DNA of 64,000 nt. Source: Clytia hemisphaerica (taxonomy: Eukaryota; Cnidaria; Hydrozoa; Leptothecata; Clytiidae). Location: contig CACVBU010000538.1 in assembly GCA_902728285.1 (NCBI GenBank), forward strand, positions 461,141 to 525,140, given 5' to 3'. This document shows positions 1 to 64,000 of the stretch, piece after piece. The notes under the pieces are model-generated. The model made no database searches. It was not told where the DNA came from and saw only the letters and a list, made by a program, of their open reading frames with translations. Within the stretch, counting starts at the first letter, position 1, and every line of letters begins with the position of its first letter. A program made the translations under genes and the position numbers.

Positions 1-1955
1 AATTGCGTGAAAATAGAGAGAAAACGCTAGACTCAATCCGTCATCCAAAAAGTGGCACAAACCTTAAAGGGCTACATACACTACACAATATATTATGGGG
101 CAATATTAAACAGTTATTGGACAAAGTCGAATCCAATATTTTTCATATTAGTATAGGGCATTTTGTATAATCGCTCGATTGTTTTGGTCAAAGCACTTGT
201 TATACATTTTTGGAAAGCTAAGGGGTAGGGGAATCAAAATTATTTAGGTTCCAATTTTATTTATTTTTTCATTTTTTATTTTTTATCAATATATTAATAG
301 CCGTAGTCTGTATGTATGTTTGTTTGTTTTTGTTTTTTGTGTGTCACTTTCGTTTTCGCAAGCAATGTTTTGTTCTTTTAAAAGATGACTTCTGCTTCTT
401 GCTCCACAAATGTGTTGAATCAGATTTGCGCCGTTTTATAAAGACTTTGTTTTGATTGATAGATTAGAGTTTTTCTTTTTTTTTTCTTTTCTTTTTTTTT
501 ATGTTTTCGAATGTAATTAACGAGCTTATTTGATTTGAGACATTCGAATTCTTTTCAAAACAAAAGAAAATCTTTTAAACAGAATCTGTTAAAGAAAAGA
601 ACAAATACAAAATAAAACATAAGAATCACAAGAAAATTTTTTTAGAACAACAGCAACATTAAAAATAAATTCAAAAGGCGGTAAAAACTAGAGTTCTTTC
701 TTCGTAAAAAGGGACCTTTAAACATCTATGCCGATAATTATTTTGCTGTAAATCTAAGTCATTGTTGAATTTGAAAAGTTATCGAAGTTATGAAGAAGTT
801 ATTTTATAAAAAGCAACATAAAATTGCGCTATCACGCTTTTTTGTCTGCGTGTCCTAGCTGCCTTCCGGGGGGACTATGGTTGCGAGCTGACTTTCGGCC
901 CTGTCCCTCGGACCCTTAGCAGAATAAAGAGGAGAAGAAACAAGGGAAATTGTCTGAATTTTAATTCACTTTTTGGAACTAATTTGACCAAATTTCTATC
1001 TTTCTGGGGACAAAAAGTTGAAATTTTCCTATTTTTCCGATTCTTAGTGGGACTGAAGTTTGATTTTCCGATTTTTCAAACTGCCAGCTTTCAAAAAAGG
1101 CACCCTTAAGGCCGGCACATACCCATACCCTTCTCTTGCCTAAGTACCCCCCCCCCCCCCCCCGGCTGCCTTTTTTCGACGAATCTCGTGTCATGTCTAT
1201 TATTTCACTCTGCTTATCTTGACATCAAAGTTTTCCTAAACATCAAGAACTACGGCAAACATATAACGCGAGCGAAGCGAGAAAAAAAATCTAATTGCAG
1301 AGCCGTCTCGGACGTTGCTGGTCGCCGGTATGGTGTAATTTGGGAATGACGCCCTTTTTCTGCTTTCTGATCATTTTTGCCACAAGAATCTTTTTCTAAA
1401 TATGGTTAAAAGATACGTCACCCGGGAGGGATAGAGTCAAACTTTGAAGAGAATTCTTCTCTTTAATTCTGATTTCATCGTGTTTAAGCCACCTTCCCAA
1501 CATCCAAAGGACTTTAAATGCGTTCAACAAATAGCTAAACCGGCGTGCGACGCCGGGTACCGGCTAGTTATTTATTAATTGTCTTTCAGGCTCTTCCATA
1601 TTATTTTACAATGGCTGTTCCTCCTATGTAAAAATAATCATATTTAAATAAAAAGATAATTATATTCTATGAAAAAAGTATGCTGTAGAAACAAAACACG
1701 AAAAAAACTCAAGAGGATACTGACGGAGCTCACAAAATTGCAGATTGTAAAACCGTAAAACTGTAGAAGCAAAACACAAAACAAAACTCAAGGATACTGA
1801 CAGAGCTCAGAAAATTGCAGAAAAAACTAGAAAGCATAGCTTGTTGATGTTGTAGTGTTAAATTTAGGAGAAGTTTGGTTAAGTTGTAGTTGTAGTGGCT
1901 AATCCTGTGGAAATTTCAGTGTTGTTCAGACCACCAGACTAAAATATTAAGTAAA
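1..1955. repeat. Left copy of a direct repeat flanking the GPCR gene
   Basis: Two blocks of this stretch, 1-285 and about 1565-1955, match 6822-7445 almost base for base, including the shared run AGTTATTGGACAAAGTCG and the block starting TTATTAATTGTCTTTCAGG. The left copy has about 1.28 kb (286-1564) that the right copy lacks; the right copy also lacks about 57 bases near position 38-95. The first 100 bases resemble the inside of the AAGTATAAGCC elements at 34830 and 51541, so the window probably opens inside such an element. Whether the extra block is an insertion on the left or a deletion on the right cannot be told here. Confidence 0.8.
900..1135. repeat. ACCCTTA..GGGA iterated repeat, copy 1
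   Basis: This block is similar to 14833-15080: both run GGACCCTTA, then TTTGACCAAATTTC.ATCTTTC, then CTTAGTGGGACT, then a CACCCTTA or TACCCTTA word followed by GGCACAT. The short word CCCTTA/TCTTA recurs every 40-60 bases. A run of 17 C follows at about 1147. It lies inside the 1.28 kb block that is absent from the right flanking copy. Confidence 0.65.
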
Positions 1956-2268
1956 TATTGTAAATATTTTAGGTAAATATTAATAATACAACCACTTGAC
2001 CTCATGATCATAGAATCTACAATATAATGGCTTGGAATACGAAAAATTGGGAAAAAGTGAGAAATGGTGCCAAGCTTGAAAAAAAAACTGAAACAACCCG
2101 AAAAACGTTGCTAAGACTTGAACATGATGAGAAATTGTAGAGTTAAATACTGCTAACTCGAACGAAGAAAACTATAAGATTGAGTAATGTATAGATTGCT
2201 GTGAGGTTACCGATTGTAGAAAGAAAAAAATTAGATATAATGTGTATAAAATATTGCCAGACTACGAT

Positions 2269-3360
2269 CTAATAAATATTTTTTTTAAATATTGCGAATT
2301 CTTTGTGATCAGGTTCATCCCTGATAGCTCTTGGAATATCATTCAAAAGGCGACTTGCCTTGCCAAAAAATAATTTTTCCGATACATTATTTTCGTATTT
2401 AGATTCAACTTCCTCAACATTACGACTATTACGTCCAGCAACTCTTAATTTAAAACATTTTAAGTACGATGGAAGCTCATCCTGGTGAATCGATTTGTGT
2501 GCAAGTTTCAAAAGTTCAAAATGAATTTGCTGCTGGATCGGTAACCAACCAAGCTGTACTACATCCTCGATTGTAGAATATCTCAGCGTCACGAAAGCTG
2601 CAATTCTGCATAGTAGTTTATGAAGTTTTTTCAACTGGATTTGTGGCAGGTTGCAGAACAATGAACAACAGTAGTGTAATTTCGATATAAGAAGGGCTTC
2701 TGCCAGTTGCTTCCGCATACGAAATGTTGCTGTACGACGAAGATAGCGTAGCACGTATAATTTTGCGTAAACTGATTGACAGAGTTTACCGATATGAGTT
2801 TCCCAGTTTAGATTTTGATCGAATTGGGTGCCAAAAAGTTTATTCACGGTAATTCGTTCTATCAACTGGTCTGTGTGATAGATATGAAAGGTTGCGTGAT
2901 CGGGGTTCATGAAATCGTGAAAGTTTGTCATTCTAAGTGTTGACAGTAGTATGATTTTGTTTTTTTGTTGTTGTTAAACGCCAGATTATTAGTGGTTGAC
3001 CATTCTCTAAGTTGGTTTAAACGATGTGTTAATTTGACGATTGAAGCTGGGAGGTTTACTGTCGTACAGTGTTCATAGATAGCAGTGTCGTCTGTTTAAT
3101 GGTTTGTAATCCCTCCATCGATGTTATCTTGTAGGTTAATGGTATTAATTGGTCCAAGTATAGAGCCTTGAGGTACCCCAAACGATACAGTTCCGTAGTC
3201 AGATTTTTTTCGTCAATCTAGACGAATTGGCGACGATTACATAAGTACGAAAGCATAAGCATGGCAGCACTGTTCGAAAAGCCTATCTTTTGTAGTTTTA
3301 CCAGTAGCGTTTTGTAATCGACGGTATCGAATACTTGCCTAGTAATATTTGTGTAATAAG
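2269..3360 (-). pseudogene. Broken non-LTR retrotransposon reverse transcriptase (jockey/CR1-like)
   Basis: On the minus strand this holds the second half of a LINE reverse transcriptase. Reading from 3340 down, FDTVDYKTLLVKL and SYLCNRRQFV are typical of the fingers/palm, followed by a stop codon. At 3186-3145 the hallmark GVPQGSILGP follows, then TDDTAIY (normally ADDT) near 3100. The W..NNLAFNNNKKTK segment near 2990-2950 is shifted in frame relative to the last 220 codons (2931-2269), which contain LFGTQFDQNLNWETHI and end with the usual RT C-terminal region. At least one stop and one frameshift break it, and the endonuclease is absent, so it is a dead 5'-truncated copy. The exact clade is not certain. 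Confidence 0.85.
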
Positions 3361-4190
3361 GTATTTGGTATCGATATATTTTTGAAAGACTCTACAGTAT
3401 GTAATTTAATGATCTTATCAAATAAGGTTAGATTCATCTGTATACTATAAAGGCAATTGTAATACATTAGGCTCTTCCAGAAAAAAAAAACACAAAATGT
3501 TAACATTTTCATGAAAATATTTTTGCTTTCATCAAGGTAAAAACGGTTTAGTTTATGGTTTTATAGATGCTTAAAAAAAAAAAAAGTGCACAAAAATACT
3601 CACAAAATTTCGACATAAAGAATATTTTTAGGGTTGTGGATTAATTTTGGCTGTAATTTTATTTTGCAGATGGGAAGATAGAATAAAAATTACGTGGTAT
3701 TTTACTTAAAATTGTATATCATCCATAGAAATTTAATCCCTGTCATTATTAATCCACGTAAGGTGAAGATTGAAAATTGAACAATATTCAAAGGCCTGAA
3801 ATATCTTGGATGTTTTTATAAAAAAAACATGTAAATTATTTTGTGACATTGTCAAGAAAAGATGCTTTTGATAATATAATATTTTATTGCAGGTTAGATT
3901 TTTATTAGCTTTATCTTCTACATAGATCTCGAGAGGGAGGCTATTATAAAATATCGTGGATAGATTGAATAAAGTTTTTTTTTAATTAAAACGAACAAAA
4001 TCCCCCCCTACACCAGAACTGTGAGCAATGAAGAAAGAACACCCCACGAAACTGGAACAGATTGCGTTTTTAATTTTAGTAAAGGATAATCAAAAAAAGG
4101 AGACAAAAGGAAAAATATTTAATTATAAAAAATCAAAATCAGGATAATAAAAAAAGTAGGCAAAAGGAAAAATATTTAATTACAAAAAAT
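3361..4190. other. AT-rich intergenic stretch before the GPCR
   Basis: No gene is seen. A short direct tandem duplication occurs at 4083-4190: GGAAAAATATTTAATTA and its surroundings appear twice, about 55-58 bases apart. A run of seven C lies at about 4003-4009. Confidence 0.5.
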
Positions 4191-4195
4191 ATTTT

Positions 4196-4204
4196 TATAT
4201 AAAA
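4196..4204 (+). promoter_or_regulatory. Probable TATA box of the GPCR gene
   Basis: TATATAAAA lies about 67 bases upstream of the GPCR start codon, which would place transcription start near 4230 and leave a short leader. It is in a very AT-rich stretch, so chance is possible. Confidence 0.4.
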
Positions 4205-4270
4205 ACGCCTCGAAAAAAATACGAAGGGATATAATATTCAAGTGAGGCTAATTGAAGTATTCCGAAAGAA

Positions 4271-6631
4271 ATGGGTAAAATGATTTTACAAATACTGCTC
4301 ATAGTTGTTGCATTAACTTTCACCACCTCAGAAAAGATCATTGGCATTTTTTCAAAATGTGATGGAAATTTAAACAAGACAGATTTGCAAAGGAGAGCTG
4401 TTCTTTACCATAATGTCATTAACAAAACATTCAATCTTGCCAAAGAACGGTACTCGACATTCGACGACCTTGAATATCTAAGTTTTGATGTTTGTCAAGA
4501 TCGTGAACTACTGATTCGTCTAACAACCACGTTGATATTGGATCTTGAAGTGAATATACAATTTAATGCTTCTTTAATCAAATTCAGCAATATAGGCATA
4601 GTTAATTGGAGACATCTTACTAGAAATAAAAACACGATCTTGTTTTTTATAGTTCACATGGATAAAGAAATGACCGAATTATTTTCAAAGTTGATAACGG
4701 CAAGGCGACATTCAATTGTCCTAATTATAAATCAAATCAGTAAAATAAATAATTTCAACGGTAATAAGCATCTTAATTATTATACTTTTGTTGACTTTTT
4801 AGAGCTAGAATCGAACACTTTTGCTAAACACATGGAAATCTTCAGATGGAAGCGTTTCGGTTTATTACTTTTAAAAGGACCGAAAAGAGATTCCAGTGAA
4901 TATTATTCAAAAATGCATCGAAGGTTTATTGACACGATAAGCCAACAAGACCTTTTTGATACTTGCTATTTTACAGATACTATTGACATTCAAAATTCCA
5001 CCAACTTTACCAGAGCTGTCGACATTTTACATCAAGATTTATCGCATAATGTTTTGGTCTTGTTTGGCGATCCTCATGATCAAATAAAGTTTGTGAAAAC
5101 TGTAAACATTTATTTTTATACAAATTTTATCTGGTTCACTCACGACCTTACAGAATCTATGATAGACTCAGCTTTCCTATTTGGTGATCAAGAAAAAATA
5201 GTGATTTTCAACTACCAAACCAAAATGCGTCAATTAATCGTAAACAACGGGGGAAAATTCAAAAGGCAAATATCTCTACTTGAAAAACATTTTGAACAAA
5301 ATAAAACGGTGGTCGAAACAGCATTTACCCTTTTTGATACGATCTTTGAATTTATTGGTGAAAAGGGAACAATATCACAATTATACATATCATTTCCCTT
5401 TTCAAACATTGGTGTGGTTTTTATAAGAAAGATGTCAGACTTTTTCGTATATAAGATGTACTTCTCGAACGAGGAAACGTTGTCCTTCAGTCTGAAGGAG
5501 ATAAATGCGAAATTAAGAGAAGGTGTCTTTGAAACTACATGTGAATCATATCAGTGTTCACCAGGCTGGGAACAAAGCAGAGGAAAACGTTTGAAACAAT
5601 TCACGAAATGGAATTCCGAATATGGGTTTACTTGTAAACAATGTCAACAAAACTTCATCAAATTCAACAAAGGAAATGTTGAAAAATGTCAGAAATGTCC
5701 TCGCTATTATCTTTCCAACGAAAATCACACTGAATGTTTTGACTCGTATCGTAAGGAATTTCTGGTCAAAAGCACAATCTATTTCACGGCTTTTGGATTA
5801 AGCTGTTTTCACATTGCATTCTGTGTTTTAACATTGATAATCTTTATCATATATCACAAAACACCCATTGTTAAAAGCTCAGATTTTATACTGACTGTAA
5901 TTCACTTGTTTACCTCAATCCTGCTCAATGCAGCTTTTGTGATAGTTCCTCATACAGAACCGAGTATGTTCACTTGTTTTCTAGATGCTATTATTGCTGG
6001 GAACTTATACACGTTTTTCATTGCAATAGTTCTCATGAAATCACACAAAATATTGACTGCTTTCAATTCAATGCACAAATTGTCAACAAAAAGCAAACGA
6101 AACACGATTATCCAGCAATGGTTTACAATTCTCATTTTGACCATCTCTTCAGTTGTTTTGACCATTGTTGCTATGGAAACGCAACCCATTATCGTTCAAT
6201 CTCGGAGACAAATTGAAGACAAAGTTATATTTCTATTTTGTAGGAATGTGCTTCCAAAAACAATACAATTTGGATTTTCAGGACTTTTACAGGTGGCCAC
6301 ATTCATTATAGCATACAAAGGAAGAAATTTACCGGACATTTTTAATGAATCAATGTCTCTACTTTATGCCTCTTTTGCGTCAACCATGTCCTTTGCAGTT
6401 ATGTTTACATTGCTAAGATTCAAAAGTAAAGATCCACATTTCCAAGTATTATTCATGTGGCTTTCCACGTCGTTGACTTCGAGCATTTATACTTTGTTAT
6501 GTTATGGCAAGAAACTTTTTATCGTTCTCTTTAAGAAGGAGAAAAATACCTTAGAATACATTCGACAAAAGACGTTCCAGTCGAATTGTAGGAATGTTCT
6601 GAAACCAAACGAAGAAGAAACTAGGATGTAA
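4271..6631 (+). CDS. Class C G-protein-coupled receptor, intronless, 786 aa
   Basis: A receptor of the mGluR/CaSR-like class C family, expected in the plasma membrane. Residues 1-20 form a signal peptide (MGKMILQILLIVVALTF). A Venus-flytrap ligand-binding region follows to about 420, opening with KIIGIFS. A cysteine-rich linker lies at about 424-490 (C..CSPGW, C..C, C..CP, HTEC). Seven membrane segments begin near residues 501, 538, 570, 616, 660, 695 and 723. Family marks are KTPIVKSSD after TM1, TCFLDAI before TM3, and LPDIFNES before TM6. The length is near the family norm and there is no break. The chosen ATG gives a complete signal peptide, and stops lie upstream. The whole protein is one exon, which is unusual for this family. 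The ligand cannot be predicted. The gene lies between two direct repeats and beside a dead LINE; no poly(A) tract marks it clearly as a retrocopy. Confidence 0.92.
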   Translation: MGKMILQILLIVVALTFTTSEKIIGIFSKCDGNLNKTDLQRRAVLYHNVINKTFNLAKERYSTFDDLEYLSFDVCQDRELLIRLTTTLILDLEVNIQFNASLIKFSNIGIVNWRHLTRNKNTILFFIVHMDKEMTELFSKLITARRHSIVLIINQISKINNFNGNKHLNYYTFVDFLELESNTFAKHMEIFRWKRFGLLLLKGPKRDSSEYYSKMHRRFIDTISQQDLFDTCYFTDTIDIQNSTNFTRAVDILHQDLSHNVLVLFGDPHDQIKFVKTVNIYFYTNFIWFTHDLTESMIDSAFLFGDQEKIVIFNYQTKMRQLIVNNGGKFKRQISLLEKHFEQNKTVVETAFTLFDTIFEFIGEKGTISQLYISFPFSNIGVVFIRKMSDFFVYKMYFSNEETLSFSLKEINAKLREGVFETTCESYQCSPGWEQSRGKRLKQFTKWNSEYGFTCKQCQQNFIKFNKGNVEKCQKCPRYYLSNENHTECFDSYRKEFLVKSTIYFTAFGLSCFHIAFCVLTLIIFIIYHKTPIVKSSDFILTVIHLFTSILLNAAFVIVPHTEPSMFTCFLDAIIAGNLYTFFIAIVLMKSHKILTAFNSMHKLSTKSKRNTIIQQWFTILILTISSVVLTIVAMETQPIIVQSRRQIEDKVIFLFCRNVLPKTIQFGFSGLLQVATFIIAYKGRNLPDIFNESMSLLYASFASTMSFAVMFTLLRFKSKDPHFQVLFMWLSTSLTSSIYTLLCYGKKLFIVLFKKEKNTLEYIRQKTFQSNCRNVLKPNEEETRM

Positions 6632-6821
6632 TTTTTTTATTGAGATTAATGTGGATATGCAATGATGAATTGAGTCCCGAAAGGGGTCTAGAGGGGCAAC
6701 TTTTGTATGAGAAATGAAGTCACTTATTTCCCATCTAAAATGCGTGACCGGCGTTGTTTTTATACAATCAACGTCAGATTGAAGATCAAATAATCTGTCA
6801 TAAATACACTATTTAGAGATG

Positions 6822-7445
6822 AATTGCGTGAAAATAAAGAGAAAACGCTAGACTCAATATGGGGCAATATTAAACAGTTATTGGACAAAGTCGAATCCAA
6901 TATTTTTCATATTAGTATAGGGCATTTTGTATAATCGCTCGATTGTTTTGGTCAAAGCACTTGTTATACATTTTTGGAAAGCTAAGGGGTAGGGGAATCA
7001 AAATTATTTAGGTTCCAATTTTATTTATTTTTTTATTTTTTATTTTTTATTATTTATTAATTGTCTTTCAGGCTCTTCCATATTTTACAATGGCTATTCG
7101 TCCTATGTAAAAATAATCATATTTAAATAAAAAAATAATTATATTCTATGAAAAAAGTATGCTGTATAAACATAACACGAAAAAAACTCAAGAGGATACT
7201 GACGGAGCTCACAAAATTGCAGATTGTAAAACCGTAAAACTGTAGAAGCAAAACACAAAACAAAACTCAAGGATACTGACAGAGCTCAGAAAATTGCAGA
7301 AAAAACTAGAAAGCATAGCTTGTTGATGTTGTAGTGTTAAATTTAGGAGAAGTTTGGTTAAGTTGTAGTTGTATTGAAGTGGCTAATCCTGTGGAAATTT
7401 CAGTGTTGATCAGACCACCAGACTAAAATATTAAGTAAATATTGT
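6822..7445. repeat. Right copy of the direct repeat flanking the GPCR gene
   Basis: This matches 1-285 plus 1565-1955 in the same orientation. It starts at AATTGCGTGAAAATAAAG, where the left copy has GTGAAAATAGAG, so the right copy happens to carry an AATAAA (about 6833) some 200 bases after the GPCR stop. It could serve as that gene's poly(A) signal. At 7446 the homology stops abruptly at the end of another element (CCGGGTG type). Confidence 0.8.
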
Positions 7446-7560
7446 ACCGGGTGCTGCACCACAAAAAAGTTTCTCTCTTTAAACTAATTTTCTCGAAATC
7501 TCCAATTTCTGAAAGAATCATTGCTCCGGCCTAGGAGCCTTTAATTCTCTCTTCCGACAA
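7446..7560. repeat. Truncated CCGGGTG-type element end
   Basis: TACCGGGTG..GCACCACAAAAAAG followed by TTTCTCTCTTTAAACTAATTTTCTCGAAATCT matches both arms of the palindromic element at 13570-14408. Only one arm is present here. Confidence 0.65.
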
Positions 7561-7646
7561 TGGTTAAGACATTTTTTGTCTGTTTATCTAATCCGATGAT
7601 CTATTCCGATTTAACAAAAACGGATCACTGATTCCGATAACAACAA

Positions 7647-8235
7647 CACAGATTTTTTACAAACATATCACTATGAGAATTCAATAAAGGATACTGAAAC
7701 ACAGTTCCTGTGTAAATTTTAACAAGATTGGAGAAATTTTCACAGTCAGACAGTGTTATGGTTGAAAATTATCATTTTTGGACTTTGTTGTAATTTCATC
7801 GCGGCTCTGGCGACCGTTCCTTTTGATTTTTCAAACCCGACACAGATTTTTTACAAACATATCACTATGAGAATTCAGTATAGGATACTAAAACACAAAT
7901 CTTGTGTAAATTTGAACAAGATTGGAGAAATTTTCACAGTATTATGGCTGAAAATGATCGTTTTTAGACTTTGTCGTAATTTCGTCACGGCTGGCGACCG
8001 TTCTTTTTGATTTTTCAAACCCGACACAGATTTTTTACAAACATATCACTATGAGAATTCAGTAAAGGATACTAAAAGACAATTCTTGTGTAAATTTGAA
8101 CAAGATCGGAGAAATTTTCACAGTGTTATAACTGAAAATGATATTTTCTGTCGTAATTTCATTGGCTGGGGCGACCGCTCCTTTTGAACATTTTTCAAAC
8201 CCGAAACAGGTTTTTTCCAAATATAACACTATTTA
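7647..8235. repeat. Tandem array, ~185-bp unit, about 3.3 copies
   Basis: The phrase CACAGATTTTTTACAAACAT and the following ATCACTATGAGAATTCA recur at about 7647, 7841, 8025 and, degraded, 8204, giving periods of 194, 184 and 179 bases. The whole unit repeats, including GTAATTTCATCGCGGCT..GGCGACCGTTC. An 85-codon open frame at 7753-8010 is a by-product of the array. Confidence 0.85.
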
Positions 8236-8328
8236 TTACATACACCCTATTGTACCATTTTATTTGGTTTATCCTACTCTTCTCCAAGTATTATCCCAGC
8301 AGAAAAAATAATGCTTAGCTAAAAACCC

Positions 8329-8678
8329 GTGGCTTAATGGGATAAACTTTTGCGGGGATTAAATTTTGCTGATTTCGCGGATTTGGGTGTCATCCGCGAA
8401 ATTAAGTCTCAATGGAAATTTGGAAAGGCCTCATCTGCGAAATATTTCTAAACAAAACTCAAAATTTGTCAAACAAATACTTTTTGAATGTTTACTGGCA
8501 TCAAAGAAGTGCTAATAATGTGTACATATTTCAACAACCAAAATGCACGATTTGACAGTTAAGTCACAAAATCGTGAAAATATTGCCACCCAATAATGCC
8601 ACCCGCGAAATTAAGTCCCCGCAAAATTTTTAAATTTCGCGGGTATGCCCAATCGCGAAAGTTTATCCCATTAACGAA
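8329..8678. repeat. Palindromic element with CGCGAAA words (~350 bp)
   Basis: Ends are TTAATGGGATAAACTTTTGCG on the left and CGCGAAAGTTTATCCCATTAA on the right, an inverted pair. Inside, CGCGAAATTAAGTC and variants recur in both orientations. No coding sequence. MITE-like. Confidence 0.75.
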
Positions 8679-9189
8679 ATTTTATCCGGACAATCAAAAA
8701 CGGCGCATCATGGCTTCGCTATTGGCAAGTTTAGAAAAAAATAAATTTATAAGAACTTGGAAATATTGACTTCTAAATGTTTATCTCCTTTAGCTCCAAT
8801 TTTGAACTTTTTAGTTGAGGATGAGTGGGCGGGGGATGGGCTTGGTTATTTAAGCAAGAAAGTGCATGTGTAATCACTTAGAAGAGCTAACCTTCCAGCT
8901 GGTTTATTTATTCGTTAAGATTATTTCTCATACTCGCTCTGCAATAGATTTATTGCTTTGCTTTCTGATCTGTTCTTATTAGTAGTTTGTGGGCAACGTT
9001 CGAACACAACTAACTCAACAAGCTCATCTTTCACATCTTTTAATCTCTAAAGCCGGAGCTTCCAGCGCAGCTGGTTTATTCTTATTTCATTGGAAAGAAG
9101 AAAGATAAACTTAAATTTTGATCGAAAAATCTTATTATTTGACGAGGGATTGCCAAGTTTACATGCCTTTTTTAGTCCAAATATTTTCT
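8679..9189. other. Intergenic, no gene seen
   Basis: Near 9086-9120, ATTGGAAAGAAGAAAGATAA and the following bases match the arms of the CCGGGTG palindrome (13570-14408), so part of this stretch is a fragment of that family. Nothing else is recognised. Confidence 0.45.
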
Positions 9190-10454
9190 TACAGCACCTG
9201 ACCCCAAGAATGTATTTGAAATTTGAATCAGACCTGAGAGATCTAGATTTGCATTTAAAAAAATATTGAATGTTTTAAACGAAATTTTGAACTCCCAAAA
9301 TCCTTTCCCAGGGGTTAGTTTCATTACTTTTGATAGGTAGGCTAATATTTTTGGTCCTTGAAGTTGACTCACATTTTTGTTTTAACCCCCAGAATGTAGG
9401 TTTGGTTTTATGGCTTTAAATCTAGTAATATTAAAATGTTGATATTTTTTCGATTGAATTAATTATATAACAGGAAATTTTAGAAATATTTTATGCCAAA
9501 ACAATATTCTAAAGAGCTTTTGTTATTCTGAAAATTGTTTTTTTTCGCTTTTTAACCCCCAGAATGTAGGTGAAAAGATTCGGTTGCTCAGACCGAAATT
9601 TCAGTATTCATCGGAAATTTTTGTTCTCTAAGTGAAATTCATACTTTAGAAATACACTCTGACAAAAAATTAACAAAGATATTAATTTTATCGTGCTACA
9701 AATGATGAAAAGTAAAAGAAAGGACGAAAAGAAGAGACAAGAAAGTTGTTTTTATTTTGTAGGTTGAAGATTCTGTGTTAAAATATGTGAATAATGTAAC
9801 AACACCCCTGCCTCGCAGCCCCGGTGGAACTTTTCCCACATCGGTTAAAAATTTTTCTACTAAATTCCCAATGGGGATAGAAATTCTATTGTTCCAAACT
9901 TAGGCAAATTTTCTGATTTGGCTGGGGTCCCAGCGGGTCTGGGACACGTCGTAAAAGCTTAGGATGCCAACATTAATCATCTCTCAGGAAATACTTTCAT
10001 GTTATGAAAGTACAACAAAAAAGTTTTATATAATTTGACAGACTTTTTATGTCGGGTTATAAAGGCTCCCAAATTGTAGGTCAGCTAACCCCAAAAGGTA
10101 GGTCAAACATTTCGTCAAAATATCTAACTTAGAACAATAAATATTGAAATGGACTATTTTCCACATTTCCTTAGTTCATTAGGAATAAGAAAATACCCTA
10201 TCATCATAACTTAATTCCAATAGATTTCGATTTAGAGAGGATTTATTTAAAAAATGTCTCAATTCGAGTAGTATCCAATCAACTTCGATTCAGATTTTCG
10301 CCTGAAAAAATTAATTCAAGTTAAAATTTTCTGTCCAGAAATAATCAGTAATATGTAACAGTATGCTCTGAAACAACTTTTTATGAAGTTGAACTATCGT
10401 TAGGGCTACCATGCTAAAAATGAGAAACCTACATTCTCGGGGTCAGGTGCTGTA
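9190..10454. mobile_element. TA-flanked palindromic element with GACCCC.AGAATGTAGGT words
   Basis: The ends are inverted: TACAGCACCTGACCCC at 9190 and GGGGTCAGGTGCTGTA ending at 10454, consistent with a TA target duplication and a Tc1/mariner- or pogo-type nonautonomous element. The end word recurs inside as AACCCCCAGAATGTAGGT at about 9385 and 9555 and, degraded, at 10064-10101. A fragment of the CTCACAGCCC family is nested at 9806-9958. No transposase frame is present. Confidence 0.7.
9806..9958. repeat. Fragment of the CTCACAGCCC / TCCCAATGGGGAT element
   Basis: CCTCGCAGCCCCGGTGGAAC, CCCAATGGGGATAG and GGCTGGGGTCCCAGCGGGTC match the element at 25198-25480. It sits inside the 9190-10454 element. 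Confidence 0.55.
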
Positions 10455-10860
10455 CACTGATATCAGAAAAACTGAATCTCGTCTCATCTAATTTCTAAAG
10501 CTTAAATGAGCCAATAAGATTTTACCAATGGATAAAAGAGCTCATTAAAAATGCACGATATATGAGTTTATGAGCATGCATATATCGTAACTTTTTTAAT
10601 CGTGGGGCGAGCTTGGTTACAATAGCATACTTCTCATGTTTCTTTACACCTCCATGGTCTCAGGCAAAAATCATAGGGTCAAAAATTAATGAAAATTTTA
10701 GCTTGAGAAAACGGAGACCTGTTGTATATTTTTGGAAAGCTCTCAAAAATTTAAGATTAGAGATATATTGCAAGTATAGATGATTTTTGTACCTAACTGG
10801 AGATATAAACCTAAGCTTAAAATACTGGAAAATAAGGAAAGCTTAATTTTAAACTTTTAA
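10455..10860. other. Intergenic, no gene seen
   Basis: No open frame of note and no inverted ends that I can pair. TGTTGTATATTTTTGGAAAGC near 10720 resembles the TTGTTATACATTTTTGGAAAGC phrase of the repeat at 190-220. Confidence 0.45.
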
Positions 10861-10975
10861 TTTGGCCCAAATTGTTAGTCGGCCCAAATTTTAGTCAGCC
10901 CAAATTTTTAGTCAGCCCTAATTTTAGTCACCAAGCCAACATTTGGTCACTTAGGGCCGACTAAGTTTTAGTCGA
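10861..10975. repeat. Short tandem array of GCCCAAATTTTTAGTC words
   Basis: GGCCCAAATTGTTAGTC, GGCCCAAATTTTAGTC, AGCCCAAATTTTTAGTC and AGCCCTAATTTTAGTC follow each other every 18-22 bases. The array ends with the inverted phrase GGGCCGACTAAGTTTTAGTC. Confidence 0.75.
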
Positions 10976-11311
10976 TAAGGTATCCTTGTTATCATCGAAG
11001 AAGAAAATTTGATTCAATTTTTTTCAGATTATTTTTCGCAGCATAAACTTTCGCGAATTACCCTTTCAAGTATTTTCAAAGACATTTATATTCGCGAAAA
11101 AGGCCAAAATTCCCGAAAATTGTAAAAGTTTCTGCTCGTGAAAGTTTGCACGCCTAAAGTAGTTTGCTCTTATATAAAAACGTATAATGGTTTCATACCA
11201 GAAAGGCTCACAAGAAAAGGTTTGTTTTAATTTGAAAAATCACCCGTTGTGTGGGAAGGGAGTTTGAAAATAGGCTTGACATTATTTTAACCGAGTCAAA
11301 CGGGATAAAAT

Positions 11312-11463
11312 ACAATTGAGCCTCTCTAACTCGAGCTTGCACGGGGAACACCATTTTTCGAGTCAGGGGAATTTCGTGTTAGGTTTATAAGGCATTGTTA
11401 ACTGAAAGGACGAGAAAACTTGTTTGAATTAAGAAGACATTCGAGTAAAAGGGACTCTACTAA
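11312..11463. repeat. CTCTAACTCGAG palindromic element, copy 1
   Basis: CCTCTCTAACTCGAGC on the left and CATTCGAGTAAAAGGGACTC on the right are inverted relatives. The family recurs at 39368-39547 and 43290-43556. The ends resemble those of pogo/Tigger-type nonautonomous elements. Confidence 0.6.
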
Positions 11464-11626
11464 GGGGTTAGGTCAAAAGACAGTTCTTCTTACTCCTGCG
11501 AATGTTTTTTAGTTTAGGAAAGATTTTTACTTTATCATAAATTTTAGCAAAATCACGTTGTACTATTTTTAGAAATTTTTATCATTGCAAATACTATCCT
11601 ACAAAAAAAAACAAAAAAACAATAAT

Positions 11627-12542
11627 GACCGGTTTGTGAGGGCTATGCTGAGAAATATTGCCCGAGGCCATGGATTTATTATACAGACTCTGGATGAACA
11701 TCGAATGAAACGGTGGAGAGCAAAGTTTTGTCTTTCTATTGTTTCAGAAAACAATTGATGTTCTAGCTTTGTCCGCAAAGGACAACTGTCATGGCGGCTC
11801 GAAGGACTCTGATTTTGGAAAATGATTACATAATACTCTTATTCTAAAAAGTTCTCTAACTTTTTCTGATCGTACTTTTGCTGGCTAAAAGTTTGAAAAT
11901 AAATGCTAGAATACCAAGCGAATACATTAATTTATGAAATCTGGTGTGAAAAAAACATCAGACGAGTAAAATCAAACAAAATGCTTATAATGACACGAAA
12001 TTTTGAATTGGGAATATCTTTCCAATATATCTCCGAGAAGAGCTGAGATTGACATATATTAGACGTGAGTCTCATAGCTCCACTGTGGTATGAAAATCTA
12101 TTGGTGGCACGTAGTGGCACGGTGGATTTTTTGAGGTTGAAGTTTAAAAATTTCTGGTGTCAATATTCAATTTCTTATACATAGCATGTTTTTGTATCTT
12201 TCTCGAAATTTAAAACGTCATAAAGACGTATAATTAGTAATTAATTAGATGAGTTTGAATCTCGGAGGAGAACTTAAAGTCTCATTTGGGAGTTGGATAA
12301 GTATATTTTGATAATAAATGCAATTAAAATGCTACGAAAAATCATTTAATGGTGGAAGGAGGGTGAACAATAATGTAATTACTGCGGATAAGGCTTGTAC
12401 ATGAGAAATTGGTAAAAATCAACCTGTTTTTTTTCCAGTGTCTATAATAATTCCATGCCGAGGCTAAGTAACGACCGAGCTTGCGAGATTGTTATGTTGA
12501 CCGAGGGCAATATTTCACAGTACAGCCTGAAAAAACTGGTAA
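11627..12542. mobile_element. Inverted-repeat element with AAATATTGCCC ends (~0.9 kb)
   Basis: GACCGGTTTGTGAGGGCTAT plus GAGAAATATTGCCCGAGG on the left pairs with CCGAGGGCAATATTTCACAG plus ACAGCCTGAAAAAACTGGTA on the right, about 40 bases with mismatches. The interior holds no convincing coding frame. Confidence 0.55.
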
Positions 12543-13177
12543 TTATAAAATTCTAAAGTAGGAGTAATAGTGAATCGAAAAAATTATAAACAGGCTTTCA
12601 TCAACGCATTATTGACACTTGACCACTTTATTGAACGAAGGAATGAAATAAAAGTGTCGGATGGACAATGTCTTTTATATCAATTTCTTTTATATCAATT
12701 TAAGCCCAATATTGAAGGCCAAAACTCAAAATTCTGTATAAATATCAATAATTACGTTAAGTTTGGTCAGTGGACTTTTCGCTGCCATACGTGTCAGTAG
12801 AATAGACGTCGGCACAAATTACTGTTAGTCCAGGTTAGTCTCATGTTGTCACAAAACCATTAGATAAAAAAAAAGATTCCTCTGGCTTTGCACAACCCTC
12901 TGAAAAGGGTGTCATAATACCAACAAAAAAAAGGGAAGGAAAAATTTTTTTACTTCCCTCTAATTATCATTAACTTGTGATAAAACGCAACTTTTGAATA
13001 ATTTTTAGATCCATCAAAAGTATTCTCCATCCATTGAAATCCAATGATGATTTGGTCATGAAAATCTCTAGATAAACATGGACATGCAAAGCCTTGTACT
13101 TGCGAATGAGATGTGCTTCGAGTGTAACTACAATGGTTCCTGTGCTGATGAGTAAAAATAAGCTTTCTTGTGATACA
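12543..13177. other. Intergenic, no gene supported
   Basis: Short open frames on both strands (12570-12800 plus, 12950-13243 minus) lack splice signals, domains and a supporting context. TTTTATATCAATTTCTTTTATATCAATTT near 12673 is a small tandem duplication. Confidence 0.45.
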
Positions 13178-13390
13178 GGCTTTTTTATAAGAACAATTTA
13201 TATAAGAACACTTAGGCTTTGCTGGCCAAAATGTTAAGAACAAAAAGTTGAGAATATTAAGCCTTTGCAGTCAGAAAAATGGACTAAAATGCTCACAAAG
13301 TGGTAAAAATAAGAACATGTTAAGAATATGCTCAGACTTAAAACTTAAAAAGTTAACAACATCCGAAGGCTGTTTTTATAAAAAAACGTG
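13178..13390. mobile_element. TTATAAGAAC palindromic element (AAGAAC subtype)
   Basis: Left end GGCTTTTTTATAAGAACAAT, right end TTTTTATAAAAAAACGTGC. The word AAGAACA recurs five or so times inside, with TTAAGAATA once or twice. It belongs to the family at 19642, 21319, 21669, 36559 and the split copy around 55003-55930. Confidence 0.7.
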
Positions 13391-13519
13391 CTTAAAACAC
13401 AACAACAAACGTGTATAAAAAGGAGGCACAACTCTATGTTGACAAAGCAGAATAAAAACGAAAGAATTTCTCAAAATTGGTGCTACTCGCTTTGCTAGGA
13501 ATTTGGAAAAAGAACAAAC

Positions 13520-13568
13520 TACTTTATCGGGGAAAACTTTCCCCGACGAAGTTTTCCCCGATAAGGTA
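13520..13568. repeat. Short CCCCGATAAGG palindromic element
   Basis: CTTTATCGGGGAAAAC and GTTTTCCCCGATAAGG form an inverted pair around CCCCGACGAA, flanked by TA on both sides. It is a miniature of the element nested at 57294-57458. Confidence 0.7.
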
Positions 13569-13569
13569 T

Positions 13570-14408
13570 TACCGCACCGGGTGGGCTACAAAAAAGTTTC
13601 TCTCTTTTAAACTAATTTTCTCGAAATCTGAAAGTTTTAAAAGAACCGTTCCTATTTCATTAGAAAGAAGAAAAATAAACTTAAATTTTGATGGGTCATT
13701 TATTGAATTCGATTCATTAGATCAAAAGTTATGCTCAATTGAATAAAAAAGTTACTTTCGGAAAATGCTCAAAAACGTTAAAAATCGACCTATCAAATTA
13801 AACAGAAGCATAATTATACGATATATCAGTATTTTCGTTTCAGTCATTAAAATGATAATTAGCTGTCAAAAATGCCTTTTTGTTATTTAAAGGAAGGTTG
13901 AATTTCAATGAAAGGAAAAAAATTCGTCGAAAAAGGCCAAATAATCTGGTAAAATTCATAAAAATACATTAAATATGGGTTTCGAGGTAGATCCAGCCTT
14001 ACATAGACTTTATCCAGTCTAGAACCAAAAATCTGAGGAAAATTTCAGTAAAGCTAAATTAAATTGATTTTGATGAAGATTTTAAATCCTTTCGACCCTT
14101 CAGTTTCAAAATTTATGTGTTTTTTACTGAAAAATGCTCTTAATCATGTAAAGCCTATTGCGATTGCTAGTTTTTTAATAAAAATTTTGATAGGTCGATT
14201 TTAACGTTTTCGGGCACTTTCTGAAAGTAACTTTTTTATTCAATTGAGCATAACTTTTGATATAATAAACCGAATTTATCAAATGACCCATCAAAATTTA
14301 AGTTTATCTTTTTTCTTTCCAATGGAATAAGAATCATTCTTGTAAAATTTTTCGATTTCGAGAAAATCAGTTTCAAAGAGAGAAACTTTTTTGTGGCGCA
14401 CCCGGTAT
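13570..14408. mobile_element. CCGGGTG long-armed palindrome (~840 bp)
   Basis: The arms are over 200 bases long: ACCGGGTG..CTACAAAAAAG, AGTTTCTCTCTTTTAAACTA, ATTTTGATGGGTCATTTAT and AAAAAGTTACTTTC on the left are mirrored on the right, which ends in GTGGCGCACCCGGTATA. The central ~370 bases are unique. Open frames in the arms (13477-13746 plus, 14236-14418 minus) are mirror images of one another and not genes. Single arms occur at 7446 and, as a fragment, near 9086. Confidence 0.8.
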
Positions 14409-14530
14409 AAAAGAACAAAAGGGTTTGATTGCTAAATTATTAAGAGTAAGTTAAGAACATAGGCTTTGCAGACTCACAAAAAAGTGAAAAAAAGAACATT
14501 TTAAGATCTTTTTTAGGCTATATAAAAAAG
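14409..14530. repeat. Partial AAGAAC-subtype element
   Basis: TATAAAAGAACAAAAGGG, TTAAGAACATAGGCTTTGCA and AAAGAACATTTTAAGATC match the AAGAAC subtype. The CCGGGTG palindrome abuts it directly, so 13178-13390 and this piece may be two parts of one region split by later insertions. Confidence 0.5.
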
Positions 14531-14832
14531 TTATTTTCTTTGCTATATTTTTTAGTTGTTTTCTGATTTCTAAGAAATTGAGTAACTTTAGTAATTTTTT
14601 TTAGATCCATTTTGAGGGTATAGATTTCTCAAGCTTTATCATAAAGTAACCATTTCTGACACTTTGAAGTGAAATTACTTATTTGTTTTAAAGTCGTTTT
14701 TTGTTTGAATGTAAATCCCGTGTATCATTTTTTGCATGTGTTGGTTTAAATATTCATTATGAACCATTTGCTGGTGGATCTGAAGGGCGGAACTTCTAAA
14801 TTTATGACAGGAGGACATGAATGAGGCATTTT

Positions 14833-15080
14833 GTTCCGGACCCTTACCGGGACTAAAACGAATAAAACAAAGGAAAATTTCGTGAATTTTACGACTCTTA
14901 TTGGGATAAATTTGACAAATTTTGACCAAATTTCGATCTTTCCGGTAAAACGTTTAAGTTCTCCTATTTCCCCGACCCTTATAGGGACTGAAATTTGATT
15001 TTCTGATTTTTACAACACTTAGTGGGACTTTGGAAATCCAGAAAAGGTACCCTTATATGTGGCACATGCTGTACCCTCCA
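14833..15080. repeat. ACCCTTA..GGGA iterated repeat, copy 2
   Basis: GGACCCTTACCGGGACT, GACTCTTATTGGGA, GACCCTTATAGGGACT, CACTTAGTGGGACT and TACCCTTATATGTGGCACAT recur every 40-60 bases. The block aligns with 900-1135. Confidence 0.65.
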
Positions 15081-15887
15081 TTTGCCATTTTTCCCAATCA
15101 CAGATTCCCCCACTACACCCACTAGTCAAGCTTTTAACACGCGGGAATATCAAACTTTACTTCCTTTTATTAAAGTTTTTGTAAAGTATTACGGTCCAAA
15201 ACATTTGTCCAGGATTAGACAGGTTTTTGGAAACAATACTATATAGTCAAAAAATTTTAAAGAAAATCGCTAGTTCAAACTTTAAAGGCTTATTATCTCC
15301 GGATCTAGAAGGAGTTAGAAGCTCGTTTATAGCCCGTTGAATAGCTTAGAGTCTCCTCTTTCTTTTAGGCGCCTTCAGCGCCGTCCGATTCAGAAAGGGC
15401 GGGGTGGGCGGCGGCTAAGGGGGGGGGTAGGTAAGGGAAATTAAAGCAATGATAGAAAAGTGCCGAAGGGTTAAACTTCAAACTAATTCGCTGGAGGACA
15501 GAATCAAGTTAATCAAGGCCAATTTTGGAGGTTCTTGGATCACTCGTTGACCAAAAATGGTCAAAAAACGGTCAAAATCTTAAAAAAGTGGATTTTTGTC
15601 AAATTTTTGCATTTTTTTACTTTTTAGCTTAAAATCTCGCTGAAAAGACTCACTTTTGATGTTTTTTTGCTTGGCCATTAAGCCCTATCCGATTCCTACA
15701 AGTTAGACCAAAAATGACGATTTCTAACTCAAACTAGGCATTACAGGAGGGCTTCGCCCTCCTACATAGCCCATGTCTGATATATACGACATTAGCACTA
15801 AAAGGGTTAAGGAACATTGTTGTAAATTAAATTTGAAGGTACCTGTGTATGTTCGTCGAATATACGTCAACCATTAGTGAACCTCCT
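15081..15887. other. Intergenic, no gene seen
   Basis: A small perfect hairpin, AGGAGGGCTTCGCCCTCCT, lies at about 15746. A G-rich tract at about 15400-15430 has four or more G runs. No gene or paired element ends are recognised. Confidence 0.45.
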
Positions 15888-16012
15888 TAAAGGAAGAAAT
15901 TTGGCGGGAAGAAAATTTGGTGGATTTGGCGGATTTGAAATCAAGTTCCCCCAAAAATTTATTTTTTCTGCCATCTGCCAAATTAAATTCCCGCCAAAAT
16001 TTCTTCCTTTAA
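15888..16012. repeat. Palindromic element TTAAAGGAAGAAATTTGGCGGG
   Basis: TTAAAGGAAGAAATTTGGCG on the left is mirrored by CGCCAAAATTTCTTCCTTTAA on the right; the total is about 125 bases. Inside, TTTGGCGG and GATTTGGCGGATTTG repeat the end word. Confidence 0.8.
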
Positions 16013-16076
16013 AGTACATCTAAAACATGTAAAAGTTATCGGAATACGGGTGTATTTTCTGGAAAGCTGAATCTTC

Positions 16077-16560
16077 TACAATCATGGTCGTAATATTTGA
16101 GAAAAAAGAGAAATTCCTACGAAATCTTGTAACCACAAACGATTTGGAAGCGCTCTAAATTAGGTTGGAAAGGTAGAGCCTGGGGGGGCACTCCAGGTAA
16201 GTGACCTACCGGACGTGCGGCCCTCAAGGGTAGGTTTTTTGGACTTTGGAAAGTGCACTGTAAGGGTTGATTTGTGAGCAAGTGGGAAAAAGTGCACTGT
16301 AAGGGTGTAAAATTTGAGAAAATACCAAATTTTGAGGTCAAATTTGAGAAAAATAGCACCATAAGGGTCGATTTTCAGCCAAATCTTTCTTCCACTGTAA
16401 GGGTCCGATTTTAGAGACCTGATTTTTGGCCGAACGTACGGTTGTTTTCAAAATCGAATGCCCTCTCCCCCCGGTGGGTAGAGTTTTAACTCTGAGTTTT
16501 AACACTAGACTTAAGACTAAGGATCCAAAAGTTCAAAAATAGTCCAATAGGGCTCAGAAT
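16077..16560. repeat. ATCATGGTCGTAATATTT repeat, interrupted by a 298-bp insertion
   Basis: Outer parts 16077-16178 and 16477-16560 match an uninterrupted copy at 53481-53660 (plus) and 39790-39935 (minus). Between them 16179-16476 is inserted and flanked by GGTAGAG on both sides, a 7-bp target duplication. The insert carries the iterated phrase CACTGTAAGGGT at about 16255, 16295 and 16393, with a CACCATAAGGGT variant near 16350. It is related to 53220-53478. Confidence 0.7.
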
Positions 16561-16681
16561 ATAGCGTGAACTTTTGGATGTTCTTATTTTAAGAAAGACG
16601 TGTAACATTTTTGACCAAGCGGTAACGTTATTCGATTCTGAATCGCAACTTATATTGCATGAACTATTTTCTGGGTGTGCG

Positions 16682-16822
16682 TAGCCCCTAGGCAGTTTTA
16701 GACCACGTCGAACTTATCAGAGGAAGAGATTTGTAATTGTAATTTCATTGTCTTTTAACGAGCGTTACACTCCTTCGCATCTCTCCGAGTTACTTGCTCT
16801 ATTGTCTTAAACCCGCCAGTCC
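16682..16822. repeat. Direct repeat shared with 26990-27138
   Basis: AGTTTTAGACCACGTCG, GAAGAGATTTGTAATTGTAA, TTTCATTGTCTTTTAACGAG and CTTGCTCTATTGTCTTAAA recur at 27015-27130 in the same orientation with few changes. Confidence 0.8.
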
Positions 16823-17263
16823 GTAGCGTACAGCTGAGTCCCTTAGCCATTGACTCTGTTAAACGAATCGGAAGAACAACTAAAAGTCTCAGATTACTGA
16901 ACTATCCACATTAAATTTCGACTCTCTACAGACATGATGAAAAACGTCATTAATCGTTTTTTGAACGTTGGGTGTACGTTAATTTATTAACCGTGGGGTC
17001 CTTAATGTCTTTCTGTTACGCACGAAAAAGGCGTGAAAATTAGACCCGTTAGAAAATCCCGTTTGATATACTATAAGAGGAGATAATGAGATTTAGAATT
17101 GAATATCGTAAGACTTTCGTTAGCAACTATAACAGCTCAAATGAAACCTTTTTGATTATAATCCTTGTTAGCGCCAATTCGAGGTTGATAATTGATGTTG
17201 ATCACGCGAGTGTTTGCTATATGTTGAAAAAACTTTAAAAACAAACCCAAGAGTAACATCGTA
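16823..17263. other. Intergenic, no gene seen
   Basis: No open frame, splice-framed exon or paired element ends are recognised here. Confidence 0.45.
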
Positions 17264-17620
17264 ACACGCTTTTTCTTTTATAAGAATTTACTTTGTAAAG
17301 AATATTCATGATGGAAACTGTCCAAAAAAATAAGAATATGCTAAGAATTTCATGATCGTGAAATTTAGACTGAAGCTACTAAGAATACTATTTTTAGAGC
17401 ATTTTACCATGAAATTGCCAATTGTTCGCCAGCAACGCTAAAAAATAATCACAAAAATGCCCAACTCTTGCTTGACTTATATATTCCATGCTACATTAAG
17501 GCTGGGTTTGCATCCTAACCTAAGAATACCGTAAAGATATTTCAGAATGATTATTTTTCCTCAAAAAGTTAAGAATATTCATGTTGAGTTGAAAAAATAC
17601 CATTCTTATTAAAAAGCGTC
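17264..17620. mobile_element. TTATAAGAAT palindromic element (AAGAAT subtype)
   Basis: Left end ACACGCTTTTTCTTTTATAAG, right end CATTCTTATTAAAAAGCGT. The internal words are AAGAATA, AAGAATT and TAAGAATACCG, consistently with AAT where the AAGAAC subtype has AAC. Sister copies lie at 29031-29335 and 42409-42680. Confidence 0.75.
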
Positions 17621-18399
17621 TTTATTTCTATAATTTCAAACTTCTAATAGTGCATTAACAATACTCTGGACTTATTTCTTGCTAAGTCTTGTTAAACTTT
17701 GACTGCCGGGAAGTAGTCTTGGTTTAAAGAAATTTTAGAGTTTACTTCTTCTGTCTGAACTTTGCGTGTTAATGATTTTTGATAGTGCTGAGTCCATAAG
17801 AAAAAATACAAAAATACCTCCAAACTTTAAAAGAAATTGGTAACTTGATTTAGTAATTTTCTGTTCGTTTTTCTCCCAAGAGGGTCTAGCGGAAAGGATT
17901 TGCTGTGTGCTCAGATAAAGCAAAAATAGAGTCTGTTGTATAACACCGACCCACTTTTCAGCGCCATTCAGGCTATCTGAAAGCCTTCAGTGAACCCGGG
18001 CTATGCAAGCTCGGGAAAATATATATGCGCAAAGTCAGGGCGTTAGGGTGGTTTACGGGAAAAAAAGTGGCGGTAAAGTTTGGAACAAACACTGTAAACA
18101 CCTCCGCCACTGTTTACTCCACCCCGGCCCCGGGCTAACCACCATTTTCAAAATTAATCACCCATTTTTAGTGATCTTGTGTAGACGATAGGATCGTTTT
18201 AGCCGCTTTAGCTAAATTCAAAAAGGGAAACTTTCTTAAAGAAATGGGGGAAGGTCAAAATTATAAAAAGGCGTTAATAAAGTGACTCAATATGACCTTC
18301 GATAACCTTGAATTTGCATCATTTTTTCTTTCACGGAAGTTGGAATAACTGCGGTATCTTCTCTGTGCTTTTTTTACAAATAAAATAAAGATTTATGAG
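17621..18399. other. Intergenic, no gene supported
   Basis: A small inverted pair, CCCGGGCTATGCAAGCTCGGG, lies at about 17997-18017. A 62-codon frame at 18003-18191 has no supporting features. Confidence 0.45.
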
Positions 18400-18630
18400 G
18401 ATTTAGGAAGGCTGGCTGTAGACTATTCTATAGTTTAAGACGAATTACTATCTAAGAAAAAAGCCCAAAGCCGAAAAAAATTTTTTTTGCAGAAAAGCGT
18501 TTACAGTCAGTAGAATTTCTGAAACACTCCTGCCGATTTTTCCCGTATAACGCCATAACGCCATTCCAACCGCCGTATTTTCCCGCCTTTACTATCACCG
18601 TAACGGACGATAACATCGTCTAGGCTGGCT
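18400..18630. repeat. Inverted relative of the 22500-23060 repeat
   Basis: GACTATTCTATAGTTTAAGACGAATT, AAAGCCGAAAAAAATT, GATTTTTCCCGTATAACGCC and GACGATAACATCGTCTAGGC correspond to reversed phrases at 22870-23050 and 22510-22550. It is probably the same element family in the opposite direction. Confidence 0.5.
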
Positions 18631-19641
18631 TTTGATTCCACTGTTGGGTTGTTATAGCGCATATTACAGCTCCTCTCTCAATGAGATATGGGTCCCAATA
18701 GTGCAAAGTTTTTCCTAAAATATAACAATCTTGTCAATGGTCCGATGAGAAATTTTTGCCTGGCCTAATTCGCGGGTCCCCTCTCAAAAAAAATTTCAAA
18801 TCATATCTACTTTCGAACCGCAATCACATGTGGTAAAAATTTCCTAAAGATTGGCAGTCCCATACTATATTCTGCAAAAAACATGGCATATATAAATTTG
18901 CTTTATGTCAGTTTATGTAGAAACGTCTGTAATACCCGGGCAATACCCAGAATAATTGTTTACTATATGACGTCATGAAACCAGATATTTTGATTGACAG
19001 GTCATTCTGAAATCGAAATGTAATTGGTTATCGTTTTTAGTACGTAAATTCGCACAGCATGTTGGGATAAATATTGAACTTCTCTTTAAGGATTTTCGAC
19101 AAGGCTTAGCGACAACTTGTTAATTGATAACGTGTTTTACTAAAGCTTACAAACCATATTATCTAGGCCTTAAGCGCTGAAAGTCTTATTTTGATTTTTG
19201 CAGGCTTGTACTTAAGACGTCTTTGGAGACAGCTAAAATCTTAGGATAAGAAGCAAATTTGATTTTTTGGTTGTAACGAAATCTAAAGTTTGATCAGATA
19301 GAATTGCGAAATTTTAGATACTATTTTTGTCAATAGTTTTAGGAAGATAACTTTTAAAATATTGATATATGGTTCTGGTTCTCCACTTAATCGAGTACTC
19401 TTATGGCATTGATTTACCACACTTGTTTTTTTACTATTTCTGTCAGAAATATTCGTTTAGAGAGCGATTTTTAATCTTTCCGTAATTTGGATCGACGCAT
19501 GAATGGATCTGCGAGGGTCACTGACTTTTATAAATCCTGAGCTATATCTGCCTTCTTCGATATTAGTTCTTTTTAAAGTGGTGCCTGCAAAGAAACTGTT
19601 ATATTGAAATTTTGCCTAACCTTTAACGACGCCTAACAAAT
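18631..19641. other. Intergenic, no gene seen
   Basis: Nothing recognisable beyond a short stretch near 19590-19640 (TTTTGCCTAACC) that resembles the middle of the inverted-repeat element at 38993-39164. Confidence 0.4.
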
Positions 19642-19804
19642 GCACGTTTTTTTTATAAGAGCAAACTATATCTGGACATAAGACTTCTATGGCCGAAACA
19701 TTTAGAACAAGTTAAAAACTTTCCGGACTCTAAAACACCCAATTCTCAAGAAAATGGACAAAAATACACAAAAATGGCAAAAACAAACATAAAAAAACGC
19801 GTAT
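19642..19804. mobile_element. TTATAAGA palindromic element, short copy
   Basis: GCACGTTTTTTTTATAAGAG opens it and AAAAAAACGCGT closes it. The interior aligns with the AAGAAC subtype (GCAAACTATATCTGGACATA, AGACTTCTATGGCC) but lacks part of the right half. Confidence 0.6.
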
Positions 19805-19965
19805 CATTTCAAAGAACTCCGATAAAAAGATTTTGGGTGGCCGAGATGGGAGAAAATGCCTTCAGGCTTTATATGAAACTCAGTGATGATAAGTAATGGC
19901 AGGTAATTTACTTTAGCTGAAAAGAAAAGCAACAAATTTTGTATCTTTCGTTTTTTAGATTTTGT

Positions 19966-19972
19966 ATATAAT
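19966..19972 (+). promoter_or_regulatory. Probable TATA box of the 20022 exon
   Basis: TATATAA lies about 50 bases upstream of the ATGATG start of a signal-peptide exon, a normal spacing for a short leader. Confidence 0.4.
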
Positions 19973-20021
19973 CACAAACACTAAAGATTTACAAACGCAT
20001 TTTATGAGGAAAGAGTAATTC

Positions 20022-20109
20022 ATGATGTCAGTATACAAGATTGGATTTATCGTTGCTTTGACAACTTGTTTCGTGTTTGGTTCAACTGAAGCTTCCAAGC
20101 AGAAATTTG
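20022..20109 (+). CDS. First coding exon of a secreted or membrane protein (partial)
   Basis: ATG ATG opens a 29-codon reading frame with a clear signal peptide (MMSVYKIGFIVALTTCFVFG), then STEASKQKF, and ends on the consensus donor G|GTGAGT in phase 1. A TATA box lies upstream. This matches the arrangement of the two intact genes in this window, where the first exon carries the signal peptide. Phase-1 signal exons are common for extracellular modular proteins. I could not find a convincing downstream exon; the region that follows is full of repeats. Either the rest lies far off or the gene is broken. The function is unknown. Confidence 0.5.
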
Positions 20110-20827
20110 GTGAGTTTTTTTTTTCTTTCGTCCTTCTTTTGCTTTCTTTGTATATTAAGTTTTAAAGTGTGTCCAAAAAGAAAGCGGACAAATTTTTATA
20201 TAAAGTAAAAATCCTCAAAATTCATTATCTAAACTGAGCTTAGACTATTTGAAATAAGCTAAAAATTCTCTGTTCAATCAATAGATATTCGATTCCCAAA
20301 ATGATTGAATAGGTTTTGGAGATTGAATACAAGTATACAAGTCATAAAATTTCGCATATAAATTATAATGATTTTACTTTATATAAGAATGTGAAAATAC
20401 TCTCAAAAAAGTTGCTCTCCCTGACCCAGGCCCCCCTCCTGTCACCATGCTACTGATCGTAGAATGTTACGCCTTAGTTACTTTTGGTAACGCTTCGACA
20501 CTGGCATTGCTTAGAAAAACTGATAAATTCTAAAGCTTTTTGAACAACAGGAAATTCAAATTATTAGAGCTTAAAAAGTCAACGGGCTTATGCAAACTGA
20601 ACTTTTAAAAATAGTAACATAGGGTCTTTGCAAGCAAATAAAAAAAATCATGATTTAGAAAACAGGGATGACACGAATTGGTTGTTCTGTTTGCTGTTAG
20701 ATTAGACAAAACATTTAAGATTTTATATTCATACATTAGGCAGGACGAACATTTCCAGAGGGTAATCCGGGAAAAATTTCCAGGGGGTGATTTTTATATT
20801 ATAAGTAAGTTAAGATTATGATCTTTA
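20110..20827. other. Possible intron of the 20022 gene; no exon seen
   Basis: No following exon with a pyrimidine-rich acceptor and an open phase-1 frame was recognised. TTTCCAGAGGGTAATCCGG and TTTCCAGGGGGTGA near 20753-20792 are two neighbouring variants of the TCCAGGGGGT word seen at 24.6 kb. Confidence 0.4.
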
Positions 20828-20927
20828 CCCAGCCGACACACAACGCTGTTTCAACGTTCATTTAACGTTCATTTAACGTTATATGAACATTAGAATAACG
20901 TTAAAACAACGTTCTGTGCCAGCTGGG
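20828..20927. mobile_element. CCCAGCTGG / AACGTT MITE, copy 1
   Basis: CCCAGCCGACACACAACG on the left and GTTCTGTGCCAGCTGGG on the right form the inverted ends, with TA on both sides. AACGTT recurs every ~11 bases between. Confidence 0.85.
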
Positions 20928-21129
20928 TATCATACCACCCGAAAAGACCGGAATTCGACCCCTGTTCCGTTATTTTTATAAGCAGACATGAATTAAAATC
21001 TACAAAACACTGCATTATGCCTGAATGTTGCGCAAGTATGAAACACCGTACAGCTATTGTAATTTAGTTCTTTATTTTTTGATATAAACAGACATGGGTT
21101 GAATTCTGGCTTTTTTGGGTGTTTCCGAT

Positions 21130-21227
21130 CCCAGCTGGCACATAACGTTTTTTCAACCTTTATCTAACGTTCACAACGTCAATATAACGTAAGATCAACG
21201 TTGAAACAACGTTGTGTGCCAGCTGGG
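21130..21227. mobile_element. CCCAGCTGG / AACGTT MITE, copy 2
   Basis: CCCAGCTGGCACATAACG to CGTTGTGTGCCAGCTGGG, 98 bases. AACGTT-like words are spaced 9-11 bases and the whole folds as one hairpin. Confidence 0.9.
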
Positions 21228-21318
21228 ATAGGAAAACTGACATAATCTCAACTTACACATTTCAAGAGTAGGGGTAGCTTGGCGCCAACGCCAAACCTTT
21301 ATAGAGACTGGACTAAAA

Positions 21319-21574
21319 TACACGTTCTTTTTTATAAGAACAAACTATATAAGAACATAAGTCTTCGATGACCAAAATGTTAAGAACAAGGTAAGAACAT
21401 ATTAAGGCTTTGTGGATTCGAAAACACCCAATTTCTCAGGAAAATGGTCAAAAACATTCACACAATGGTCAAAATAAGAACATGTTAAGAGCATTTTTAG
21501 GCTTAAAACTCAAAAAGTTAAGAACATCTGAAGGCTTCAAAAATTTTGGATGCTCTTATAATAAAAAACGTGTA
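21319..21574. mobile_element. TTATAAGAAC palindromic element (AAGAAC subtype, best copy)
   Basis: Ends TACACGTTCTTTTTTATAAG and CTTATAATAAAAAACGTGTA. The interior repeats ATAAGAACA, TTAAGAACA and GTAAGAACA at least six times. A useful reference for the subtype. Confidence 0.8.
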
Positions 21575-21668
21575 TCACCATCATCATAGAGGACTTTATT
21601 GTGTCATAAATTTGAAAATTCCGTTCTTTGGATTCCACAAAAACAGAATAGTGCTGTTATCCATAAAT

Positions 21669-21784
21669 TACACGCTTTTTTATTTATAAGAACAATTTCA
21701 TAAGAACACCAGCCTCACATTTGGTAATCAAGAATAGTCTCAGGCTCAGCCAAGACTTTACTGATTCTTATAAAAAAGTGTGTA
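21669..21784. mobile_element. TTATAAGAAC palindromic element, 116-bp deletion form
   Basis: TACACGCTTTTTTATTTATAAG opens it (three bases extra in the A/T run) and TTCTTATAAAAAAGTGTGTA closes it. Most of the middle is missing. Confidence 0.7.
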
Positions 21785-22016
21785 TTTTTGCGAAATCTGT
21801 CGCGGCCAGTTGGCTTATATATTATCAGGGTCAGATTAGGCCATTTTCTAAGAAGTTATTTAGCGGTGAGATTTGAACACATCATATGATAAAGAATGTA
21901 GACTTTCTTTTCAATATTTTTGAGACGCGGTGTTTTCCGGTCGTCTAGCCCGGTTCCTTTGACTGGATTTAAACTGTAGTAAATATTAGATTTATCATCA
22001 ACAAAAGTGTTTTGTT

Positions 22017-22840
22017 TAGCCTATACTAGACGTCACCCGCGTTTTTTTTACGCAATTAACGAAATGAAAAATCCCAGTTTTTAGTGAGGTGCTCGCTATG
22101 TTTTCTTTCACTCGAACAATTATTCAAACATTATAATTTCCGCTTTGTTTCCGCTCGTTTTCGGGTTTCGATTGTTAGTATTTATTTATATGGTGTTACC
22201 ATCCGTAAAGGCCGGTCTCCACTTGCCCGCGCTGCGATCGCTCTTCTTTGAGCAAAGCTTCCACGCTATTGGTCAAAAGAAAAATGAAGCAACTCCATTG
22301 GTGCGATATGACGTAACGATCGCGCGCTTGAAAAAAAAGTTGAAATACATTCAACTTTTTTTCCAAGCGCGCGCTGCGTTTTTATGACGTAATCTTTTCT
22401 CCAAGCAAAAATGATTGAAGCCAAAGTTGCGATCGCAGCGCGCGCAAGTGGAGACCGGCCTTTACAGGGATATTAAGGGCGGGAAAATATACATGCGCAG
22501 AGTTTAGAGTAGACTATGCTATAGTCTAAGACGAATTCTAATAATAAAGAATAACCTCGAACACACAAATTAGTAGCGAGCACCTTACCAAAAACCGGGA
22601 TTTTTTATCCCGTTTCTTAGTGAGTTCCACTTTGATGATTTTTGAAAAATAGAAGCCTTTCAAGTGCTTTGACGCAGATTCGATTTTTTCACTACTGCAA
22701 GAGCTTTAAAAGTTTAAAGTGACGTCAAAAAATCGAATGTTTGGAGCCCGAAAACCTGGGCTCAAAATATTCGAAAAAGTGGAAAGTGGAATAGACGTTA
22801 ATTGCGTAGAAAAAACGCGGGTGACGTCTAGTATAGGCTA
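22017..22840. mobile_element. Inverted-repeat element TAGCCTATACTAGACGTCAC (~0.8 kb)
   Basis: Ends are TAGCCTATACTAGACGTCAC and GTGACGTCTAGTATAGGCTA. Inner arm parts also pair: CGCGTTTTTTTTACGCAATT with AATTGCGTAGAAAAAACGCG, and AGTGAGGTGCTCGCTA with TAGCGAGCACCTTACC. A second palindrome (22206-22467) is nested inside. Confidence 0.75.
22206..22467. mobile_element. Nested palindrome AAAGGCCGGTCTCCACTTGC (262 bp)
   Basis: TAAAGGCCGGTCTCCACTTG and CAAGTGGAGACCGGCCTTTA are exact inverted ends. Inside, GCGCTGCGATCGC and GCGATCGCAGCGCGCGC continue the pairing, and the centre TTGAAAAAAAAGTTGAAATAC is mirrored too. An 80-codon frame at 22145-22387 crosses its left part and is not a gene. Confidence 0.85.
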
Positions 22841-24062
22841 ACAAATTAGCAGTCAGGCGGAAATTTTGTCCGCGGACGATAGCATCGTCTAAGTTTAGAG
22901 CCGTTATGGCGGTTTACAGGGATAAATCGACAAGAGAGTTTCGAAGAAACGATTAGTAGACTCTTTCCGGCAAAAAAATCCGTTTGCGAATTTTCTTCGG
23001 TTTTTGGCTGTTTTTTTACATACAGGTGAGTTGCTTAGACTATAGCATAACCTAGTGTTTATTTTGAATGCACAAAGAACAAAATCTCAGTCATAACAAA
23101 ATGAGAGAGAGCTCAAAATACAATTTTGTGAATATACGCATTAAAACTTTCTACTAGTAGAAGTATTCATAGTTGTGTTTCGACTCGATACTTTTTTTCG
23201 GGACACCCTGTATAGAACATATTGGGATTTTCTGACTTGATTACTTTGATTTTAAACTTTTAGTGATCAAAACAGTTTTGATTGCAAACCACTTTAAAAA
23301 GAGGGATAAGTGTCAATTAATAATATGTGCATTAAATTTGATATACTTTTCTTTTCTCCTATGTTCTTCCGTTGATCAAAGCTTTTAGAACCTCATAAAA
23401 GTTCTTTTAATACTGCAGTGAAAAATCCTTTGGTTTGTACCTTTTATTTTTTCTTATTGCAATACCCACTTTGTACTTTGTCGACCGACTCTGTCAGCCG
23501 ACTCGGTTTAAAGGTTTTATTTTTACATAAGTGTTCCCGTTTCATACCTGACACATATTTCATATCAGGGCAATGTCTGCCTTTTGTTATATTATGCTGA
23601 TTAAGCCAAAAAATTTTTCTTATCCTTTTTCTGACCAATTTTGTTCCACAAAGCTTGTGAATTAAAATTGATGAGTAAGCAAACGAAAAAAAGTATATTT
23701 TATGTAACCATTCTTTAACCTGATGCATCATTTAATCAGATCCATCATCTGACGAATATACTATCTCGATTTCGTAAGGATAGCGCTCGTTTCAAAGGAC
23801 TGGGAATGACAACAAAGTTGCACGATTGCGTGGAAATAGGTTGCCGTACTGGAAAAAAGGATAACTTTTTAAGATCGCGGCACTTGACTATGTTATGACT
23901 CTTGTTATGAAAGTGGATATTTTCCTTAGATGGTTAATTTTCAAACATCTTCAGAAGTTAACCATGCCCGTATGAGGATCTTGACAGTCTGTTATCAGGT
24001 TACCATTCTTCTACTGAGGTATACCATAATTAACGTTTTCATAAAAGTGACACGATTGAACA
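22841..24062. other. Intergenic, no gene supported
   Basis: Part of 22870-23060 is an inverted relative of 18400-18630. At 23418-23731 both strands are open for 60-95 codons, but with no domain, start context or splice signals that decide between them. Confidence 0.45.
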
Positions 24063-24266
24063 ATACACCTTTTCGACCGTAGCTGCCAGTTACCGCGCGG
24101 ACATTTTTTGTCCGTTTTACCACCCTAAAACCGTTCCAATCTTTTTTTCGCACCTATAGACAATAGAAAAAGGTATAAAAAAAAAGGATTGGATCAAGTT
24201 AAAGGGGATAATTAAATGATAAAGTGGCACGCGCCTGACCGCGTAACTAAAATCGAAAAGGTGTAT
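24063..24266. mobile_element. Palindromic element ATACACCTTTTCGA (204 bp)
   Basis: ATACACCTTTTCGACCGTAG on the left pairs with AAATCGAAAAGGTGTAT on the right, and CAGTTACCGCGCGG with CCTGACCGCGTAACT, forming imperfect arms of about 38 bases. Confidence 0.65.
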
Positions 24267-24544
24267 TCGAACCAGATAACGTGCTCATTATCCACACTGG
24301 AAACTTATGGTCATAACTCTTGACCACTTGAGATTCATGGGAAAAAATACCCGCTATTTTGTAGCTGCATGAAAAACAGGGCTTTCCAAAGTTACTTTGG
24401 TTTCGAACATGCTGTCCTTACTAGAGATTAGCTTAGAAAGTTCGACAAGGATTTCCCGCTTTTCTCAAAGAGTGTTAGCGCGCTAACAAGGTTAAATTTT
24501 CCACGTTTTTAATGTTATTATTTTTAAAGATATATAGTCCGTGC

Positions 24545-24780
24545 CCGTGAGGATATCGGATATCCAGGGGGTTAACGATTTTTGTTCAAAAGTGGATATC
24601 CAGGGGGCTAAATATCTACAAGGGAGCGGATATCCAGGGGGTAAAGTGTCTTTTCAAGTAAGAAATACGATATCCAGGGGGTTAAGCATATTTTTAAGAG
24701 TGGGTATCCAGGGGGTCTTTACTAATAAAGTAGGATATCCAGGAGGTTTGATACTTCGAAAAATCAATATCCTCAATAGT
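24545..24780. repeat. Iterated GATATCCAGGGGG block
   Basis: GGATATCCAGGGGGTTAA, GGATATCCAGGGGGCTAA, GGATATCCAGGGGGTAAA, GATATCCAGGGGGTTAAG, GGGTATCCAGGGGGTC and GGATATCCAGGAGGTTTG occur six times at intervals of roughly 30-45 bases, with unrelated bases between. An open 96-codon frame across it is built from the repeat. Confidence 0.85.
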
Positions 24781-25197
24781 GGGGAAAGGAAAGCCCATTT
24801 TGGTAACATAAAGTCCTCTTTAAGAATCTGACGCTGGTTAACCTTTAGTTAAGCAGGGATCATATAACCTTTCTATTGCTGCAATCATGGTCAGAATATG
24901 TTGGTATCGTTTTAGCAGAATCTAAAGTGCGGACGAGAATGACATTTTCAGGCTTTCTACTGTACTTAATCGGATATTTCGATTGGGGAGGGGTATATTG
25001 GCTTCTTGACTATATTGTCAGCCTAATCAGATCACAAAGCTTTTGGATCATCAGATCCTTAATGAGTCTTTAAGATTCATGTTAAAACCCAAAGTTAAAA
25101 CTTTCCAACCCTAAGTTAAGGCAGTTAAAATCTGCTGGCTGTTTTTTAAATTCAGCAGGGAAATTCTTTTTGTGCCAATGTATCATTGCCATATATG
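24781..25197. other. Intergenic, no gene supported
   Basis: A 65-codon open frame at 24876-25073 has a tryptophan- and leucine-rich stretch but no start context or splice partner. No repeat ends seen. Confidence 0.4.
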
Positions 25198-25480
25198 TAC
25201 ACCCCTTTCTCACAGCCCTGGTAGAACTTTTTTCCTAAGTGGGGATAAAAATCCCTATTGAAATCCCAATGGGGATTGTTCGAAGGTTATAAAATCCAGT
25301 GGGGATGGGTTTGGAGTGTCATTTTTAAACATTGAATTTCGAATGGGAATTAAATCAAAGTCAATTTCCCAGTGGGGTTAAAATTTCAGGGTATTTTCTA
25401 ACCGGGGACGAAGTTTTTGCCAAATTTTCCAGTGGGGCTGGGGTTCTAGCGGATCTTTGACGCAGAGGTGTTTTATCTGT
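25198..25480. repeat. CTCACAGCCC / TCCCAATGGGGAT element
   Basis: ACCCCTTTCTCACAGCCCTG opens it. CCCAATGGGGAT, CCAGTGGGGATGG, CCAGTGGGGTTAAAA and CCAGTGGGGCTGGGG recur inside. Related to 9806-9958 and to 60730-61033, where both inverted ends are present. Confidence 0.6.
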
Positions 25481-25589
25481 GTGCTCCTCTTCCTAGCTGG
25501 CACACAACGTTGTTTCAACGTTAATCTAACGTTCACAACGTCCATTTAACGTTAGATGAACGCTGAAACAACGTTGTGTGCTCCTCTTC
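25478..25589. mobile_element. AACGTT MITE, copy 3, with damaged right end and 15-bp flanking repeat
   Basis: The MITE body starts at 25493 (CTAGCTGGCACACAACG) and runs to GTTGTGTG, where the usual CCAGCTGGG end is missing. TGTGTGCTCCTCTTC occurs both at 25478-25492 and 25575-25589, overlapping the MITE's own TGTGTG. Confidence 0.75.
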
Positions 25590-25839
25590 ATATGAATCGG
25601 TAAACAACTTTTGTTACGCAACTTAGCTCCCTATAAATTCTTAATTGGTCTGTTTCATTTATCCACTTGGGGAATGACGTAATTCCCGTGAAATTATAAT
25701 TGTAGCTTTTCTATTGTTACACAGTTTTATACATAATGACAAACTGCACATGTGCGTTTTTCGTTTCATTGAAGCCCCTCTGTACCAAGCGGTAAAGTAT
25801 GACAGTTCGATACTACTCTTTACGACATCAGGGAGACAT

Positions 25840-26036
25840 TACCGAGTTTATGTATGTGTGTTTTTCTGCGACGGAGACGGTAAGGTGCTAATTTGACTAG
25901 ATCATGACCTACTGAGGGCGACGGTAAACAACGGTTTTACCCTCCTCAATTTTGCGTGTCAGAAGTGCAGGTTTTTCCAAATCGCTTCAGTCACTTTACC
26001 GTCCTCAAAAGTGCAAGTACATAAACTCGCTATTAA
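25840..26036. repeat. Inverted-repeat element with GACGGTAAA words
   Basis: CGAGTTTATGTATGTGTGTTTTTC on the left is mirrored by GTGCAAGTACATAAACTCG on the right. The inner words GACGGTAA and TTACCGTC occur four times. Confidence 0.5.
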
Positions 26037-26202
26037 ATGACGTGACAGGCTCTTTTAAAAACAAATCGGTGTTCTTTTATCTCCAGCTCTATATCTCTTG
26101 TTAAGCAATCTCTTAATATATGTCCCTATAAACTAAATAGTTTTTGTGATTATGCATTTTTTAGCATGTGTAGAAATATCAGTAGTTCGATAATTTGACC
26201 GC

Positions 26203-26301
26203 CCCAGCTGGCACACAACGTTGTTTCAACGTTTATCTAACGTCCCACAACGTCCATTTAACTTTAGATTAACGTTGTAACAACGTTGTGTGCCAGCTGG
26301 G
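26203..26301. mobile_element. CCCAGCTGG / AACGTT MITE, copy 4
   Basis: CCCAGCTGGCACACAACG to CGTTGTGTGCCAGCTGGG with perfect ends; 99 bases, AACGTT-like words every 9-12 bases. Confidence 0.9.
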
Positions 26302-26989
26302 TCGCTAATTTTTGGACCACCCTTGTTAATCGTTGAATAACATTATTTAATTCTGTCCCTGGAGGGGGGGTTACTTAGGCAAATCGGTTACAGGGACGTA
26401 CCGTTGGTCAGGGTCCCTTTTTTAGAATCTGAAGACAAATTTACTAATCTATATTTGGGACCCTGTCAGTTGGCTTTTTGACCGTAGAAAGAGATTTGCC
26501 ATGTGAATAACCAAGAAAAAAGGGCTTCAAAATCGACTAAAGTAATAATTCATCCTCCATCGTTATAGTAATAAAGAAAAGTTTTGTAATCTTTTGTATA
26601 GTCCACTTTTTTGATTTGGCAGCTTTTTTTGTCAATCTCTCTAAACGGTCAAAGCCACTCGGACATATATTATTACGTCATTGTAACAAAAAGTCAGTAA
26701 TTTACTTCCTTGAAGAAGAAATTCAATGTCAAATTCCTTCAAAACAATCTTTCTCATGAGAAAAAACCATCTCACTCTTCAAGAATACCAATCTGGTGAC
26801 TTCCGTCAGCTCATCCGACTTAACCGACAATTGACGTGACGACGGGGACTGAAAAAAACTCGATGTGCTTCTCCATTTCACCTTTTTTGTTGAATCAACA
26901 ATAACGTATATTATTTTGCCACTAGGTAACTTCATATTGATTGTATTCATGACGTAATGTTCTCTACGGAAATACCCCGGTTTTAGCCA
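26302..26989. other. Intergenic, one weak open frame
   Basis: A 73-codon minus-strand frame (26950-26729) starts at a true ATG and has a charged, serine-rich composition, but no domain or neighbouring exon, so it is not called as a gene. GTTCTCTACGG..ATACCCCGG near 26959 is a fragment of the element at 51172-51322. Confidence 0.4.
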
Positions 26990-27138
26990 GTAGTGGCAAA
27001 TTTAGACTAGGTAGTTTTAGACCATGTCGGGCTTATCAGACGAAGAGATTTGTAATTGTAATTTCATTGTCTTTTAACGAGCGTCGCACTCCTTCGCATG
27101 TTTACGACGTACTTGCTCTATTGTCTTAAATCCACCAG
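26990..27138. repeat. Direct repeat shared with 16682-16822
   Basis: Same phrases as the 16682 copy, ending in CTTGCTCTATTGTCTTAAATCC. It differs mainly at the segment after CTCCTTCGCAT. Confidence 0.8.
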
Positions 27139-27149
27139 TGAAGACGTTT

Positions 27150-27290
27150 ATGGATATCCATGCATCTTGTCCTTAACCACTGGATATCCTCTTTCTCTTA
27201 TAAGGTCCTACACCCCCTGGATACCCCAGATAGCATTGAACCTCCTGGATATCCACTATCCTCAACAGGGGGGCACTGACTATTTCTGGG
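27150..27290. repeat. Reversed GATATCCAGGGGG block, degraded
   Basis: CACTGGATATCC, CCCCCTGGATACCCC and CCTCCTGGATATCC recur at about 40-base steps, the reverse of the block at 24545-24780. Confidence 0.65.
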
Positions 27291-28040
27291 ATGCACAAAC
27301 CAGCATTTTGCAGTACATCTTACATTCTCTCAGTAAAGAAAACCTTTAGATTTATGGGACAATTTATATTGACCTTAGGAAAATGGGAAAGTGAAGTTTT
27401 ATTTTTTAAGTTATCACTAAAAATCCTCACCTGCATTCTGGGGTGCAGTAACTTTAAAAAAAGTCAGATTTTGACGTTAAAATCATTTTAAACCAAAGAC
27501 CGTTAAAGAAACAAATAAATACGCGGGAAAACATTTTACTGGTTTAAACTTGTGTCAAAAGACTCAAAGTCTATTGCAGTGTCCATGACAAAAAAAGAAT
27601 TACCAGCATTCTGGGTGTACACCCTGTATGGTTTAGCTTCTGTAAATCTGTTTATCTGCACATTCATCAATCTGATGGTTTTATGGTTTGGCAAGTGCCT
27701 TACAATACAAAAATAATCGTTAATCAGTCCCAAATTTCTATTTCTTTTCTGTGTGGTTTCTTTGTTTTTTATGATTCATTATATACAAATCCCTCGTTCA
27801 AACCTATTTTGACGTTCAAATCCAAGTTCTACTATCAGACGCCAACCCAGTGTCGCCAAATTCAAGAAGAATGATTAGATAAATTAGACTATCGGTGCCG
27901 CATCTTTTGAAGTGGGGCGTTTTTTTTCCCGTCAAAATAAGTGATTTTCTTTCCTAAACTATTTAGATTTTTTTCTTCGAAGATTATATCTTCGAAAGAT
28001 TATTCGCAAACACAAAGTTTGTGGTGTGTTAAGCTAAACT
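27291..28040. other. Intergenic, no gene supported
   Basis: CACCTGCATTCTGGGGTGCAG near 27429 resembles the AGAATGTAGGT word of the 9190-10454 element. Short open frames on either strand have no support. ATTATATCTTCGAAAGATTA near 27981 is a minor palindrome. Confidence 0.4.
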
Positions 28041-28045
28041 AAAGT

Positions 28046-28724
28046 CTATTCACGATAAGTGTGCACTCTTTTTTCTTTTACCCATAACTTTTGAAGGAAT
28101 TCTTCAATCTTTATAAATTTGGTATCATTAGAAAGATATTAGTTAGTGGAACAATTTGAAATAAAAAAATCTTTAAAAAAAATCTAAAAATGAAGATGAA
28201 AATGAATAAGAAAAAAATGAAGATCTTATAGAAAGGTGCTATAACTATCATTTTCACTGAAGTGAATCCTTGATTATCGAACGTTATCACTGTCTAAAAA
28301 ATTCTAAAAAATAATCATTCAGTCAAAAGATATCAAGCAAAGTTATAAGCTGATTGACGTCTAAAAACGCTGTTTTCTGCTGTTTTCTGCTGTTTTTTGG
28401 GGTCAATCACTTATTAACTTTGTATCATAGCTTTATATTGAATAAATATTTTAGTGAAATTTCTTCACAGTGACGATCTCCTAAGATCAAAGAATCTCTC
28501 CAGTGAAAATGAAAGTTATAGCACTTCTCTACAAGATCTTCATTTTTTTCTTCTTCATTTTCATCTTCGTTTTTAGAATTCTTTTAAAGACTTTTTTATT
28601 TCAAATTGTTCCACTCACAAATATCTCTCCAACGATACCAAATTTATAAAGATTGACGAATTCCTTCATCAATCTTTAGGTAAAAGAAAAAAGAGTGCAC
28701 ACTTATCGTGAACAGACTTTAAAT
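28046..28724. mobile_element. TTAA-type full palindrome, copy 1 (~680 bp)
   Basis: AGTCTATTCACGATAAGTGT starts it and ACACTTATCGTGAACAGACT ends it; pairing continues through the arms to a centre near 28380 (GCTGTTTTCTGCTGTTTTCTG). Flanks are CTAA on the left and TTAA on the right, so a TTAA target with one mutation is likely, as for piggyBac-type nonautonomous elements. No coding frame. Confidence 0.8.
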
Positions 28725-29030
28725 AGATTTATCCTGTGTTATCATGTCAAAACACTGTCAAGATTTTTCTTACTTTTACAAAATGACGTCATATAATAAT
28801 GACATCACAAAAATGCTCTTCAATTTTTTTCCTTCCGCCACTTTATTTGCTATTGCACTGCTATGAGGGAGGGGTAATTTTATGGTATTTTTTATTTAAA
28901 AAGATTGTTTTAAGTTTTCCCACCCACATAAAACTACATTAAAACTTGACTTTTAACCCTTCATGTGAATTCCACTTAGTTTTTGGTTCCAATGGAAATT
29001 TTATCCCCCCCCCCATAACGTTGCTTCAAA

Positions 29031-29335
29031 TACACAATTTGTTTTATAAGAATACACTTTGGCCAAAAAATGGCCAAAAAATTAAGAATAATGCTAAGAA
29101 TATCACCATCATGGAATTAGGCTACTCAAGCTAAGGATTGCCATTTTTAGAGCATTTTCAATTATAAAAATACCATTTTATGCTTGAAACGTATGTACTA
29201 AATGTTAAATCTAGTCTGAATTAGGATCCTAACCTAAGAATGCTGTAAGAATATTTTAAGATGATTTCCCAAAAAAGTTAAGAATATATCCATGATGAAA
29301 TGGATTTACACCATTCTTATAAAAAAAGCGTGTAT
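29031..29335. mobile_element. TTATAAGAAT palindromic element (AAGAAT subtype)
   Basis: Ends TTTTATAAGAATACACTTTGG and CATTCTTATAAAAAAAGCGTG. The interior words AAGAATA recur at least six times. It aligns in reverse to 42409-42680. Confidence 0.8.
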
Positions 29336-29558
29336 TGTGTCATTTAGATGTTAAATGTATTGTTTGAAGTGTGGAGCCAGAGGCCCATTTAAGTAATGGA
29401 TTTTACTTGAACTTGGTCTTAAGGACCCAAGAAATTTTTTTTGAAATTGAAACTTACAGAGCGAGGTCTTTTGTAAGAGTTTTAAGCTGTAGGAACCATA
29501 GCTTTCGTTCAAATAGCAGAAAGCTTCAAAAAAAGGTATAGAAATTTAAAGAGTACTT
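29336..29558. other. Spacer before SINE copy
   Basis: Nothing recognised. Confidence 0.4.
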
Positions 29559-29778
29559 TAGGCCTCTGTTTGATGCTTAGCAATTAGGAGAAGGATCAAG
29601 GGTAAGTTGAGTAAGAAAGAGTGGTACCCTCCCCTACCTTCGGGTGGAGAGCTATCGAAAGAGGAGCCTCCGGGTTACCTCCAACTGCGGTCGGAGAATT
29701 ACTTATAGATAAAACTTCCCTGGGTTTACCTAGCGTTATATGGGTGTCATGGAGCGTTTTTTTTTTTTTTTTTTTTGC
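29559..29778 (+). mobile_element. 5'-truncated SINE body with long T tract
   Basis: TTGATGCTTAGCAATTAGGA, CTACCTTCGGGTGGAGAGCT, ATCGAAAGAGGAGCCTCCGG and CCAACTGCGGTCGGAGAAT match the body of the SINE on the minus strand at 30310-30596. The tRNA-like head is missing. It ends near a run of about 20 T at 29757. Confidence 0.75.
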
Positions 29779-30309
29779 AAACCTGGGGTGTGATTTAAGT
29801 ATTTGATAACACAGGTTTCTGTATAGCCCAAAGGAGTAGATAGAGTGCTTTGGCTGAAAATTGTTCCATGGTTAGATAGGAAATCCTACCTAGGTCACGT
29901 GACATTACAATAGAATTTCAGCGCTTGTCCAATCAAAAGCTTCGCGGATTTACGGAAACAATAGCAATGATACTTTTTTGCGATATTCACTTTTCTTTTT
30001 ACTTCGAAAAGCTTGAAGCAAATTGTGGCTTGATATATAATTGTCAATCATCCCGTCAGAGTTTTCAATAATATTTGTCAAGAGCAATGGAAAATAAATA
30101 TTTTGAACCATTGTATTTCCTGTTTTGACCCTATCCATGGTTGAATTGCCTAAGGACGCCAAATTTGTATTTCAACGTCAATTAAATTAAGAGTATGAGG
30201 CCATTCATCAAATTTTCAAGAGTGTCTCCCCAAAACAACCCTTAAGATAGGCGGTCCTGTTTTTATCTTATTATAAACTATCAAAATCGGAAAAACCTTT
30301 GATGAAAGT
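29779..30309. other. Spacer between two opposed SINE copies
   Basis: No gene. A 70-codon minus-strand frame here has no supporting signals. Confidence 0.4.
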
Positions 30310-30596
30310 TACCTAGAATTCATCACCAAGGCAAGGGTTGTTATGACTCTCCTAACCGCAGTCGGAGGCGACCCGAAGGCTCCTCTTTTGATAGCTATCT
30401 ACCAGAAGGTAGGGTAGGGCGCCACTTTTTCTCCCTGGACTGCTCCACTTACCTTTGATCCTACTCTTAATTGCTGAGCATCAAGCAGAGAGGCATCAAT
30501 TACCATTGTGGGAATCTTTGGTATGACCCGGCTTAGGGTTGAACCTGCAACCTTGCACACTATAGCCGGATGCTCTACCACTGCACTACGGTCGCT
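30310..30596 (-). mobile_element. tRNA-derived SINE, full-length head
   Basis: Read on the minus strand from 30596: the A-box-like TAGTGCAGTGGTAGAGCAT and the B-box GGTTCAACC about 45 bases later mark a tRNA-derived RNA polymerase III promoter. Then comes the body shared with 29559-29778 (CTGCTTGATGCTCAGCAATT, ACTGCGGTTAGGAG). The head does not continue into a tRNA acceptor stem of normal length, so it is a SINE, not a tRNA gene. Confidence 0.8.
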
Positions 30597-30646
30597 ATTC
30601 ATTAGCATGAATAATGTAAGGTGATAACTCACCAACTTCTACATAT

Positions 30647-30817
30647 CAGTGGTCTCACACTAATTCGAACTTCTGTTATTCAAATCTTTCTATATAATTT
30701 GAACTAATTTGCCCCCGTCAAGAAGACTCATTCGTAAAATGCTTTCTATAATTCGAATCTTTCCTCCGTATTTCGAACTAATGAGATTTCTCCTTCAAGA
30801 ATTAGCGAGAGCCGACA
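30647..30817. repeat. CTAATTCGAAC element, copy 1
   Basis: CACTAATTCGAACTTCTGTT, CTTTCTATATAATTTGAACT, TTTCTATAATTCGAATC and GAATTAGCGAGAGCCGAC recur in copies at 35560, 39610 and 57200. The end word TTCGAA is repeated four times inside. Confidence 0.7.
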
Positions 30818-31779
30818 TTTTATAATGACACAGGTTTCATGCTAGACTTTAGCCTCATTCATGGCCATAAAGTCCATAGACAAGCTTCTAATTTCTTATA
30901 AATGGCAATAAAATTTACTCTAAACCTCTAAAGTTTCTTCGAAATCACAAGGTGACTTCCGTTGTTGATAATATTTAACGGATATTGGTTTTAATACCGG
31001 TTAAGAATGTGGATATGATAATCCGGTTTACCAATATGTTTGTTCACAAGTTCTTTTAAAACAGGAAATTAAGGTATTTTGTTTACCTTTGGATGGCGTT
31101 TGCTATGTGTATTTTTTATTGAACTTTCATGTATTTTAGACTAAACACAGACATCTGAAAACGATGTGTGAATAGCTATTAAGCCATCTTTGTCTCAGTG
31201 TCCCAATTAGGTGCCACTACTTCTAGTTGAACTTTGTTTACTAATAAATCTTGATGCCTTTACTTGGGTCTTGGCACATTGCAGTCTTAAGTTTGTTCAT
31301 ATTTTAGGCCTAAAATCAATCATTTTCATGTCCCCCCTCGGAACATCAATAGAACGTCCATTATTCGTCTATAATGTCTCTATATAATCTTAGTTGGGCG
31401 TTGAAACAGAGTTGGGTGTCCGGAGTGGGGTATAGTACTTAGGCAAAAATGTGTGTAGGGTATACGCGTGTTTTAAGGCCCCTTTTAAGCCCCATTTCGT
31501 ATTTCGTGTTAAAAATGCCATCCATATAAGTTACAATTAAGGCCTTAATGTCTAAAGAAATACACTGTAGAAAGTCTTCCACTTCCCAGTGTCAATTTTG
31601 GGTGTGACCGCCGTTTTACCGTCCTTTCACTCACCTTCAACATTACCACTGGGGGAGAGGGGTGAAGATTAGATTCTACTCTTGTCTTGCCATTTTTGTC
31701 CATGATTCTAGATATTGACAAACATCACGCCAGCCTTATATGTTAATCCATGAACAAATAAACAAACTTGCTCAAACGA
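30818..31779. other. Intergenic; possible decayed AACGTT MITE at 31340-31430
   Basis: AACGTCCATTATTCGTC, GGGCGTTGAAACAGAGTTGG and GTGTCCGGAGTGGGG resemble a decayed copy of the CCCAGCTGG family. Nothing else is recognised. Confidence 0.4.
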
Positions 31780-32460
31780 AACGGGATAGCTACTCTTAAT
31801 AAAGGTATCAAGCAAAAATGAATTCGACATCTACTTTTCACTGTTCAAGTATCGGCGCCAGGCTTTGTTTCGAAATGTCAAACAGTTAAGTCTGTGGTGT
31901 TTTCGTGCCACGCGCCTATGTTAATTAGCTTAGTTTTAGTAAAACTTAAGTCTATCTTTTGTCTAGGAAGATAGGTTGACTCCGAGGGTGTGCCGCTGCC
32001 CAACTTCCAACATTCGGAAAAATATTAAGGCAAGGATTAGCCATACTGGAAAAAAGCTAACTCATATAATGTTCAACTTTCCAAGTTTTGGCGCTAGGTT
32101 TGGTTTTCAAAATGTTAAACAGTCAAGTCTGCGGTGTATCAGTGCACTGCGCCTATGTCATTAGACCGTGCTTTTGGTAAACTTATTTTCCAAGATATTT
32201 AATCGAAGAAAACGAAATCCTTTTCTCTATCGACCTTTTCTCAGTTCTTTCCAGAAGCTAAATTGGGGAGGGGTTGCTCTGGGGAATGTACCGCCCGAAT
32301 TCTTGCATCCTGAATTAAATTGAGGTAGAAATTGGGCATACTGGAAATGGCTAATTGTAAGATTTTCACTGTTAAAATATTGGCGTCAGGTTTGGTTTTG
32401 AAATGTCAAACAGTCAAGTCTGCGGTGTTTTAGTACCACGCGCGCAAAGTTTTAACACAT
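31780..32460. repeat. Three diverged tandem units (~240-290 bp)
   Basis: The phrase GGCGCCAGGCTTTGTTTCG, then TGTCAAACAGTTAAGTCTG, then GGTGTTTTCGTGCCACGCGC appears near 31855, 32089 and 32382 with moderate divergence. Preceding words such as CATACTGGAAAAAAGCTAA also recur, so whole units were duplicated. Confidence 0.75.
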
Positions 32461-32725
32461 TGTTTATCTACTCTTATGACGAAAGCAGCTAGCTTCAAAT
32501 ATAGACACTGCACAAAGGACTTCTTTTGTTGGGTTTTTAGGGTTCGTTTTTTCATACGTGACAAAACTAAGAGGCTAGCTTTTAGAAATAAACCCTCTCT
32601 TATTTCGAACCTTAATGCAGGTAAGTTTTTCTGTAATTCGAATTAAATTATGGTGACGTAATTTATGAAAAGGTTCTATTGATCTGGGCGGTAAATAATG
32701 TGGTGGTCAGCATTCGATCTTCTCT

Positions 32726-33405
32726 AGGTCTTGCGCAAATAGAAAGCAGGGTCTTAGTAATAAGTAACTAGTCTTAGTCAGGGGTCTTATTTGGAGCCCC
32801 GAACGGCGAATTTCGCTTGTCCAAAACACGAGAAAAATTACAATTCGCTGGCCTGAAAATTCAGTTAGTCACCTTAAGTACACATTCACGCTAATCAATG
32901 CACTGGCTATTGCTAAGAATTCGCCGGGCTAGGATCTAGAATTTGCCGTCGAGTTGAGTTTTCATTTGCCAACCTATCAATAGCATCCCTTGCTTAGTAG
33001 GAAGTCTTCATATAGCCATCATATGGTTACCTTTGTCATTGAAACTCTTCATCGAATTAAAACCTGTAACAAGCCTTTTTAATGGAGTACAAACAGTTTA
33101 TTGTATTTCAATATTATAGCCAGGGATTAAGAAAAATAAATAACTTTCGCATTCCTTTTGAACTTTGAAATGACTGTTTGCTGAAACAAGGATTATAGCT
33201 GTCCAGCCTTGTGCAATATCCTTTACTTATCGTGCAAAGTTGCATATTATATGGCCTACTTGTCCTCAGAGCCATCAAATCTTACAACGGAGTTTGAATA
33301 CAAAGGTACTCACATGATATGGCTATATAACGAAGATTTCCTACTAAAGCTACCACTACTTACTTACTTATTACTAAGACCCTGCTTTCTATTTGCGCAA
33401 GACCT
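32726..33405. repeat. 42-bp perfect inverted repeat 600 bp apart
   Basis: Positions 32726-32767 (AGGTCTTGCGCAAATAGAAA onward) and 33364-33405 are exact reverse complements over 42 bases. A 127-codon frame at 33209-33592 crosses the right arm and begins at TTG, not ATG, so it is not called. Confidence 0.75.
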
Positions 33406-33540
33406 ACAGACATCAAAGAAAACTATGTGCTATCGAATTGAATGTAGTTCTGTGCCAGCAGTTTGCTTAATCAAGACTATTCTCCCTACTTTAGCAAAGT
33501 ATAAGATGGTGCATTATTTTGCTTCACCTTCAATTATATA

Positions 33541-33620
33541 TCTGGCACACAAAACTGTTTCATGTTCATATAATAGTACAGTTACCTTATAGACATGAGT
33601 TGGGCGTTGAAGGGGAGTGA
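33541..33620. repeat. Decayed AACGTT MITE
   Basis: CTGGCACACAAAACTGTTTC, ATGTTCATATAAT and GAGTTGGGCGTTGAAGGGG fit a heavily mutated CCCAGCTGG element lying about 110 bases before a clean copy. Confidence 0.4.
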
Positions 33621-33728
33621 TCATTGTAGTTTTAAACACCTTTGGGGGCCGGGAGTAAATGGGCGAGGGGCTGTAGAGATGTTTTTCTTCAAAAGCCTTA
33701 TTACAGAGGCCTTTTTCCAATGAACATA

Positions 33729-33826
33729 CCAAGCTGGCGCACAACATCGTTTCAGCGTTCATCTAATGTTCACAACGTCCATATAACGTTAGATGAACGT
33801 TGTAACGACGTTGTGTTCCAGCTGGG
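33729..33826. mobile_element. CCCAGCTGG / AACGTT MITE, copy 5
   Basis: CCAAGCTGGCGCACAACATCG to CGTTGTGTTCCAGCTGGG, flanked by TA on both sides. Confidence 0.85.
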
Positions 33827-33997
33827 TAATAATAATCATAATTTCATTCTAAACTAAAGTACTTTTATCTTTGATTTAGGTTTAAATTATCGATGGTACT
33901 TTAAAAATTGAGGAGACAAATTTTTCAGATCCGCTTAAGTTGTTTGTCAAAATTTCTTCCCACAATCTCACTAAACGTGAGAAAAATAACTTTGTTA

Positions 33998-34230
33998 ACC
34001 AATAATACTGCTTTAATCACCAATTAAGACCCAATCAGAGCTTTGTTTTTGATTGACCTCCAACCAATCAAGGGACATTGAAGATTATGTTTAAACCAAT
34101 CAAAATAGATGTCGAACGTTTCTTAATCCAATCAAATTTCATAATCCATTCACGACGTAATTATTCTTTTTGAGGGATTAACCAATCAAAGGTAAGAGAA
34201 TTAATGGATAAGCCAATAGGACAAGAGCTT
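33998..34230. repeat. Cluster of iterated CCAATCAAA words
   Basis: AACCAATAATA, ACCAATTAAG, CCCAATCAGAG, ACCAATCAAGG, ACCAATCAAAA, TCCAATCAAAT, ACCAATCAAAG and GCCAATAGG occur about every 20-60 bases, all on the plus strand. This is either a run of CCAAT boxes or an iterated-word repeat. Confidence 0.7.
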
Positions 34231-34829
34231 TTTAAAGGTCATCAATTTGAAGATCAATTACATTGTTTTGACTTTTGTGATCGATTTGTTCCGAAAGACT
34301 TCTAAAATTTTAACCCTTAATTCTTTTTTCTTTTAAGGGCTTAAATAACAAAGGCCGTTTTGAGCTTTGCCATTTCAAATCGGGGGTTACTTACTTCAGT
34401 AGAGTCGCCATAACTTAAGCGCCATCATGGAATTAAAAATCGTTGGAGTGTTTGGAGATATAGTGAAAAATCCTGAAATGATTCTTAAGTCACATGAAAA
34501 ATTGTCCAAATTTTGTTGAAAAGGTTTGAACTGTATGTGTCAAAACTAAGAAGACAATTTTCAATTAGTTTGATCGAATGGTATAAGTTTGAAAGTTTGT
34601 GTTGAACGATAGAAACCATTTGAACCTTTTATCAGCTCTTTTTACACCAGCCCTTATTGGCGTTATTTTTGGGCTCGTGGCGTAATAATTTTAACCTAAA
34701 AGTGGCGTTAATTTTTTATCATCATTTCTCAATTTAAAGGATTTTAAGTATGATTCGAAGACTGGAAACTCAAAAAGTTAAGAACATTTGAAAACTCTAC
34801 TGTAAAAGTTACCAATTTTATGACCAATG
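34231..34829. other. Intergenic, no gene seen
   Basis: Nothing recognised apart from AAAAAGTTAAGAACATTTG near 34772, a fragment of the AAGAAC element. Confidence 0.4.
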
Positions 34830-35107
34830 AAGTATAAGCCCGAGGGGCTAGAAGTCAATCTCCTTGGTAGGATTTGAAGCCAACAAATCCTACCAAAGTT
34901 GCGCGGCCTTGAGCGGCTCGCCTGGTTTTTACACAAATGACAGATTGAAACTAAAATTTACCACTAAATTTCGAAAAAAATATCAATCGTAAACAAAGGA
35001 ATTGCTAGATTCAATCTGTCGTCAAAAATGCGGCGCATTTTTTAAGGCTTCACTTTTTCTTGCCTGAGAAAGGTTAGAGATTGAACTCTAGCCCTTCGGG
35101 CTTTAAA
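34830..35107. mobile_element. AAGTATAAGCCCGA MITE, copy 1
   Basis: AAGTATAAGCCCGAGGGGCT and CTAGCCCTTCGGGCTTTAAACT are the inverted ends. The interior matches the copy at 51541-51821 over its whole length. Confidence 0.8.
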
Positions 35108-35557
35108 CTCAATGTTTATGACTCTTGTTTTCTCTTGGTTTTATCTGTTTTGTGCAGTGAGATATTTGATTAATGTTTATGATTGTCCTGCAGAACTTTC
35201 ACACTTTGAAGTATTAGGTCTTGTTACATCATGAAGTTTGTTCATACCTCGTTAAGGTTTTATTTTTGGAAGTGAAATAAATTGTTTTTTTTATTATCGT
35301 TTGACATCCCTCGTATTACCTTATTTGGGGGTTGAGGGGTGGGGGCGTGGTTCGGGGAAAACCAAAAGTTAGCAAGGAGCATGCACAAGGCACCGAGTAC
35401 GGCAGGTACGATCAAATTTCACCTGAAACGCCGAAATTTTTCTCTTCGTCAGTAAAATCGGTTAAGTTTCCTCATTCTTCGTGCCGGATTTGAAAAGCTT
35501 CCGTCGTGCCTGAAGGAGTAACGGAGAGATGTCATTGCTAGAGGAAGATCCCGGTAA
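35108..35557. other. Intergenic, no gene seen
   Basis: No open frame or repeat end is recognised. Confidence 0.4.
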
Positions 35558-35760
35558 TGTCAGTCAAATCTCTATAATTCGAACCTCTGTGATTAGCATC
35601 TTTCTATAATTCGAACTAAAACGTCGGTCTCTCAAGCGCTGAAAGTGGCATATCATACTCCCTACAGAATACTATACTACTTTTAAACTTATAATTCGAA
35701 TGTTTCTCTAATTCGAAGAGGACTCACTTGAAAATCGAATAAGAAAAAATCAACTGTAAC
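35558..35760. repeat. CTAATTCGAAC element, copy 2
   Basis: CAAATCTCTATAATTCGAAC, TTTCTATAATTCGAACT, ATAATTCGAATGTTTCTC and CTAATTCGAAGAGG recur within 200 bases. Confidence 0.6.
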
Positions 35761-36041
35761 GTAAAAAATATCTGTCAATATTCCTTCTTTTACCATACCA
35801 TATTAATGCTTTGTCATTTACAAAAGCAGCTTGAAAAGTACCGAGAAAAGGATTTTAGAAAAAATAAAATCGCAAATTGGGAACCCCGGTGACGGTAGAC
35901 AGGAGACCCGTCCTGTATTTTTGATATTGATATTTCTGATATATGCGATATGTACAAGCCTCAAAAAATTTACAGTGGAAAATTCAAATTTAGCGCTGTC
36001 CTCACTTACTAAAATAAAAAGCAAATTTCAAAACTTGCGTT

Positions 36042-36111
36042 CCCAGCAAGCACACAACGTTGTTGTATAAATGTCAAATGGACGTTGATACGACGTCGAG
36101 TGCCGGCTGGG
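36042..36111. mobile_element. AACGTT MITE, 70-bp deletion form
   Basis: CCCAGCAAGCACACAACG to CGTCGAGTGCCGGCTGGG with one central block missing. Confidence 0.8.
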
Positions 36112-36558
36112 TTTTCTTTAAGAAAGTGTGACCAGTGAAAGAATAACAGAATTTGATTGGCTGTGTTTTCAACCGCCATTAGGATATGGGAAATTCAAAC
36201 TCTCAGCCCTAACCATGCTATATATTTCGCCATCAGTATATAAAATAAGAAATCATGGTATGGATCTCCAGGCTACAGTGACGGCCATTTGTAAAAGAAC
36301 CCCACACTTTATCTACGTAATGACTTAGCCCGGTTGACGTTCGTTTAGGTGAGAGGTTTTGGCTAGGTTTTCAACAACTAAAGGTTGTATTTATATTGGT
36401 TCCTCCTCCGTAGCTCTTTCGTCAGAGTGGTTTGTATTGACGATATCTTTTAAAAAATCATTTATTTAAAATCTTTTGTATAGAGTCAAGTCAGTACATG
36501 CTATATTCTATTTCAAAGCTTTAATGGAAGGTATAAAATAAGCTCTGTTTCAAAGTAT

Positions 36559-36915
36559 TACACTTTTTTTATAAGAACAACTACAAATTTTGAAGCCTTT
36601 GGATGTTCTTAACTTTTTAAATTTTCAGCCTTAAAATGTTCTTAAAATGTTCTCATTTTCGCCATTTGATGAGTATTCTTGTGTAATTTTCTTAAGAAAT
36701 TTGGTTTAAAGTCCATGAAGCCTTAATATGTTCTAAACTTGTCATCGCGGAGAATGCAAGTCGAACGTTTTTGACGTTTATCGAATCCGGGGGTTTGACG
36801 TCACTTTTTCGACGTCAATAAAAGAGAATTTTGAAGTTTTTAGCTATGTTCTTGATTTTCTGGCAAGGGAAGCCTTATGTTTTTATATAGCTTATTCTTA
36901 TAAAAAAAAACGTGT
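36559..36915. mobile_element. TTATAAGAAC palindromic element (reverse orientation)
   Basis: TACACTTTTTTTATAAGAAC to TTATAAAAAAAAACGTGTA. The interior words appear as TGTTCTTAA (reverse of TTAAGAACA). Confidence 0.75.
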
Positions 36916-37158
36916 AATTTGTTGATTAATTTCATGGTGTGGTCGTTCAACTTGGTTTACAACATCTTTTAAATGAGCAATGAGCTGATATCTCATATGC
37001 CAGATATTGTATAGTGCGTATCCTTTCTTCGTATTTCTTTCTTCAATAGTTGTGCAAACCCTTGCATAGGTAGATCTACTCTGTATTTTTCAAGCAATAG
37101 CAGTTGAAGTGAAATAATCCGGCATCTTTGTTGGAAAGTAGACCAGTTCGGTACTTGT

Positions 37159-37608
37159 CAGTCTGTGCCACTAGCTCGATCGGGAAGATTCTTCCAAAAT
37201 GGGAAGATTCTTCCGAAATGGGAAGAACCTTCCCGAACGGGAAATTAAGTTGACTCCCGAACGGGAAGATCTTCCCGCTTTTTTACTTACCGATGACTTT
37301 TCGATCGTGGTTGAAACTTCCCGTTTGGGAAGTTAACGCAGTTTTTTCAAAATTAAACCAAATTTCCACGGTAAAGTTTATTTTTCTTTCGGTGAAAAAT
37401 CTTAAAATTTGATGCTTTATCAGCTCCAAAATGTTTCAACTTTCGCCGGTCATCGTACATTTTCGCCGAAGATTCAGTCATTTTTCATCTTCCCAAAGAG
37501 GAAGAATCTTCCCAATCAGGAAGAAAACATTCGCCTAAGTTCTTCCCGTTCGGGAAGTTTCTTCCCATTTCGGAAGAATCTTCCCGATCGGGTTAGTGGC
37601 ACAGACTG
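37159..37608. mobile_element. CAGTCTGTGCC palindrome with CTTGT target duplication (450 bp)
   Basis: CAGTCTGTGCCACTAGCTCG at the left and TTAGTGGCACAGACTG at the right are inverted ends, bounded by CTTGT at 37154-37158 and 37609-37613. The arms iterate GGGAAGATTCTTCC, and both flank and arms look fresh. Confidence 0.85.
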
Positions 37609-37613
37609 CTTGT

Positions 37614-38992
37614 GATTTGTTCAATCAAAACAAGTAACCAGCATGGCGGGAAACGAGGAGGCGAGAGCATGGTCTTGATTGATCAAATTGCCGGCACCGA
37701 ACTTTGGTCGACTCATTGAAGAAGGCGCATTATTTTGCTTCAGCTAGGGATGAAATAGCTCCATCTAGTGTTTTTTATAAGATATCTGCCCTTGATTACC
37801 ATCATGTGACCTTGTGATCTGGACTGAAGTTGATCCAAAAGTCATTCCAACGCCAACGGTTTTGGTGGCTAGTTTAGAAGACACCAGAGTGGAATGTAAC
37901 CAGAGGGAATTATAACGAGGAAAATTTTGTGTACGCATAACCTACTTATAGATCTTTTCTCTCAATAATCCCACGCCTTACAAACTTTCTCGGCGTGAAA
38001 TATAAACATGTTATTATATCAGCTCATCAGCCAAAACTCCAAAGACACACATTTTTGATTTCTAACGCCTTTAAAGCACTACGATAAAGTGTCGATGTAT
38101 CGTTATCTAATACCATATTTGGAAACAAAAAGCGCTCCTCCACATGATTAAAAACCTTGTTTGTTTATGCTTTCGTCATTCACAGTCGGGTGCTCTTGCA
38201 TCTTAAAGTATCTATATAAAAAGGGGGTGGGCCAGTAGCCTTTTTAATAGGCACATTATTCCTAATAAAGCTCTTTTCATAATTCCATATAATGTGATTC
38301 AGCCAGTGTCTGATTATACCTTCAAGATACCTTGCTAAGTGTGGTAGTTTTATAGCAAGTAGTTTTGAATGCTCAAAGACCATCACGGTTACCTTTTCAA
38401 ATAACAAATTTTTGTGATGGAATAATAAGTGTCATGAAAACAAGAACCCTTAATCGAATTATATGACCATTCGATTTTTAAATTAACTTCGAACTATATT
38501 GTTCACTCCCATTTTCATTGTTACGACTGCCGAGTCTGGTACTGGCTCGACTTGATGATATCTTTTTATTCGTTTTGGAGGTTGTACCGTTACGGCGGGA
38601 TGTTTTGAAAGTTTATTCTTTGATAATAATATTCATATCTACGGATCGTGAGAACTTATCAACTTAAAACACTGTTAGGAGACTCTCTACTAGTTCTTTA
38701 CCAAAACGGAAGCCTTGCTGGTATACAGTTAATGCATAAAACTTTTTATGTGGATCAGTGCAAGGAATGTCTTGTGATTGTAGATAGAGTACACACCTCT
38801 CAGTATTTGACTATTGCATAAATTTGTAATCCAGGATAATTTGTTTTTGATAGGCTGGTGGTTGAAAAATTAACTCCTCCGGCGAATTTTAGATTCTAGT
38901 ACGGTGAATTCTTAGTAAGCCCCAGTGTATTGATTATACTGAGCCTTATAGAGACCCTGGAGCCAGCTTCTCAATCTCGGCCAAGCAAAATA
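37614..38992. other. Intergenic, one weak open frame
   Basis: A 75-codon minus-strand frame (38407-38180) has a mixed, protein-like composition but no recognisable domain, and no clear splice sites bound it. Near 38890-38950, GAATTTTAGATTCTAG and GGTGAATTCTTAG are reversed relatives of 32920-32950. Confidence 0.4.
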
Positions 38993-39164
38993 TTTTGATC
39001 AGAGTTTTTTTTGAAAGTGGTACCCGTAAGAGCGCTAGATACTTTGCTTGCATAGTAGTGATGTAGAAATGTTTGTCGTTAGGCAAGATTTTAACACAAC
39101 AATGGCTTCTTTGCGGGTACCCCTTTCAAAAAAACTCCGATCAAAGATGGCGGATAAAGCTAGG
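38993..39164. repeat. Inverted repeat TTTGATC.GAGTTTTTTT
   Basis: TTTTGATCAGAGTTTTTTTTG plus AAAGTGGTACCCG pairs with CGGGTACCCCTTTCAAAA plus AACTCCGATCAAAG. The 172-bp unit ends next to GATGGCGG. Confidence 0.7.
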
Positions 39165-39367
39165 TCAGTGTATTTTTTAGCGTGAATAACTTAGTGAAGC
39201 AGCGAACCGAATTTTTAGACCCTCAAATTATAATTGTTTTCCGTTCCTTGGACCGGCAAGATTCACCATACGCTGGCCCAAATTAAGACCCCCATAATTT
39301 GGGTATACAGTCAGCTGACGGAGATGATTGATATTTAGTGTCACAGTTAAGCAAATGAAGTTTTTAT

Positions 39368-39547
39368 ACAGTGGAGTCTCCATAACTCGAACGCACGAGG
39401 AAGACAGAGATTTGATCGATTTATTGAAATTTCGAGATTTAGAGCTAGGTTAATGAGGCATTGTTAGACGGGATGAGAAACATTGTTTAAGTTTAGGGAA
39501 TAATATTCGAGTTATAGAGGTTTGAGTGTTAGAGAGACTCATCTGTA
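39368..39547. repeat. CAGTGGAGTCTC..CTCGAAC element, copy 2
   Basis: ACAGTGGAGTCTCCATAACTC at the left and GAGTTATAGAGGTTTGAG plus AGAGAGACTC at the right, about 180 bases. Confidence 0.7.
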
Positions 39548-39609
39548 TTTTTAAGAAGGTTGGTTGGGTTGTACATATATCACGTGGTTTTCTCTGTAAT
39601 TTTCTATTA

Positions 39610-39781
39610 CAATGAACTCTCGCTAATTCGAACTTCTTTTATTCGAATCTTTCTATAATTGAAACTAATTCTCAGTCCCATCAAGAAAACACCTCTTAAA
39701 ATACTTTCTATAATTCGAATCTCTCTGTAATTCGAACAAAATATATTTCCCATTTGAGCTCGAATTAGCGAGAGTCGACTG
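39610..39781. repeat. CTAATTCGAAC element, copy 3
   Basis: GAACTCTCGCTAATTCGAAC at the left and GAATTAGCGAGAGTCGAC at the right are inverted ends. TTTCTATAATTCGAATC and CTGTAATTCGAAC lie between. Confidence 0.8.
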
Positions 39782-39789
39782 GGATCCCC

Positions 39790-39935
39790 AGGTCCAAGTC
39801 GTAAGTCTAGCGTTAAAACTCTTAGTTAAAACTCTACCCTTCCAACCTAATTTAGAGCGCTTCCAAATCGTTTGTGGTTGTAAGATTTCGTTGGAATTTC
39901 CCTTTTTTCTCAAATATTACGACCATGATTGTAGA
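39790..39935. repeat. ATCATGGTCGTAATATTT repeat, minus-oriented copy
   Basis: Matches 16077-16178 in reverse, including CCAAATCGTTTGTGGTT and TATTACGACCATGATTGTAG. Confidence 0.75.
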
Positions 39936-41277
39936 CTTTACGTAAAAAACGTATACAGAAATAATTTTAAGAGGGATGTATTTGACAGTTTTGCAGACCA
40001 AAAATATCCTGTTTTAATGTAAGGACTTCTCACAGAACTCGTAACTATTTTCCCATCCCTCCATTACTTTCTATTCTAAAAAATGTACTAAATAAGTTTC
40101 CCAGGCCACTCTGAGGACTGCACGTTTTAAAGACGTCCATACAATGTTTTAGCCTGAATCTATATTGCATCACTTTACTTTATATGGTATTGTGATGTAG
40201 TTTAGCCTGAGTACCTTTTCCTGATTGAGGCTTCCTGCAGTGGCGTAAAGTTATGAAATTTGAGAATATATGGAGTCTAAAAATGTCGAGACTTTTTTTG
40301 AACTAAAACTTGAATATCATTTTTGTAGACAAAACTTTCAGACACACAAAAAGCGACTAGTGTTTGACACTGATTGAAAATATTTAACCATAAAAATATA
40401 TCAAAAATGATTTCTTTTTCATACAAAAGTCCTTATCCTTAGCAATCTCTATTTATAAAATCAAAAAATTGGGAAAGTTTCTCTTGATACGAAATACTGA
40501 ATATTCAGGATAATATTTCTACTAAATTTTCCGAAAAAAAGTTTAGCAAATAGTAGAATATATAAAAGTTCTGCTATGCAAGCACCGGCCATAGTCATGA
40601 CCCATAAACTACACTCCGTAATCTCCTAAAATTTTTATCGGAACAATCTTATGAAACAAAGACGCTCAAAAAGGCCAAAAAACAAGATCAATTTAAGAAC
40701 AGCGCTGAGCCTGGGATGGCTGAATTGTATTATTCGAATTTACGCACAACTTCAGTGAATCGAATCTGATGGAATTTTTGCACGTAATTTTGTGGTAAAG
40801 ATCATGTTTTCAAATCACGCACTAAAATCTCGATATAATATAATTATTTATCTACGATACACGTAGCTCGATTCAATGACGTCTTCTCTTGCATAACGAA
40901 TTCTTTTAAGAAATGAGCCAGGAGCCGTCCTCATTCTAAAGCACTGACCTATCATGTTTTTATTAAAGAATCAACACTCCACCGTTGCGTCGCCTATGTT
41001 TGTGTTTTTCTCAGTTTATCCTCTGTGCCAGAGAGTAAGTTTAAATCCACTTTGACAAAAGGAGTACAAAAAGAAGGGGGTATTCTTTATGTAAGTGTCA
41101 TTCAGTCATGTAAGAACCACTCGGTCAGTGGTGAGGAATTAGAGATTTTTGTTAGGAGCAAGCAAGCTTCTTATTTTTGCAACACGTGAAATTTTCACAA
41201 AGGGGGATTGATTTGGATATTGCTTGTTTAATTTATAGAGTTACTGATTATTGCGTCAGATCCTGGATTGATAGCTT
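39936..41277. other. Intergenic, no gene seen
   Basis: No exon or repeat end that I can support. Confidence 0.4.
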
Positions 41278-41355
41278 CCCAACCGGCATGCAACGTTAAA
41301 ACAACGTCCATTTGATATTCATTGGACGTTAAAACAACGTTGTGTGTTAGCTGGG
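41278..41355. mobile_element. AACGTT MITE, 78-bp deletion form
   Basis: CCCAACCGGCATGCAACG to CGTTGTGTGTTAGCTGGG. AACGTT words remain every 10-13 bases. Confidence 0.8.
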
Positions 41356-41790
41356 TTTTTGTATTTGATAAATTTGGGTACACCAAGGCTTGTATTGCAA
41401 TTGTTACGATTATTAATCGGCAAATGAAATAATTAAGGTTATTTTTGTGGGCGAAGCTAGCACAGTTAGAATCTGTCAATTTATGAAAAATTTTAAATGA
41501 ATGGGAGATTTTTATTTTTTTTTTTGAAAGTCCAAGTACCCAATTTCGAGATATTTTTGTAACATTTTTAAGTTTTTTTTGAAGTGCCCCTAAAACAGAA
41601 CCTAAGGATCACTTAGAGTTTTCTTATAAGCCGTTTGATAAGAGGCACTATTACGATAAAAAGATTTGCCGGGATTTTTTAGAGTTTAGTTTAGTAGAGA
41701 TATGATTTTGATCAAAAGATGGATTTTGGGGAGGGACTCATTAGAGAACTTTCTAGCCTGTATGATAATTTATTTCTTCATTATAGTGAC

Positions 41791-41800
41791 AATATAAAAA
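41791..41800 (+). promoter_or_regulatory. Possible TATA box of the Ig gene
   Basis: AATATAAAAA lies 53-62 bases upstream of the start codon of the three-Ig gene. The surroundings are AT-rich. Confidence 0.35.
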
Positions 41801-41852
41801 ACGAAATATTAGAATTGAAATAATTTCTACTATCAGAGAAAATCTCCACACG

Positions 41853-42130
41853 ATGTTTATGATGTATTTGGAATATTTTGCTTTACTCTTAGTCGTTCAC
41901 GGTAACACAATTTCACGGAACCGACAAGAAGTTGATGCTAAACCGTACTCACTAAATCCGTCATTCAAAAAGCCGTCATATATGCGTCACATTACGGCAC
42001 GTAAACATATTCCCGCTACTGACGTTATTTTGCCATGCATGGCAACGGGCGTTAAACCTATTACGTATTCCTGGAGATTTAACGGCAAGCCATTATCGAA
42101 AAGAAAGAGGCTCAAGTTCACAGATGATAG
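41853..42130 (+). CDS. Ig gene exon 1: signal peptide and first half of Ig1
   Basis: Starts at ATG with hydrophobic MFMMYLEYFALLLVVHG and ends at the donor GATGATAG|GTAAGA in phase 2. It contains the first cysteine (LPC) and tryptophan (YSW) of Ig1. Intron 1 is 6.6 kb and packed with repeats. Confidence 0.85.
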
Positions 42131-45100
42131 GTAAGAAAAACTTATATCTTTAATTTTTATTTGTCAATCCCTACGCATAAATGAAGCCGTATTAACCCTT
42201 GTTTTGAACTGGGCGCGTCTCACAGTCTTATTCTACTGTTGCCGTATAGAATAATGCTCTCAGGGGCCTAATAAACAGGGTTGGAAAATGTTTCAAATTC
42301 TAAAAAATGGGGGTCCTACTTGTCTGTCTGCGTTGTTGGAAATTATGCTTAAAAATTCCTGAAATAAGGTTAAAAAATATTCTAGGTCTCTTTTTCGTGA
42401 TCTACTAATACACGCTTTTTTTTTATAAGAATGGTGTTTTTTCATTTCATCATGAATATTCTTAACTTTTTGGCAAAAATCATCCAAAAATATTCTTACG
42501 GTATTCCTAGGTTAAGATCGAAATTGGCAATCTACAGGTTAAAATGCCTTTAAAATGGCATTCTTAGGTTCAGTTGCTAAATTCCATGATGGTGATATTC
42601 TTACCATATTCTTAATTTTTTGGCCATTTTCATCATGGACATTCTTATAAAGTGTATTCTTATAGAAAAAAAAGCGTGTAGTCAATCTGTAACGTAATGA
42701 AAACTGAGAAGCACGGAGGTAAAGAGTTTAGGGTACTAGTGTAACATAGAAAACTGCATATCGAGCTTCGTTTTGTTCATGTAATTATCGTGCAATTTTT
42801 TAAGCCCGTTTGTTGTCTTATGATTTACATGTGTGAACTTTGGAATTTCAAAGTCTTTTATCTTATGAGGGGGTCTAGTGGCGCGTGTACACCTATTATG
42901 TTTATTTAAGTGCGTTTTTTTATTGCTCGTGCCTAAAGACCTTACACAGCGGGCACTGTCATTGGATCTTCATTGTCAGCCGTATTTGAATCGCAATTCA
43001 AGAAATAAAAGAAAATAGAGATCACTGACCCTAATTCTAATTGACCACAGATATCAAAGCAATTATAACTGTGATTTAAATCTCTTTATGGTTGAAGTTC
43101 TGAAATAGATGCTTTTTTGTGAAAAATGACGACGGGTCTTATTTTTTTGCTGGATTTTAGGATATTTTGCCACGATGAATGACTTTTTACTAGCTTTCAG
43201 TAAGGATAGTGGTTCGATGCTCTTTTTTTGCTAGTTTGCTTACAAACTAACAACCTAAAACTTTCGCTGTTGCAGCTTAATATTGACTAAGTGGAGTCTC
43301 TATAACTCGAACAGACACGGGTAACACATGTTTGTTTCATCTAAGAAAATTTTGAGTTATTGAGTAAGGTTTAGGTATTTTATTATTAGAACATAAAACT
43401 TGTTCGTGTTAAGGAGACATTCGAGTTATAGTCCAGCCGGCACGCAACGTTAAAACAACGTCCATTTGACATTCATAACGTCCAAATAACGTTATTTGAA
43501 CGTTAAAACAACGTTGTGTGCCAGCTGGGAGAGGTTCGAGTTAAACAGACTCCACTGTATCTTAAATGAATTAGGTGGTAAAGTTTTTTCAAAGCCTTGC
43601 GCACCTGTCATTTTTTAGTATTATTTGGCATGTCTCTGCCAAACTCTTTAGAAAAACAAAGTAAACAAAAATTCGCCTCAAAAATGTCAAAAATGTATCA
43701 CTCGTGGTCATGAATGAAAAAGGTGTTTTTTAATGCGGGTTTTCTTGGCGGCGCTTTTATCTTTCCACCTTTGAAATGATGTGTTAAGTGTTGATTTGTT
43801 TGTAAGGTAGCGGGCTCTCACAATAAACAAACATTTCCAAATCATTTACTTTATAAGGTACAAAATCCTACTCAAGTCAATAACTTTAAAATTTAACTAT
43901 ATCATGATTTACCAAAAAAAATGAAACGTGCCTCGCTTTCATCAAGTTTCAGCAGAAACAAAACAGTGGTTTTGTAAAATTCAAGTCTTAAGAACTAATT
44001 AAGATAATTGTGATGCATTTAGTGCACTTTACTGCTATGTAGATATGGAGACCTTTTCTCCTTTCTGATATATGATGTTTGGATGTTTGTTGTTCAACTC
44101 TGAGTAAACATAAAGACGCTATCAAAATAAACAGGTCAAAAAAACTTTTTATGTACAAAAAGCACGCACGAGTACTTGTTTATCTCAAGAGGGGTTCTAT
44201 AGCGGGTTATATAGCGCTCTAGTTACACTTTAGCGACTATTTTAAAGCTTCCTGTTAGTCCTTCCGCTTGTGAAGACCTGTGATACACTAGCTAGCACTC
44301 TATCGGGATTCGTGCAGCGTTGTAGATCTCTTTTATCGTTCTTAGGATGCCCGGAGAGGTAGTGGCACTCGATGTAAGCGATATACCGTATGTGCGGCCT
44401 TTAAGGGTCCTTTTCAGGTGTTTTGGGTGAAATTGGGGAAATTTCATATAAACTTGGTTTGGATGTCAGGACGTCGTTGTATGGACGTCATTTTGACGTT
44501 TTGACCAGCTGTGTTTGAATTCAGCCTAGGAAATCCATTAATTTGACAATCCTGCCGTTTCAGCAAATTTGAGTAGAGCAGGATATTGCACTATGAGTTC
44601 CCTAAAGTATCTTCGGAAGAAGGGTTTTCATTTTTTCGAAACCCACTTTAAAAGTTAAATGCTCTTATATGAGACTTCTTCTCTGTTAATAATAGCCCCT
44701 TTCGGCACCTTACAATACAAGACATGTCCACTTGAATCGTCTAAGAGTTTCTTGTTTCTCGATGAAGCAATTTTTTGACATTTTTTAAGCCTTTTTATTT
44801 TCTAATCTGGAATAATCCACCATCCGCCATCTTCTATTGTAGTTACGTCTATTTGGCTTTTCCAGAAAAGAAAGAAAGGATATAACATGTTTTGGAAATT
44901 TAAACCCCCCCTCCCCTGGACAAGCATTAGAAATTACCCCCAAACAGAGAAAGTTTACTCCCCCCCCCCCCGAAAAAGGCAAATTTTATAGATTTTTACT
45001 ACCCCCGGATACTATATCCTCAACCCCCATGTACGAACATTTTCAGGAAGAACCCATTTTAGGGAGCTTTCAAAAGCTATTTTTGCGAGAACTTTTGATA

Positions 45101-48100
45101 TATAGTCGACTTTTTCTAAATTTAACTTCAATTTTCAATCTTTCTGTAATTCAAATCCTCCCGTTAGCTTTGCGACTTTTACGAAGTCTCAGAAATTCAA
45201 TTCTGGACACCTGAAAATCGAGCTACCAGTTGTTTGTCATTTTTCGCGGATTTTTTTATTTTCGAATAATTGCATCCGCATTATGATTATTGCATGAATT
45301 TTTCTTGAACCTTTAATCCTATGAAGCAATCTTTTTCTTAAGTTTGTATGTGTGTTGTTTTTGTTTGCAAAATTAAAAGTCCGCTATATACACACAGAAC
45401 GGCGACAGAGGTATCAGGTTTTATCGAGAACACTTCTTTTCTCCAATTTCAAACATTTAAAACGAAGTGGTTTTTTCTCCTGCCCTTTTTTTGTAATTTG
45501 AACATTTTCTTTCTCTCCCAATTTTTATTTCTTACACATGAACACTCTTTTAAACTCTTGTTTTTAGTTTCGAGTTTCTACTTATTTTTGGATTCAGCCC
45601 TGCGTCAATTCTAAGTGCCTGAATGCGCCTGTGTACACGTTTACTAGACCTAGCAACGACTCTCGCTCAGGGAAAGTAGACTTTTTTTCGTTGATTTGAC
45701 TTGTTGATATGGCGCACAGCGTCATCTAAAAGTAGTTTAACTTTCTTTTAAGGTTAAACGTCGAAACCAGAGGTTAGGGTGAATAGAAGGGATTCGTTTT
45801 TTTCAATCTAGAACTGAAGGAGAGTTACCGTAAAATAAAAGTCCCTGAAAGACAGACCAATCACCACCCTAAAAATCTTTGACAATGAAATTATACAATA
45901 GAAAATCTTCTTTTCAAGTCTATGTCAACCTGACGACAGAGCATAATTTTCTTCAACCACGTCACAAAAGACGGAGACTGAAAGGTCATCTCGTAATTCT
46001 ATTTTCATACTCGAACTGATTATCACTTTCTCGTTATGATGAACATTTATCTTTTCACACTGTTCAAAATCTGTAAATCTTTCATTTTGGTGATTATTGT
46101 TATATGTAGAATTTTTTCATTGTTTTGAAATGAATGAAATTCGTGAATCGGTTAAGATTTGTCAGTCGATCTGTTACTTATGACCTCATTGACCAAATAA
46201 CTCTCATCTCCAGTCCTCCGTACATACTGGTGCAAGATAAGGTCCATGTAATGTTCATCTAATGTTCATAACGTCCGTTAACTTAAAACTCGTTTTCTTT
46301 ATCTTTACTCAAACTAGCATGCGTCCGTGTTCCTTTATAGGTACACCAATAGATTCTAACCCAGCTGGCACACAACGTTGTTTCAACGTTCACCTAACGT
46401 TATATGGACGTCGTGAACGTTAGATAAACGTAAAAAAACGTTGTGTGCTAGCTGGGAAGATAAATTAAACCTTTTTTAAAAAGCGTTACACTTCAAATGT
46501 GACACGCCCTTGAATTGTGGGTCTCGTAAAATCTGGTTACAAGCGAGGTTTTTGATCAAATCATTGTGTCCTAGTTAAATATTTTGGTCAAACATTTAGG
46601 TAAATTGTAATTGCAGATTTGATATTGTTGGGTATTTCTTCTTTGATGTCAGCGACTGTGAGAATATTTATCAAAATGATTTGAAGTGATTGTTTTAACA
46701 GAATCAGGAATAGACCATTCCACTCTTCTTTTATGAGAACCAGTAAATTATTGCTGAGACTCGATTTTTCTTTTCTTTATTTTTTGCCATTTGAGTCTAA
46801 AGTTTTTCAGGGGTAAATTTAGGTATTTTTGGCAAAATTAAGCAATTCCAGGCTTAGTTTTGTTCTTAAAATGTTCTTTTTTGGGCACTTTTGAGCTTCG
46901 TTGTTTTTATATAACTGTTCTTATAAGAATATCAGAATTTTGGATTAATTGAGAATTGATCTGATTTTATTGTGGTATTTTAAAAAATTGGTAAACAAAT
47001 TCTTTGGTAGAACTTAAAGAAGCTTGGGACCTGGTTGGGTCACTGAGGCAAGGGTATAAAGATTGACTGGCCTAATTTGAAATTTAGCATGTTTTCCCAT
47101 CATTCTATAATCGTCCAGAAATCTCGCAAAACATCTGAATTCCCAATTTGATTGATTAAAGATATGATGTACTTGATTGGATAACAGTTTTCTGATGAGC
47201 TTGTTTTTACCATAAAAACTCAAAGTTTTCTCATGCCTTGAAAATAAATATGAATGAGAAATATCAGAAAAATAAACGAGATTAATTAAAAATAGGAGCC
47301 ATTTGATACGTATAACTCATCAATATGGTTTAGACCCAATTTTCACATGACGAAAAATTAATATTAACCTTCCGCAATTTGATTGGTCAAATGAGTCAGT
47401 GGTTTTGTTTTCTATTTAACCAACAAAAACAGGACGATAAAAAATCAAAAATTAAACCTATTTTAAAGATTTAGTAACTCTTGATTAGATTTTCATTAAA
47501 AATTTTCTTGCTTGTTTTTTCTTACCTTTTTTCATGACACCTTTGAAAGAGGGCCGCCAGAAATGATTGATGTATACTTTCTCTAGAAACTAGAGTTTGT
47601 CCATTCACTCGTTCATTTGTAAAATTATTTCCATTTTCGTTCGTTCATTCGTTCGTATGACTCATCCGACACGCTAAAGCTATAAAGGTCGGGATATTTT
47701 CAAGCCCGCGTCAAGGATATTGCAGTATGAGGCCTGGACTCTAGCCCTCGTTTTTGGGGATTGGCGAAATATTTTCCGACTAGGGTATTAGGGTAGTTGA
47801 GCCAGACTGGGAAAGCGGCACATCGAACGCCGACTTTCATTCCTCTCCGATGGCAAATTGGCCCCGCTTCCTCTAGAGTTTTAGCGTTGGCGACTTACTC
47901 ATTCATTCACAGAATTTATCCAGTCATTCATCATTCATCATTCACTTTATCATTATATGAGTTCATTCATCGATTCATTGATACAGTTTTCATTCATAAT
48001 CTACTTTTAAATGACGTCAAAGTCACACAGCCTCGCTATCATGCTGTGATCAAAAATACAAACCTCACATTTAATGTTTTTTACCGCTACATTTGGAAAT

Positions 48101-50741
48101 TTTCCAATCTTTGTTCACGTAGCCTGTGGTTTTTCAACAAAGCGGGTGGCACAGCGGCTGCACTTAGAACTGAGTAAAAAAACTTGAACACTTCAAAAAC
48201 TCGAAAATCCTTTTATTGCTCGGCTGGAATGCTGTGTTGCTAGTTCTAAAACAGTTGCTTTTTATCAGACCATTTTGGAATAGATTATCGGCAAACGATG
48301 GTATACATAGCATGTACTTGCCTAAATGAAATTATCAATACACGCGATACTTTTTCCCGCCAAATCGTTAGTACACGTATCTACTACCAACATTGAAAGT
48401 AGAGAGTCTATCACCATGCTTCCTACTCTGTACCAGAGTTTATCTCATGTTTATCGTTTCGTAGTACAATGTACAGTACCCGTCATCTACTGCAATGAAT
48501 TTTCGAATTATCCGTAGATATCAGGTCTGTGTACAGACTACATGCTTCCCTAGCACCCTGCCTTGAACCTGATTTGAACACAGTCCATTGCGAAACAAGT
48601 CTTTTATTGAAACCTTCACACTAACAATAGGCCGATCTATGGTTCTATACTCTTACAAACATCCTCGCTGGCTCTCTGAAAGAAACTCGTTTCATGTTCT
48701 TTCATGGTCTTTTTTCTTATATTTTTTCAGCTCAATATTGAAGATTAGAAGAATCAGAAACTCAGAGGTCGGCATTTACACGTGTATTGCAAAGAATGCG
48801 TACGGAAGCCTCTCTTTCGATTTCAAGATCAGAATCAAAGGTAAGAAGAATTCTTTGAGTTTGAGTTCGAAGACACTACACGAATCTTCAACTTTTCCCA
48901 CGCAAGCAAAAGTGATGGCTTTGAATTTTCGCTCTTTTCTTGGAATTTTGCACTTTCGCGTTTGGCATGCTCTTCGAATTTTGACGATGAATTTTACTTC
49001 CAATCCAGTGTTTGTATGAAAATCACCTAGGCCGCGCAACTTATGTTGCAATTTAAGTGGCTTCAATTCATACGTTGGTGATTGGACTCTATCGTTCGGC
49101 TATACCTTATCTTATTGGAAGGATTCAAAATAGCCTGTACCACGAGCGATTTTTAATTTTTTGGAAATTTTTCTGCTAAATGCAGCCAAGCTCTAGCCTT
49201 CAACTTTTCAAGTTTTTGAGGTCAGATGATATTAAAGACATACTACAAAGGATCCACATATAACTCAACTCTGACTTTGATTATTCAATGGTATAGCTCC
49301 CTCTTACGATTTTCTCTGTCTCTTTTCACAGAAATTCAAAAAGAACCAATGTTTTACGACCTTCCCACAATGCAACGGAAGCAAATGGACATCAGACCAA
49401 CAAAAACATCCATCAAAATGGAATGTAAAGCTTTCTCGTCCGCTCCTGTACATTACGTATGGCTTAAAAACGGGAAACCATTCAAACATATCAAACCCCC
49501 GGCTACCAATGTTCTTCTCAAAAAGATTAAAGCAGTTCCTCAACAGACGGGTGATTTGAGTATCAATTATTTGAAAGTCAACGACGGGGGTTTATACACC
49601 TGTATTGCATTCAATAAATATGGAAATGCATCTTTCACTTATGAGCTGAGGATACTGAGTAAGTTACTGTTAACCCTCCGCTAATTCGAACTGGGAATCT
49701 AATTTGTTCGAATAATAGAAAGAATTTTACGAAAGTTTCTTCTCGACGGGTTCTCAAAATTAGTTCGACTGGTAATCAGTTTGCAAGGAAGATTTATATT
49801 CTCGGCGCACGGCAATTTTTAGGCTTCTAAACAAACCAAAAAAATTCCTGCCTAAACTCCATACCACATTAGATACATTCTCCTGGGATTTTGCGGTGGA
49901 TACAAACTTTTTTTAGCATTCGAATAGTTCTACTAAATGGAGATAATTTTATCACTTGGTTATCTTGCATTTTCACAAGAGCGCTCCTACGCATGTGTTT
50001 TCAATTCATGATATGCACCATTGCAATGTCTTCCATTCCACCCAGTAGCTCATTGGTTGAAAGTGACGTATTGACTGATTTTACGTCACTTACAACCAAT
50101 GAGCTACTGGGTGGAATGGAAGACATTGCAATGGTGCATATCATGAATACCGTTGTCTCCTCAAAATCTCACCGCTAGTTAAGAGAGTACGCTGACGTGC
50201 AACATTAATCTTATAGTCTTTCTCATACAAATTTGTCTGAAACCCAACTTTATTAAACTATCTGTATAATTTTTCAGGACGTCGAATGGGTGGCCCGCCC
50301 AAAGTCATTCCATACACACGCCCACAAATTATTAACACCACCGTTGGACAAAATGTATCGATGGATTGCTTAGAAATTATCTCCGGTACTTTACCACATG
50401 TTCAGTGGTTTCATCTGTCAAACCCTACTGACAACTCACTTTTACCAACCATTCCGAAAAATATGAACTGGCTAGATATCAATAACCCGAAAAATGGTTT
50501 CAAATCTAAGTATATACCAGCACGAAAATACGAATCGTTCAAAATCAAAGACCTACACCCGAAAACGAAGAACGAATACGTGTACGATAATACCGATCCG
50601 TATGGGTTACGTTTGAATTTAAATCGCGTACGTAAAGAAGATACGGGCGTTTACGTGTGTTACGTATCAAACTCTGAGGGAAGCGATTATACGCAGTTTT
50701 ATTTGATTGTGAATGATGATGTGATATCAAACGCTCGATAA
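41853..50741 (+). CDS. Secreted three-Ig protein resembling an FGF-receptor ectodomain, 4 exons, 392 aa
   Basis: Exons 41853-42130, 48731-48840, 49332-49658 and 50278-50741 join without frame error (phases 2, 1, 1) into 1179 coding bases. Residues 1-17 are a signal peptide. Ig1 spans about 55-128 (C62, W74, C111); its two halves sit on exons 1 and 2. Ig2 is about 150-238 (C161, WLKNGKPF at 173-180, YTC220). Ig3 is about 250-385 (C269, W282, YVC366). WLKNGKPF and the spacing of Ig2-Ig3 recall FGFR and FGFRL1 ectodomains. There is no transmembrane helix or kinase; the frame stops just after Ig3 (SNAR, stop at 50739). Role is inferred: an extracellular binding protein, perhaps a soluble FGFR-like decoy. 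An unseen alternative last exon could add a membrane anchor. Other I-set Ig proteins remain possible. Confidence 0.85.
42409..42680. mobile_element. TTATAAGAAT palindromic element in intron 1 (AAGAAT subtype)
   Basis: TACACGCTTTTTTTTTATAAG to TATAGAAAAAAAAGCGTGTA. The words read as TATTCTTA (reverse of TAAGAATA) at least six times. Confidence 0.8.
43290..43556. mobile_element. AGTGGAGTCTC..CTCGAAC element, host of a nested MITE
   Basis: AGTGGAGTCTCTATAACTCG at the left and GTTCGAGTTAAACAGACTCC at the right are its ends. The AACGTT MITE (43432-43529) sits inside the right arm, splitting it, so the MITE is the younger insertion. Confidence 0.8.
43432..43529. mobile_element. CCCAGCTGG / AACGTT MITE, copy 8 (nested)
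   Basis: CCAGCCGGCACGCAACG to CGTTGTGTGCCAGCTGGG, with AACGT words every 10-12 bases. Confidence 0.85.
43557..46359. other. Intron 1 of the Ig gene, no further exon seen
   Basis: C-rich tracts occur at about 44905 and 44960 (a run of ten or so C). GTAGTGGCACTCGATGTAAG near 44361 is a weak relative of the 16179 insert. GTTCATCTAATGTTCATAACG at about 46253 is a fragment of the AACGTT MITE. An 88-codon open frame at 45348-45614 is phenylalanine-rich with no domain and not called. Confidence 0.5.
46360..46456. mobile_element. CCCAGCTGG / AACGTT MITE, copy 9, in intron 1
   Basis: CCCAGCTGGCACACAACG to CGTTGTGTGCTAGCTGGG, 97 bases. Confidence 0.9.
46727..46930. repeat. Diverged TTATAAGAAC element in intron 1
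   Basis: TTATGAGAACCAGTAAATT, TTGTTCTTAAAATGTTCTT and AACTGTTCTTATAAGAATATC are family words; the ends are decayed. Confidence 0.5.
46931..48730. other. Rest of intron 1: ATTC-rich simple repeats
   Basis: ATTC/GTTC tetranucleotide stretches lie at 47605-47665 and 47898-47992. A 126-codon frame at 47797-48177 covers the second stretch and has no domain. No exon is seen before the 48731 acceptor. Confidence 0.5.
48731..48840 (+). CDS. Ig gene exon 2: second half of Ig1
   Basis: Acceptor ATTTTTTCAG|CTC and donor AAAG|GTAAGAAG. Translates to SSILKIRRIRNSEVGIYTC and on through AKNAYGSLSF, the typical C-terminal half of an I-set Ig domain. Phase 2 in, phase 1 out. Confidence 0.85.
49332..49658 (+). 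CDS. Ig gene exon 3: whole Ig2
   Basis: Acceptor CTCTTTTCACAG|AAA and donor CTGA|GTAAGT, phase 1 at both ends, so this is a symmetrical 1-1 exon that carries a complete Ig domain and could be skipped or shuffled without frame loss. An N-glycosylation site (NAS) lies at residue 228. Confidence 0.85.
49675..49770. repeat. Half of a CTAATTCGAAC element in intron 3
   Basis: CCGCTAATTCGAACTGGG, GTTCGAATAATAGAAAG and AAATTAGTTCGACTGG; only part of the family sequence is present. Confidence 0.5.
50004..50148. repeat. Near-perfect 67-bp-arm hairpin in intron 3
   Basis: Arms 50004-50070 and 50082-50148 are reverse complements at 66 of 67 positions, with an 11-base loop. The left arm starts ATTCATGATATGCACCATTG and ends AAGTGACGTA. 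No similar copy is found in the window. Within pre-mRNA of the Ig gene it would fold into a long hairpin. Confidence 0.9.
50278..50741 (+). CDS. Ig gene exon 4: Ig3 and stop
   Basis: Acceptor TAATTTTTCAG|GAC, phase 1 in. Holds C269, W282 and C366 of Ig3 in a longer than usual loop (about 84 residues between W and C) and ends with VNDDVISNAR and a stop. No AATAAA was seen in the next few hundred bases. Confidence 0.85.
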
Positions 50742-50879
50742 TGTTTGGCTGAAAATGGAGAACTATAGCACCAAAATTCCTGGAGTTTTTTGATACGAAA
50801 CAAAATTAGGTAAATGGCATTGCAGTCCTGGTGTGACACACCTTATGTCCGTAAAACAAACGATTTCTTATATGTGTTC

Positions 50880-51135
50880 TACCGTACTTTAATCATAACA
50901 ATCCAAAAGTTCTCTAAACAATCAAATGAAAACATTTCCCGTTAAAAATTTATATTTCCGAATAATTTGAGAGACGAACCAAGCTGACCAGCCTTAAAAG
51001 ACTCTACAAGAACTCGTTGAAGGATAAAACGCCAGCTGTGTTTATGGTCCTTTTTCAAAGGGGCTGTACCGCAGCATTATCCGGATTTTTGTCATTGTAA
51101 TGACAAAAACCTTTGGATTGTAACGGGTTAGTACG
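50880..51135. repeat. Repeat downstream of the Ig gene, inverted copy at 54150-54400
   Basis: AACAATCCAAAAGTTCTCT, TTAAAAGACTCTACAAGAAC, GAAGGATAAAACGCCAG, GGGGCTGTACCGCAGC and ATTATCCGGATTTTTGTCATT are found reversed in 54150-54400. Confidence 0.75.
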
Positions 51136-51171
51136 ATATATACGTTATGTATACTAAGCTAAAATTCATGA

Positions 51172-51322
51172 TATACATTACGTGATGTTTTCTACAGAAG
51201 CACCCGGTATTTTTTACAGTAGTTGCACATATTTTAAACAGTTTTTTTTTCTAGCTTAGATTTGCCAATTCGGGCAAATACCGGGGTGTTGCCGTAGAAA
51301 ATATTACGTATTGAATATCATT
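51172..51322. repeat. Inverted-repeat element ATACATTACGTGATGTTTTC
   Basis: The left arm ATACATTACGTGATGTTTTC plus ACAGAAGCACCCGGTATTT pairs with AAATACCGGGGTGTTGCCG plus TAGAAAATATTACGTATTG. A fragment lies near 26950. Confidence 0.7.
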
Positions 51323-51540
51323 TAAACGTATATGTATAACTCAATTGCCTGAAAAGTTACTCAAAATCTTTCGCCTGATAAGGCCTGCCAGAGCAGTTCA
51401 AATTTTTATCATATCGGTTCATTTATTTTGTAATTGTTTTTATAAAAAGGATATATAATTATACAACTTTAATTTATTTACTTAGTACGTAAAATATTTC
51501 GGAATACTTTAGACTTGGAAACAGTGTGTTAGTGCCAATG

Positions 51541-51821
51541 AAGTATAAGCCCGAAGGGCTAGAATCTAATCTCCTTGGTAGGATCTGAAGCCTACCGAAT
51601 CCTACCAAAGTTGCGCGGCCTAGCGCGGTCCGCTTGGTTTTTACACAAATGACAGATTGAAACTAAAATTTACACCTAAATTTCAAAAAAAATATCACTC
51701 GAAAACAAAGGAATCGCTAGATTCAATCCGTCGTCGAAAATATGGGGCATATTTTAAGGCTTCACTTTTTCTTGCCTGAGAAAGGTTAAAGATTTGATTC
51801 TAGCCCTTCGGGCTTATACTT
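51541..51821. mobile_element. AAGTATAAGCCCGA MITE, copy 2 (281 bp)
   Basis: AAGTATAAGCCCGAAGGGCT and AGCCCTTCGGGCTTATACTT are exact inverted ends. Over 85% of the body matches copy 1 by eye. Confidence 0.85.
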
Positions 51822-51902
51822 ATAAGCTTGGTCCAGGGATATATAAAGGTCAGTGGTTAGTACCCTAGTTGATTAGTCAACATGTCCATATAAAGCAGCT
51901 AC

Positions 51903-52070
51903 TACACTTTTTTATAAGAGCAGTTGAGGCTCAAAACGCCGAAAAACAAGAACATTTTAAAAACAGTAGTAAAGAATACGTATAATGAATTTTGATCTAA
52001 AAATAAAAACCAATTAAGAACAGTTTAAGATAAAAATAAGAACACCCGAAACTCATCAAAAATTTACTGT
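51903..52070. repeat. Partial TTATAAGA element
   Basis: TACACTTTTTTATAAGAGCAG, AAGAACATTTTAAAAACAG and TAAGAACACCCGAAAC are family words; the right end is missing. Confidence 0.5.
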
Positions 52071-52521
52071 TTTTACTCAGCAGCATAAGTTAAAAGTATA
52101 AGAAGGCAAAAAAATCGCAAGCACCTGGAAGCCTGAAGTCTTCATATCTGCCTTTAATCGCAAAGAAAAATGGTATTAAAGTTGCCTAATGTATAATAGG
52201 CCTATCAGCGTAGCAATGTGTCATATATATTTTGATAAATTTTTTTTAACTGCGTTTATTTTTTTTTGTAAATACATTAAATTTTTTCTTTGTCTTGTTT
52301 ATTCTTTTTTAATAGGAAAAATTATAAGTTATATTGTTTCATATACCTCAAAATGAGAAATATCCTAAAATAAAAAAATAATGATTCAAAATTATCCCTT
52401 TTGCGACTGATTTATTTCCTCAAATCGTAACCTAATAATTCGTGAAGTTGAAAATTACTTTGAAATTCCTCCTCCCAGTAAACTCTCTCGTGGGATCAGA
52501 GGACATGAATCTGCATTTAAA

Positions 52522-53195
52522 GTCTATTCACGATAAGTGTGCACTCTTTTTTCTTTTACCTATAACTTTTGAAGGAATTCTTCAATCTTTATAAATTAGG
52601 TATCATTTGAAAGATATTAGTGAGTGGAACAATTTGAAATAAAAAATCTTCAAAAAAAGTTCTGAAAATGAAGATGAAAATGAAGAAGAAAAAATGAAGA
52701 TCTTGTAGAAAAGTGCTATAACTTTCATTTTCACTGGAGAGATTCTTTGATCTTAGGAGGTCATCACTGTGAAAAAATTTCATTAAAATATTTATTCAAT
52801 ATAAAGTTATGATACAAAGTAAATAGGTGATTGGCCCCAAAAAAACAGCAAAAAACTGCAGAAAACAGCGTTTTTAGACGTCAATCAGCTTATAACTTTG
52901 TTTGATATCTTTTGACTGAATGATTATTTTTGAGAAATTTTTTCACAGTGATGACTTTCGATGATCAACGATTCACTTGAGTGAAAATGATAATTATAGC
53001 ACTTTTCTACAAGATCTTCATCTTTTTCTTCTTCATTTTCATCTCCATTTTTAGAATTTTTTTAAAGATTTTTTTATTTCAAATTGTTCCACTCACTAAT
53101 ATCTTTCCAATGATACCTAATTTATAAAGATTGAAGAATTCCTTCAAAAGTTATAGGTAAAAGAAAAAAGAGTGCACACTTATCGTGAATAGACT
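52522..53195. mobile_element. TTAA-type full palindrome, copy 2 (~675 bp)
   Basis: AGTCTATTCACGATAAGTGT to ACACTTATCGTGAATAGACT, flanked by TTAA on both sides. It matches the 28046 copy throughout. Centre near 52858 (AAAAACTGCAGAAAACAG). Confidence 0.85.
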
Positions 53196-53219
53196 TTAAT
53201 ACTGTCAATTTGAAGCTTT

Positions 53220-53478
53220 TCCAGAGGGCATCGAATACAAAAAAAATGTATTGTAAAGGGTCAAACTGAGCGAAGATAAGTAAAAGTGCACTCTAAAGGT
53301 TTTAAGGGTTTGTAAGTTTTTTTGTATTTGCCTTAAAATGAACAAAAATGTTCAAGAAAATGCTTAGGGTCGATTTTTCATCCAAATTTAATCAAATTTG
53401 ACTAAACTTTCGCTGGACAGATTTCAAAGGCCTAATTTTGGACCGCACGTTCGGTTGTTTTTGAATTAAGTGTCCTGG
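53220..53478. repeat. Relative of the 16179-16476 insert
   Basis: CCAGAGGGCATCGAATAC, AGTGCACTCTAAAGG, TTAGGGTCGATTTTTCATCC and GGACCGCACGTTCGGTTG follow the same order as in the 16 kb insert, in related form. Confidence 0.5.
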
Positions 53479-53480
53479 GG

Positions 53481-53660
53481 CTACAATCATAGTCGTAATG
53501 TTTTAGAAAAATGGGAAATTCCCACGTATTTTCAAAACCACAAACGATTTGGAAATGCTCTAAGTTAGGTTGAAGGGTAGAGTTTTAACGTTAGACTTAA
53601 AACTTAGGACCTTATTTATAGGATCTGAGGATCCAAAATTTCAAAAGTGGTCCAATAAGG
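53481..53660. repeat. ATCATGGTCGTAATATTT repeat, uninterrupted copy
   Basis: ACAATCATAGTCGTAATG, CCACAAACGATTTGG, AGGTTGAAGGGTAGAG and TTTTAACGTTAGACTTAA lie contiguous, which shows where the 16 kb copy was interrupted. Confidence 0.75.
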
Positions 53661-54149
53661 CTCAGAATATAGCCTGGAAGTCTATAAACCTGTGCCAAAT
53701 TGAAATATCCGATTAAATTTAAGAGTCCAAAATCGACTTTTTGACCCGAACTTCAAATTTCGAAATAAGGCTCAAAATATAGTATATTTTCACGAGGAAA
53801 AAGCTAAATTCTCAATAGATTCTGACCATGATCGTACAAGTCCTTGGTACAATCTTTTTCTGGAAGAGCCTAATAAAAATTGGTCTCAAAGAAAGAGAAA
53901 GTCTCATTTCAGCTAACCTACAATTGCTATGTATGATTGTTGAAAATTGGATTTTAAACATTTTTCATGCTCAAAAAATATTTTTCGAATAAAAAAGAAA
54001 TCAAATTTTTAAATATATAAATAAAATAAATATTAGGCTACTTTAGAAGTTATGGGCAAAACTTTATTCGGTCCAAAATAATGAAAATAGTATAGTAAAG
54101 CCTCAAACAGCTTCAGTGGCAATGTTATCATACCGCAGATACTGTTAAC
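53661..54149. other. Intergenic, no gene seen
   Basis: Nothing recognised beyond AT-rich sequence. Confidence 0.4.
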
Positions 54150-54400
54150 AATCCAAAAATTCGCTCAACAATCAAACGCGCCGGAATGACAAAAATTCGG
54201 ATAGTGTTGCGGTACAGTCACTTTGAGAAAAATCAAAAACAAAAAATGGTGCTTTATCCTTGAAAGACTTCTTATAGAGTCTTTTAGACGACCGGCCTGG
54301 CTTTTCTGTTAAAGTATTCGGAAATTGTCATTTTCAGCGTAAATATTTGATATTTGAGCGTTTTTTGGATTGTTATTCGTAACTACGGTGACGAATCAAG
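54150..54400. repeat. Inverted copy of the 50880-51135 repeat
   Basis: GACAAAAATTCGGATAGTG, TTGCGGTACAGTCACTTTG and CTTATAGAGTCTTTTAGACG are reversed relatives of the other copy. Confidence 0.75.
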
Positions 54401-54595
54401 TATTGAATAGCGACTTAAGGTTCACAAATTGCAGTATAAAAGTTTACAGGGCATTGTAAGCGAAAATATGACCGGTTACAATGGCAAAAAATCGCCTCAA
54501 ATTACAAAAAAATATGATTTAAAAATCTAACTAAAGAAGTTCATGAAAAATGCGAGAAAGGAAAACCAAACACAATGTTTTAGAAATTTAATGAT

Positions 54596-54945
54596 TTAAA
54601 AGAGACTTCTGGCGATTAACAATTTATTTGGATGTCTTCTTGGATGGAATCGCTCGTGAAATTTAACAACAGAATCCCGTTTCTGTTGATCACGTTGACA
54701 ACAAGTTTTTGCACAGTATAGATGGACCCTAAAATGTTCAAGCAGGTCTGAGGTATCTTCACAATCTCTTGTAGCGCAACTATAATTATTGTCATCAAAA
54801 TTAGCACATCTTGAGGCCGAGGTCGGCGTACAGGAGCCGCAAGAGACGGGGCACCTGGCATCGTAGCCAGCGTCACATGTTGATGATAGAATGTCTGCTT
54901 CATAGCCTTTCAAGTTTTCGCAGGATGATAAATAATCGCCACAAA
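54596..54945 (-). CDS. ShKT gene exon 3 (last exon)
   Basis: Acceptor CCATCATAG|TTTGTGG and stop TAA at 54598-54596. It contains modules two and three and an Arg/His/Lys-rich tail of about 33 residues. A second overlapping open frame (54616-54903) is a shadow. Confidence 0.8.
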
Positions 54946-57646
54946 CTATGATGGAATATTTTTGATTTTACGACCGCTCTGTTAAGTATAACGCCTGTAC
55001 GCGTTTTTACAAGAGCAAACTATTAAGCAGTTATTGGACAAAGTCGAATCCAATATGAAAAAATATTGGGCGTGCGAGAAAAGATATTGGACGAGGCTTC
55101 GCCGACTTTGAAAAAGAAAAACTCTGTAACAGCTTTTATACTTGCTCTAGAAAGGTTTTCGACTTTGAAAAGAACAAACTCTGTAACAGCTTTTATACTT
55201 TATGATGATTATAACATTATAACGCCCCACCATCAAATGGAACAATGGTTCCAGTGGGTCTATGAGAAGGAGTGTTGTTACAGAGTTTGGGCTTTTGGTA
55301 GTTCATCATACTTTTATACAGTTTAAATACTTCTTATTTATTATCCGACGCGCGTAAATAGCTGTCCAATATTTTCGAATATATAGCTTCCATGGAGGCT
55401 ACATATTTCAAAAATTGACGTCACACAACGAGTTCAATGACAATTGAGCATCTTCTTTTTGACGTTACGTCACAAAACAAAATAAGACTTTTGAATAAAA
55501 AACTACCAAGAAACCAGATTTACAAGCTTATAAATTGGAATTATGTTTGAAAACGAGAAATACTTAAGCGATGAACGGATAATAAACCATTTATTTGGAC
55601 GCAGTCTCATCCAATATGAAAAATATTGGGCTACGAGAAAAGATATTGGACTCGGCGAAGCCTCGTCCAATATCTTTTCTCGCACGCCCAATATTTTTTC
55701 ATATTGGATTCGACTTTGTCCAATAACTGCTTAATATAAGGGTTCGATGATCAAAATATTAAGAACAAGCATTTTAAGTCTTGAAGGGCTCTCAAATATA
55801 CAATTTCTTAGAAAATTGCACAAAATAATCACAAAATGGTGAGTGAGTGAGAAAATTTTGGACCTAAAACTCAAAAGCTTTAAAAACTTCCGAATGCTTT
55901 GGGTGTTCTTATAAAGAACGTGTTTATGTCAAAGATGGAAGGCCTATCTCACCATCTAACGAAACAGTTTATATATATAGGATAAGTGGCGAATCAAACT
56001 AAGAACTCTTAGCAAACAGCTTCTTGGAGCCAGTAGGACTAGAGTATCAACAAATTTTGGCTTATTTTTAGTTATACCTCCGCTGATGGGTGTAATAGGT
56101 TTCTTAGTCGTCGTCGTAGTTGTGGTGGTGGTGGTCGGTTTTTTTGTCGTTGTTGTCGTTGTGGTGGTGGTCGGTTTTTTCGTCGTCGTTGTTGTCGTAG
56201 TTGTAGTCGTTGGCGTGGAGCATTTGTTACAAGTGACGGGGCATTTCATGTAATATTTCGATAGTTTACATAAGTCGTTCACCAAATCCTTGGCTAAGAA
56301 ATTGAAGCCATGACAAACACACTTGTCAACGCACTGTCCTGGATTGGAAGCAAGGAAAAATATAGTAAAATGAAAGTTTAATTCTGTTCTTGATCAGTGT
56401 CTGCTTATGAACATGATGATATTAAACTTATTACAAAAATTCGTTCATCGCCTTCCCTTTTTTTTGGGGGGGGGGGGGGGGGATCTTGTGCAAACAAGGG
56501 GTACAGGGATGTACCGCTGGTCAGGCATATGTTTTTTTATAAGCATAACGCTTATAAGCATATGAAGGCTCAGATTTGAAGAATTCCTAAGCATAACATG
56601 AGCATATATGTCAGCCTAAAATATTTTTCAAGTGGTCATTTTTATCTGTTTAAAAAGGTTTGGTAGAGGTCAAGTAAAAAATAAGACATTCCACGGCTAG
56701 CTACATTCCACGCTCCCAAAATCTGAGCAAATTTTTACAAAATTTTTGAAATTTCATTAAAAACTTGGCTCGGGGTGAATCATAAGCATGATTCTTAAGC
56801 ATATAATAAGCATAAACTATGCCTGGAAGCTTTGAACACTTAAGCATACATGAGCCTGACCAAGGGGCATACACTTGCTTATAAAAAAAAACATGTACCC
56901 CCTGGAAAATGGCAGAATTTGCAAAATAACTCTTGGAAAATATTCTTTTCATGTCTTAAAGTGAGGGTGGACGAACTAAAATCAGTTGTTCGCCCTCTGG
57001 AAATTCAAGAATAACTTTTTACCCCCTAAAAGGTTGTTTCAACATTCATGTGATATTATTATTTGGATGTTATCCCATTAAATACCATCTTCAGACCTTC
57101 CCTCACAGGACCGAAATAATTGAGCAATCTCATATGATGACAGTGGTATTTAACGGGTTAAAAAGGCGTCGGTTTGAAGTTTAGAGTCATGACTTAAAAA
57201 CAGTTGACTCCCTCTAATTCGAAATTGCGAGACCCAATTTTTTATTCAAATTAGACAAAGAATCGAATTACAGCTGGAAATTTGTTTCTGTTACCTTATC
57301 GGGGAAAACTTCGTCGGGGAAAAGTGACGAATATTTTCCCCGACGAAAATTTTCCCCGGCCTTAATGCGTTTACCAACTACCAGCATGTGACGAATTTTT
57401 GCCCGACGAAAATTTTCACCGACGAAAATTTTCCCCGACGAAGTTTTCCCCGATAAGGTAATTGCAACAAATTTCCAGCTGAGGGGACCAATATTTTTAA
57501 GTTCGAATTACAGAAAGATTCGAATAATAGAGAATCGAATTAGAGAGAGTTGACTGTATTTCTAAAAAATCTAACATTTTAATTCTATTCTTACCTTTGA
57601 CGAAGTTTAAACCAAGAAAGCATAAAACCAAAGTCTTCAAATACAT
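54596..57646 (-). CDS. Secreted ShKT-domain cysteine-rich protein, 3 exons, 220 aa
   Basis: Exons 57646-57595, 56338-56078 and 54945-54596 (minus strand) join in phase 1 at both junctions and total 663 bases. Exon 1 encodes a signal peptide of about 17 residues. Exon 2 holds a first ShKT-like module (residues about 20-57, seven cysteines, ending CP.TC..C) and then a Thr/Lys-Pro linker to about 100. Exon 3 holds a second ShKT module (cysteines 106, 113, 128, 136, 140, 143), a third, atypical six-cysteine module (151-187, ending C...CC) and a basic tail. ShKT modules occur in sea-anemone potassium-channel toxins but far more often in non-toxic secreted enzymes and matrix proteins of cnidarians and nematodes. 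The Thr linker and triple modules favour a mucin-like or matrix protein. No toxin role can be claimed from sequence. Confidence 0.8.
55003..55930. mobile_element. AAGAAC-subtype element split by a palindrome, in intron 2
   Basis: GTACGCGTTTTTACAAGAGC with CAAACTA sits left of 55021. TAAGGGTTCGATGATCAAAA, ATATTAAGAACAAGC and the end TTCTTATAAAGAACGTG sit right of 55736. Removing 55021-55736 restores the usual AAGAAC element order. Confidence 0.75.
55021..55736. mobile_element. Nested palindrome TTAAGCAGTTATTGGACAAA (~715 bp)
   Basis: TATTAAGCAGTTATTGGACA and TGTCCAATAACTGCTTAATA are exact inverted ends, consistent with a TA duplication. Inner arms read ATATTGGGCGTGCGAGAAAA. The left arm also has a direct repeat (AACTCTGTAACAGCTTTTAT at about 55120 and 55179). 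The same 20-base end occurs at 110-135 in the window start. Confidence 0.85.
56078..56338 (-). CDS. ShKT gene exon 2: first module and Thr-rich linker
   Basis: Acceptor TTGCTTCCAATCCAG|GAC and donor AGCGGAG|GTATAA, phase 1 in and out. The linker contains runs of ACN threonine codons separated by KKP three times. On the plus strand it is a GTCGTT/GTGGTG simple repeat, so length variation between individuals is likely. Confidence 0.8.
56466..56482. repeat. 17-base G run
   Basis: A run of T then 17 G in intron 1 of the ShKT gene (C run on the coding strand). Confidence 0.9.
56525..56897. mobile_element. TTATAAGCAT palindromic element (AAGCAT subtype)
   Basis: CATATGTTTTTTTATAAGCA to CTTGCTTATAAAAAAAAACATG. 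Inside, AAGCATA occurs about ten times, always with GCAT where the sister subtypes have GAAC or GAAT. It lies in intron 1 of the ShKT gene. Confidence 0.8.
56898..57040. repeat. GGTGGACGAACTA repeat, copy 1
   Basis: GTGAGGGTGGACGAACTAAA, ATCAGTTGTTCGCCC and AGAATAACTTTTTACCCCC match 58250-58325. Confidence 0.65.
57200..57557. mobile_element. CTAATTCGAA element hosting a nested CCCCGATAAGG palindrome
   Basis: ACAGTTGACTCCCTCTAATT and AATTAGAGAGAGTTGACTGT are its inverted ends. The host also mirrors CAGCTGGAAATTTG with CAAATTTCCAGCTG next to the inner element. Confidence 0.8.
57294..57458. mobile_element. Nested CCTTATCGGGG palindrome, TA-flanked (165 bp)
   Basis: CCTTATCGGGGAAAACTTCG to CGAAGTTTTCCCCGATAAGG, bounded by TTA and TAA. 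CCCCGACGAAAATTTT recurs three or four times inside. Confidence 0.85.
57595..57646 (-). CDS. ShKT gene exon 1: signal peptide
   Basis: ATG at 57646 begins MYLKTLVLCFLGLNFVKG, a compact signal peptide, and ends at the consensus donor AAAG|GTAAGA in phase 1. This fits the phase-1 acceptor of exon 2 directly. Confidence 0.8.
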
Positions 57647-58249
57647 TTTCTATCGTGTAATAATGTCTCCTTCTCCTAAATATCAGAATACTTTAAGAAT
57701 ATACCTCCACAAATCAGTGTTCAAATCTAAATAAAACAAAAATGACTAAAATACCTTTATATCTAACTTCCTTAATTACCCCCTGGCGTGAATTAAACAA
57801 AACATAAATTTAAATGGCAAAGCCGACCTACGAGAGCCTTTCCAGGGGGTTCGACCATTGCCAAAGAGTAAAATGGACAAACACTCTTTAGCCAAATATA
57901 GATAAATTTGTATGAACCATTTAAAGCACTCACCATTGGTCTTTGGAGGGAGGTCAATTTTGCATCCAGTGAATTGATTGATCGATCTAGCCATGTTAAA
58001 AAAGCGTCATAGCGAGGCATATAATGTTCTCTTAGCAAAATGACGAACCCGCAATTTGCTTATAATTAGATTAAATGGCTTTTTTAATGTGGTTCATGTG
58101 GAAATTTCTTGTGCACGTACATACATTTTCCGACTTATATAAAATGAGAAAGTCAATCATACTCATGCTTGCTTAAAAGTTATTGTTGCATAAATCCATT
58201 TTTCATTTAATTTTCACTAAAAACCCTTTGAAATTTTTCTTTTTACATT
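57647..58249. other. Upstream of the ShKT gene; one doubtful exon
   Basis: A minus-strand stretch at about 58075-57934 is open and ends at a strong donor (CAATG|GTGAGTG), but no good acceptor or start fixes it. TACCCCCTGG and CCAGGGGGTT near 57778 and 57841 are an inverted pair about 70 bases apart. Confidence 0.4.
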
Positions 58250-58325
58250 AAAAGGGAAGGTGGACGAACTAGAATCGGTCATTCATCCCCCAAAAGTTTT
58301 AGAATAACTTTTTAACCCTTTTCTC
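58250..58325. repeat. GGTGGACGAACTA repeat, copy 2
   Basis: AAGGTGGACGAACTAGAATC, GGTCATTCATCCCCC and AGAATAACTTTTTAACCC match 56935-57030. Confidence 0.65.
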
Positions 58326-58445
58326 GGGTGATTTTGGATTAATAACCCCTCGTTTCATTGAAAACATTTCAAAATAGCCCTCACTACGTTCGGGCTATTT
58401 CGAAATGTTTTCAATGAACCTCGGGGTTATTAATCCCAAATCACC
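58326..58445. mobile_element. GGGTGATTTTGGATTAATAA palindrome (120 bp)
   Basis: GGGTGATTTTGGATTAATAA and TTATTAATCCCAAATCACCC are the ends. The arms continue through TTTCATTGAAAACATTTC and the centre AGCCCTCACTACGTTCGGGCT. Confidence 0.85.
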
Positions 58446-59375
58446 CTCTAAACCATGTTATTACTAGTACAAACAGTATAGCTTTGGAGACTTGTGCAAA
58501 AGAAAAAAAAGGGAAGACAACATTTCGCTTGACCTGTTAGTACGACCAAAGGTTAAACACTGGGTTCATTGAAAATTTGCAAACAGTGATAAACAAGGAC
58601 AACCAAACGAAATCCAATTAGCTATGTGTTTACATTCCATTTCCAAAACATAATCGCCATCCAAGGAAGCTAATTATCTAAACAAAAGAATTAATTAAGT
58701 GATTGCCATAAGTGGGTGCTGCTAACCATGGGGTTAAATGTGTCCCACACTGAGACGATAGAAAACCAACTTGTGCTGATGACGTCATACCAGAAGAAAA
58801 GCAGTAGACCCATCCTGTGCGAGACGTGACATGAATTTTTTTTTAATTTGGTCAAGTATAGAAATCGTTGATTAATGATGAAGTTTTCCCAAAAGAATTT
58901 TTATAGCAGCTTCTTTGGGTTTCCAGGCTGTAGAACTCTAAAATTCAAATTTTCTCATGAACACTTTTAATCATAAAGGATCTTAGGATGTTTTAACCGG
59001 TATAACGAACCACGGCTTTTTTCAAGCCTCGTATACTCCCCTAGAAACAGATATTTACCCCCCCCCCCAAGAAAATTGGCTAAGGGTAGGAAAAATTGTT
59101 TTCGAAAATTCAGGGGGGGGGGGGGGGGGGGACAAAAGGATTTGGACAGAAAAATTTGGCGCAATAAGCCAGGGGGAGAAAGGAAAGTACATTTTTTCAA
59201 TTTTCAAGGGAAGGGCCAACGTACCAGGAGACTGTGATACAGGTTGTAAAGCTTGTAATTTGGGTATCGATAAACCACGAAAATTAAAGAGACACCAGTT
59301 TTGATAACAAATTTACTGGCAACAAAAAATTCATCAAAAAAATTTGTGGATTAAGCTTAAAGTCTTCTTCACCAG
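58446..59375. other. Intergenic; poly-C and poly-G pair at 59058-59131
   Basis: Eleven C at 59058 and nineteen G at 59113 could pair with each other or form a G-quadruplex. No gene is supported; a 77-codon frame across the tracts is low complexity. Confidence 0.5.
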
Positions 59376-59443
59376 CAACCTGCCAATGGAACAGTTTTTG
59401 TGCAAAGATATCCTAATCACTGATATCATTACATCGTCTCTAG
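59376..59443 (+). CDS. Candidate exon, unrecognised gene
   Basis: Acceptor GTCTTCTTCACCAG|CAA and donor CTAG|GTAAGT frame an open stretch containing ATG at 59386 and MEQFLCKDILITDIITSSL. It ends in phase 1, which fits the phase-1 acceptor at 59858. It is either a first coding exon or an internal one; no domain is recognised, and chance splice sites are possible. Confidence 0.3.
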
Positions 59444-59857
59444 GTAAGTAACAAGTGTATTTTAGCCATGAAAATAATCAATTCAAATCAACTGCCTGTT
59501 AGGAATATCCTGTTAGTTTTGAATCTCAGATACAAATTTTCACAATCAGGTTCTGGTCGACCTTATTGGTGTTGGTTCAAATAAATGCTGCATATTTTGA
59601 CACACTAGTCCCATTTCCACCAGTTAAGAAATGCACCTCGTTCAACAGGCTGTCTGACAAATCTGAAAAAAAGAGCGGGAAAAAAGTCTTTAATGCTACG
59701 TACTAAAGATATAAGTAATGGATTCTCTAGGTGTGAAGAGACAAAATTACCAGATTTTATGACCCTTTGAGGAAGTCGATTTTTGATATTATTTTGTAAT
59801 TTTGGGAACCTTTTCAAAGAATCAATTGCTAATTTATCGCTTCTTTTCCCCTTTTAG

Positions 59858-59892
59858 AGATTTTCGATGGTTTAAAAGTGGGATCTTCATGA
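59858..59892 (+). CDS. Candidate terminal exon, pairs with 59376-59443
   Basis: Strong acceptor CTTCTTTTCCCCTTTTAG|AG. Read in phase 1 it adds EIFDGLKVGSS and a stop at 59890-59892. Together with the preceding candidate it would close a frame of at least 30 residues. The product is unknown. Confidence 0.25.
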
Positions 59893-59939
59893 CTCGCACA
59901 TACCCGACACCAATTTACCCCGATACCCCCGCAATTTTT

Positions 59940-60360
59940 TTTTTCGTCAGCGGACGCAGACCTGATTTAGCGGCCGAAGACCTGATAGATAAATTAGAGT
60001 TAGTTAAAGTAGCTTGTACCACTCGGCAAGGCATCAGTTGCGATGGTTCAGTGGTTATTGCAGTGGTATCGAGAACGGAAGGTGGATAGTTCGAGACGAG
60101 TTATTGGTATTAATTTTCATTCTTTCCAGTTTAAAATCTTTTAACTTGATTTGGTTTCAATACTATTTTAATTGAAATATCATATAGAAATCTTGATTTG
60201 ATTTATAAAAAAAAATTATACTAAATTTCCACAATTCGTTTTCTCCAGGTCTTCGGCCGTTAAAAAAGGATTCGACCAAGTCTTCGGTTTTTAATTCAGG
60301 TCTTCGGCTGCTAAATCAGGCCTGCGACCGCTAATTCAGGTCTGCGTCCACTGAGGGGAA
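59940..60360. mobile_element. Inverted-repeat element CAGCGGACGCAGACCTGA with a tRNA-like core
   Basis: CAGCGGACGCAGACCTGATT at the left is mirrored by AATTCAGGTCTGCGTCCACTG at the right; GGCCGAAGACCTGA is mirrored by TCAGGTCTTCGGCTG. In the middle, GGTTCAGTGGTTATTGCAG and GATAGTTCGAGAC, about 40 bases apart, resemble A and B boxes of a tRNA-type promoter. Confidence 0.6.
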
Positions 60361-60549
60361 AACAATCTGCAGTAACCCCTCCCCAGCGCTTCTTATGTAA
60401 TTATTTTAGGTACTATAATATTTTGTGCACAGGAAAATTTCATTTTTGGACAGCAACTTGTTTACGGTAAAGCTTTTCTGGCCTTCAGCATGGCAAAAAA
60501 CAACGACAGCGAACAAAAAAAAAAAGGAATTAAAGTTTCACTTTCTCAC

Positions 60550-60658
60550 CTCTCGTTAACCAGTTTTTAGATTTGTAAAATTTCATAATGGCTTCAAATT
60601 CTCGCTGATTGTAATTCTCCATTCTAATGTGATGAAAGTCACCAAGGTCTTCCAACGC
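60550..60658 (-). CDS. Candidate internal exon, unrecognised gene
   Basis: Minus strand, acceptor CAAAATGTAG|GCG and donor ACGAGAG|GTGAGA. One frame is open for all 36 codons with protein-like composition (ALEDLGDFHHIRMENYNQRE, then FEAIMKFYKSKNWLTR); the other frames have stops. Phase 0 in, phase 1 out. I do not recognise the family. A stretch at 62483-62423 (ATG to donor GCAA|GTGAGT) may be an upstream exon of the same gene, but its phase does not join directly. Confidence 0.4.
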
Positions 60659-60729
60659 CTACATTTTGATAAAATATATTGAAAAAAATTAAAAGGATAA
60701 AAATACCATTATTAATGTTTCGAAATATA

Positions 60730-61033
60730 TACCCCTTTCTCACAGACCCACTGAGACCGCTTCCCACTGGAAAAATCGGTTAAAAAATCGTCCCCGGTGG
60801 AAAATTATCATCCAATTTTTATCCCCACTGAAAATAATCAAATAAAGCACCTCTCATAGCAAAATATTCACTATTTTCCCCCATCCCCACCGAATTTTCT
60901 AAATTGAAAACAAAAGAATTGAAATTCCCAGCCATAAAAAAAAATGAGAATATCAATCCCTATCGAGTTTCAGCCCGTTATTTTTATCCAAACTGGCTGA
61001 AAAAATCCAACTGGGTCTGTGAGAAGGGTGTGT
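60730..61033. mobile_element. ACCCCTTTCTCACAGACCC element with both ends (~300 bp)
   Basis: ACCCCTTTCTCACAGACCCA and CTGGGTCTGTGAGAAGGGTG are inverted ends. CCCCACTG and CCCCGGTGG words recur inside. Partial relatives at 25198 and 9806. Confidence 0.75.
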
Positions 61034-61123
61034 AATTAATTATTCATACGGTTTTATTTTTTGATGTAATTATCCTTGAACTGCAAACAGGGGATTTAGT
61101 TCAGCACGTAGTCCAGGCAGAAC

Positions 61124-61455
61124 TACAGTAAAAACTTCAATCAACGGACACTCTAAAAGGCGGACACCTCTGATTAGCAGACAATTCTATTTTACCCGGT
61201 CATTTCCTAGTCAAATTCTCATAAAAAAGTTTCCAAAAGACAGACACTAAATTAGCGGACAAAGTGTTGTGCACGAAATGGCCAAGACCCTACTTTTTCC
61301 TCCTCTAGTGTATATCGATGGTCAAACTGGTCACAGACTTTAAAAGATTAGACATTATGTATTGATTTTATCTAAACTATATATTTCTTAAACACTTCAA
61401 AGTTTCATTGAACAAATTGGTTATGTTTGAAGCGGTCCAGTCTGGAAATGAAGAT
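61124..61455. repeat. TACAGTAAAAACTTC..GCGGACAC element
   Basis: CTACAGTAAAAACTTCAATC at the left and GAAGATTTCACTGTA at the right are weak inverted ends. CGGACACTC, GCGGACACC, CAGACACT and GCGGACAAAG recur. These ends resemble pogo/Tigger-type elements. Confidence 0.5.
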
Positions 61456-63199
61456 TTCACTGTAATTGCTTTATGCGTAACATTGGATGATGCTAATGAG
61501 CAACCCAGTGGTATACCCTCTTTGTTAGACTCTACTTAAACTCGCAGGCAATCCATGAAACTAAAATTCTAGCCAATAATAAGAAGCTCGGTGACGGAAG
61601 AGGGGTCTAAAAACACATACTACAGTAAACACTCGAGGGGCGACAAATTTACTCTTGGAAAAAGTTTTTATTAAATAAGTTTGAAAATTCAGCAAGACCG
61701 CTACTATGCTTAAAGTATACTAGAAAATGTTTTTATTAAATAAGGTCGACATAGACTAGTAAACTTTAAACAATTTTGATGCAAAAAATGATTAGAAAAA
61801 AAGTGGATTAAAAACCAATCTTTTTTATAACTTTCGGTAGATTCATCATTTTTTTAGAAAAAAAGTCTGTCTTTAATGTGGACCCTAGCTGCCAAGGAAG
61901 TTAAGGAGATTCTAGAAAACTTTCATCAAATAGCTCAAAATTACTACTTTTAGTATCTTGTTCCCCTCAAAAGCAATGTTTGAAATATTACGGTCTGCCG
62001 ATTTTTTGGGACCGTTCTTTAATAGAACACCTCAATTCGGTACAGACTTTGATACAGGGACTTTACCCTTTAAAGCTGTCCTGACAACAATATCATCAGA
62101 CTTCATTTAATTAAAACAATTTCTAATATACTTAAAGTCAAGATTCAACCGTTTAGTCTTAAACACTTTTTGTACTCTCGAAAGAAAGGCCGAGTGTTGG
62201 TAAAAAATAGACTTGAAATATAGCCTTAGTGTCTTTTGAATAGGATGAAGATTTTGACATCAGTTTTTGTGTTATTAATTTCGCCTTAGCGAAAGTATTA
62301 CGATAGGCATGGTGCGGCGGCGATATCGGAAGAAAAATTAGAAAACGAAAGTATAACTAACACGGTGTAGAAGCGTAGAAACTTCTAGAATATTCTGGAA
62401 TAGATTCAAAAAATGGACTCACTTGCTAAGATAAAACCTACTGTTTTGAGACCGCAAAATGCATAGTTAACGTAACCAAGCATTTGTAAACATTCCTCGT
62501 GAGAGTTTTTTTAATGGCTGCTCGAGTTTGAGTTGAGTGGTGTATCATTATAATGTTTTTTGGTATTTTTTTTAGAGTATTTAAAGAGATTTATATTCGT
62601 TTCAAGTTGTACATAGTATTTTATGTTTGTGTAGTTAGTGAATGCACCAATTAACTATTATAGTGCTAGGGATCTTGACATAGATTTAAAGTATACTTTT
62701 CGAACATCTCCATAGTCGAACGTGCGCACCGCACTGGGCTCAACTTCAGATTTTCCCGTTATTAGAAGGCCCAATTGTAACATTTCAAATATTTAGTATT
62801 AGGTAGCAAATATACTTTGTCCCCATACTTTGGCCGTTTTGGCTGAAATTTGGTACATTAAACTTACTGTTACTGGGTAACTATTGAAGAATTGAAAATT
62901 TAAAAATATTAAAAAAACTCCCGAAAAAACATGATGATAATATACTTTCTAATTGAATGAAATATTCGCTAGAAAATCGTTAAAAAATTAAGCAAAAATA
63001 AAAAATTATATGAAAAAGTTATGAAAAAACTCATTTGATTAGTAATTTATGATGGAGTAATTGATTCTAGAAGTCTCCTTTTTTTAGTAAGCGCTACGTT
63101 GCCGGAAAAAGAAGAGCTGCTTGCTGGTGTATCCAAAAAGAGTGTATTTTCTGAAAAAGATGAAACATAATTATTAAAAAATTTGCATACAACAATATA
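61456..63199. other. Intergenic, no gene supported
   Basis: Apart from the weak exon candidate at 62423-62483 nothing is recognised. TTTCGCCTTAGCGAAAG near 62280 is a small palindrome. Confidence 0.4.
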
Positions 63200-63202
63200 A
63201 AC

Positions 63203-64000
63203 TTACTGTTTACTGCCAAATTTCAGCCAAATTTGACCATTTTTGCAGTCTCCAGGCTGCCCCAAAGTCTTAGCCTCGTTTTGGCGAAAAACTAGTCCCC
63301 AGGCCCCAAAAATCAAAATTTTCAAAAAATGAAAAAAATACCCCCAGATATTCACCCAAGGAACAAGTGTGCCAAATTTCAGCCAAATCCGACCGTTTTT
63401 AAAGTCTCCAAGCTGCCAGACTCGTTTTGGTGAAAAACTCGTCCCCAGGCCCCAAAAATCAAAATTTTCAAAAAATGAAAAAAACACCCCCAGATATTCA
63501 CCCAAGGAACAAGTGTGCCAAATTTCAGCCAAATCGGACCGTTTTTAAAGTCTCCAAGCTGCCAGCCTCGTTTTTGGTGAAAAAAAACTCGTCCCCAGGC
63601 CCCAAAAATCAAAATTTTCAAAAAATGAAAAAAAAAAAAAAACACCCCCAGATATTCACCCAAGGAACAAGTGTGCCAAAATTTCAGCCAAATCCGACCT
63701 TTTTTGAAGTGTCCTGGCTGCCCCAAAGTTTTGGTGAAAAACTCGTCCCCAGGCCCCAAAAATCAAAATTTTCAAAAAATGAAAAAAACACCCCCAGACA
63801 TTCACCCAAGGAACAAGTGTGCCAAATTTCAGTCAAATCCGACCTTTTTTGAAGTGTCCAGGCTGCCCCAAAGTTTTAGCCTCGTTTTAGCGAAAAACTC
63901 GTCACCAGGCCCCAAAAATCAAAATTTTCAAAAAATGAAAAAACTACCCCCAGATATTCACCCAAGGAACAAGTGTGCCAAATTTCAGCCAAATCCGACC
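63203..64000. repeat. Tandem array, ~146-156-bp unit, at least 5 copies
   Basis: The phrase CCCCAGGCCCCAAAAATC recurs with AGGC at 63301, 63447, 63597, 63751 and 63907, so the unit grows by about 2-4 bases per step. AAGGAACAAGTGTGCC and AATTTCAGCCAAATCCGACC are in every unit. Differences are mostly A-run lengths. The array continues past the window end. Long open frames on both strands are by-products. Confidence 0.95.

Follow-up and report, generated by a model that had tools for sequence, protein, structure and literature searches.

Family-specific iterated words in short transposon-like elements of Clytia hemisphaerica

In a 64,000-nucleotide stretch of the Clytia hemisphaerica genome (contig CACVBU010000538.1, positions 461,141 to 525,140; hereafter the window) and in genomic copies of its repeat families, short elements carry family-specific words that are iterated from the ends into the interior. 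Two sister families differ by the same letter in all of their consensus words: one has 7 TAAGAAC and 0 TAAGAAT words, the other 9 TAAGAAT and 0 TAAGAAC words. This concerted switch is the strongest new result here; subterminal arrays of transposase-binding sites are already known from Ac/Ds, CACTA, piggyBat and Galileo. The words have a family-typical orientation, the elements are flanked by short target duplications, arrays change length by whole word units and the words of one family, AACGTT, are helically phased. We consider that the elements are probably non-autonomous DNA transposons (MITEs) of several superfamilies, in which each word is a putative binding site of the family's own trans-acting protein, most likely a transposase DNA-binding domain, and in which word switches follow protein specificity. 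Both the binding of the words by a protein and the identity of that protein as a transposase are what we infer.

Iterated words in the window and beyond

A first-pass annotation had described seven families in which the end word is repeated inside the element, and all seven sites hold the words described. For 21 window copies we tallied the named words along the full element, terminal words among them, and set each tally against 1,000 shuffles, a type of control that the annotation had itself proposed. The words were enriched at p ≤ 0.01 in 17 of 21 copies against dinucleotide shuffles and in 15 of the same 21 against shuffles that rebuild the palindrome, and every one of the 7 named words had one or more enriched copies in the window. 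Copies that failed against dinucleotide shuffles were those at 36042, 41279 and 19635 (decayed) and at 57200–57556 (interrupted by an insertion); those at 33728 and 35561 failed additionally against palindrome shuffles.

The AACGTT element at 20828–20927 has CCCAGC...GCTGGG ends and seven words exactly 11 bp apart. Further copies lie at 21130–21227, 25492–25581 (right end not found), 26203–26302, 33729–33827, 36042–36111 (decayed), 41279–41357, 43433–43530 and 46359–46457. A CGCGAAA family element at 8334–8674 has ends TTAATGGGATAAAC/GTTTATCCCATTAA and 7 CGCGAAAT words (at most one mismatch) within 8329–8690; its relative at 15887–16012, a short copy of the CCGCCAAA family, has GGCG instead of CGCG in its words. 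At 9190–10454 (+ strand) is a 1.26-kb element with ends of TA followed by CAGCACCTGACCCC and with words like ACCCC(C)AGAATGTAGG, both terminal and internal. The GGGAAGATTCTTCC element at 37159–37608, read as a single copy, has CAGTCTGTGCCACTAG ends, CTTGT common to its flanks and a 19-bp word step close to either end. ATTCGAA words occur in elements at 30654–30816, 39608–39779 (with a CTCTCGCTAATTCGAA end) and 57200–57556 (ends CAGTTGACTC...GAGTTGACTG) and in a fragment at 35561–35621. Nested within the 57200–57556 element is a CCCCGACGAA element (57292–57460; TACCTTATCGGGG...CCCCGATAAGGTA) with word steps of 15–16 bp. The window also contains a further iterated-word element (GTCTTCGGC) at 59936–60365 (p 0.005 against dinucleotide and 0.075 against palindrome-preserving shuffles) and a further palindrome with an iterated AATAACCC word at 58326–58446.

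As the seven words had been picked after the fact, we added an unbiased scan of 65 non-overlapping palindromic elements of 70–900 bp from 264 kb of the 417-Mb genome, in which the word could be any 8-letter word in the outer 60 bp of the element. A near-end word was iterated (p ≤ 0.01) in 17 of 65 elements against palindrome-preserving shuffles, and with dinucleotide shuffles as the control the number was 26 of 65; random segments matched for length gave 0 of 65 and 2 of 65, respectively. Among the 17 positive elements, two (20805–21256 and 25492–26301) are neighbouring AACGTT copies merged, two (sample A, ATCGAACT) resemble longer arrays and another is a low-complexity sequence (sample B 52128, p 0.010). 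Several copies of named or related families scored above 0.01, both in the window (33727, 0.42; 46360, 0.135; 15887, 0.02; 42409, 0.015; 59936, 0.075) and in the samples (sample B 72094, 0.065; sample A 42975, 0.74), as did sample B 87606 (0.43), the span of which was set too wide. Iterated words in non-coding elements are 6–10 letters long. Most window families have few copies in the 200 kb of samples, and the window is thus rich in such families.

The description of these families as palindromes holds in part. AACGTT and GGGAAG elements fit the inverted form, but TAAGAAY, CCGCCAAA and CCCCGACG words mostly form one-way, head-to-tail arrays rather than word palindromes, and the label does not suit 9190–10454, a 1.26-kb element with 25-bp ends.

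A concerted one-letter switch between sister families

In the window, copies of the TAAGAAC-word family (C family) lie at 13180–13390 (+; 4 C words to 1 T word over the stretch covered), 21316–21566 (+; 6 exact C words, 0 T) and 36564–36923 (−; a longer copy with 3 C words and 1 T word). A decayed copy at 19635–19800 (+) has no exact words, and its enrichment is not significant at 0.01. The TAAGAAT-word family (T family) is represented at 17264–17619 (+), 29038–29336 (+) and 42409–42680 (+), with 7, 7 and 8 T words, respectively, and 0 C words; the first two were recovered by comparing the window with itself, independently of the best genome matches. Among the genomic copies read, 20 C-family copies contain 112 C and 5 T words, the latter as one T word in each of five stretches, and 19 T-family copies contain 0 C and 169 T words. 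General decay of C to T seems an unlikely source of the switch: there is no C word among 169 in the T family, the spacers of which are only about 1.6% diverged. On this sequence evidence, the switch is fixed in the T-family copies read.

The right arms of the two families can be aligned over 88 bp (72.7% identity, E 9e-9), where the four words on the right lie at 11, 31/33 and 15 bp; for word homology in the left arm, layout counts more than alignment. Between the sister families the spacers have diverged while the words differ by the same letter, and within one element the spacers differ while the words stay alike. The shared information drops from 2 bits to roughly 1 or lower no more than 1–2 bases beyond the word, so it is the word that is conserved rather than a longer unit. 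Such a concerted change would most likely reflect binding sites of a trans-acting protein, putatively the transposase.

We measured conservation in four families as non-CpG mismatches to the consensus in word columns versus spacers. Words are better conserved in the C family (19/698 versus 236/2,481 mismatches, p 1.5e-10) and in the T family (4/931 versus 47/3,059, p 0.007). The CCGCCAAA family leans the same way without reaching significance (3/840 versus 28/2,729, p 0.09), and the CCCCGACG family goes in the opposite direction, its words being less conserved than its spacers (11/345 versus 22/1,660, p 0.02).

We propose that short terminal sequences (such as TA followed by CCTTA or CACG) would be the site of strand cutting, and that the internal word array may load several transposase molecules. 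Arrays would lose or gain whole word units through slippage or unequal exchange. Were the specificity of the protein to shift, only copies with matching words would still be mobilized, and a concerted switch between sister families could result. Sister MITEs that differ by one letter in all 7–9 consensus sites would then document how transposase specificity has changed in nature. Set beside families with common TACCTTA ends and different words, they would distinguish the cut portion of an element from the recognized portion. One could then test how a new non-autonomous family follows its autonomous partner or escapes from it, and why tiny elements retain many putative binding sites.

Spacing, array length and competing explanations

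In seven AACGTT copies, 32 of 40 successive spacings between words (at most one mismatch) are exactly 11 bp. Phase coherence at 10.5 bp is 0.92, with a null mean of 0.34 and 0 of 2,000 draws as high, which places the words on the same side of the helix. Several families step regularly by 11, 16 or 19 bp, and an 11-bp spacing is found in 8 and a 16-bp spacing in 10 of 20 word families (related families counted apart). A first pooled test of 18 families, with 12 periods tried, two families omitted and some spacings left out (overlapping GGGAAG words and other TTCGAA copies), favoured a period of 5.25 bp (0 of 5,000 random draws as high). In a fuller test of all spacings of 9–36 bp in 20 families, 33 of 5,000 draws were as high at 5.25 bp, the same number at 5.5 bp and 40 at 8 bp, and the 10.5-bp period had no excess (2,630 of 5,000). 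We therefore rejected universal helical spacing and regard the 5.25-bp excess, now level with 5.5 bp, as a mere lead. The weakened pooled result lowers the odds of a broader scenario, which we regard as a long shot: that several lineages converged on transposase-site arrays at whole or half helix turns (about 11 and 16 bp), forming a cooperative filament along the element, with the word as a fast-evolving lock, the transposase as its key and new families arising by a joint switch.

Arrays vary in length by units. Among 20 CCCCGACG copies, 11 have the full form, a 16-bp word unit is missing from 5, a 15-bp unit has been added in 1 and a 19-bp block between GTGACGAA repeats is absent from 3. The window copy at 9190–10454 is without one 3′ word, which all 7 other copies read have. 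These changes fit what ordinary slippage or unequal exchange would give and, as word units are lost or gained whole, no special copying machine is needed.

The same unit-wise changes, in the CCCCGACG copies and in 9190–10454, would be expected if the words were relics of tandem duplication, that is, minisatellite-like slippage arrays inside MITEs with no function of their own; the constant steps of 11, 16 or 19 bp and the lower conservation of CCCCGACG words point the same way. We nevertheless consider this explanation unlikely: spacers within an element differ while the words are alike, sister families retain the positions of their right-arm words with a one-letter difference, C- and T-family words are better conserved than their spacers, and random segments of the same genome show no iteration (0 of 65). 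The first-pass annotation had inferred a shared process, either multiple transposase-binding sites or a mechanism that copies end words inward. The former option fits best, given the sister word switch, the AACGTT phasing and the better conservation of words in two of four families. The latter, whether through gene conversion, template switching or an end-copying activity that repeatedly writes the terminal word inward, fares poorly. It would account for internal words that match the family-specific end word even after the C to T switch, but it needs tracts of 7–8 bp almost devoid of adjoining sequence, given the fall in information where the word ends, and the sole clear gain (15 bp, in copy L048) duplicates the adjacent internal unit and not the end; we judge it highly improbable. 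Scarcely better placed is the proposal that the words bind a host protein, such as an architectural factor, a silencer or a replication factor, on the sites of which the families have converged. The recurrence of 11- and 16-bp spacings and the position of AACGTT words on one helix face speak for it, but the word is family-specific and changes with the family, contrary to what one would expect of a fixed host factor, and we regard this proposal as very unlikely.

Relationships, classification and known systems

All-versus-all comparison of 11 representatives revealed strong similarity only between the C and T families and between the CGCG and GGCG families (8334–8674 versus the CCGCCAAA family: 74 bp, 77%, E 1e-10); other short matches had E values of 0.001–0.05. 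A single ancestor for all families was rejected on this basis, although TACCTTA ends are common to three families with different words: CCCCGACGAA (57292–57460), CCGCCAAA (15887–16012) and TTTTCGCG (one copy). Contrary to the first-pass description, the families are thus not all unrelated. End sequences of word-array families include TACCTTAAAGGAAG, TACACGYTTTTTT and CCCAGCTGGCAC.

Target duplications are either TA or 2 bp without fixed sequence. TA/TA flanks were found in 17 of 20 CCCCGACG copies, 8 of 9 parsed C-family copies (11 of 20 not parsed) and 15 of 17 parsed T-family genomic copies (2 of 19 not parsed), and the CCGCCAAA family has tacc...ggta in 12 of 13 parsed copies (1 not parsed). 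Ten AACGTT copies were tried; of the seven with both ends parsed, six have identical 2-bp flanks (TA at 20828, AT at 21130, TA at 33729, TT at 41279, AG at 43433 and AA at 46359) and the copy at 26203 has non-matching GC/TC.

The C, T, CCCCGACG, CCGCCAAA and GACCCC families have the features by which we recognized MITEs (inverted ends, a target duplication, short length, no coding capacity and many similar copies), with 40 scored candidates each (query included) of 984–3,266 first-look candidates. TAAGAAY, CCCCGACG and CCGCCAAA elements share the TA duplication of Tc1/mariner-type (Stowaway-like) MITEs. CACTA/EnSpm elements make target duplications of 2–3 bp with no fixed sequence, as AACGTT elements do at 2 bp, but the CCCAGC...GCTGGG termini are not CACTA-like and we therefore did not assign them to this group. 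The 8-bp duplication of hAT elements (Ac/Ds type) is not seen either: in TAAGAAY, CCCCGACG and AACGTT copies read, matching flanks extend over TA or 2 bp only. Pogo/Tigger elements have CAGT... ends and a TA duplication; considered for the TTCGAA family, they compare with one copy read, 57200–57556, which has TA on its right flank and AA on its left. In form, AACGTT and GGGAAG elements would fit Foldback/Galileo elements, which have long inverted ends made of internal repeats; TAAGAAY, CCGCCAAA and CCCCGACG arrays are mostly head-to-tail.

Autonomous elements with the same ends had been suggested as a check. A Pfam scan of 105 of 125 open frames of at least 110 amino acids, representing about 0.07% of the genome, detected no cut-and-paste transposase; it returned retroelements, a Helitron and host genes. 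Ig, GPCR and CUT domains among the frames are in keeping with an animal genome. Integrase-core (rve) matches include known retroelement frames, and one of two rve members has no assignment.

Ordinary MITEs had been assumed to carry the transposase site at their ends only. This premise seems too narrow, as multiple binding sites are, according to the Galileo study, a seemingly convergent trait among superfamilies (PMC3573991). Arrays bound by transposon proteins have described precedents in Ac (AAACGG), En/Spm (TNPA), piggyBat and Galileo (PMC3260210, PMC2613891, PMC11707139, PMC3573991). CACTA elements (En/Spm and soybean Tgm), as described in PMC2613891, similarly combine conserved short ends with many motif copies near both ends, in asymmetric numbers (4 left, 24 right). 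The En/Spm repeats are bound by the transposon's TNPA. Within a single species, two subfamilies carry different motifs, and the authors expect coevolution of motif and binding protein. The CACTA ends, 3-bp duplication and 20.5-kb soybean element reported there contrast with the Clytia elements, which have ends of TA followed by CCTTA, TA followed by CACG, or CCCAGC, are 0.1–1.3 kb in length and, in several families, are filled by the array over much of the element. Non-autonomous Ac/Ds (hAT) elements can likewise retain several transposase-bound hexamers (AAACGG) in the subterminal 200 bp (PMC3260210); they have an 8-bp duplication and one hexamer through the family, whereas in Clytia the duplication is TA or 2 bp and the word changes from one sister family to the other. 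Galileo and Foldback-like elements (P superfamily) share internally repetitive ends, units that expand and contract and secondary transposase sites, but the reported Galileo F unit is about 210 bp, as opposed to steps of 11–20 bp in the sub-kilobase Clytia MITEs (PMC3573991). The piggyBat left end has subterminal GCGGGA three times and several transposase sites; it belongs to the piggyBac superfamily and, in the published description, has fewer sites per element (PMC11707139). Coral CMITEs are also marine-animal MITEs with a seemingly important internal region, but that region is reported to be more conserved between families than are the TIRs (PMC2872659), whereas the internal words of Clytia elements vary with the family.

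Iterated words in palindromic elements

Direct reading confirmed the iterated words at all seven window places where the first-pass annotation had claimed them. The window spans C378:461141–525140, one contig of an assembly with 951 contigs and 417 Mb in total. Among 21 window copies, with end words included in the counts, the named word was enriched (P ≤ 0.01; 1,000 shuffles per copy) in 17 against dinucleotide shuffles and in 15 against palindrome-rebuilding shuffles. Because the named words had been chosen by eye, we added an unbiased scan of 65 non-overlapping palindromic elements without N (70–900 bp; the window and two 100-kb samples from contigs C232 and C94), in which 8-letter words from the outermost 60 bp were tested for recurrence. 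Seventeen of these elements reached P ≤ 0.01 against palindrome-preserving shuffles, compared with 0 of 65 length-matched random segments; the 17 include two that are neighbouring AACGTT copies merged, two that resemble longer ATCGAACT arrays and a single low-complexity element, and several copies from named or related families fall short of the cut. Iteration in the claimed families thus exceeds chance, and the architecture is found in up to a quarter of palindromic elements here, including families beyond the original list (TAATCGAT, GGAAATAT, TTTTCGCG, TTGCCGAA and TCATCTAT).

The description of the families as palindromic fits the AACGTT and GGGAAGATTCTTCC words, which are self-palindromic or nearly so; the words of four other families run mostly one way. 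In the consensus of the TAAGAAC-word and TAAGAAT-word MITEs (C and T families), every word except the left-most points in one direction (6 of 7 and 8 of 9). At its left, the CCGCCAAA consensus carries 3 exact words in one orientation, against 9 in the other (2 and 7 in one single copy); for the CCCCGACG element of the window the numbers are 2 and 6 when near-forms are counted.

The words stand alone, without a longer conserved unit around them: when the sites of one consensus are compared, the 2 bits of information inside the word drop to roughly 1 bit or less within one or two bases of its edge. With CpG left out, word columns mismatch less than spacer columns in the C family (19/698 versus 236/2,481, P = 1.5 × 10−10) and the T family (4/931 versus 47/3,059, P = 0.007). 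The CCGCCAAA family shows the same trend without significance (3/840 versus 28/2,729, P = 0.09), and in the CCCCGACG family the trend is reversed (11/345 versus 22/1,660, P = 0.02).

Three further kinds of element were observed. Two copies of a 0.68-kb near-full palindrome (28040–28722 and 52517–53199; 82–87% self-complementary) have an end word that is not significantly iterated. The element at 55021–55736 has perfect 85-bp inverted ends and iterates a TCCAATAT word, with 14 instances at no more than one mismatch. Dense ATCGAACT arrays occupy two fetched genomic stretches (L012:5417–5768, 26 words; L014:1213–1595, 25 words; within one mismatch), often in 9–10-bp steps.

A word switch between sister families

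The TTATAAGAAC family, our C family, is accompanied in the window by a sister, the T family, at 17264–17619, 29038–29336 and 42409–42680. Genome searches used one query copy each and scored the best 40 of 3,266 (C) and 40 of 2,254 (T) candidates; 20 of the 39 non-query places per family were fetched from the top of the list, with a few passed over. T-family counts cover 19 stretches and exclude L088 (C869:175450–176150), in which one TAAGAAT element seems to have landed inside a second. Nine of the 20 C copies and 17 of the 19 T copies had parsable ends. Their termini are CACG, and TA flanks both sides in 8 of these 9 C copies and 15 of these 17 T copies.

The 20 C copies hold 112 TAAGAAC and 5 TAAGAAT words, with both types in 5 copies, and the 19 T copies hold 0 and 169, although a query's top hits may under-represent mixed-word copies. 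The consensus contents are 7 C and 0 T words against 0 C and 9 T. The distant window T copies at 17264 and 29038, which are free of top-hit bias, each have 0 C and 7 T words; the window C-type copies at 13180 (4 C words) and 36564 (3 C words) carry one T word each. The spacing of the four right-hand words is 11, 31 or 33, and 15 bp in each family, and an 88-bp alignment joins the right arms at 72.7%; homology of the left-hand words rests on layout. The words of these sister families have switched letter cleanly and in concert.

Ends, flanks and neighbouring features

The families had been described as unrelated, which holds for some and not for others. CCCCGACGAA elements start with TA followed by CCTTATCGGGG (TA on both flanks in 17 of 20 copies) and CCGCCAAA elements with TA followed by CCTTAAAGGAAG (tacc...ggta in 12 of 13 parsed copies; L089 is without the left TA, and L101, with a changed end base, was unparsed). 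Two CCGCCAAA copies on two contigs, L092 and L096, have identical flanks and probably represent one insertion seen twice, perhaps one locus assembled twice. The TTTTCGCG-word element of sample A (L013:5003–5171) starts TACCTTATTGG and probably belongs to the TACCTTA lineage as well; a fourth pair (712 bp, TACCTTAGGGGG) was observed too. Adjacent words are often about 16 bp apart in CCCCGACGAA, CCGCCAAA and TTTTCGCG elements and at 8334–8674. From sequence, we read these families as one lineage in which the cut site would be conserved and the recognition words change. The CGCG (8334–8674) and GGCG (15887–16012) families share 77% over 74 bp, which looks like a second concerted switch, with a single CGCG copy read.

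Other families have different ends. AACGTT elements have CCCAGC ends. Of 10 copies tried, 7 could be parsed, and 6 of these are flanked on both sides by the same 2 bp; unlike in the TA families, this dinucleotide differs between copies. The 9190–10454 element ends in TA followed by CAGCACCTG, and the GGGAAG element (37159–37608; one copy) has CAGT ends with CTTGT flanking both sides. The architecture is therefore not explained by common descent throughout; it is common to different superfamilies.

At 57200–57556, a CCCCGACG element lies within a TTCGAA element; relative family ages can be read from such nesting. The DNA examined encodes Ig, rhodopsin-type GPCR and CUT domains, which point to an animal genome. 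A long open frame at 4271–6631 (+) has a class C GPCR (7tm_3) domain (one relative, 56% identity), and 49226–50741 (+) holds immunoglobulin domains in two open frames. Three segments of 1–1962 and 6822–7446 are duplicated (96–98% identity, same orientation, 5–7 kb apart), and a tandem repeat of about 150–156 bp fills 63214–64000 up to the window end. Elsewhere, L016:1328–5887 contains a 1,520-amino-acid open frame with Helitron and PIF1 helicase domains.

Spacing, array change and origin of the words

Successive AACGTT words are exactly 11 bp apart in 32 of 40 cases (7 copies), and their phase coherence is 0.92 at 10.5 bp, the highest of five periods tried (null, 0.34). Over 20 word families, related ones counted separately, spacings of 11 bp are present in 8 families, those of 16 bp in 10 families and those of 15–17 bp in 14. 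The idea of a half-turn step (5.25 bp) is weak; 33 of 5,000 random draws did equally well or better, and 5.5 bp scores alike.

Two origins had been proposed for the iteration, multiple transposase sites or inward copying of the end word. Among 20 CCCCGACG copies, the full form (184–185 bp) is seen in 11, whereas 5 are without one 16-bp CCCCGACGAA unit (L032, L034, L036, L037 and L044), 3 are without a 19-bp block between GTGACGAA repeats (L029–L031) and one (L048) has a tandemly duplicated 15-bp unit; losses common to several copies may have been inherited instead of arising anew each time. In the window, the 9190 element has lost one of two 3′ words; all 7 of the other copies read have both. 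The changes seen are whole-unit losses or gains inside arrays, which argues against inward copying. Multiple sites offer the simplest account: the words would be putative binding sites of transposase or another transposon protein. Published reports offer parallels in the AAACGG arrays of Ac (PMC3260210), TNPA motifs (PMC2613891) and the multiple transposase sites of piggyBat (PMC11707139), and the authors of the Galileo report regard multiple sites as a trait that seems to have arisen by convergence (PMC3573991).

Among the papers listed by a literature search aimed at a concerted word switch between MITE families, none is on such a switch. The nearest is the soybean CACTA report (PMC2613891), and the idea itself is therefore not new; the one-way asymmetry seen here also resembles that element, whose two ends carry 4 and 24 repeats. 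The architecture is real, common and of a known kind, that of subterminal binding arrays; compared with those, it takes a dense form here, occupying a large part of very small elements.
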